Assembly: GCA_012959765.1 (NCBI GenBank)
Contig: DUCO01000008.1
Coordinates: 5,559-38,191 of the forward strand
Direction of reading: 5' to 3'
Source: Dehalococcoidia bacterium
Lineage (GTDB): Bacteria; Chloroflexota; Dehalococcoidia; Lucifugimonadales; Lucifugimonadaceae
DNA length: 32,633 bases
How positions within the stretch are numbered: position 1 is the stretch's first letter; each line of letters starts with the position of its first letter. Below the pieces are notes generated by a model. That model ran no database searches. It had not been told where the DNA came from and saw only the letters and a program-made list of their open reading frames with translations. The translations under genes were made by a program, and so were the position numbers. This document shows, one piece after another, positions 1 to 32,633 of this stretch.

Positions 1-569
1 CCATGGCACTCGGAGCACCGATCATCTTCGTGAAAGAGTTTGCGCCCTGTTTCGATGCTCTCAGGTGAGATCGGCACCTGCACGCCATAGTCAATAACCT
101 GGCCGGTCTCTTCCTCCTCCAGGCCCGCCAGGGTCTTGAGAAAAGCAACCAGGTCGTTAATGTCCTGCTCGGTCAGTACATCGCCCCAACCAGGCATGGC
201 AGTACTGGGCATGCCATCGTGAATCATGCGCACCAGATCGCTATCGACCGGCGCAATCTCTTCGAAGGCGGTGGTTCTGATCTTGTACTGTGCCATCGTA
301 AAATCTCGAGGGGGCGGGTTGAGTCGCTCTGCCGCCGGACCCATACCATCACCCTCTTCACCGTGGCACAAGGTGCAACGTTGTACGTAGACCTCCTCGC
401 CCTTTTCAGCATCACCCGCCGGAAAGGCAGGCCTGGCCATGAATCCGAGCAACACCGTCAGAAAGATTACGATCAGCCGTAGATACTGCCGTAATACCGG
501 TAAGCCGCACTTATCCGCGCCCCGGCTGACCTCCTGAAAGGCCCCTACCTTGAACTTTGGCGTCGCCAT
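1..569 (-). CDS. Dihaem cytochrome c, N-terminal part (cut by window edge)
   Basis: The frame is open from an ATG at 567-569 to position 1, so at least 189 residues are coded and the 3' end lies outside. A hydrophobic segment at residues 32-47 (RLIVIFLTVLLGFMA) looks like a signal peptide or anchor. Two haem c sites are visible, CTLCH near residue 64 and CSECH at the very edge, each in a cytochrome c fold with a later Met (GMPSTAMPGWG). It resembles the first 200 residues of the 545-residue protein at 5986-7623 (shared RC-x-x-CHG, GDG-x-GPAA and PRDFT blocks), and it occupies the same place in the order of its module. By inference the missing part carries the same ethylbenzene-dehydrogenase-like domain. 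The start follows the stop of the preceding gene directly (570), which implies translational coupling. Its likely role is periplasmic electron transfer for the neighbouring bd-like oxidase. Confidence 0.85.
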   Translation of the reverse strand, partial: MATPKFKVGAFQEVSRGADKCGLPVLRQYLRLIVIFLTVLLGFMARPAFPAGDAEKGEEVYVQRCTLCHGEEGDGMGPAAERLNPPPRDFTMAQYKIRTTAFEEIAPVDSDLVRMIHDGMPSTAMPGWGDVLTEQDINDLVAFLKTLAGLEEEETGQVIDYGVQVPISPESIETGRKLFHEDDRCSECH

Positions 570-1358
570 CTACTCATGCCCCCAGGATCGCGGCTGGTGA
601 CCGGTGTAGTCATACAGATACAGGATCACTTGCCAGATCTGTTCTTCGCTGAGAAACTCCTGCCAGACTGGCATTGATGAAATCCAGGGTGTCGCCTCTT
701 TGGGCAGGCCTGGGCCGCCAGTCGCAATCCGCCAGAATAAAAATGACTCCTGTAGCTGGGCGATCGTGCCAATATCCTGAAAATTCAGCGGCACTGGATT
801 GAGGCCCTGAGCATATGGGCCTTTCCCGTCCAATTTATCGCCGTGGCAATACTGGCAATTGCGGATATACACTTCACCACCGGCAGCTACCAGTTCGCGG
901 AACTGCTCAGGATCGTCTTTTTCCAGATGCCGGTAAGGGTTCTCCAGACTCATCAAATCATAGCGTTTACCAAAAATCTTCGCCGAGGATGGGGGTGCAG
1001 GATGTATAGAACGCAGTTCCAGGGGTGCCTCATCACTAGGCTGCATCTGCAGAAAAACCGCAACCGCCGCCAAACCCGGTACCAGAAAAAAGACCACGTT
1101 TCGCATCAGTCGCCGGCCCGGCTCCTCAACCAGTGCTTGGATCGGGTCAACTAACTGCCGGGTGCTTTCTTCGGTTGCGGTGAACACCATCAACACCCCG
1201 GTCACCACAAAGAACATATACATCCCCATCAGACTTGCCGGGATAGGTTGACCCAAGAGCAAATCGAAGATCAGCCAGAACCCTGCATAGATACCGCCGA
1301 TCACCAGAACCAACTGCGCCAGGCGTGGGATTTTCGGCATTTTTTTGACTTTGTTCAC
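570..1358 (-). CDS. Membrane-anchored monohaem cytochrome c, module A
   Basis: The product has 262 residues. Three hydrophobic segments fill the N-terminal third (about residues 14-34, 41-60 and 86-103). A periplasmic domain follows with one haem site, CQYCH, near residue 169, and a conserved tail with GGPGLPKEATPW and SSMPVW, where the Met is a probable distal haem ligand. It is a paralogue of the 321-residue protein at 7623-8588, sharing the TM layout, the YPIQ/DPIQ stretch, the CHGD site and the C-terminal block. The ATG overlaps the stop of the preceding gene by four bases (ATGA). By family it is a cytochrome c subunit of an electron-transfer complex. From context I infer that it passes electrons to or from the CydA-like protein of the same module. 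Confidence 0.85.
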   Translation of the reverse strand: MNKVKKMPKIPRLAQLVLVIGGIYAGFWLIFDLLLGQPIPASLMGMYMFFVVTGVLMVFTATEESTRQLVDPIQALVEEPGRRLMRNVVFFLVPGLAAVAVFLQMQPSDEAPLELRSIHPAPPSSAKIFGKRYDLMSLENPYRHLEKDDPEQFRELVAAGGEVYIRNCQYCHGDKLDGKGPYAQGLNPVPLNFQDIGTIAQLQESFLFWRIATGGPGLPKEATPWISSMPVWQEFLSEEQIWQVILYLYDYTGHQPRSWGHE

Positions 1359-2173
1359 CTTAGCGATGCCAGGTATTGCACCAGCAGTTCGAGTTCACCA
1401 GCGTAGATTTCCCCCGCGTAGGTCGGGGGCATGATGGGCGGATAACCATCGGCTATTTCTGCTGCGGGATCCAGAATTGCCCGGCGCAGGTAAGCCAGAT
1501 CCCGGGTAGCCCCGATACGGCTGAGGTCCGGACCAAGTTCTCCTCCTTCTCCGGACATCTTGTGACAGGTAACACAGGAGAACTTCGTTATCACTTCATC
1601 GGCGCTCGCCAGTGCAACACGGGGTGCTGCATCGGGCGCATCGGAATCACTCACTTGCGTTTGAACATCGGTGGGGATCTCAACTGTAACCTCAACGCCA
1701 GCAAGGTCTTGCAGGTAGGCGATGACGGCACTGACCTCGACTTCTGACAGGCCAATACTCCCAGCCGTGACACTGGGCATCGGGCTGACCGCATCGCCGC
1801 TTCCTGCTTTGCCGAAGCCAGCGACGACGTAAGCTGATGGCTCAAGCAGAGACTCGGCCAGGTACTCCTGTGCATCAGTGGCCCTACCCTGATAACGAGT
1901 ATCGGACAATCGTTCTCCGGCGACAACGCCAGCCCGTTCCAACAACGGGGCACGTCCACCCACATCGTTATGACATAGGGTGCAGGTGCCCTTTCCGTTG
2001 AATAGTTTCTCCCCCAGGACAATGAACTGTTCCGGTGTCATCGCCCCCAAGTCCAACTTTTCTTCGACCGGAGGGGGTGCTGGCTTGATCTCCGGTATGC
2101 CGTAGTTGGAAAATCCAGCGAAGAACCCGATCATCAGTAAGCTGAATATCGTAACTTTGAGGAAATGCTTCAT
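1355..2173 (-). CDS. Dihaem cytochrome c, module A
   Basis: The product has 272 residues: one N-terminal hydrophobic segment (VTIFSLLMIGFFAGF, a signal or anchor) and two cytochrome c domains with CTLCH near residue 63 and CVTCH near residue 201. The second domain has the GxLGPDLSRIG signature followed by a MPP ligand region. It is paralogous to the 334-residue protein at 8585-9589: both have an N-terminal helix, a first CxxCH, the DYLxES or EYLAESLLEP stretch, and a second CxxCH with GPDLSRIG. It lacks the long insertion present near the C terminus of that paralogue. The ATG overlaps the stop of the CydA-like gene by four bases, so the two are probably made in equal amounts. It is likely a periplasmic, membrane-attached electron donor to the oxidase. 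Confidence 0.85.
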   Translation of the reverse strand: MKHFLKVTIFSLLMIGFFAGFSNYGIPEIKPAPPPVEEKLDLGAMTPEQFIVLGEKLFNGKGTCTLCHNDVGGRAPLLERAGVVAGERLSDTRYQGRATDAQEYLAESLLEPSAYVVAGFGKAGSGDAVSPMPSVTAGSIGLSEVEVSAVIAYLQDLAGVEVTVEIPTDVQTQVSDSDAPDAAPRVALASADEVITKFSCVTCHKMSGEGGELGPDLSRIGATRDLAYLRRAILDPAAEIADGYPPIMPPTYAGEIYAGELELLVQYLASLR

Positions 2174-4065
2174 CCGCCCTGGACTCCTTTCCAGTAACCC
2201 CGGGCATCAGTCCGCCGACTGCTGATCTGACTCAGCCAGAAAACAAATATCACCAGGACCATGAACAGAATAGTGCCAATTGAAACGATATTGGCGGCAT
2301 AACCCAGTGTCGGCGTGTAAGCATCCGGCGATGCATCGCGAAAGACATCAGTCACGTGCCAGTGCTGGCGAATCCCGGATCGGATGTATCCCATCAACCC
2401 CATCAGCCAGGTGAATGCCACGGCCAGCAGAAATAGAGCGTACTGAGCCCGATTGGGCACTCTGCCCCAATTCAGGGGCGCAACCTCGCGCGACCCGCGG
2501 TACATCAGCGAGTCCAGCGTAATGCTCACCACAATGATGATTAAAGTCGTCATCACCTGTGGAATCGAAGCCGCCACTTTGTACACGGTGTTGGTGAAGT
2601 ACCCGTGGTAGATCCCCAGAAACAGCAGGTTCGCTATACCGGTCGTATAGAGCGCCAACTGAGCCGCATTACCGGCATTGACCCAGGTTACCGTGGCGAT
2701 CCGGTTTGAGCGGCGGTAAAAAAGGAAACTGAGCGCCGTAAACAGAATCATGATATTCACGGCTGTGTTTTTCGCCGGCATGATTCCCAGGGGGCCTAGA
2801 TATTTGTGGTAAGGCCCACCGAGCGCCTTCAGTTCCTCGTTGGTTAATACCAGAGTGTGCGGAGTGAACCAGACCAGAAAGCTTCCGATAATCGCGATCG
2901 CCAGATACTTGATGTAGCCGTTGTAGCGGGCCGCTCCATCACTGCGGCCCATGCCGCACCAGAGGTAATAATTAGCAGACAAAAACAGGGTGCCGATCAA
3001 CACAGCCTGGATAATAAACAGCCAGGCAAAAATGCCACCCATCAAGGTGATGCCCATCTGCTGACTATAAGCATAGATCTCTGCCGCAAGATAATAACCC
3101 GCGAACGGTAGCGGCAGCAGTGCCAGGATGGCGATAAAGTTGGCGTTGTATCCCATCCAGTCGTAGTGCGCCCGTTCCTCCGGGCGCCCCGCGCTGAGAA
3201 AACGAAAAGCGGCATAGGCGCCAACAATGGATCCGCCATAGGCAATGTTGGCAATGAACCGGTGCAGATTGATCGGATTCCACAGATAGTTATGCATCGC
3301 GACCCAGGTGTCTCCAGAAAACACGCCGGCTGGATCAATGCCAGCGGGACTCATCATGAAGGTTACCCAGCCATTAGCCAGAAACATCAAGGTGGTGCCG
3401 ACCGCATTCAGTACTAACCCGATACTAAGGTGCAGCCACTTGCGGAACCCACCCTGCAACCAATGCCAGCCGTAGTAATACAAATACAGAGCCGCGCTCT
3501 CAGCGAAAAACGCCAACGCGTAATAAAACATACTCTCGCCAAAAACCTCACTGAGATAGGAAAACAGGTGCGGGTAAAACACGATCAGGCTGAACAGCAA
3601 CAGGCCGCCCAAGATCGCAGTTAACGAGTACGCAGTAATACTGATCTTGATGAATTCGTATGCCATATCGTCGTAACGCTGATCTCGCGTTTTCATCCCG
3701 ATAGCCTCGATGATGAAAACAAAGATCGGCACTGCAAGTACAAAAGCGGCAAACCACAGGTGCAATTGGGCGACCAACCAGACCGTAACCCGGCTGTTGA
3801 CCCCCGGCACCGTCGGATAGTCGGTCGCGGTCAGGTCCGGTGCGCTAATACCCGATGGGACGGTGTCCGCTGCCCCCTGCACTGCTCCAGGCGCGGCATC
3901 AACCGCAGCTGCCGGCAGGTCAGTTGACCCCCCGAGTACCATAGCGAACGCGAGGACCATGAAGCCAAGCAGGCTTCGAACAGAACTCGAGCCAAAGGGA
4001 TTCTTCGCGTTGCAATAAAGCATATGGCCGTTGATCATTCTTTTTGAGTCACCCACGCCTTTCAT
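2170..4065 (-). CDS. CydA-like cytochrome bd-type oxidase subunit, module A
   Basis: The product has 631 residues from the chosen ATG at 4063-4065. The frame extends further upstream, but this start overlaps the stop of the small gene at 4062-4178 as ATGA. The N terminus carries a hydrophobic leader, then many membrane helices. CydA-like marks are AQLHLW (H about 102, in the place of the haem b595 His), an E in AESAALYLYYYGW, NGWVTFMMSPAG (equivalent to the WMQNPVG region) and HRFIANIAYGG with a candidate haem b558 His. There is no cydB next door. The genes alongside encode c-type cytochromes, so reduced cytochrome c rather than quinol may be the donor. Related bd-like proteins with cytochrome c neighbours are known from nitrite-oxidising Nitrospira. 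Oxygen is the expected acceptor by family, but this has not been shown for this branch. It is paralogous to 9594-11759. Confidence 0.85.
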   Translation of the reverse strand: MKGVGDSKRMINGHMLYCNAKNPFGSSSVRSLLGFMVLAFAMVLGGSTDLPAAAVDAAPGAVQGAADTVPSGISAPDLTATDYPTVPGVNSRVTVWLVAQLHLWFAAFVLAVPIFVFIIEAIGMKTRDQRYDDMAYEFIKISITAYSLTAILGGLLLFSLIVFYPHLFSYLSEVFGESMFYYALAFFAESAALYLYYYGWHWLQGGFRKWLHLSIGLVLNAVGTTLMFLANGWVTFMMSPAGIDPAGVFSGDTWVAMHNYLWNPINLHRFIANIAYGGSIVGAYAAFRFLSAGRPEERAHYDWMGYNANFIAILALLPLPFAGYYLAAEIYAYSQQMGITLMGGIFAWLFIIQAVLIGTLFLSANYYLWCGMGRSDGAARYNGYIKYLAIAIIGSFLVWFTPHTLVLTNEELKALGGPYHKYLGPLGIMPAKNTAVNIMILFTALSFLFYRRSNRIATVTWVNAGNAAQLALYTTGIANLLFLGIYHGYFTNTVYKVAASIPQVMTTLIIIVVSITLDSLMYRGSREVAPLNWGRVPNRAQYALFLLAVAFTWLMGLMGYIRSGIRQHWHVTDVFRDASPDAYTPTLGYAANIVSIGTILFMVLVIFVFWLSQISSRRTDARGYWKGVQGG

Positions 4066-4178
4066 GGCTGAAAGAAAAGGGTCAATCCGTTTAACTTCAT
4101 GACCGCAAGATCGAGACCTAGAAACGCCAGCGCGCAGGTTACCAACGTAAGGACAAACCATAGTGGTGCACTATTCAT
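4062..4178 (-). CDS. Small single-helix membrane protein, possibly CydX-like
   Basis: This is a 38-residue reading frame. A good ribosome site (GGAGAAG) lies 4 bases before the ATG at 4176-4178, and the TGA overlaps the ATG of the CydA-like gene (ATGA). The product starts MNSAPLWFVLTLV and is mostly one hydrophobic helix (about residues 6-26) with a short polar tail. Size, position directly before a CydA-like gene and the W-F-near-N-terminus pattern recall CydX, the roughly 37-residue third subunit of classical bd oxidase. I see no firm sequence identity to CydX, so the assignment is inference from size and context. The paralogous module B has no equivalent at this place. Confidence 0.6.
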   Translation of the reverse strand: MNSAPLWFVLTLVTCALAFLGLDLAVMKLNGLTLFFQP

Positions 4179-4248
4179 TTTCTTCTCCGGGGCTCGCCCG
4201 TTGAGTTCCCGACACCCGTAATTGCCATGTGCGCAGCCACTGTTTCAT
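4171..4248 (-). CDS. Possible 25-residue basic peptide
   Basis: The frame begins with an ATG that overlaps the stop of the cytochrome c5-like gene (ATGA at 4245-4248) and ends eight bases into the 38-residue gene. The product starts MKQWLRTWQLRV and is polar and basic. The overlap at both ends fits a chain of coupled starts, and without it the roughly 65 bases here would be empty. There is no recognisable domain and no separate ribosome site, so it may only be a spacer that happens to be open. Confidence 0.25.
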   Translation of the reverse strand: MKQWLRTWQLRVSGTQRASPGEENE

Positions 4249-4739
4249 TGCAGTGCCGCCAGCATGTAATCGACCGCGGAACGAACTTCAGCCTCGTTCA
4301 GGGCAGCGTTGCCGCCTCGAGGTGGCATAACCCCGATCGCACCCTGGAAGCCGTTAATCGCATTGCCATAGAGTGCTTCGACCCCGGCTGCAGCCCGATC
4401 CCGCCACAACTCCTGGTCGCCCAGTTGCGGGGCACCGGCAATGCCCGTGGCGTGGCACACCGCGCAAGCACTCTGGTAAACAGCTTCACCCCCCACGATC
4501 ACATTGGCGACGCCGACTCCGGGCCCTGCTTTGGTGACCAGCATCTTGCCGACCGGCGCCAATTGCTCGCGCAGGGTTTCCACCTGCAGAGCCTGATCTT
4601 CAGGCGCTGCCGACGGGCTACTAAGGAACCACCAGAAAAACGCAAGCACAGTGATCGCAACCGTGATAAACACGGCAGGTCCGGCCCAGCAGGTGATCGG
4701 TAGCCGGCCCAAGCTGGTTGCGGGTGGTGAGTCTGCCAC
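4245..4739 (-). CDS. Membrane-anchored cytochrome c5-type protein
   Basis: The product has 164 residues: an N-terminal membrane helix (about 20-42, rich in F, W, V) and a C-terminal class I cytochrome c domain. The haem site CAVCH lies near residue 92. It is followed by ATGIAGAPQLGD and by MPPRGGNAALNEAEVRSAVDYM, the hallmark sequence of the cytochrome c5 family, with the Met as sixth ligand. A linker of about 45 residues separates helix and domain. It probably faces the periplasm as a tethered electron shuttle inside the oxidase operon. Nothing comparable exists in module B. Confidence 0.85.
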   Translation of the reverse strand: MADSPPATSLGRLPITCWAGPAVFITVAITVLAFFWWFLSSPSAAPEDQALQVETLREQLAPVGKMLVTKAGPGVGVANVIVGGEAVYQSACAVCHATGIAGAPQLGDQELWRDRAAAGVEALYGNAINGFQGAIGVMPPRGGNAALNEAEVRSAVDYMLAALQ

Positions 4740-4764
4740 TGCCGTATCCGTTTGCAGGCTCCGA

Positions 4765-4866
4765 TTACAGGACGAAAAAATAGAGAATCAATACAATCAC
4801 TACCAGGTTAATGCCCATGCCAGAAAGGATCACACCGTTCGCCAGACGCTTTTTCCAAAGCTTCAT
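4765..4866 (-). CDS. 33-residue single-helix membrane protein
   Basis: This short frame begins with ATG at 4864-4866 and ends with TAA at 4765-4767. The product is MKLWKKRLANGVILSGMGIN followed by a strongly hydrophobic tail (LVVIVLILYFFVL). The pattern is a basic N terminus then one helix to the very end, which fits a small inner-membrane subunit with its N terminus inside. It fills the gap between two cytochrome genes, 18 bases after one stop and 25 before the next start. I see no strong ribosome site. By size and context it could be a small structural subunit of the oxidase or cytochrome complex, but no family is recognised. Confidence 0.6.
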   Translation of the reverse strand: MKLWKKRLANGVILSGMGINLVVIVLILYFFVL

Positions 4867-4884
4867 CGTATTGAGACCGTCGGG

Positions 4885-5253
4885 CTAACCTGTCTTGCCG
4901 GTACAGTTACATAACTGGCGCAGGTATCCCACCAGGGCTTCAATCTCGGCGTCCGTCAGGGTTTTACCCCACGGTGGCATCATCGGTGACTTGTCTGCGA
5001 TCGGCCCACCATCGATGATGACATTGCGAATATCTGCGTCGGAGATCTTCTCCATCTCGGCCGTCTCCGTGAAGTTTCTGGGATCAACCGGAAAATCCCC
5101 GGTAACGTTAGGGCCATCACCCTCACCCTCGGTGCCATGGCACTGCGCACAATAGAACCCGAATAACGCTTTACCATCCGCTGCCTGTGCAGCCCCAGTG
5201 AAGACAGGGCCCAGGGCCACTATCAGTAGAGCCATCAGAAATAGTCTGCTCAT
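4885..5253 (-). CDS. Small periplasmic monohaem cytochrome c
   Basis: The product has 122 residues from the ATG at 5251-5253. I prefer this start because GGAG sits seven bases before it. A second ATG six bases upstream is too close to the site, and a longer frame would need a TTG. A clear signal peptide (MSRLFLMALLIVALGPVFTG, cut near AQA) precedes one cytochrome c domain with CAQCH near residue 35, GEGDGPNV, DPRNFTETAEM and a MMPPWGKTLT segment that supplies the Met ligand. The tail ends with two Cys (LCNCTG), unusual for a soluble cytochrome and perhaps a disulphide. It is likely a soluble periplasmic carrier for this operon. Confidence 0.85.
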   Translation of the reverse strand: MSRLFLMALLIVALGPVFTGAAQAADGKALFGFYCAQCHGTEGEGDGPNVTGDFPVDPRNFTETAEMEKISDADIRNVIIDGGPIADKSPMMPPWGKTLTDAEIEALVGYLRQLCNCTGKTG

Positions 5254-5274
5254 GTTCATTCTCCGCGTAATCAA

Positions 5275-5937
5275 TTACTTGAACGTCGCGACGTGCGCCG
5301 CCACGTTCTTCATATCCTTATCACTCAGGACTCCGACGAACACCGGCATCATCTTGACCGGTTTGAATACCTTCGGCTCGCGAAGGTAGGCCAATATCCA
5401 GTCCGGGTTAAGCCTTTCCCCGGCACCGATGAGTGAAGGGCCGGATAACCCGCCGGAGAATTTTTTCTTGGTGGGGAACTGGTGACAACCACTACACGGC
5501 ATCTTTTTAATAAAGATTAACTTGCCCTTCAGGTTCTTCTTTTTCACCTTCACTGCACCGTCCACAACCATGTCAGATCTAAGACTCATAAGATAGTCGG
5601 CCACCGGACCGGCCTGGTCGGCGCTCAATACCGCGTGCCCACCCGGGTTAGGCTCCATGACCGAGTTAAATTTCATTGGTCGGATTGGCTGTGGATCTGC
5701 CAACCAGGTCTCGAGCCACGGTCGCTGAAACTTACTGCCGGCATACCACAGTTCGGGGCCTTTCTTGGCAAGCTGATCCGCAATAGTTTTCTCAGTAGCA
5801 GGCCCTTGCGTGTAGTGACACGACTGGCAGCCGCTGGATTCAAACGCCGCCTGACCCGCCGCAGCGTCGGCCCGTGCGAGGGAACTGGTCATCACCAACA
5901 GTATCAGCGCGGGGAATACACTTGCTCCTGTTTTCAT
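5275..5937 (-). CDS. Periplasmic dihaem cytochrome c
   Basis: The product has 220 residues from ATG 5935-5937, which has AGAGGA eight bases before it and begins a clean signal peptide (MKTGASVFPALILLVMTSSL, cut after ARA). An in-frame ATG ten codons upstream at 5967 is also possible. Two haem sites are present: CQSCH near residue 37 in the first domain and CSGCH near residue 148 in the second. Each is followed by a MKF/MEPNP or MMPVF segment that could give the Met ligand. The LEGC-like WLETWLADPQPIRPMKFN block resembles cytochrome c domains of multidomain oxidases. It lies 48 bases after the EB_dh-type gene and before the small cytochromes, in the section that links modules B and A. Confidence 0.85.
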   Translation of the reverse strand: MKTGASVFPALILLVMTSSLARADAAAGQAAFESSGCQSCHYTQGPATEKTIADQLAKKGPELWYAGSKFQRPWLETWLADPQPIRPMKFNSVMEPNPGGHAVLSADQAGPVADYLMSLRSDMVVDGAVKVKKKNLKGKLIFIKKMPCSGCHQFPTKKKFSGGLSGPSLIGAGERLNPDWILAYLREPKVFKPVKMMPVFVGVLSDKDMKNVAAHVATFK

Positions 5938-5985
5938 CCTAACTGTCCTCTTGCTATTTGGAATCATTTCCCTTCTTCTTACTCC

Positions 5986-7623
5986 TTACACCATCGCTGC
6001 CACACGCCGGCGTTCTTTGCGAACCAGCCATACGCCGAGCGCACCGCTGACGACAATTGCCAGCAGGGTGTAGAGGTAGATCTTTATCGGTACCGGCGCT
6101 TCCAGAATGACGCTATGCCAGGTAGAAAGGCTCATAATGAGGCCGTGCTCGCCGTTGGAACCATCCCAGGCATTCAGGGCAAGGGGAATAAACCGGCCCT
6201 TGACGAACTGGATATCATTGCGATCGTCGGTCAGGAGGGGGCGGCGCATAATCACACTCCAGCGACCCTGGTTCCAACTCGCTACCGCATCGACCTGCTG
6301 GTTCTCGCCGGGTTGCACCTTGGAAGGTTGTTTCCAGCCCCGCGCGTTACTTTCCTGCACTGCCTGCCCCGAATTCTCTACCCCGTCCGAGCGCCATTGC
6401 CACAGATGGACGGGATTTGAGGAGTCACCGCGAAAGAAATGGGGCTTCTTGGTTCCCTCTGGCAGCTTCACCGGGAACTGCAATGCTATCGCGTCTCTGA
6501 AAGTCTCCAGTTGCCGTGGCACAACATCGTTGGCGGCAACATAAGAATTGAAAGCGCCCATACGTGAGATTTCTTGTGGATCGAATTCGATTCCACTTTG
6601 GTGAAGCTCATCTTTAAACGGGTCGTCCCATTCAATCAGAAAGGCGATTTCCTCAAGGTTATACAACGCGCGAACGGTGACCAGTTCGATGCTTGGGTTC
6701 TGCCATCGTGGCGCTGCGACGACCTGCCCGGTCAAGCGGACGTCCATCGGCTCAGCGGCGAGCCAGTTTGCCTCCCCGGGGTCCTGAGAAATCTCCCCTT
6801 CGATCTCCAATGCCCTGAGCACTTGATGGTTCGTCAGTTGATGTTGAAGTGACTTGATGAAATTAGCCAGGGCCCAGCGTTCTTGCTCGGTCAGCGCGTC
6901 AGCAAACGAGGGCATTGGGGTACCGTTTATGCCGGTCGAGAAACGCATGTAAATATCCTCCGCCTCGCTGCCCGCCTTGATCTTCCACGGGTGGGTCACG
7001 TTACGGATACGGATTGGGAAGCCCCAGTCATCGGTTCGATCGAAGGATTTCTGACCGTCGCCGCGGCCCAGTTTGCCGTGGCATTCCCAGCACTTCGCGT
7101 GCTCAAACACCTCATTACCCTTGGCTACCAGTGCTTCACTGTATGCCGGGCGCTCGGATGGCAGTGTCACTACCAGGTCATTCTTGACCGGATCAAGTTC
7201 GGGGTCATCAAATTCGATAGCGAAGGTCTTGATGTAATCGATCACGGCCCAACGTTCATTTTCGCTCAGCCCGTTTTTAATTAAGTCGCTGTCAAACGCC
7301 TGCATGGCGGTACCCGACAGGCCCCGGCTGACCGTTCGGAACAGATCCTCATCGCGCGGCAGTTCGCCACTTTGTGTGGTTCGGAACTTGAAGGTGCCAA
7401 GAGTGAAATCCCGTGGCCGGGGGTCCAGAAAATCTGCGGCCGGGCCATTTCCATCCCCGAGCAAGCCGTGGCAGAAACTGCAGCGGCGTAAATAAATCTC
7501 TGCCCCTTGGTGAAGACTGGCATCGGTCGCCTCTGGCCTGGGTCCACTTGGCGCCGATGCCCCCACCGCAACCCCCCAGTTCAAGATCAATAGGGTGAAG
7601 ATTGTGGCCACGCGGCATTTCAT
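5986..7623 (-). CDS. Dihaem cytochrome c fused to ethylbenzene-dehydrogenase-like haem domain
   Basis: The product has 545 residues. The start at 7621-7623 overlaps the preceding TGA by one base (TGATG) and opens a signal peptide (MKCRVATIFTLLIL...). The longer frame upstream is out of step with the preceding gene and is rejected. Two cytochrome c domains follow (CSFCH near residue 49, CWECH near residue 180). From about residue 285 comes a beta-rich domain with VRLTGQVVAAPRWQNPS, IAFLIEWDDP and PVHLWQWRSD, typical of the EB_dh family (the haem b gamma subunit of ethylbenzene dehydrogenase, chlorate reductase and nitrite oxidoreductase). A C-terminal helix (LYTLLAIVVSGALGVWLV) anchors it. It is therefore probably a periplasm-facing, tri-haem electron conduit. 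The usual partner of EB_dh subunits is a molybdoenzyme. Here the nearest one is the Idr/Aio-type protein of the next operon. Confidence 0.85.
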   Translation of the reverse strand: MKCRVATIFTLLILNWGVAVGASAPSGPRPEATDASLHQGAEIYLRRCSFCHGLLGDGNGPAADFLDPRPRDFTLGTFKFRTTQSGELPRDEDLFRTVSRGLSGTAMQAFDSDLIKNGLSENERWAVIDYIKTFAIEFDDPELDPVKNDLVVTLPSERPAYSEALVAKGNEVFEHAKCWECHGKLGRGDGQKSFDRTDDWGFPIRIRNVTHPWKIKAGSEAEDIYMRFSTGINGTPMPSFADALTEQERWALANFIKSLQHQLTNHQVLRALEIEGEISQDPGEANWLAAEPMDVRLTGQVVAAPRWQNPSIELVTVRALYNLEEIAFLIEWDDPFKDELHQSGIEFDPQEISRMGAFNSYVAANDVVPRQLETFRDAIALQFPVKLPEGTKKPHFFRGDSSNPVHLWQWRSDGVENSGQAVQESNARGWKQPSKVQPGENQQVDAVASWNQGRWSVIMRRPLLTDDRNDIQFVKGRFIPLALNAWDGSNGEHGLIMSLSTWHSVILEAPVPIKIYLYTLLAIVVSGALGVWLVRKERRRVAAMV

Positions 7624-8588
7624 CAGTGCGACTCCGGTATACGTGGGGTTTTCTGTGCCAGATCGTATTCCGCAAGAATGATCTTCCAACGCTCTTCTTC
7701 GCTGAGATTCAACTTCCATACCGGCATCGCCGAATCCCACGGTGTCGCCTCGGTTGGCAACCCGGGCCCGCCGTTGCTGACACGCCAAAAGGTATAACCT
7801 TCGACAATTGTTTCGATAGTGCCGTTGTCAGTGAAATTGATGGGGCGCAGTTTGAACCCGTCGGCCATCGGCCCGTCACCGGCCACACTGTCGCCGTGGC
7901 AGGGCCGACAGTTCATCGAATATAGGGCCCGACCCTCAAACAGGTGTTTTTCCATCAGCGCTGCGCGGGCCGAATCACGGTTGACACTGCCCGCCCCCAA
8001 CTCTCGCAAGAAGGCGCGCATCGGCGCTGTCGGGATGGCCTCGAGCATGTGATCGGGCTCGGTGTATTCAGCCCAGCTGTCCAGGTCTGCCTCCAGCTGG
8101 GGGATAAATCCAACCTCGTTAGCCTGAGCCCGCTCAATAAATGCGTCGACCTCGGCGTCGGATGGGCTGGCAAAGGGGTTCTTCAGATCTTCGTTCTTTT
8201 TGGGGAAATTTGACGAGGGATGCTGGATGCGCAGCGACGAGGGCTGTTGCACCTTGGGTATAGTGACATCGTATACCGGCCAGCCGATCAGCGCCGGTAC
8301 TATTACCAGTCCCAGAGTCCGCGTTGTCCGGCCGTACTCGCCGCGCAAAAAACGCTGGATGGGGTAAAGAAATTCCGCCAGGTGCTCCTCGGAGAAAGTG
8401 ACCAGTAAAAACAAGGCGATGATCGTCAGCAACATATAAATGAACATCAGCGTGCCTGGTACCGTCAGCGGGAATGGCATCCCAGTGATCTCCCGCGACA
8501 GTGCCGGGATGCCCCACTTCACCAGGGCGTAGGTCAACACCAGGGTCAATACGATCGTCCAGAAGCGAAAGGTTGGGGGCTTTTTCAT
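7623..8588 (-). CDS. Membrane-anchored monohaem cytochrome c, module B
   Basis: The product has 321 residues, with three N-terminal hydrophobic segments (about 10-29, 43-65 and 91-105), a long periplasmic linker and one haem site, CRPCH, near residue 227. The GGPGLPTEATPWDSAMPVW tail is shared with its paralogue at 570-1358. The linker (about residues 120-200, acidic) is longer than in the paralogue. The ATG at 8586-8588 overlaps the stop of the previous gene by four bases, and the stop overlaps the next start, so three consecutive genes are coupled. It is probably the membrane-bound cytochrome subunit of the second bd-like oxidase complex. Confidence 0.85.
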   Translation of the reverse strand: MKKPPTFRFWTIVLTLVLTYALVKWGIPALSREITGMPFPLTVPGTLMFIYMLLTIIALFLLVTFSEEHLAEFLYPIQRFLRGEYGRTTRTLGLVIVPALIGWPVYDVTIPKVQQPSSLRIQHPSSNFPKKNEDLKNPFASPSDAEVDAFIERAQANEVGFIPQLEADLDSWAEYTEPDHMLEAIPTAPMRAFLRELGAGSVNRDSARAALMEKHLFEGRALYSMNCRPCHGDSVAGDGPMADGFKLRPINFTDNGTIETIVEGYTFWRVSNGGPGLPTEATPWDSAMPVWKLNLSEEERWKIILAEYDLAQKTPRIPESH

Positions 8589-9589
8589 TGTGCTGCTTCC
8601 TTGGCAGAGGCCTCGTCACCTTTTTGCATCATCAGGTAGGCCAGCACGTCCTGAAAGTCCTTCACGGTGAGCATTTCAGTCAGATCATTGGGCATGACGC
8701 TGGCGCCTTCGTCCTGCTTGATCTCGCGGATATCGTCGCGAGGTATTACCGCTACCTCGCCCGTTGCCTTGGTGATCTGCACCTCCGCGGGCGTATCTCC
8801 AGATTTGAGGCCGACATGCTTTCGTTCATCTGACTTGGTCACTACCACCCAGGTCTCATAGCCATCGCTGATCTTTCGCGTCGGGCGGAGGATGGATTGG
8901 GAAATGAACTTCAGGCCCTTTTCACCGATACGGGAAAGGTCGGGACCGATGTCACCGCCGTCGCCGGCGATGCTATGGCAATCAGAGCAGGTATCGGCGA
9001 ACATCTCCTCGCCGTTTCCCGGATCGCCGCCACCAGCTGCGCTCGCCGCGGCGATTCGGGCGTAGTAACTCTGGGCCAGTTCACCCGGGTTTTCGATGTT
9101 ATCCAGATCCAGATCGCCGCCCTGACTCTGCAGGTAGGCTATTACTGCCTTGATCTCCTTGAGGTTCAACGAAATCGGTGGCGCATAGACGATCGCCATC
9201 TCATTTTTGTAGCCTTCCACCAGGTAAGCGTCGGGCTTGGCCAGGCTCTCCACCAGGTAATCGGTACTACTATAGTGAGTGCCTGTTTCTTCGGAACGCT
9301 CCTTGGCGCGCTGTTCAGCCCGGGCGCCAATCGGCAATGGGAACTTCTCACCAAACTGGCCAAGATTGGGGCAACGTACCGCGCTTCCTTCCCCACCCAG
9401 GCTGTGACAGGTAAAGCATCGGCCCTTACCCCAGAAAATCGCTTCGCCTCCTTCCGGCGTGACTTCGACCACGCTGGCCGCTTTTCGTTCACCGCCAGTC
9501 ATTGCAGTGATCGCCTGCCCAATCCACATGTAAGTACCCAGCACCACCAGCAGAAACACGAATACCCGCACAATGGCATTGGAGCGCAT
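8585..9589 (-). CDS. Dihaem cytochrome c with TIGR02603-like domain, module B
   Basis: The product has 334 residues from ATG 9587-9589, preceded by a strong GGGAGGG site that overlaps the end of the CydA-like gene. A longer upstream frame would run through that gene and is rejected. An N-terminal helix (VRVFVFLLVVLGTYMWIG) is followed by a first domain with CFTCH near residue 60 and a second with CSDCH near residue 200. After the second site the order GGDIGPDLSRIG, SILRPTRKISDGYETWVV, a beta segment and SVMPNDLTEMLTVKDFQDVL matches the 'putative haem-binding domain' family TIGR02603, best known from Planctomycetes and Verrucomicrobia. The paralogue in module A (1355-2173) lacks the beta insertion. 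It is probably a tethered electron donor to the CydA-like protein just upstream. Confidence 0.85.
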   Translation of the reverse strand: MRSNAIVRVFVFLLVVLGTYMWIGQAITAMTGGERKAASVVEVTPEGGEAIFWGKGRCFTCHSLGGEGSAVRCPNLGQFGEKFPLPIGARAEQRAKERSEETGTHYSSTDYLVESLAKPDAYLVEGYKNEMAIVYAPPISLNLKEIKAVIAYLQSQGGDLDLDNIENPGELAQSYYARIAAASAAGGGDPGNGEEMFADTCSDCHSIAGDGGDIGPDLSRIGEKGLKFISQSILRPTRKISDGYETWVVVTKSDERKHVGLKSGDTPAEVQITKATGEVAVIPRDDIREIKQDEGASVMPNDLTEMLTVKDFQDVLAYLMMQKGDEASAKEAAQ

Positions 9590-9593
9590 TGTT

Positions 9594-11759
9594 TTACCCT
9601 CCCACTGGCGGGATTGACGATGCGGCCGACCCATCAGGCACCTCATCGGGTTTATCTGCCGGCTCATCCGGCGCCTTGTTTTTCGCGGCAATACCACCAA
9701 GCCAGAACATGAACGCAACCCCGACCATAAATACCAGTACCGCCAGGCTGACCATCTCAGTCATCGTGTAGTTACTCGGGGTGTATGACCAGGGGGAGGT
9801 GTCACGCATCACCCCAAAAATATGCCAGTCACCGCGCAAGCCGGAACGGATGAAACCCATCAAACCCATATTCATCGTGATCACAAACGTAAGGAGCAGC
9901 AAGGCATACTGGCTGCGCACCGTCATCTTGCCCCACTGCAATTTACCCAGTTCCCGGGCGCCCCGGAAAAGGATAATGCAGCTGATCAACTGCAAAAATT
10001 GCGAGACCGCAATGTTGCGCAGAAACGGCGAGGCCTTCTCCATGACGACAAACCCATACACGCCGAGGAATATCACCACACTCAAGGCTGTGGCTGTCAT
10101 GTACAGGCCCTGGGCGAGTTTTCCTCTATCCCGTAACGCGAGGATGACCGCGAGTACAGCCATCGCGCATTCAAAAGCCAACAGGTAGCCCACCGTTCGA
10201 AAATAGTGCGCCCGGTCTGCCGGCAAATCGAGTTCAGCCGGATCCAGGTTAAACATCGACAGCGCGTACTGACCAACGATGGCGACGGCAACCAGTCCTG
10301 CCAGGGAAATCACGATCTGCGGAATACGGCCTTGCTGACTGATCGGCACAACGTCGCTCTTGTTGCCACGACGATAGAGAAGAAAACTAAAGAAGGTCGA
10401 CAGAATGATCAGATTCACGACCGCGTTCTTTGCCGGCATCAAGCCCATAAACTTGAGCGTCGGGTGATACTGGCTACCGCCCATGTCACCCACTTCTCCG
10501 CTGGTCAAGGGCAGGTTGTGCGGCGTGAGCCAGATCGCGAAAGAAATAATCAGCGCCCCGAGAATGAATTTGATGTACTTGTAGTAACGATCTGAACCGG
10601 GTATCCGGGTCATGCCACTCCACAGGTAGTAATTACTGATCAGGAAAAGGGAGCCCACTAACATCGCCTGGATGATGAAAGTCCAGGAGAAGTCTCCCCC
10701 CATCATATTGTTGCCCATCACCGCACTGGTGGAATAAACCTCACGACCGAGGTAGTAACCTGCAAAAGGTAGGGGAATGAGGCCGCAGATGGCCACAAAG
10801 TTAGCGATGTACCCCATCCAGTCGTAGTGAGCTCGTTCAGCTGGGGTCTTCGCGCCGATAAACTTGACCGCGGCATAAGCCCCCGCGACCAACCCCCCGA
10901 ATGCCAGGTTGCCCAACATCCGGTGAATCGCAATCGGTGTGGCGAGGATGTTCTCAAACACCTGCCAGACCGTACCAATCAGTTCGCCTTCCTGGTCCAC
11001 CCCCGCTGGGCTCATCATGAACCCTGCCCAGCTGTTCGCAAGCTGCATGATAGCGGTGCCAGCAATATTGAGCAGGATGCCTATCAGGATGTGCGAGCTT
11101 TTCAGGTCACGAAGAATCAGCAGGCCCACCCCCAGCGGCAGGATGTACAACAGCGCAATGAAGGAGCGCGTATCGCCGCGCATCTGCAGGCCGAACCCAC
11201 CGAACAACAGCACCACTGCAACGCCGATAATCAAAATCCCCAGCCCCTTGAACAACCACTGCAACTTGACAGGGAAAGGGCCGCCCCCTTGCATACGGTT
11301 CCAGCCGTAGTAGTACAGGTATAAGAAAAAAGTCTCGGCAAAAAACAACAAGGCATACATGAACATGACATCTTTGAACAAGCCGGCCATGTACCCCATA
11401 AAGGTCGGATAAAGCGTGAACAACGCAAACGCGAGCAACCCTCCCAGGGCGGCCGTCGTGGCGTAGGCCACACTCAACAGGCTGGTGAATTCGTAGGCGA
11501 GCTTGTCCAGTTTCGAATCGGCACTACGCCAGCCAACGATCTCAACGATCACCGCAAACAGCGGCACTCCGAGAACAAAGGCCCCGAAAAACAGGTGCAT
11601 CTGCGCCAGAAACCAGATCAATCGGCGCGAGTCGATACCCATGAACTGGCGATATTCGTTGGCCTCCAATGCCAGGGCTTCCGGCGAAATAAGTACCAGC
11701 ACCAGCACAGCGACCCAGCCGAAGCGGTTTGGACAGCGGCTGACCCGGGACTGGTTCAT
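9594..11759 (-). CDS. CydA-like cytochrome bd-type oxidase subunit, module B
   Basis: The product has 721 residues with a signal-like first helix (WVAVLVLVLISPEALA) and about 14 or more membrane helices. AQMHLFFGAFVLGVP places a His at residue 55 where CydA has its haem b595 ligand. AETFFLYLYYYGW holds the conserved Glu. NSWAGFMMSPAGVD and HRMLGNLAFGG match the regions around the CydA signature and the b558 His. Compared with the module A paralogue it has an extra hydrophobic section around residues 168-215. No CydB partner is present. The gene overlaps the stop of the dihaem cytochrome gene by four bases (ATGA) and is followed four bases later by another cytochrome c gene, so the functional unit is CydA-like plus c-type cytochromes. 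The redox direction and oxygen affinity cannot be read from sequence. Confidence 0.87.
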   Translation of the reverse strand: MNQSRVSRCPNRFGWVAVLVLVLISPEALALEANEYRQFMGIDSRRLIWFLAQMHLFFGAFVLGVPLFAVIVEIVGWRSADSKLDKLAYEFTSLLSVAYATTAALGGLLAFALFTLYPTFMGYMAGLFKDVMFMYALLFFAETFFLYLYYYGWNRMQGGGPFPVKLQWLFKGLGILIIGVAVVLLFGGFGLQMRGDTRSFIALLYILPLGVGLLILRDLKSSHILIGILLNIAGTAIMQLANSWAGFMMSPAGVDQEGELIGTVWQVFENILATPIAIHRMLGNLAFGGLVAGAYAAVKFIGAKTPAERAHYDWMGYIANFVAICGLIPLPFAGYYLGREVYSTSAVMGNNMMGGDFSWTFIIQAMLVGSLFLISNYYLWSGMTRIPGSDRYYKYIKFILGALIISFAIWLTPHNLPLTSGEVGDMGGSQYHPTLKFMGLMPAKNAVVNLIILSTFFSFLLYRRGNKSDVVPISQQGRIPQIVISLAGLVAVAIVGQYALSMFNLDPAELDLPADRAHYFRTVGYLLAFECAMAVLAVILALRDRGKLAQGLYMTATALSVVIFLGVYGFVVMEKASPFLRNIAVSQFLQLISCIILFRGARELGKLQWGKMTVRSQYALLLLTFVITMNMGLMGFIRSGLRGDWHIFGVMRDTSPWSYTPSNYTMTEMVSLAVLVFMVGVAFMFWLGGIAAKNKAPDEPADKPDEVPDGSAASSIPPVGG

Positions 11760-12394
11760 TCTTTCTCTCCGGTGATCTGACCTTTAAGCATGGGCTTGGG
11801 AATTTCGCGTAACAAGCGGATCAGCGAGATGATGTCTTCTCGCGGCACTACGTGCTCTACTTCGCTATCGTGGCAAAACTCCCACGGGCCAGCGTAGTGA
11901 TTCAGTTTTTCCCGACCCTTCGGAATAGCTTCGGAGAGCGCTGGCATGCTCGAGCTATGACAGCTTTCGCAATAGTCCTGGAACAACCCGTCCCCACCGA
12001 TCACCCGGATATAAGTGAGCACCGCAAGCTGCTCGCGCTGGTTCAGTTCCTTGGCCCAAGGCGGCATGGTCGCCCGACCCTCAGCGATACTCCTGAGCAG
12101 TTCGGCCTCGGGTTTGTCCAATCGCTCACCCTTGGCGAAATTGGGTGCGCCGGGCAGAATCGGAACGCCATCGTAGCCGTGGCACATCGCGCAGTTGGCG
12201 TGGTAAATATCGCGGGCTTCGCTCAAGGCGTCGATATCCGCGGCGGAGATCTCAACAGCCCCGGCCGATACACTGCCCAAAAGCACTACACAACACAGCA
12301 GCGCCCCGACGACGCCGGACGAGCGCGAGATGCACAACTTCAAAGCCGTGGTCGGCCAATGCCGACCCCGTCGCACCCCGATCACTCCGTTCAT
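11756..12394 (-). CDS. Dihaem cytochrome c, first gene of the oxidase operon
   Basis: The product has 212 residues from ATG 12392-12394. The frame is open to 12727, but that region contains the sigma-54 promoter at 12497-12511, so the internal start is preferred. An N-terminal hydrophobic segment (VVGALLCCVVLLGSVSAG) serves as signal or anchor. Two haem sites, CAMCH near residue 68 and CESCH near residue 142, lie in two cytochrome c domains, the first with MPPWAKELNQRE as the Met-ligand region. A further Cys-His (WEFCHDSE) near residue 175 lacks the second Cys. The stop overlaps the start of the CydA-like gene, so the pair is coupled. The leader is about 90 bases. Confidence 0.83.
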   Translation of the reverse strand: MNGVIGVRRGRHWPTTALKLCISRSSGVVGALLCCVVLLGSVSAGAVEISAADIDALSEARDIYHANCAMCHGYDGVPILPGAPNFAKGERLDKPEAELLRSIAEGRATMPPWAKELNQREQLAVLTYIRVIGGDGLFQDYCESCHSSSMPALSEAIPKGREKLNHYAGPWEFCHDSEVEHVVPREDIISLIRLLREIPKPMLKGQITGEKE

Positions 12395-12496
12395 TTTTCT
12401 GACACCTGCCTCATTGCATGCTTTGTGCCTTTCACCGGTAGCACATTGCGGGTGGAGTTCGGAGTCGCGGCGTGCCTGGTCATGGTCTATTAGCAA

Positions 12497-12511
12497 GCAA
12501 TATCTGTGCCA
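12497..12511 (-). promoter_or_regulatory. Sigma-54 promoter P1 (oxidase operon)
   Basis: The minus strand reads TGGCAC-AGATA-TTGC followed by T. The GG and GC cores are separated by exactly ten bases, matching the RpoN consensus TGGCACR-N4-TTGCW in every fixed position. The expected transcript start is near 12485, giving a leader of about 90 bases before the cytochrome start at 12394. Two dyads lie 76 to 131 bases upstream, where a bacterial enhancer-binding protein would sit. Confidence 0.85.
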
Positions 12512-12586
12512 CTTTCGAATAGCGGCGATAACTTCCCTGTATACGGTTCCTCTAGGCTCCCTTCGGCGCGGCCGGCCGTTCAGGAC

Positions 12587-12601
12587 AGAACGATCTGTTC
12601 T
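12587..12601. promoter_or_regulatory. Operator-like dyad, proximal, upstream of P1
   Basis: AGAACGATCTGTTCT is a perfect inverted repeat of AGAAC/GTTCT around five bases. It shares the GAAC-N5-GTTC core with the dyads upstream of P2 and P3. Its centre (12594) is 83 bases upstream of the -24 element. It is a candidate site for the NtrC-family regulator encoded at 21994-23373. That pairing is inference. Confidence 0.5.
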
Positions 12602-12627
12602 TTTCACCCGCGAGTGGCTGTGGTCAT

Positions 12628-12642
12628 GAAACGGAATATTCA
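12628..12642. promoter_or_regulatory. Operator-like dyad, distal, upstream of P1
   Basis: GAAACGGAATATTCA is an imperfect dyad that agrees at 13 of 15 positions with the distal site upstream of P3 (31265-31279). Its centre (12635) is 41 bases from the proximal site, the same distance as between the two P3 sites. Confidence 0.45.
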
Positions 12643-12765
12643 ATTTCTCGTCACTGGGCACGGGTGCGTCTTGCGGTATCGTGGCCAGACAACGAGTTAT
12701 TCCTGTTGTTCTTTCTCCCGGTACCACTTACTGATGCTGTGCCCCTGACGTTGCTGGCTGTGCGG

Positions 12766-15003
12766 TCACCCGGCAGCGGCCCCGACCGGTGTCGCGTGAA
12801 TCTCACCCAGGGCATCAATGCAGATCCAATGGAACGCCTCCTGCTCGTCCTCACGCAACAAGTCCAGCAGCCACGTTGTACTGTCCGAATCGTTCAGTCG
12901 CCTGAGCGTAGCTGCTGCCTCATGGCGAAGGCCGGCCGAAAAACGGAACAGATTGGCCTGTAACTGCCGCGAGAGTTGGGGACCCCCCATTGCGGGCGTC
13001 AGCCCCGCCATCGCTCTACGACACACGCTGCGATCCTCGTCCGCCAGCATTCGTGGTAGATGCAGTCCTGCCATTTCGCCACCGGCATCTGCCAGCGCCC
13101 TAACAGCCCAATCGCGCACGGTCGCTCCGGGATCATCTAACAGTCTGACCAACGCCGCATTCAGCACCGGGCTTTCCAGCCCCTTACCAATGCCCACCAG
13201 GGCATCGATCGCAGCGAGGCGCACTTGTTCCTCATCTGACTCAAGGCAACGCAACACTGGCTCAATCGCCGCAATGTCTCCGATCCGGCCCAGTGCCAGC
13301 AGCACCTCACGAGTCAGGCGCTCACTAGCTCCCTTAAGTGCCTCTACCAGCACCGGTACCGAGATCGAACCCGCGTCCGGGTATTCTCCCAACAGGCCCG
13401 CTGCCAATACCTGTACCGAGCCAACAGGAGCTGGAACCGGCTTGCCGGCGCCAACCTCCGGGTGGGGCGATGGCGGATCAGCATCATCGGATGCACTCAA
13501 TATGGCAGCCAACGTCGAGCTCTGGGCAGTGTGTCCGCCCACCAGCTCACGTAATGGATCAGCTGCAACAGTGCCTTCGCTCTTTGACTCCACGGAGTCG
13601 GTCGCGTCGTCTTCGGGCTCGGTTAGCGCGGGGTTTTCCGGTTGCACGTCAACTTTGACGCGCCGCAGCAGGTCGGATAAGAGCTGCACTGCCTTTTCGG
13701 GAGTCATCAATTCCACCAACCCTGTCAGTGCCGCCAGCGCCACCGCCTGATTGCGATCGAACACGGCACATTCAAGGGCTTCTAAGACTTTTTCATGTTC
13801 AAGCACGGTGTCAGCGTCGCACCCATCCGCTTCCAACTGTGTCACCCCGGCGATACGCCCCAAAGCGGCCGCAGCTCGAGCGCGGGTGTTCGCGTGAATC
13901 TTCGGGTCCTGTAGTATCGTCGCCAGATCACGTTCAACCCCCGGTCGGCCCAGGGCGCCCAGCGCGGTGACCACCTGATAACGCAGCCTTTCATCTTCCG
14001 TTGTCAGCAGGTTGCGCAACACCGGCACCGTCTTTGGGTCACCGCTGTCACCGAGAAGTCTGGTTATCTCGACTTTTAATTCCAGTCCGGCGTCAGACAG
14101 CATCTCCAGCAATCGCTCGACAACACCGGGTGCGTGTGTACGGACCAGAATATCAGCTGCCGCAACCTTGACCTGGCTGTCCAAATCGGTCAGCAACAGC
14201 GTTAACGGCACCGTCACCACTGGATGCTTAACTTCTGCCAGTGCCTGGCCCGCACTGATTCGTACCGTTGGGTCAACATCCAGCAGTGCGTTGATCAAGG
14301 CAAGCACTACGGCGCCTGGCCCTTCTGATTTGCTATCGCTGTGGGCTAAGGCACCCAGCGCATGAGCTGCGCGGCGGCGTGCTAGCGGCTTGGATCCGCC
14401 GGCCAGTTGTTCCAGCAAAAAGGCCCGGGCTCTGCTGTCATCCAGTTTTGACAGGACCTCGAAACCGGTTTCCTGCAGATCTTCGTAATCGGGGTCGGAG
14501 AGAATCTCAACTACTGGCGTAGTGGCCCGGGGATCGCCAATATCGCCCAGGGCGTTCAGCGCCTGGCTCTGGACCTCTAGAGAATCACCAAACTCCATGT
14601 CATCGATCGAAAGATCGAGTTGTGGCAGCCCGTCCTCACGCAAGCAGCGGATCAACGGCTCGACCGCCTGTGGCGCGCCCAGTTTGGCCAGCGCCCGCGC
14701 TGCCTCGATACGCACCTCACCCTCAGGATCATTTAATAGGCTCTCAACGAGATCAGGAACGGCTTTATTCTGGCCTGAACCGCCCAGCATGACCGCGACA
14801 TCCAGGCGTACATCCGGGTCCGGGTCGTGTAGCAAAGCGATCAGGCACTCAAGCGTCTCCCTATCGTCTACCTGCAGCCGACCCAGCGCCCGCACTGCAC
14901 AGCATCGCGAGAGCGAATTATCCCGTTCCAGAACGCCGCGCAACGCCGCCGCCACGACATCCCGTGCCGGGTCTTCGTTCACTGGCAACTGCTCCTCTTC
15001 CAT
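12766..15003 (-). CDS. HEAT-repeat (PBS-lyase-type) scaffold protein
   Basis: The product has 745 residues with no signal peptide or membrane helix, so it is probably cytoplasmic. Almost the whole length consists of paired-helix repeats of about 30 residues. Typical units read LLHDPDPDVRLDVAVMLGG, LLNDPEGEVRIEAARALAKLG, LLDDPGATVRDWAVRALADAG and LESDEEQVRLAAIDALVGIG. A low-complexity acidic linker (about residues 455-530, with PEDDATDSVESKSEG and DPPSPHPEVGAGKP) splits the solenoid in two. By family such repeats bind proteins, and some are phycobilin lyase relatives or maturation chaperones. The gene lies 161 bases after the Mo-subunit gene with no promoter that I can see, so it is probably co-transcribed. 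It could act as an assembly factor for the molybdoenzyme or its cofactor. This role is inference from position only. Confidence 0.8.
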   Translation of the reverse strand: MEEEQLPVNEDPARDVVAAALRGVLERDNSLSRCCAVRALGRLQVDDRETLECLIALLHDPDPDVRLDVAVMLGGSGQNKAVPDLVESLLNDPEGEVRIEAARALAKLGAPQAVEPLIRCLREDGLPQLDLSIDDMEFGDSLEVQSQALNALGDIGDPRATTPVVEILSDPDYEDLQETGFEVLSKLDDSRARAFLLEQLAGGSKPLARRRAAHALGALAHSDSKSEGPGAVVLALINALLDVDPTVRISAGQALAEVKHPVVTVPLTLLLTDLDSQVKVAAADILVRTHAPGVVERLLEMLSDAGLELKVEITRLLGDSGDPKTVPVLRNLLTTEDERLRYQVVTALGALGRPGVERDLATILQDPKIHANTRARAAAALGRIAGVTQLEADGCDADTVLEHEKVLEALECAVFDRNQAVALAALTGLVELMTPEKAVQLLSDLLRRVKVDVQPENPALTEPEDDATDSVESKSEGTVAADPLRELVGGHTAQSSTLAAILSASDDADPPSPHPEVGAGKPVPAPVGSVQVLAAGLLGEYPDAGSISVPVLVEALKGASERLTREVLLALGRIGDIAAIEPVLRCLESDEEQVRLAAIDALVGIGKGLESPVLNAALVRLLDDPGATVRDWAVRALADAGGEMAGLHLPRMLADEDRSVCRRAMAGLTPAMGGPQLSRQLQANLFRFSAGLRHEAAATLRRLNDSDSTTWLLDLLREDEQEAFHWICIDALGEIHATPVGAAAG

Positions 15004-15164
15004 CGCTTTACTTCACTGGAGTCGCGTTATGATTATTGCCAATCGCCACGCAGAAATAGTGCGCTCACCGTGTAAGAACCACAGCTTTGAATGGCCGGTA
15101 ACTGCCCGGGGCTGAAACTGCCTTGCCTCCCTGGTTTTTGCTTCGCTTGGGCGGATAACCTCAC

Positions 15165-17864
15165 CTAGGTGATATCCCGCCGTTTGAAGCTCATTTGGGA
15201 AAATGAGTGCTTGAACGTAGACTCACCGATTCGGGTTACCCGTGCTGAGGCAATCTTGTAACGGTAGTTCATGGTGATCGGATCAGGTACCCGGGGCGTG
15301 ATCACATTGGCTGGCATTGAGGGTTTGAGGAATTCGCTGAAAGCCACACCCTGCTTGATCGCCGGCGTGACCATGGCAATCGCCGAATACGCCCCCGAGA
15401 CCAGTTCGATATGGCCGTCTTTCATCAACCCGGAAAACCACATATCGTCACTCTTGACACCCAGATTGAAGTTCTTCTGCACCGGCACCCGACGCGACTC
15501 AACAGCGACCAGATCTCCAGACTCAATACCGCGGGCCAACGCATCCGCAGGGTGAATCTCGATGAAATTCATCGGCCAACGCTGCTGGGTGTAGGGGCGG
15601 CGTTCGTAGTCATCGAAGCCAGACTCCCACAATTCGTTGATACGCCCGTTGGTAACCCACAGCTCATCACCCTTGGGCTGCATGAACTCGTAAAAATCGG
15701 CCCACAGTTTCCAGGGTGACTTCACCAGGTTGAGCTTGCCGGTCTGAGTCTTGAACGCCAGCAGGCGCTTGTTATGCACCGTGGTGGCTTCTGGCCCACT
15801 ATCGGGAATGTCTTTACGGTTGTAATCGTGCAGGCGCTTGGTCTGGACGATACGGTCGCCGTCCAGTAACAAGGGTGCTTGCAAGCCTTTGGTACCAAAG
15901 CCCCGCAGGAAATCGTGGGCGCGCATACCTTTACGCCGGGCTACCACCCGAATGGCGTTATAGTCCTTGCGCGAGCCGCGGCTGAAGCGACAGGTCTCCT
16001 CGAAGACCTCGTTACTATCCTTCCAGTCAAATCCCTTGAAGCCCATCTTTTTGGCCAGTGAGGCCGCAATCTTCCAGTCGGGCATGGCTTCGCCCGGGGC
16101 ATCACAGAACTTGCCGTACAGGCGTACTCGCCGCTCTGAGTTGGCCCGTGTGAAATCTTCCTCACCCCAGCCGGCCGCTGGGAACACCAGGTCTGCGTAC
16201 TGGTTGCCGATCGGGTCGCGAAGGTAAATATCCTGATTGGCAATCACCATACCGCCCGAGTCGACCCGGCGCTTGAGGGTGTCGATAATGGTCTGCTTGT
16301 CGAAACTTCGCACCTGGTGGGGATTGAACTTGGTCAGTTTTTTAAAGGCATCTTCCAATGCCGAAGAACCGGGCATGGCCTGAATCCAGGTGGTCCCCAC
16401 CACGTAGGCAAAACGCACGTGGCCATCCTCAAGCCAGCGGTCCAGATCCAGTCGGTGGCGCCGGCGGCCCGGCACCTTGTACGGTGATTTCCAGGTCGGG
16501 TACTTACCGCCACTGACGCCGCCGCGCTGGTGGCCACCCAGACGGGTCATAATCTGACCTGGCCGGCCACCACATCCGAGTATCACACCTAAGGTGCCGA
16601 TCGATGCTGTATTCAGGTAGTTGTTCGACCAGTAATTACCCTTCTCAATACAGATCGAGGTCTTGACCCGCTCGCCGTTGGCTTTGGGTTTTGCCATCAT
16701 CTGCGCGGCGAGGTAGATCTTCTGTGGGTCGATACCAGCGATCTTGGCTGCTACCTCGACTTTCGATTCTTCCTGGGCCAACAGCCATTGCTTCCAATCC
16801 TCGAACCCTTTCACCTGAAACTTGCCCCAGGTGGTACGCCACTGCCAAGGAGTGTTACGGGTTCCCTGGCCAAAACCGGAGTCGGTCTCCCACTGATTGG
16901 CCACGTGCTTTTTGATAAATTCGGCGTCCTCCCAACCGTTTTCCACGATTACACGCTCGATCGCCATGTGCACCGCGGTGTCCGATCCCGGCACGATATC
17001 CAGGTGCAGACCGCCGTGTTTCTCAGCGTAGGCCACCCCGGCGGTGCGCCGAGGGTTAACCATGATGACCTTGGTGTGGTTACCATTAATGCCTTTGAGA
17101 ATCCAGTGGTTCCACAGCGTGGTCTTGGTCTCGAAAGGATCGGTGCCTGATATCAGCAAACAATCCGCCAATGCGAAGTCCTCATGAGAGGCGCCAAAAA
17201 TATCGTAACCAATATCTACCCACCCGGGGGCTGAATTGACGAACGAAGGATGGTCATGGTGCGCCACTGCAGGGCTGTTAATTGCTTTCAACGCCAGTTT
17301 GGTCAGCGCGTAAGTGTTCTCAAAGTATTGGTATGAAAAATACTTCATGGCCCAGGCTGACTCGCCATGGGTTTTGATTACGTGGTTGGATACTTCGGCC
17401 GCGATGTCCAAGGCGAAATCCCAGGTCACCGGCATCAGCAGATCGTTGATCCGCAACATCGGGTGCTGCAGGCGATCCTGGGTGGGCTTTTGCGGGTTAT
17501 AGACCTTCTGTGCGATACAACCCCCGCGGATACTGTGGCCCCCGCCTACGTTTACCACCCGCGACTTGTGGTCACCGACTACGGCGATATGGTGCATCTT
17601 GCCATTCCACTTGCCCTGGGTGTACTGGTTGGGTCCCACCCAGCCCCCCTGCCCGGGCCGCAGCGGGTAATTCAGACCCAGCGCATTCTGGTCTCTTTTC
17701 GGGCCCCCGCTGGGAGCTCCCACCGGCCACCGGTACACCTTGAAACCACAGGCCATGACACAATAGTCACAGCATGTGGTGATGACATCGGCGTCCTTCG
17801 GTGGCAGGGGTATCTGATCCTCTGGTTGATAGAACGGCTGTGAGTCTTTAGCTTGTTTTGACAT
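15165..17864 (-). CDS. idrA: Molybdopterin oxidoreductase, arsenite oxidase/iodate reductase branch (IdrA-like)
   Basis: The product has 899 residues. An N-terminal C-x2-C-x3-C set (Cys32, Cys35, Cys39) is followed by HSIRGG, with Ser111 in the place of the fourth cluster ligand. That is the 3Fe-4S arrangement of AioA, although a Cys follows at 116. RWP and QNALGL near residues 45-64, TDPFET near 241 and the RLGGH pair (Arg441, His445) also match the family. The AioA pocket segment with SECH appears as NSAPGWVDIG (residues 210-219), so the first arsenite-binding His is not kept; this alignment is from memory. There is no Tat leader, so export with the Rieske partner is likely, as in Aio and Idr. 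Two peroxidase genes next to the Rieske gene match the idrABP1P2 set, so respiratory iodate reduction in the periplasm is the best guess. Arsenite oxidation or another oxyanion remains possible. Confidence 0.75.
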   Translation of the reverse strand: MSKQAKDSQPFYQPEDQIPLPPKDADVITTCCDYCVMACGFKVYRWPVGAPSGGPKRDQNALGLNYPLRPGQGGWVGPNQYTQGKWNGKMHHIAVVGDHKSRVVNVGGGHSIRGGCIAQKVYNPQKPTQDRLQHPMLRINDLLMPVTWDFALDIAAEVSNHVIKTHGESAWAMKYFSYQYFENTYALTKLALKAINSPAVAHHDHPSFVNSAPGWVDIGYDIFGASHEDFALADCLLISGTDPFETKTTLWNHWILKGINGNHTKVIMVNPRRTAGVAYAEKHGGLHLDIVPGSDTAVHMAIERVIVENGWEDAEFIKKHVANQWETDSGFGQGTRNTPWQWRTTWGKFQVKGFEDWKQWLLAQEESKVEVAAKIAGIDPQKIYLAAQMMAKPKANGERVKTSICIEKGNYWSNNYLNTASIGTLGVILGCGGRPGQIMTRLGGHQRGGVSGGKYPTWKSPYKVPGRRRHRLDLDRWLEDGHVRFAYVVGTTWIQAMPGSSALEDAFKKLTKFNPHQVRSFDKQTIIDTLKRRVDSGGMVIANQDIYLRDPIGNQYADLVFPAAGWGEEDFTRANSERRVRLYGKFCDAPGEAMPDWKIAASLAKKMGFKGFDWKDSNEVFEETCRFSRGSRKDYNAIRVVARRKGMRAHDFLRGFGTKGLQAPLLLDGDRIVQTKRLHDYNRKDIPDSGPEATTVHNKRLLAFKTQTGKLNLVKSPWKLWADFYEFMQPKGDELWVTNGRINELWESGFDDYERRPYTQQRWPMNFIEIHPADALARGIESGDLVAVESRRVPVQKNFNLGVKSDDMWFSGLMKDGHIELVSGAYSAIAMVTPAIKQGVAFSEFLKPSMPANVITPRVPDPITMNYRYKIASARVTRIGESTFKHSFSQMSFKRRDIT

Positions 17865-17870
17865 ATCCGG

Positions 17871-18431
17871 TCACCCCGTGTTCAGGTTATCGAAGCGGCC
17901 GTAGATCAGGCCAAGCATGCCGACGGCATAGATGTCGTCGCCTTCCAGTTCCAGCAACACCTGCGGAAGGCTCTCGGTTGCATGACCGCCAATGACCATG
18001 CCGTGGCGCGTCAAATCGAAACTGGTCTGGTGCAATGGACAGGGCCCGAGCGCCTGATCCGGCGCACTAAAGGCACCGGGGCCCTCAAGAGAACCTCCCA
18101 TATGCGTGCACAGAGCGTTAAACGCGACGATATTCTGATCTGGGCCGATTCCACCACCAGCCAATGCGTCCAGCCGGAAAAGCAGACTATTAGAATTCTG
18201 GTACTCGTCCGGATAATTGAATTTATGTGGCGAATTCAACTTCAGTGCGCTCAATTTACCAATCAACTTGCGCGGATAACGGGCTACCTCAGCCGCCAGG
18301 GCCTTGCTATCCAGGCCTGGCAACCCCGGCAACAGCACTGTGCTGACGACTGCTGCGCTGCCACCAAAAAGGAATGCTCGACGCGTCATGCAGACGCCTG
18401 GTTTTTGAGTATCATCAATCGGATTTGACAT
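17871..18431 (-). CDS. idrB: Rieske 2Fe-2S small subunit (IdrB/AioB-like)
   Basis: The product has 186 residues. A twin-arginine leader (TRRAFLFGG near residues 16-24, then a hydrophobic stretch to about residue 47) directs folded export. The Rieske ligands are CTHMGG near residue 108 and CPLHQT near residue 131. The extra Cys pair that forms a disulphide in many Rieske proteins and in some AioB is absent (Gly and Leu instead). This points to a lower redox potential, by analogy with the family. AGGAAAAAGTC precedes the ATG. The gene sits 12 bases after the peroxidase gene and six before the Mo subunit gene, so the two subunits are made together. It probably passes electrons between the Mo subunit and a periplasmic cytochrome c. 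Confidence 0.83.
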   Translation of the reverse strand: MSNPIDDTQKPGVCMTRRAFLFGGSAAVVSTVLLPGLPGLDSKALAAEVARYPRKLIGKLSALKLNSPHKFNYPDEYQNSNSLLFRLDALAGGGIGPDQNIVAFNALCTHMGGSLEGPGAFSAPDQALGPCPLHQTSFDLTRHGMVIGGHATESLPQVLLELEGDDIYAVGMLGLIYGRFDNLNTG

Positions 18432-18443
18432 GACTTTTTCCTG

Positions 18444-19676
18444 TTATTGTTGGCCAACCGCAGCCAGGTAGCTTTCGAGGCCGATACGTTTAGCGCGGAT
18501 TTGGGTTAATCCGGGCACATTCGGCAACACACCGTAAGGCGGTACCTCGGGCAGTTTCATCCGGATCTCATCACCGCTGATCTCTTCGAGAAAAACCACC
18601 AGGGCCTCTTTTTCCTCGTCGCTCAGATTCAACGGCTTTAAGATTGGCGTCTTGTTCTCCAAGCCATGGGTGCCATCGGTGAACTCGTTCTCACCACCAC
18701 CTTCGTTGTAGAAGTCGATCACTTCTTCCAAGGTGTAGAACTGTCCGGCGTGCATATAAGGTGCGGTATAAACGAGGTAACGCAGCGGTGCCGTACGGTG
18801 TTTACCTACATCTACTGGCCGCTTGCTAGAAAAATACAGGCCGGCGTCATCCTTCCAACTGCGGTAGTGTTTCTCGTAAACGCCCTTGGCGTAGTTCTCC
18901 CAGCGGAAGGTCACGGTGTTAAGCCCCATCTCTTCCCACTCAAATGGTCGTGGTACACCCAGGTTGTAATACTTCTCGTCCGTCAGGGTCGAGCCGTTGT
19001 GACATTCGATGCAATTTGCCTTACCCTCAAACAACTGTTTACCCATCACCGCCTGCTCGGATAATGCATCCAGGTCGCCAGCCAGATAACGATCAAGTGG
19101 TGTATCTTGCTGACTAAGGGTCCGTTCAAAGGTGGCAACGGCCATCCACGCGTCCCCTAGGTTAGGCTGCTGGGTTCCGAAAACCTCACGAAATTTTTCG
19201 ATGTAGTACGGTGTCTGACGCAACCTAGCTTCCATCACGTCGTCCTCACCGTTGCCTGCCACAGCCCCTTTGTTGGCGATGGGTGCTTGCGCTTCGAGAC
19301 TCTTGGCGTTTCCCTGCCAGAACAGCTTGCTCAGATAGGCGGTATTAACAACAGTCTGCGAATTACGCCAGTGAACCGCGCCGGGATATCCGCGCGAGAT
19401 CGGATCGTTAAACCCCCAACCTTGTTTGGGATCATGGCAGTCACCACAACTGAGGCTGGCGTCACCGGTCAACTTGGGGTCAAAGAACAGCATCATGCCC
19501 AAATCCGCTTTCGCTTGTGTAATCGGGTTATCCGGTGGGGCCGGTGGAGGCGGTAACGGTGCCAACGGTGGATCGATATCTGGGTCACCCGTCGCCAGGG
19601 ACGCGGGGCTCGCCAGAAACAGTGCCGTAGCCAGAGTCACGACTAACGATAGGGGCATCTGCAGTTGCGCTTTCAT
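18444..19676 (-). CDS. idrP1: MauG/CcpA-type dihaem peroxidase (IdrP1/P2-like), Rieske-adjacent copy
   Basis: The product has 410 residues from the ATG at 19674-19676, which has GGAG seven bases upstream and opens a signal peptide (MPLSLVVTLATALFLASPAS). A longer start at 19721 would overlap the preceding gene by 29 bases. A Pro-rich segment (residues 40-52) leads into the dihaem peroxidase fold: CGDCH near residue 82 with the KQGWGF stretch, and CIECH near residue 227 in KANCIECHNGSTLTDE. TAPYMHAGQFYTLEEVIDFYN is the usual C-terminal signature. In iodate reducers such proteins are thought to remove peroxide formed at the Mo subunit. The P1 name is given by adjacency to idrB only, and the two copies might be swapped. 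Confidence 0.78.
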   Translation of the reverse strand: MKAQLQMPLSLVVTLATALFLASPASLATGDPDIDPPLAPLPPPPAPPDNPITQAKADLGMMLFFDPKLTGDASLSCGDCHDPKQGWGFNDPISRGYPGAVHWRNSQTVVNTAYLSKLFWQGNAKSLEAQAPIANKGAVAGNGEDDVMEARLRQTPYYIEKFREVFGTQQPNLGDAWMAVATFERTLSQQDTPLDRYLAGDLDALSEQAVMGKQLFEGKANCIECHNGSTLTDEKYYNLGVPRPFEWEEMGLNTVTFRWENYAKGVYEKHYRSWKDDAGLYFSSKRPVDVGKHRTAPLRYLVYTAPYMHAGQFYTLEEVIDFYNEGGGENEFTDGTHGLENKTPILKPLNLSDEEKEALVVFLEEISGDEIRMKLPEVPPYGVLPNVPGLTQIRAKRIGLESYLAAVGQQ

Positions 19677-19692
19677 GATGTTCTCCACTGGG

Positions 19693-20847
19693 TTAGTTCG
19701 GGACTTCGAGCCAGTTGTCAATGATTTCGTACTCCAGGGGTATGCTGACCTTCTCTGCGGTAGGTGCAGTAGGGCTGCTGAGGCTGCGTAAAAACGCCAC
19801 CAGTTGTGCCTGTTCTGAACCGTCCAGATCCAGGGGCGTTAGCTCAGTCGCCAGAGGATCATCATGGCCGCCTCCGGCGACATAGAACTCGACCACCTCT
19901 TCAAGCGTCTGCAATACGCCGTTGTGCATATAGGGCGCGGTGTAAACCGTTTCCCGTAGTGTCGGAGTGATGAAACTGCCCACATCCTTGTAATCCTTGC
20001 TGACCAGGAAATAGCCCACGTCACGGCGCCAGATATCGGCTTTGGGAACACCATGATTGGTGATTACCGCGCGGTAAGCGATGTGTCGCAGGGGGTCGCG
20101 GAAGATCTCGAGATTCTCCGGCACACCAGTGTTGTGCGGTCTGCCATCGGAGAAATACGGGCCGTTGTGACAGGCGATACAACCCGCCTTTCCCTCGAAC
20201 AGGATGCGACCCAATTGGGCCTCTCCCGACAGCATCCCAGTGTCGAATGGGGCGTTACTCGAAGTGAGCGTGCGCATGAATGCGTCTAGCGCCTTGCGAC
20301 CCCTGCCCGAACTGCACTCGCCGTTGAAATTCTCCTGACACATCTGGACATAGACCGGGTCTTGTTTCATGCGCTCGTGCATCAATCGCATGTCCATGTT
20401 CATCATCATGGTTTCAGTTATCTGGTCGCGCACGACATCGTTAAGGTTAGCGCCCATGTGGCCATCCCAACCCCATCCGGTATCAGCAAAGTCCTCCTTG
20501 TACGCTACGTTGAGAAGCGTAGGTGCGTTTCGGAAATGGCGGGTACCGGGATAGGCGTCCGACAGCGCCATGGGCTGGCCTTTCTTATCAGTCTGGCGGG
20601 TAAAACCCTGGCGTGGGTCATGGCAGGTTGCGCAACTGATGGCGCCGTCTCCTGAAACCCGAACATCAAAAAACAGGCGCTGACCCATCTTTGCCAGGCT
20701 CGGGTTCGGTGCCTCCTTTTCTGGAAGGGGCCCGATGGTTGGGAAGTTTCCAGCCGGGGCTGTCGTCCCCAATGCCAGCAGAACCGCTAATAGCAAAGCA
20801 CTGACTACCATGCGGGTAATTCGAGAATTGGGCTTTGGTGATGTCAT
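19693..20847 (-). CDS. idrP2: MauG/CcpA-type dihaem peroxidase (IdrP1/P2-like), distal copy
   Basis: The product has 384 residues. A GAGGGG site precedes the ATG, and a signal peptide (MVVSALLLAVLLALGTTAPA) is clear. Haem sites are CATCH near residue 77, in SCATCHDPRQGFTRQTD, and CIACH near residue 225, in AGCIACHNGPYFSDG. TAPYMHNGVLQTLEEVVEFY and a MFxx-poor, Met-rich loop (MMMNMDMRLMHERM, residues 145-158) are visible. The Met-rich loop is unusual for the family and is absent from the neighbouring copy. It lies 19 bases after the cupredoxin-like gene. By family it reduces hydrogen peroxide with cytochrome c electrons in the periplasm. The P2 name is tentative. Confidence 0.78.
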   Translation of the reverse strand: MTSPKPNSRITRMVVSALLLAVLLALGTTAPAGNFPTIGPLPEKEAPNPSLAKMGQRLFFDVRVSGDGAISCATCHDPRQGFTRQTDKKGQPMALSDAYPGTRHFRNAPTLLNVAYKEDFADTGWGWDGHMGANLNDVVRDQITETMMMNMDMRLMHERMKQDPVYVQMCQENFNGECSSGRGRKALDAFMRTLTSSNAPFDTGMLSGEAQLGRILFEGKAGCIACHNGPYFSDGRPHNTGVPENLEIFRDPLRHIAYRAVITNHGVPKADIWRRDVGYFLVSKDYKDVGSFITPTLRETVYTAPYMHNGVLQTLEEVVEFYVAGGGHDDPLATELTPLDLDGSEQAQLVAFLRSLSSPTAPTAEKVSIPLEYEIIDNWLEVPN

Positions 20848-20866
20848 CTATATCCCCTCTTCTGGT

Positions 20867-21661
20867 TTACTCGGAGTCGGAGAACGTGAAATTTGCGCTT
20901 GCTGTCGCACCGGCAGACACGCTGATTTTTGCCTTCTGGATGCCAAAGCGTGGATGCCAAGCCTTGACGGTGTAGTCCCCTGATGGCACGCCATCAATTA
21001 AATAACTGCCATCCTCGCCGACGACCACCGCGTACGGGTGCCCCGGGGCCATCATGAAACCGAACATGAAATTGTGGGCCTCGCAATTCAAACTGATGAA
21101 TGGCGATCGGCGCGGTTTCAGCTTTTTGATGATGTCACCCGGATCAGGTTGGCCGAAATTGAACATGGTCCGCTTTACTACCCGACCCTTTTCAACGCCA
21201 ATCATCTCGCGGGTGTTGATGTTGTGCAGGACTGAATCGGGATCCGCATGGCGTATGGTGATCTTGCCGGGCCGGACAACCTGCGCCCATGGGCGAAATC
21301 GACAACCCTCCTGCAGTACCAGATACCCCTCTCCCTGGGGCTCGCCCCATTGCTTGCCCGAAGCGATCTTGTCTATAAATACAAAGCTGCCTCGCAACGC
21401 GCCGTCTTTGACGTCTACCCATACGACCTCGCGGTAGCCGCTACCATCTTCGTCACACACATCCGGGTTTTTGTTGATGGCGATTCGATCTATTGCGTCC
21501 ACCGGCAGTTCTCCAGTGAAAGTGACGCGCCCAGAAATGTTCCCGCCATCGGTTACTTCGATCTCCTGGTACTGCTTTTTGGCCGCGAGTCCTGCTGGGG
21601 GGAACGCCAGCAGTAGGCTCAGGGCCGCCAGCAACTGACCCGAACGTCGAAACATTGACAT
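20867..21661 (-). CDS. Periplasmic cupredoxin-like / carboxypeptidase-regulatory-like protein
   Basis: The product has 264 residues. AGGAG stands eight bases before the ATG, and a signal peptide (LLAALSLLLAFPPAGLA) is present. The first part has a Ca-binding-like beta domain (ISGRVTFTGELP). A middle part contains LHNIN, then NCEAHNFMFGFMMAPGHPYAVV. The His, Cys, His and Met in that order are the ligand set of type 1 copper proteins, although the spacing is not the textbook one. The last 45 residues (GSYLIDGVPSGDYTVKAWHP) form a carboxypeptidase-regulatory-like fold. It is the first gene after promoter P2 and precedes the peroxidase genes. It could be a periplasmic copper electron carrier or a structural partner of the molybdoenzyme. 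Function is not established. Confidence 0.7.
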   Translation of the reverse strand: MSMFRRSGQLLAALSLLLAFPPAGLAAKKQYQEIEVTDGGNISGRVTFTGELPVDAIDRIAINKNPDVCDEDGSGYREVVWVDVKDGALRGSFVFIDKIASGKQWGEPQGEGYLVLQEGCRFRPWAQVVRPGKITIRHADPDSVLHNINTREMIGVEKGRVVKRTMFNFGQPDPGDIIKKLKPRRSPFISLNCEAHNFMFGFMMAPGHPYAVVVGEDGSYLIDGVPSGDYTVKAWHPRFGIQKAKISVSAGATASANFTFSDSE

Positions 21662-21745
21662 ACCGTACTCTCCTGTTTGGATTGGGTATCTGGGCAGTCG
21701 GCATCACAATTACCGCCCGCCGGTGTGCATGTACCCTAGGAGTAA

Positions 21746-21760
21746 GCAACAAACGTGCCA
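21746..21760 (-). promoter_or_regulatory. Sigma-54 promoter P2 (idr-like operon)
   Basis: The minus strand reads TGGCAC-GTTTG-TTGC followed by T, a full match to the RpoN consensus, with GG and GC ten bases apart. The expected start of transcription is near 21734, about 73 bases before the ATG at 21661. A perfect dyad lies upstream at 21848-21862. The 332-base gap between 21661 and 21994 holds no gene that I can support. Confidence 0.87.
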
Positions 21761-21847
21761 GACACTCCAAAGACGCACAGATTCAAGGAAATTGCCGGGA
21801 AACACGGTCCTGGGCTCCCGAGGCATGCGCGATAACCGAGGCTGTGA

Positions 21848-21862
21848 TGAACGTATCGTTCA
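21848..21862. promoter_or_regulatory. Operator-like dyad upstream of P2
   Basis: TGAACGTATCGTTCA is a perfect inverted repeat (TGAACG/CGTTCA around three bases), the best copy of the tGAAC-N5-GTTCa motif in the window. Its centre (21855) is 95 bases upstream of the -24 element. A GTTCA half-site follows at 21890-21894, 32 bases further out. No full second site is seen at the 41-base spacing found at the other two promoters. Confidence 0.5.
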
Positions 21863-21993
21863 AACTTAGGCGGGATAAGGCTACACGGCGTTCACTATGG
21901 AGACGGCAGACGACCCGGAAAATCGCCGGCGCCTTGCGCCTAACCTAGACATGCATGCGTGGTACGACAAAGGCCCGGACGAAGGCTAAAGGG

Positions 21994-23373
21994 TCAGGGG
22001 CCCTCAGGCTCAGGTGCTGAGGCGGCGCCTGGTTCTTTCAGGTTGTACTGATTAATCAATCGCCGCAAACGTGGTCGGGAAGTGCCCAGAATCTCGCAGG
22101 CGCAACCACGATGCCAGCCAGTATGCTGCAGTACCCGCAGCACGTGCGCCCTTTCTACGTCCTGCAGGCTCAGTCGGACATCGGTGACCGGCGTAAGCGT
22201 TGACACCTGTTTGTGCAACTGTGTCGGCAGCAGATCAAGCGTGACTGTGTCACCCGGACACATGGCCACCGCTTTCATCAACAGGTTCTCGAGTTCCCGA
22301 ACGTTGCCCGGCCAAGTGTAAGCATAAAAGGCTTCCATCACCTCTGCGGAGATAGTCGCAACGCTTTTGTGGAACTCGCGGTTAATCCGCCCAAGCAGGT
22401 AGGATATAAGCGATGGGAGGTCCTCGAGCCGGTCTTTCAAAGCAGGCACCGGGATATTGACCACCTGAAGCCGGTAAAACAGGTCTTCACGGAAGCGGTT
22501 ATCGGCAACCAATTCCTTCAGGTTCGCGTTGCATGCCGAGATGATCCTGGCATTCGTTTGCCGGCTTTCCTTGCCTCCCACCGGCAAGTATTCTTTCTCT
22601 TGGAGCACTCGCAGCAACTTGGCCTGGATGTTGGGGGAAAGTTCCCCCACCTCATCAAGAAAAATCGTGCCGTCCTGGGCCAGGGCAAACTTTCCTGGCT
22701 GACTGCTGATTGCGCCGGTGAATGCCCCTTTCTCATGACCGAACATGTCAGACTCCAGCAGGGTCTCGACCAGTGCTGCACAGTTGATAGCAACAAACGG
22801 GCCATCCGGGGTCGGACCCGCCCGGTGCAGATTTCGCGCTACCAGCTCCTTCCCGGTACCGCTGGCCCCCGAAATATGCACGGTCACCGGCTTGCGTGCT
22901 ATCAGCCCAATAGTCTTGAAAACTTCTTTCATCGGCCGACTATTACCAATCATGGTGTAACCACGATGACTTGTCTGGTGTTCCAACACCAGTTGCAGCC
23001 CCGCCACATCACTCTGGCGGCGGTTAATCGCTCGCTCCACTGCCTGGTCCATCTCTGAAATATCAATGGGTTTGGTGATGTAGTCATCGGCACCACGCTG
23101 CATTGCCGTAATAGTGCTATCCATGTCATCGAATGCAGTGATGATGATCACCGGGGTCTGCCCAAAGTGGGTCTTGAAATCGGGTAATGCTTCCAAACCA
23201 CTGCGGCCGGGCATGCGGATATCCAGAATAATCAGGTTGGGGCCAAAAGATTCAGCCGCGCTCATGCCCGCGGCAGCATCGTGAGCTATCTCGACCTCGT
23301 GGGTTGCACGGAAGTGCAGCTGCAACGTACGGCAGCTGGCTACATCATCATCGATGATCAGGATTTTAGCCAT
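21994..23373 (-). CDS. Sigma-54-dependent response regulator, NtrC family
   Basis: The product has 459 residues from the ATG at 23371-23373, eight bases inside the end of the kinase gene. Earlier frame sequence is unlike a receiver. A receiver domain (IIDDD at 6-10, phospho-acceptor Asp51 in LIILDIRMPG, a Lys in ITKPID near 103) is followed by an AAA+ domain with GASGTGKE (Walker A), GAFTGA (the sigma-54 contact loop), DGTIFLDEVGEL (Walker B) and an arginine-finger region. A Fis-type helix-turn-helix closes the protein (ERAHVLRVLQHTGWHRGCAC...). It should bind upstream dyads as an oligomer and open sigma-54 promoters when phosphorylated by the kinase next door. It is the only such activator in the window, and three sigma-54 promoters are nearby. 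Confidence 0.9.
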   Translation of the reverse strand: MAKILIIDDDVASCRTLQLHFRATHEVEIAHDAAAGMSAAESFGPNLIILDIRMPGRSGLEALPDFKTHFGQTPVIIITAFDDMDSTITAMQRGADDYITKPIDISEMDQAVERAINRRQSDVAGLQLVLEHQTSHRGYTMIGNSRPMKEVFKTIGLIARKPVTVHISGASGTGKELVARNLHRAGPTPDGPFVAINCAALVETLLESDMFGHEKGAFTGAISSQPGKFALAQDGTIFLDEVGELSPNIQAKLLRVLQEKEYLPVGGKESRQTNARIISACNANLKELVADNRFREDLFYRLQVVNIPVPALKDRLEDLPSLISYLLGRINREFHKSVATISAEVMEAFYAYTWPGNVRELENLLMKAVAMCPGDTVTLDLLPTQLHKQVSTLTPVTDVRLSLQDVERAHVLRVLQHTGWHRGCACEILGTSRPRLRRLINQYNLKEPGAASAPEPEGP

Positions 23374-26300
23374 CGGCCTTGGTGATCCTCGCCTCACCGG
23401 CAATGCCCCCAGGCCCTGCGACGAGAGCAACCGGTGTATCGGCTTGTTTGTCAGGCTTTTGTAACGGCCGCGTCGGCAAGATAATGGATGCCCGAGCACC
23501 ACCGACAGGCTCGTTTTCCAGAGTCACAATGCCGCTGTGGGCTCCGATGATCTGGCGAACGATGGTCAAGCCAAGCCCGGTTCCCTTGGCCCGACTGGTA
23601 AAAAAGGCATCAAATGCACGACGGCCGGCTTCGGCGTCCAATCCGGGCCCATTATCTATTATCTCGATCCGGATCACAGGAGTTTCCTCACCCAGATCGA
23701 GGTGGGTTCGGACGCTAATCCGGGGGCTCACCGTTCCTGCTTCAGCACAGGCCTCAATCGCATTCATAATCAGATTGGAAACGACTTGTTGCAAGCGGTG
23801 TGAATCACCATAGATGGTCGGTAGTGAAGGCTGGTTCCAGGCGTTCAGTTGTACCTGGTAACGTTGAAGTTGCTCTTGGCAAAGGAGAATGGTCCTTTCT
23901 ATGGTTTTGGTGATATCAAACCACTCCCGTTTGAGCACCGGCGGGCGCGAGTAGGCAAGCAGTTCGTTCAGGATATTTTCCATGTACTGTACCTGTTCCA
24001 ATGCAATAACGCGCAATTCCTCATCGCCAGAATCAGAGCCCTTGTCAGAGGAGCGGCTCATGATTTGCAATCCCATCTTCACCGAAGACAAAGGATTGCG
24101 AAGATCGTGAGCGACCATCGCGGCCATACGACCCACCGTAGCGAGGGCGTGAGTTTCAACAACCTGCCGGTTGCGCTCCTCCAGTTTGTGCTTCAGTGTT
24201 TCGTGCACGGTCAGGTCAATAATGGAGCTAAGCACCATGATCCCGTCTTCGGTGTCTATCGGATTAAGGCCAATGTCCACCGGGATTCGGTGTCCGTCAC
24301 GGTGTTCACCAAAAAGAGCTACTCCGGTTCCCATTTCCCGGGTCGCCGGCGCGCGCCGATAGTCTCGGCGCAGGCCTGCATGATGCTTACGTGCCTGCTG
24401 GGGCACTAATATCTCTATCGGCTGGCCGAGGATTTCCTCGCGACTGTAGCCAAACATCTGCTCGGCCCGAGAATTAGCCAGGACAATCAGGCCATCAGAA
24501 TTGGACAGCACCATCGCGCTCGGCGCAGCTTCCACCGCCAGTTTGAAATTTTTCTCCAGTCGGGTCCGCTCAGTGATGTCCTCTTTCGTAGCCAAAAAAT
24601 GAGTTATCTCACCGGCCTCGTTACGCAGTGGCGAAATCCGAGCTGTCTCAGAATAGACTTGGCCACTCTTTTTCCGGTTATAAAAAACCCCTTTCCAGTC
24701 ACGACCCGCTTTGAGATTCGCCCAGAGTTGCCGGTAATCCTCTGGCGGGGTCTTACCGGATTTGAGAATGCTCGGTTTACAGCCGAGCACCTCCGCGCTG
24801 CTATAACCTGTCAACTCACTGAATCGTGCATTAACGTATTCAATGTGACCGTCGATATCGGTAATCATCACCGACACCGGGCTTTGCTCGGTGGCGACAG
24901 CAAGCCTGCGAAACCGCTCATCCTCCGGCAATTCCTGCCGCGGCACAGCACCGAGATAGACCACGCCCGTAACTACACCGGCGCTGTTACGCTGTAACGA
25001 CTCGCTCCAATTCAACCGATAGTTATCGCCGCCGCGCCCATAGAGGCCGGCGTCCAGCAAGCCGGGGTCCCGTTTGCCCCCGGATAATTCCCGAAGGCGC
25101 GCACGGCAGGCCTCACCTGCCGTCGGGGCGACCAGGGTGTCAATCCGGGACTTGCCCAGCAGGTGCGCTCGAGAATAGCCCGAATACTCCAACACCGAAT
25201 CGTTCACAAAAACGATATGGTCAGAAAGGTCTGTAGCAATCACGGGATTAGGTGCATATTTGAGCGCCTCAACCAATGGTTCACACTGTCCAAGCCATAC
25301 CCGGGCACCCAACTGTGCTGCCCGCACAATACCGTAGCCGACAGTTGCGAGCATTACCAGGAGAAGCAGAAGTCCATAGGCTATAAGATAATTTCCCAAA
25401 CCCAACTCCTGGCGCAGTAACCCGGCGGGAAAAAGCGACACCACAAACCAGGCCGGCGAAGAAGTTTCGAGTACACCAGCCGATGAGAGGGAGTTAAGCC
25501 GGGTAAAAGTAAACATACCGCGGCGGTTGAGGTGGGTACCAGAAACCTGTTGCGCCATCTGTCGCCAGATTGTGGGGTAGTGATTCTGGAACCGGGCATC
25601 TGAGTCGTAGGCGAAACCCCATTCGAGCTCCTGGCGTGGGCTACTGAGCCAGTAACCCCGCTGATCCAGTACCGTCAGCCGATCACCGGCTGCTCCCATA
25701 CCCGCCCTGAAGATCTCGGCCAAGGCCTCACCACGGTAATTAATCAGGACTACGCCACGGGGGTGACCACCATCATCAAATACCGGCGTCGCAACCCGGA
25801 ACATGGGCCGCGGAACCGCTTCGGACTCACCCCATTCGACATTGACATCAACCGGCGAAATATAGATCTGGCCCGCCTCCAGATCACGAGCTTGAGTGAA
25901 ATAGTATCGCTTGGACTTGTCCTGAAGATCCTGTCGCTCTACCACCTCGAGTCCCTCCGGGCTCAGGTTGATTCGCACAATTTCCCGGCCGGGGTAGTTG
26001 AGGAGTCGAATCTGGTCGTACATCGGCCGTTCCCGACCTAACATGCTGAAGTACTCAGCCAGGGTCCCGGCCCGTGAATCCCCAAGAGACGCGGGAACGC
26101 CGACCCGTTCAACAATCTGGGCTAATACCCGTATGTCAGAGACGGCGCTGGCGAGCGCCCCTTGAACGACCAAGCGAGCCTGATCCACCACCAGGCGCTC
26201 TTGCTGGCGCTGGTCTTCCCGGAATCTCTTAAGGTCCAGGAAGTACTGGCCGACCCCAATCAGGATGACCGTCAATGCAATAACCAGCAACAAGACCGCC

Positions 26301-26470
26301 GACTCGATCAGAGCGCGATTACGCGGATTCTGTACGGTCGGCTTCGTTCTCACAACACCAACCGGAGCCAATGCCCCGGTCCCGATCGAAGTTGGCACGC
26401 CAAGCCAGGCATTACGACAACACTGGCCCAGATACCTGGGCAGCAAAAGGTTTATCTTTCTGGTTGCCAT
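23366..26470 (-). CDS. Membrane-bound PAS sensor histidine kinase
   Basis: The product has 1034 residues if the ATG at 26468-26470 is used. That start overlaps the flavoprotein gene by 59 bases. A GTG at 26351-26353 just after that gene is an alternative and would remove 39 residues before the first helix. A membrane helix (about 55-75) and a second one (about 375-395) enclose a Cache-like periplasmic sensor of about 300 residues. Three PAS domains follow (NPVIATDLSDHIVFVN, SPVSVMITDIDGHIEYVN, SAMVLSNSDGLIVLAN). The kinase core has the phospho-His in VAHDLRNPLSS near 788, an N box (NLIMNAIEA) and G boxes (DNGPGL, GTGLGL). The partner is the response regulator encoded directly downstream. The signal is unknown. 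A periplasmic ligand such as the oxyanion, or redox state through PAS, is possible. Confidence 0.88.
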   Translation of the reverse strand: MATRKINLLLPRYLGQCCRNAWLGVPTSIGTGALAPVGVVRTKPTVQNPRNRALIESAVLLLVIALTVILIGVGQYFLDLKRFREDQRQQERLVVDQARLVVQGALASAVSDIRVLAQIVERVGVPASLGDSRAGTLAEYFSMLGRERPMYDQIRLLNYPGREIVRINLSPEGLEVVERQDLQDKSKRYYFTQARDLEAGQIYISPVDVNVEWGESEAVPRPMFRVATPVFDDGGHPRGVVLINYRGEALAEIFRAGMGAAGDRLTVLDQRGYWLSSPRQELEWGFAYDSDARFQNHYPTIWRQMAQQVSGTHLNRRGMFTFTRLNSLSSAGVLETSSPAWFVVSLFPAGLLRQELGLGNYLIAYGLLLLLVMLATVGYGIVRAAQLGARVWLGQCEPLVEALKYAPNPVIATDLSDHIVFVNDSVLEYSGYSRAHLLGKSRIDTLVAPTAGEACRARLRELSGGKRDPGLLDAGLYGRGGDNYRLNWSESLQRNSAGVVTGVVYLGAVPRQELPEDERFRRLAVATEQSPVSVMITDIDGHIEYVNARFSELTGYSSAEVLGCKPSILKSGKTPPEDYRQLWANLKAGRDWKGVFYNRKKSGQVYSETARISPLRNEAGEITHFLATKEDITERTRLEKNFKLAVEAAPSAMVLSNSDGLIVLANSRAEQMFGYSREEILGQPIEILVPQQARKHHAGLRRDYRRAPATREMGTGVALFGEHRDGHRIPVDIGLNPIDTEDGIMVLSSIIDLTVHETLKHKLEERNRQVVETHALATVGRMAAMVAHDLRNPLSSVKMGLQIMSRSSDKGSDSGDEELRVIALEQVQYMENILNELLAYSRPPVLKREWFDITKTIERTILLCQEQLQRYQVQLNAWNQPSLPTIYGDSHRLQQVVSNLIMNAIEACAEAGTVSPRISVRTHLDLGEETPVIRIEIIDNGPGLDAEAGRRAFDAFFTSRAKGTGLGLTIVRQIIGAHSGIVTLENEPVGGARASIILPTRPLQKPDKQADTPVALVAGPGGIAGEARITKADG

Positions 26471-27851
26471 TACCGCCCCGCACGGGCCGGTAGCGCGCGG
26501 CGCCACTATGCGCTTCATCGGCGATCCGCTCTGCCAAAGCCGCACCCTGAGCCAACCGGTCACGCACCGACACGCCACCGCTGTAGGCGCCACACAGGTG
26601 CAAGCCTGGAGCGCCCCGCAACTGCTGATGAATTGCCTCAAGCCGCTGCGAATACGCGCCGAAATACAATGGCAGCCCCTGGGGGTGGCGATCGATCCTG
26701 GTCATCGTTGGGTCGGCGCGTAATCCCAGAAGGGAGGACAGATCTGTCGCCACCTTATCGATGACTGTTGTATCGCCATCGGCCAACGCTTGCGGTTGGC
26801 GTGCTCCCCCGAGGTAACAGCTAAGGAGCACATGGCCACTCGGCGCCCGCCCTGGCAACACCCCGGCTGGCCAAAGGCAACCATTGATTGATCGACCTTC
26901 ACAGCCGGGCACCAGGAAACCTGTTCCGTCCAGCGCGTGTTCCACGTCACCGCGCTCGTACCCCAAATGTGCCACCATCACTGGCGCATAGCGGATTCCC
27001 GCCAGTAGTCCGGCAAGCTCCGGGTCAACGTTCGCCAAAAGTTGGGCTGCAGCTGGTGCCGGTGTGGTCAAAACCAAATGCCGGGCCTGCACCACGGTGC
27101 CATCCGCCGCCTGTGCCTGCCAACCCTCAGTGCTGCGACTGATCACTGCAGCGGTACGGCCCAGTTGCGGTCGAACCGTCGCTGCGAGAGACTCGGCCAG
27201 ACTTTGCATTCCACCCTGAAAACTCACCGCCGTGCCAATCGATCTTCGACCGCGCCGCGCCAGGCGTTGACACACGATCCCGGCAGTAATACTGCCGTAA
27301 CGTGTTTCCAACCCGGTTAGTCGCGGCAGGGTTGCACGAGCCTCGGCCCGCTCCGGGTCGGATGCCAACGACGCGGCAACATAAGGCTCGATTCCATAGC
27401 GCAGGACTTCCCCACCGAAACGTCGACGCACGAAGTCAGCTACGGTTTCGCCCAGTTGGTCTCGCCGCGGCATAAACGGCTCAAGCGCCATACGAATCCG
27501 TCCCGTGGTACTGAAAAGCCCCGACCCCAGGGCTCGGGCAACCGACACCGGCACGCGCCGCAACACCCCATCTCGCAGTAAGTATCGCGCCGCATCCGGT
27601 TGTTTCTGCAGCAGCAGCGGGCCGAGCCCTAACGATTCGATGACGTGAGTTGGATCTCCAGCAGGGTCCATCAGCCACGTCGCACCTGCTTCGGTAAGCC
27701 AGCCGTGTCGACGTACCGACCGGATCTTGCCTCCAGCGCAAGGTCCTCTTTCCCACAGCGTCACATCCAGCCCATGACCCTGCAAATGCCAGGCTGTCGC
27801 CAGACCCGAGATTCCACCCCCGATTACAAGTACGTCCTGCATTTCACCCAT
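26412..27851 (-). CDS. Protoporphyrinogen/coproporphyrinogen oxidase-type flavoprotein (HemY/PgoX-like)
   Basis: The product has 479 residues from the ATG at 27849-27851. A GTG five codons earlier overlaps the previous stop, and an ATG three codons later is also possible. The FAD-binding VLVIGGGISGLATAWHL and the second motif (WERGPCAGGKIRSVRRHGWLTEAGATWLMDP) open the protein. The C terminus has LHLCGAYSGGVSVRDRLAQGAALAERI, the end motif of the oxygen-dependent protoporphyrinogen oxidases. A VEGLE-like substrate domain lies between them. By family it oxidises porphyrinogens to porphyrins in the haem pathway, at the membrane or in the cytoplasm. It is coupled to the radical SAM gene upstream, and a role in making a special haem for the cytochromes of this regulon is an inference. 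Housekeeping haem synthesis is the plain alternative. Confidence 0.82.
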   Translation of the reverse strand: MGEMQDVLVIGGGISGLATAWHLQGHGLDVTLWERGPCAGGKIRSVRRHGWLTEAGATWLMDPAGDPTHVIESLGLGPLLLQKQPDAARYLLRDGVLRRVPVSVARALGSGLFSTTGRIRMALEPFMPRRDQLGETVADFVRRRFGGEVLRYGIEPYVAASLASDPERAEARATLPRLTGLETRYGSITAGIVCQRLARRGRRSIGTAVSFQGGMQSLAESLAATVRPQLGRTAAVISRSTEGWQAQAADGTVVQARHLVLTTPAPAAAQLLANVDPELAGLLAGIRYAPVMVAHLGYERGDVEHALDGTGFLVPGCEGRSINGCLWPAGVLPGRAPSGHVLLSCYLGGARQPQALADGDTTVIDKVATDLSSLLGLRADPTMTRIDRHPQGLPLYFGAYSQRLEAIHQQLRGAPGLHLCGAYSGGVSVRDRLAQGAALAERIADEAHSGAARYRPVRGGNGNQKDKPFAAQVSGPVLS

Positions 27852-27856
27852 AGCGC

Positions 27857-29110
27857 TTACCGCCACTCCCGTGGTGGCCCTGCCGGACCAAAACGCCGAG
27901 CTGCCATGGTTTTCAGATGACTAGGGGTCACACAGTTGTGTCCCTGCTCCTGGGCAAAGACTTCGGCACGGCGACGAATCATCTTGCGCAATGGTGCGGG
28001 AATCCGGGCAAGGCGCTGTTCGGCCGCAACCGTCCAGCGTACAGCCCCGCCGACGTGCCGTGGCAATGGTGCAATAACGCCTTCCCCAACCGGTTGATAA
28101 CCACAAGCGGGGTCCTCACCCATGAGCCCGTGACCTTGTGCCAACGCCCCGGCCCGGCAACCACCGCAGAGCAAGCGGTATTCACAAACACCACACTTTC
28201 CCGAGAACTCCCCCTGCCGCAGTTGTTGAAGTGTTGGCGATTGCTGCCACAGATTAGCGAGCTCGCTGTCGCGCACGCTACCCAGCACATCCGGTATGTA
28301 CGGGCAAGCCGTCAGTTCTCCATGACTGGTCACCCGGCAGTAATGGGTGCCCGCTATGCAACCGTCACCTTCCGACCCACTGATCAGATTCGTCGCAGAA
28401 GGCGCGGACTGGGACAAGGCGACCCGTTTGAACTGTGGGGCGCAACGCGGTCGGACGATAAATTCCGGGTACTGCCGCTGCAATTCCACCAGTTGTTGTA
28501 GCACCTGTTCATGTTGGGTCCAACTCAGGCGGCTCGATGCCGTACCTCGGCCCGTACAGATAACGAAGAACACGTTAAGCACCCGGGCACCGCTTCGTGC
28601 CGCAAACCCGGCTATACCCGGCACCTCGTCAACCGTGTCAGGCGTTACTGTGAAGTGCAACTGAAAATCGAGTTCGCGTTCCCGGCAATGCTTAATCGCA
28701 GCCATGGTCCTGTGCCAGGCGCCCGGTAGACCCCGGAAACGGTCGTGCCGTTCCGGATCCATTGAATCTAGGCTGATACCTATTCCGGCGACACCGGCTG
28801 CTTGGAGCGCCGCTGCCCGCCTGCGGGTCAGCATGACGCCATTAGTGCCCACCACCATAACCAAGCCACTGGCGACGCCGTGCCGGCATATCGTCTCCAG
28901 ATCCGCCCGCACCAACGGTTCGCCACCGGTCAACACAACCATGGTCGAATGACCCATTGCGCCAACCTGATCAAGCACTTGACACACCGCCTCGGTATCC
29001 AGTTCATCCGGATCTGATTGCTGCAGCGAATCTGCATCCAGATAGCAGTGGGGGCAGGCAAGATTACATCGGCGGGTCAGATTGAAAGCCAGTAGCCGCA
29101 GTTCGTTCAC
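27857..29110 (-). CDS. Radical SAM/SPASM protein of NirJ/AhbC/AhbD type with C-terminal PCP_red-like domain
   Basis: The product has 417 residues from a GTG at 29108-29110, with GGGGTG about seven bases upstream and 20 bases after the previous stop. A longer frame would overlap that gene by 95 bases. FNLTRRCNLACPHCY (C-x3-C-x2-C) binds the radical SAM cluster, LTGGEPL and GISLDS follow. The C-terminal CGVCEYRLLCGGCRA and DPAC supply SPASM ligands in the pattern seen in haem-modifying NirJ, AhbC and AhbD. The last 50 residues (WTVAAEQRLARIPAPLRKM...) match the PCP_red-like repeats found four times in the preceding gene product. By family it would alter side chains of a sirohaem-derived or other tetrapyrrole, with the flavoprotein next door acting on the same class of compound. 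The exact substrate is unknown. Confidence 0.8.
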   Translation of the reverse strand: MNELRLLAFNLTRRCNLACPHCYLDADSLQQSDPDELDTEAVCQVLDQVGAMGHSTMVVLTGGEPLVRADLETICRHGVASGLVMVVGTNGVMLTRRRAAALQAAGVAGIGISLDSMDPERHDRFRGLPGAWHRTMAAIKHCRERELDFQLHFTVTPDTVDEVPGIAGFAARSGARVLNVFFVICTGRGTASSRLSWTQHEQVLQQLVELQRQYPEFIVRPRCAPQFKRVALSQSAPSATNLISGSEGDGCIAGTHYCRVTSHGELTACPYIPDVLGSVRDSELANLWQQSPTLQQLRQGEFSGKCGVCEYRLLCGGCRAGALAQGHGLMGEDPACGYQPVGEGVIAPLPRHVGGAVRWTVAAEQRLARIPAPLRKMIRRRAEVFAQEQGHNCVTPSHLKTMAARRFGPAGPPREWR

Positions 29111-29129
29111 ACTTTCACCCCGACCGGGC

Positions 29130-31091
29130 TTAACTCGGCGTACCAGAGTCGTCAACAGATTGGTACTGACTCGGATGGTGTTCGCTGTGAAAACTACCGC
29201 TGCCGGCCCAGGTAGCGCGGGCATGACGCAGCACCTCAGGGGTCACTTCGGCAAGCCCCAGGTCATGGGCGCAACGTTCCATCTCCCGGATGACCATTCC
29301 CCGCACAAAATCTGGAATCTTTGCTACCGTAGCTTGTGCTTGTGCCTGCCACGGCAAGGTGGTAGCCAGCGCCTCTGACCCGGCCGCCCACTGCGCATAC
29401 TTTCCTTCGATCACCTCCTCGGTAATCTCAGTTTGGCCCTCACGTGCAGCAAAAGCCTCAATACGATGACGCGTCAGATCCCGCATAAAGCCAGCCGGAA
29501 CCTTTTTCAGCCGTTGTTGGGCGTCTTCACTCCAGTCCATCTGAGCCGCGCCGACGGCTGCCGATCGGTCGACCCTGTCGTGGCCGAAGGGACACTTGGG
29601 CCGACCCGGCTCCCCGGCCCCTCCGATAAAATACGCGACGTGCTCCGGCAATACCCGTTCGGCACCCTGACGGCGGGCATACTTCTGTGAGCGTGCGCGG
29701 ATATTGTCCTGCTCTCCAGGGTCACTGATCTTATTCAGTTGTGCCTCGGCCTGCGACGACCAAGGCATCGGACCCACCGCTGCGGGCTGCTGTAATTCAC
29801 CCCGCGCGTCGGCCTCAACGATATCGCGCATCGCCCGGGTGGCATGGGCCGGACACAGTGTGGCGGTGATCTCCTCCACCATCCCGGCCGTAATTACGGT
29901 ATGACCACGCTGACTCGCCTCGCGCAAAATCGCGGTCCGGGCCATGGCCTGGGCGAAATCCGGAACCCGGGAAATACTTTGTTCCGCCTCAACGGTCCAG
30001 GATGTGGTTACCTCGGCCACCGCTTCTACCGGCGGCTGGTATTCACGTTGGCTAACCAACACAGCACAGTCCGCAGCGCGCAACAGATGTTCCGTGTTGC
30101 CACCGATATCCAGACCCGGGTCCGCATGTACGCCGAGCTTTCCCATGATCAGCAGTGAGGGTTTAACAGTTTGAAGATACCGGGCGATGGCATCATGCGG
30201 TTTGCCATCCAGCAGTTGTACGGTCACTTCGATACCGTGCCCCGCCACGATAGTCTCGGCCACATCGAGATGGCCCTGGTAAATCTTGGCCAGGCCTGAA
30301 TCAATGATCTCCTCATGTAACTTTTCCTGCTCCTGGAACCGGAATATCTTGCTGGCCCGCTCCGACAACACCCCGGCAATGCGATTAAACGCAACGTAGT
30401 GGTAATAAGGATCGAATGCCGCGACCACATGCAACGGGCAGTGCCAATAGCGAACCAGGTTGAGCGCAGTCAGCAATCCGCCCCAAGCCCGGCTCGAACC
30501 ATCTACCGCCACCACGATCGGCCCGGTTGCCAAACTCGCCTCCGGGTTCTTGACCACCAGGGTGTCGATCTCCGCCCTGCGGACTACCCGGGAGCAAACA
30601 GTACCCAGGCGCTCTCCGGGAACTGCTCCAAGGCCACGCGCCCCTATTACTAATAAGTCATGGTTACCGCTGTTGGTGGCCGCTGTGAGAGCCCGGTAGT
30701 TCTTTCCTTCCAGCGCCTCGCGATGAAACTCCACCTGGGCCTCTCCACAAACCTGTGCCGCGTGGTCGAGATACGAGTCGGTGATGATGGCCAAACCCCG
30801 GCTAATGAGATCATCGTGAACATCCCGTTGCCGTTCCAACTCCTGCTCCACACGAAACTGCTCGGGCAGCCCTCCTTCCATCTGCCGGAAACGCCGGTCA
30901 TGCAGCATCGCGGCGTAGGCGTGAGTTCCGGTCACCCGGGCGTTCGACAAAGCTGCGATTCCGGCCGCCTCGACAGTGGCACGATTGGCGTGATCGGAAG
31001 CGTCCAGCGCCAACAGAATGTTCTGGTATTCAGGGAGGGCTGTCGTCTCGGGGTGCGGCCGCAACGCGGCGGAGGCAATCGGAGCGCTCAT
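29130..31091 (-). CDS. Tandem universal stress protein with four PCP_red-like repeats
   Basis: The product has 653 residues from the ATG at 31089-31091, preceded by AAAGGAT. The frame runs on to 31166, but that would start inside promoter P3. Two USP domains come first: NILLALDASDHANRATVEAA near residue 24, with GARGLGAVPGERLGT as nucleotide loop, and IVVAVDGSSRAWGGLL near residue 190, with MGKLGVHADPGLDIGGNTEHL. Then four repeats of about 50 residues follow, each starting W-x-x-x-A, with an (I/V)P turn and a closing (V/I)TPEV-like helix. These resemble the C-terminal domain of light-independent protochlorophyllide reductase (PCP_red). The protein is cytoplasmic by lack of a leader. It may bind ATP and an iron-sulphur- or tetrapyrrole-handling partner, but no function is established. 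It is the first gene of the unit that ends with the sensor and regulator. Confidence 0.85.
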   Translation of the reverse strand: MSAPIASAALRPHPETTALPEYQNILLALDASDHANRATVEAAGIAALSNARVTGTHAYAAMLHDRRFRQMEGGLPEQFRVEQELERQRDVHDDLISRGLAIITDSYLDHAAQVCGEAQVEFHREALEGKNYRALTAATNSGNHDLLVIGARGLGAVPGERLGTVCSRVVRRAEIDTLVVKNPEASLATGPIVVAVDGSSRAWGGLLTALNLVRYWHCPLHVVAAFDPYYHYVAFNRIAGVLSERASKIFRFQEQEKLHEEIIDSGLAKIYQGHLDVAETIVAGHGIEVTVQLLDGKPHDAIARYLQTVKPSLLIMGKLGVHADPGLDIGGNTEHLLRAADCAVLVSQREYQPPVEAVAEVTTSWTVEAEQSISRVPDFAQAMARTAILREASQRGHTVITAGMVEEITATLCPAHATRAMRDIVEADARGELQQPAAVGPMPWSSQAEAQLNKISDPGEQDNIRARSQKYARRQGAERVLPEHVAYFIGGAGEPGRPKCPFGHDRVDRSAAVGAAQMDWSEDAQQRLKKVPAGFMRDLTRHRIEAFAAREGQTEITEEVIEGKYAQWAAGSEALATTLPWQAQAQATVAKIPDFVRGMVIREMERCAHDLGLAEVTPEVLRHARATWAGSGSFHSEHHPSQYQSVDDSGTPS

Positions 31092-31155
31092 GGTACTTAT
31101 CCTTTGTGTGGTAGGTAACTGACGCGACTGCACCGTCGCGTTCTTCAGTTGGGAC

Positions 31156-31170
31156 GCAAGAAACATGCCA
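31156..31170 (-). promoter_or_regulatory. Sigma-54 promoter P3 (sensor/radical SAM operon)
   Basis: The minus strand reads TGGCAT-GTTTC-TTGC, one base from the best consensus, with GG and GC ten bases apart. The expected start of transcription is near 31144, giving a leader of about 53 bases before the USP gene at 31091. Two operator-like dyads lie upstream at 31224-31238 and 31265-31279. Confidence 0.8.
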
Positions 31171-31223
31171 ATTGCCGAGAGCTCCGGTAACGCCTGCTTC
31201 TCACCGTTTTCAGGAATCCTAAG

Positions 31224-31238
31224 TGAACACTCTATTCA
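31224..31238. promoter_or_regulatory. Operator-like dyad, proximal, upstream of P3
   Basis: TGAACACTCTATTCA has arms TGAA/TTCA with one mismatch in the fifth pair. Its centre (31231) is 61 bases upstream of the -24 element, two helical turns closer than the P1 site. It shares the tGAAC-N5-rTTCa pattern with the P1 and P2 sites. Confidence 0.45.
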
Positions 31239-31264
31239 ATATGCTGTCTTGACCTCTATCAACT

Positions 31265-31279
31265 GAAACGAAATGTTCA
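31265..31279. promoter_or_regulatory. Operator-like dyad, distal, upstream of P3
   Basis: GAAACGAAATGTTCA agrees at 13 of 15 positions with the distal site of P1 (12628-12642). Its centre (31272) is exactly 41 bases from the proximal site, as at P1. Confidence 0.45.
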
Positions 31280-31380
31280 ATAAAGATTTGTTCGGGCATC
31301 GTTCGGTCGAAACCCGCCAAAAGTGACGGGCTATGCTTGACCCGAGCCAAATTCCTGCCTGGCCGGCCGGCAACCTACTG

Positions 31381-31622
31381 GGATTAAAGATCGCCATTGA
31401 GAGTGGCGCCGATCCGGCCACGATTTTGGCCGCGGTACTCCGATGCCCGACACGCTCTTTGAATACAGTTTTGCGGAGCTATTGTGCGAAAGGCCTACCG
31501 AAGTTACCCGCTGTCTCAGCCATGATCTGCAAGTGCCCGCGCGAGCGGAAACTATTCTGGTGGGATTCGTGCTGCCGGATGAAACAGCCGAAGAGGGGCC
31601 ATTCGGGGATCATAGCTATTAG
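31381..31622 (+). pseudogene. Decayed fragment of a ubiD-type decarboxylase gene
   Basis: In one frame the plus strand codes [19 protein letters not shown] up to about 31440. In another frame it codes [20 protein letters not shown] and onward to [20 protein letters not shown] and GPFGDHSY, ending with TAG at 31620-31622. Together this matches the middle of UbiD-family (prenylated-FMN) decarboxylases, where IGADPATxLAAVxPVPDTLSEYAFAGLL and PDETAxEGPYGDH are typical. One base appears to be missing near 31441. About 80 residues of a roughly 480-residue protein remain, with neither end present. It is the only plus-strand coding trace in the window and is not functional. A minus-strand open frame over the same bases is antisense noise. 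Confidence 0.75.
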
Positions 31623-31883
31623 AAACTCGCAATAGGATTTGTCTAAAGCGCGCCAATCGGCCAGGTGAATTCGCACCCCAACCAGATCCAGCTTCATCCG
31701 AACGATCAAGGGGATAGTCTGGCCATTGGGATCGGCCAGTTTTTCGTGCAAAAGCACTCGATCCTTCACTTCGCTAAAATTGCGACGCACGATTAGCGGT
31801 AGAGCCCAGGCCAGAACACTCCGACGCGTTATCTGATGATGGTCTCTGATCTGGCCGGCTCACGGATCTCGCTGGCAGCAACA

Positions 31884-32633
31884 CTAATCAAGCGCTCTCG
31901 CCAGATCCCGGCACAGGTCCTCGGGATCCTCCAGGCCCACCGACAATCGAAAGACTCCATCTCCAGCGAATTCACGGTAAGCCCTCAGCGCATCGCCTGT
32001 AAGATGGTAACTGGACGCCATAAGGTCATCGGTTCCCAGCCAACAGATCAGGCTGCGGTGATGCCCTAGTGAAACGGCGTAGTGAATTATCTGTAGTTCG
32101 GAGATCATCCGCGAAACCCTGTCCGCCCCGTCATTTACCTGAAAAGAAAGCATTCCGGAAAAATTCTTCATCTGTCGTTTGGCCAGTTCATGGTGTGGAT
32201 GACTGGCAAGTCCTGGATAGAGCACTTTGGTCACTTGTGGATGCGACTCTAAAAACTGTGCAACTGCCAGCGCATTCGCCTCATGTGCCTGCATTCTCAA
32301 CGGCAAAGTTCCCAGGCCTCGGTTAATGAGCCAGGCGTTAAACGGACTGATCACACCACCCATATGTATCTGAGCATCAGTCTCAATCGAACGCATATCG
32401 TCCTTAGAGGCAAGTACTGCGCCGCCCATAGCGTCACCGTGCCCGCAGCAATACTTGGTGAGTGAGTGAATGACATAATCAGCGCCAAGCGTGATGGGTT
32501 GCGTAGCGATAGGCGTAGCAAAGGTCGAGTCGATCGCAAGGCGGGCGCCAGAGAGGTGGGCAACCTCGGCTACTGCTTGAATGTCGGTAATCCGCATAGC
32601 TGGGTTGGCCGGGGTCTCCCCCCAAAGCAAACT
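31884..32633 (-). CDS. Cys/Met-metabolism PLP enzyme, C-terminal part (cut by window edge)
   Basis: The frame is open to the right edge, so the N-terminal part lies outside and 249 residues are seen. ETPANPAMRITDI and DSTFATPIATQPITLGADYVIHSLTKY with GHGDAMGG form the cofactor site. The Lys in SLTKY is the PLP-binding residue. The C terminus (FRLSVGLEDPEDLCRDLARAL) is typical of the trans-sulphuration family (cystathionine gamma-synthase or lyase, methionine gamma-lyase, O-acetylhomoserine sulphhydrylase). The exact reaction cannot be told from this half. It is separated from the USP operon by a roughly 800-base gap with the ubiD remnant and promoter P3, and seems unrelated to the redox genes. 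Confidence 0.88.
   Translation of the reverse strand, partial: SLLWGETPANPAMRITDIQAVAEVAHLSGARLAIDSTFATPIATQPITLGADYVIHSLTKYCCGHGDAMGGAVLASKDDMRSIETDAQIHMGGVISPFNAWLINRGLGTLPLRMQAHEANALAVAQFLESHPQVTKVLYPGLASHPHHELAKRQMKNFSGMLSFQVNDGADRVSRMISELQIIHYAVSLGHHRSLICWLGTDDLMASSYHLTGDALRAYREFAGDGVFRLSVGLEDPEDLCRDLARALD

Follow-up and report, generated by a model that had tools for sequence, protein, structure and literature searches.

A candidate sigma-54 regulon with three promoters around an Idr-type molybdoenzyme gene cluster

The window, by which we mean the whole analysed stretch of 32,633 nucleotides, carries three minus-strand gene units that probably form one regulon, in which a self-amplifying circuit of a sensor kinase and a sigma-54 activator would control an Idr-type respiratory module from three promoters. 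Binding, phosphotransfer, transcription and operon limits are all inferred from sequence. When the whole window was scanned for exact matches to the promoter consensus TGGCAYNNNNNTTGC (TGGCAY-N5-TTGC, with GG-N10-GC spacing), a minus-strand match with exact spacing was found facing the first gene of each unit, as the preliminary description had claimed. The distances to the ATG were 102 nt for cyc1 (12394), 84 nt for cup (21661) and 64 nt for usp (31091), counted manually from ATGs of our own choice. A fourth exact match, overlooked in that description, is also present in L027 (a 99% relative); it was rejected as a promoter and is probably due to chance, since it lies within the coding region of the regulator and is not among the matches listed for L028 or L029.

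31156-31170, minus strand: -24/-12 element TGGCATGTTTCTTGC of unit 3 (usp), exact match
21746-21760, minus strand: -24/-12 element TGGCACGTTTGTTGC of unit 2 (cup-idr), exact match
12497-12511, minus strand: -24/-12 element TGGCACAGATATTGC of unit 1 (cyc1-bd-like), exact match
22102-22116, minus strand: fourth exact match, within the regulator gene, probably chance

The genes of the three units and of a second bd-like set are the following.

29130-31091, minus strand: usp, at the head of unit 3, with two Usp domains plus three PCP_red stretches (Pfam; start set by hand)
27857-29224, minus strand: radical SAM/SPASM protein with PCP_red (Pfam, NCBIfam)
26412-27866, minus strand: protoporphyrinogen-oxidase-like flavoprotein (TIGR00562, 226 bits against a cut-off of 97.85)
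23366-26641, minus strand: sensor histidine kinase with HK_sensor_dom_bact/Cache, PAS, HisKA and HATPase domains (Pfam); true start uncertain, downstream of 26641
21994-23502, minus strand: NtrC-type response regulator with receiver, Sigma54_activat and Fis-type HTH domains (Pfam; orthologues)
20867-21661, minus strand: cup, at the head of unit 2, a secreted protein of CarboxypepD_reg type (Pfam)
18444-20847, minus strand: two CCP_MauG di-haem proteins, idrP1-like (19693-20847) and idrP2-like (18444-19721) (Pfam)
15165-18431, minus strand: idrB/idrA-like genes, Rieske subunit (17871-18431) and molybdoenzyme (15165-17864) (Pfam, NCBIfam, tree)
12766-15003, minus strand: HEAT-repeat protein, last in unit 2 (Pfam)
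4885-12394, minus strand: unit 1, with cyc1 (11756-12394), a bd-like subunit (9594-11759) and cytochrome c proteins down to 4885 (Pfam)
3-4161, minus strand: second bd-like subunit (2170-4161, Pfam) and cytochromes, of unproven membership in unit 1

The sigma-54 activator that had been proposed for the third unit was confirmed by its domains and by an intact GAFTGA loop, and the phospho-acceptor Asp of its receiver is present; the orthologue in G127 has GSFTGA instead. Its recognition helix, of the form SRPRLRRLI, is kept in the genomes of seven orthologues and differs in three more distant regulators. For the radical SAM/SPASM protein, the nearest models were NirJ2 and AhbD, with scores under their cut-offs. 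In unit 2, the P1, P2, Rieske and molybdoenzyme genes are adjacent, in keeping with idrABP1P2, and the molybdoenzyme falls outside the AioA branch, the AioA rows branching apart with 100/100 support in a tree of 33 rows (L008 left out); the enzyme also passes TIGR02693, the model for the arsenite oxidase large subunit (387 vs 359 bits). The claim that the regulon covers most of the window has tight gene spacing as its sole basis, and it is unproven for the second bd-like set (1-4161), which is separated from unit 1 by a gap of 723 bp (4162-4884). Terminator-like sites in two scanned stretches numbered 15 and 22, against shuffle means of 14.2 and 16.2, and were therefore left out of the operon-end calls. 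Sigma-70-type promoters in two scanned stretches numbered 2 and 4, fewer than the shuffle means of 8.3 and 7.8.

The three promoters are tied together by a common upstream palindrome, the predicted operator TGAACG-N3-CGTTCA, full or weaker copies of which precede each -24 box at distances of 53-116 bp; at the sequence level, palindromes upstream of the promoters, as predicted for NtrC-type activating sites, are thus present.

31224-31238, minus strand: proximal operator copy TGAATAGAGTGTTCA (9/12), unit 3, 53 bp from the -24 box
31265-31279, minus strand: distal operator copy TGAACATTTCGTTTC (9/12), unit 3, 94 bp from the -24 box
21848-21862, minus strand: operator TGAACGATACGTTCA (12/12), unit 2, 87 bp from the -24 box
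21880-21894, minus strand: operator half-site TGAACG (8/12 over 15 bases), unit 2, from a five-row alignment
12587-12601, minus strand: operator AGAACAGATCGTTCT (9/12; core GAACN5GTTC exact), unit 1, 75 bp from the -24 box
12628-12642, minus strand: operator copy TGAATATTCCGTTTC (8/12), unit 1, 116 bp from the -24 box

In both unit 3 and unit 1 the two copies are 41 bp apart. For unit 3, L028 has both copies at the same positions and L029 has them 50 and 91 bp from the -24 box, while for unit 1 the distal copy is placed identically in L027 and lies 117 bp from the -24 box in L028. The unit 2 operator keeps a distance of 85-89 bp in L027, L028, L029, L030 and L034, and in the five-row alignment of cup promoters the runs of invariant columns are the half-site (TGAAC invariant), the palindrome and the -24/-12 element. 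The elements themselves persist before orthologous units even where the gene order is altered, as in L028, whose copy of the unit 3 element is identical and stands before the kinase gene; L029 has TGGCACGTTTCTTGC here. The unit 2 element is kept in L027, L028 and L029, with variants in L030, L034 and L036, and the unit 1 element is the same in L027 and reads TGGCACGAATATTGC in L028. Exact or near copies precede orthologous units in L034 and L036, and G127 has the usp element. Upstream of idr in L033 the -24/-12 sequence is degenerate (TGGTGTGAATCCTGC, three mismatches, at 61 bp) and the operator matches at 11/12. Across the three promoter alignments, operators and elements are kept amid diverged flanks. 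The loss of the elements upstream of orthologues, which the preliminary description had named as evidence that would speak against it, did not occur in L027, L028 or L029.

The predicted operator also co-occurs with the activator across clusters. With a motif chosen post hoc, a match of at least 10/12 was found upstream of the idr unit in 6/7 clusters with the regulator in the genome and in 0/13 without it (Fisher 1.8e-4), a count from which L035 was dropped (no P1 on the locus), for which the scanned stretch was 750 bp in L028 and L029 and 450 bp in the others, and in which L041 and L042 were classed as lacking the regulator, though their genomes have 45% and 40% matches. The cup operator of L036 reaches 8/12 only and is a weak case. 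Taken with the common operator and the elements before orthologous units, this co-occurrence supports the proposal of one regulon for the three units.

Under this model, the membrane-bound kinase would sense an extracellular or redox signal, our guess being iodate or a similar oxyanion with low oxygen as a possible gate, and would phosphorylate the NtrC-type activator. The latter would bind the TGAACG-N3-CGTTCA operators upstream of the -24 box, arranged either in pairs at a spacing of 41 bp or as a palindrome accompanied by a half-site, and its AAA+ domain, carrying GAFTGA, would open sigma-54 RNA polymerase at the three promoters. That of unit 3 would drive usp, the radical SAM and PPO-like genes, the kinase and the activator, amounting to positive autoregulation, that of unit 2 cup-idrP1-idrP2-idrB-idrA-HEAT, and that of unit 1 cyc1, the bd-like gene and the cytochromes.

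A narrower circuit, in which sigma-54 and the activator govern only some units, such as cup-idr and the activator's own, with the bd-like unit mainly under another regulator, for example of FNR type, is unlikely. It would fit the observations that cyc1, like its own element, is seen in Acidiferrobacteraceae loci only, that in L030, L033, L034 and L036 the bd-like gene comes after HEAT with no composite of operator and -24/-12 element before it, and that the usp promoter contains an FNR-type box, the one exact example. However, the cyc1 promoter combines the element with paired operators in the window, in L027 and L028, and likewise in a second copy, L160, and the FNR-type pattern is no commoner than in shuffles (3 vs 3.0), for which reason FNR-type control was set aside as the main explanation.

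The elements might also be idle relics in an organism without sigma-54, the cluster having been acquired by transfer with dead promoters, and the sigma-54 DNA-binding domain of rpoN was indeed not found in any of the 60 genomes searched (the bin and 59 relatives). The preliminary description had named the absence of rpoN as a finding against the regulon, and for the bin this absence is literal. The 38-kb contig is, however, mis-binned in our judgement, and only through this argument can the absence be reconciled with the regulon. Contig composition, metB next to the cluster and the molybdoenzyme all suggest Acidiferrobacteraceae MAGs as its kin, in which the molybdoenzyme is 99, 96 and 90% identical and rpoN is present. 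Among the cluster-bearing genomes, 14/15 have rpoN, the three nearest included, and none was found in the genome of L036. With the conservation of operators and elements against diverged flanks, dead promoters appear very improbable, and a naive search of the bin for rpoN would have wrongly dismissed the regulon.

That three good -24/-12 matches arose by chance within 33 kb is hardly credible: the -24/-12 pattern alone does fail to single out the three sites, since it matches exactly 23 times in the bin and 40 times in the relative G120 (reversed control 6 and 12) and shows no excess in the window with two mismatches (64; shuffle mean 69.6), but the composite occurs in the 2.6-Mb bin at exactly these three sites, and where the window has 3 composites with an exact element, the mean over 60 Markov windows is 0.017. 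Taken by itself, the operator shows no enrichment in the window (18 vs 12.6). Over 20 genomes the composite gave 12 matches in four genomes (reversed control 0/20), all preceding genes of this cluster or of a second kinase-regulator pair; these four are not independent, one being the bin of the window itself and the others close relatives of the contig. In a looser composite scan, with 69 loci (L038-L106) as control set, one match (22804) fell within the regulator gene. The putative elements thus stand above chance through their position, their conservation in relatives and the common upstream operator.

The single regulon resembles known arsenite and iodate systems in part. AoxRS/AioXSR and RpoN control arsenite oxidase in Herminiimonas and Agrobacterium (PMC2848651), where a kinase, a GAFTGA response regulator and a -24/-12 promoter (TGGCACGCAGTTTGC) likewise accompany a homologous Rieske-molybdoenzyme operon, and where the element is missing from strains without the regulator, much as in relatives of the window cluster. 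Membership of an AioR regulon was nonetheless rejected: AioR recognises GTT-N10-AAC, with GTTCGGATTTCCGAAC as the footprinted sequence (PMC5335332), whereas the arms of the window operator, GAAC-N5-GTTC, face the opposite way, and the AioR of plasmid pSinA, whose aio locus has an AioR-type site upstream of an exact element, is 33% identical to the window regulator. The window system further differs in having three units under common control, bd-like and haem genes included, and no aioX-like periplasmic-binding gene was found among the 19 window ORFs scanned with Pfam.

In Azoarcus sp. DN11, a sigma-54 regulator (atoC) and kinase (atoS) lie upstream of idr (PMC10149662), and iodate is presumed to be sensed by a two-component system (PMC8801600). 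An Azonexus hydrophilus plasmid has the order kinase-regulator-P1-P2-B-A; TGGCACAGTGACTGC precedes P1, and a stretch of the sensor shows 32% identity to the window's over 221 positions. Its regulator, in contrast, is 35% identical and has GAFTDA and a different recognition helix, no operator of at least 9/12 is among the matches listed before the P1 element, and the annotation of the 18.7 kb examined contains neither bd-like nor haem genes. Marine Alphaproteobacteria share the four-gene core idrABP1P2, with a molybdoenzyme about 59% identical that groups in a clade of its own (100/100), apart from the 15-row clade of the window, and a search of two such idr genomes (L048, L066) at E<=1e-90 recovered no orthologue of the regulator.

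Control of Aio by sigma-54 has already been published, as has the presence of a sigma-54 regulator near idr, and of the link that the preliminary description regarded as undescribed, only the wider coupling looks new. In a literature search that was thin on subscription journals, we found no paper joining idr to bd-like genes and none on Acidiferrobacteraceae with iodate.

A concrete operator and regulator tie uncharacterised genes of uncultured marine bacteria (the bd-like oxidases, radical SAM protein with PCP_red, Usp-PCP_red protein and cup) to an Idr-type enzyme, so that their shared role can be put to the test and additional regulon members can be sought with the operator as query. We tentatively consider that the Idr-type molybdoenzyme and its two di-haem peroxidases might, together with a bd-like cytochrome chain and a dedicated set of haem-tailoring proteins (radical SAM, PPO-like, Usp-PCP_red), constitute one undescribed machine, made on demand under one kinase, in which the tailoring set would supply either the bd-like oxidase or the peroxidases with a modified haem. 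If true, iodine-oxyanion turnover and oxygen or peroxide handling would be a single pathway.

A pattern scan of the window found four exact matches to the sigma-54-type -24/-12 pattern TGGCAYN5TTGC, each of them on the minus strand. Three stand before the first genes of the three units listed below, at hand-counted distances of 102 (cyc1), 84 (cup) and 64 nt (usp), which bears out the preliminary description; the usp start was set by judgement at the ATG at 31091, and the longest ORF begins at 31166, within the element. The fourth match, not among the three first described, falls inside the regulator gene. The gene names used here (cyc1, cup, usp, P1/P2) were assigned in this analysis.

Unit 1, minus strand: cyc1, bd-like subunit, cytochromes
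Unit 2, minus strand: CarboxypepD_reg protein (cup), two di-haem CCP_MauG proteins, Rieske subunit, molybdoenzyme, HEAT protein
12766-15003: large HEAT-repeat protein, between molybdoenzyme and cyc1
Unit 3, minus strand: Usp-PCP_red protein (usp), radical SAM protein with PCP_red, PPO-type flavoprotein, kinase, NtrC-type regulator
22102-22116, minus strand: fourth -24/-12 match
31479-31790: ORF upstream of usp, by eye like a Nitr_red_assoc domain, possibly a remnant

The HEAT-repeat protein keeps its place in many clusters, but its sequence conservation is weak, at 31-66% beyond the same species. Locus L021, to the left of the window, carries at 629-3220 three ORFs that by eye resemble a set of molybdate transporter genes (modA, modB, modC), and the protein at L021:3217-4332 joins Nitr_red_assoc to an SCO1 domain. 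The earlier label of haem-modifying enzymes for unit 3 is plausible rather than proven, since the radical SAM protein matched the NirJ2 and AhbD models with scores under their cut-offs, while the PPO-like protein passed that of TIGR00562.

Upstream of each of the three elements lies a putative palindromic operator, TGAACG-N3-CGTTCA, or a weaker copy of it. At the cup promoter its distance to the -24 box is 85-89 bp in the window and in loci L027, L028, L029, L030 and L034, and a TGAAC half-site lies, counted by eye on the alignment, some 32-33 bp further upstream of the palindrome; when five cup promoters are aligned, the stretches of invariant columns coincide with half-site, palindrome and -24/-12 element. 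Two operator copies 41 bp apart precede both cyc1 (window, L027, L028) and usp (window, L028, L029), and the same pairing is found in L150 and L160. The motif alone is not enriched in the window, as GAACN5GTTC with at most one mismatch occurs 18 times against 12.6 expected; exact copies are limited to two, at the cup and cyc1 promoters.

When a strict composite of operator and element was scanned in 20 whole genomes, the window's own bin (G000) gave three matches, the three sites themselves, and G120, G121 and G122 gave five, three and one, respectively; the other 16 gave none, and the reversed control pattern had no match in any of the 20. As close kin, the four positive genomes are not independent. 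A looser composite matched six times in 69 control loci (1.34 Mb) versus four times in the window, one of these inside the regulator gene; with an exact -24/-12 the numbers were two and three. The extra strict matches lie between a regulator C-terminus and P1 (L159), between HEAT and cyc1-usp (L160) and upstream of a second kinase-regulator pair (L150). These loci (G120 contigs C218 and C222, and G122 contig C18) are diverged second cluster or kinase-regulator pieces carrying the same operator and promoter, and could be either a paralogue or a second strain.

The elements are conserved before orthologous units, exactly in L027, L028 and L029 and with one mismatch before cup in L034 and L036, the latter with an exact element before usp. 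The L027 contig keeps the cup, cyc1 and usp elements and the coding-region one, L029 has two exact elements, and in L028, where gene order has changed, exact elements precede the kinase, the cup/P1 unit and cyc1. The L030 element reads TGGCACGCTTCTTGG, and G127 (L193) has TGGCATCAATAGTGC before usp together with two 11/12 operators. Regulator-less loci lacked a comparable element in the 450 bp preceding cup; among them, L032 has one with two mismatches, 410 bp upstream.

Operator and regulator occur together. Regulator orthologues of at least 53% identity were found in G120, G121, G122 (two), G123, G126, G127 and G129 among 21 genomes searched, with matches at 45% and 40% in G134 and G135. The best operator scores (out of 12) upstream of the idr unit were 12, 12, 10, 12, 11, 11 and 8 in the seven loci with a regulator and 8-9 in the thirteen without (Fisher 1.8e-4); a score of 10 was reached by 132 of 4000 random 450-bp pieces. 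Without the close kin L027-L029, the operator was present in 3/4 versus 0/13 (P ~0.006, by hand). Both P values are guides only, because the motif was picked after the window had been seen. In the tree, the distribution of the regulator within the 15-row clade is scattered (four changes), yet the operator tracks it, with both found in L033 and neither in its sister L032.

The absence of rpoN, named beforehand as a refuting observation, holds literally for the bin: Sigma54_DBD had no match in G000 (2.63 Mb, 92% complete), nor in any of 60 genomes comprising the bin and 59 relatives. G000 has a single strong sigma-54 activator domain, that of the window's regulator (218 bits), with two weak matches elsewhere (31 and 23 bits), one in a protein judged ClpB-like by eye. 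However, the window's contig (C8, 38,191 bp) appears to be mis-binned, Acidiferrobacteraceae-like DNA in the bin of a lineage that showed no rpoN in 60 of 60 genomes, and its kin G120-G122 have rpoN. This reading is drawn from several comparisons. Three MAGs titled Acidiferrobacteraceae encode the molybdoenzyme at 99, 96 and 90% identity, versus 48-55% in 11 of the bin's 119 relatives, and G120 contig C9 aligns to window bases 1-31361 at 97.0%. The metB-like (by eye) gene at the contig end is 78% identical in G120 and 76% in G122, and matched 6 of 59 bin relatives at E<=1e-30, at best 46%; G121, at best 43%, is of no help here. Tetranucleotide signatures of the window halves correlated at 0.62 and 0.65 with seven G120-G122 stretches (within-group 0.66), and at 0.35 and 0.38 with seven bin stretches (between-group 0.33). 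A ClpB-like protein encoded on a different contig of the bin shares 88-89% identity with four same-genus genomes and no more than 55% with G120-G123. Overall, rpoN was found in 14 of 15 cluster-bearing genomes, G120-G122 included; G129 (L036) showed none.

In Herminiimonas, sigma-54 and AoxR have been demonstrated to control aoxAB, and presence and absence follow the same pattern (PMC2848651); AioXSR is summarised in a review (PMC7533571) and the AioR site is given in PMC5335332. For idr, a sigma-54 regulator and kinase are reported to adjoin the genes in Azoarcus DN11 (PMC10149662), iodate sensing by a two-component system has been proposed (PMC8801600), and iodate induces idr in Roseovarius azorensis (PMC11445184); PMC8692401 contains the words sigma and regulat in its methods and references only. 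In these sources, and in other papers covered as listings, neither a shared operator nor a single regulator linking idr with bd-like oxidases and haem enzymes was found. GAFTDA replaces GAFTGA in the sigma-54-type regulator encoded next to idr on a plasmid of Azonexus hydrophilus (L196:3596-4966), and a -24/-12-like element nevertheless precedes idrP1.

As to the signal, the sensor stretches of the window kinase and the Azonexus idr kinase share 32% identity across 221 positions, and each matches HK_sensor_dom_bact. This similarity could fit a related signal, for instance iodate, but the domain family may be broad. Between the two usp operators, at 31249-31262, lies an FNR-type box that reads TTGATAGAGGTCAA on the minus strand; L029 has the same box and L028 a near copy, CTGATCGAGGTCAA. 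Such patterns with at most one mismatch are no commoner in the window than in shuffles. The box between the usp operators hints at oxygen as an input.
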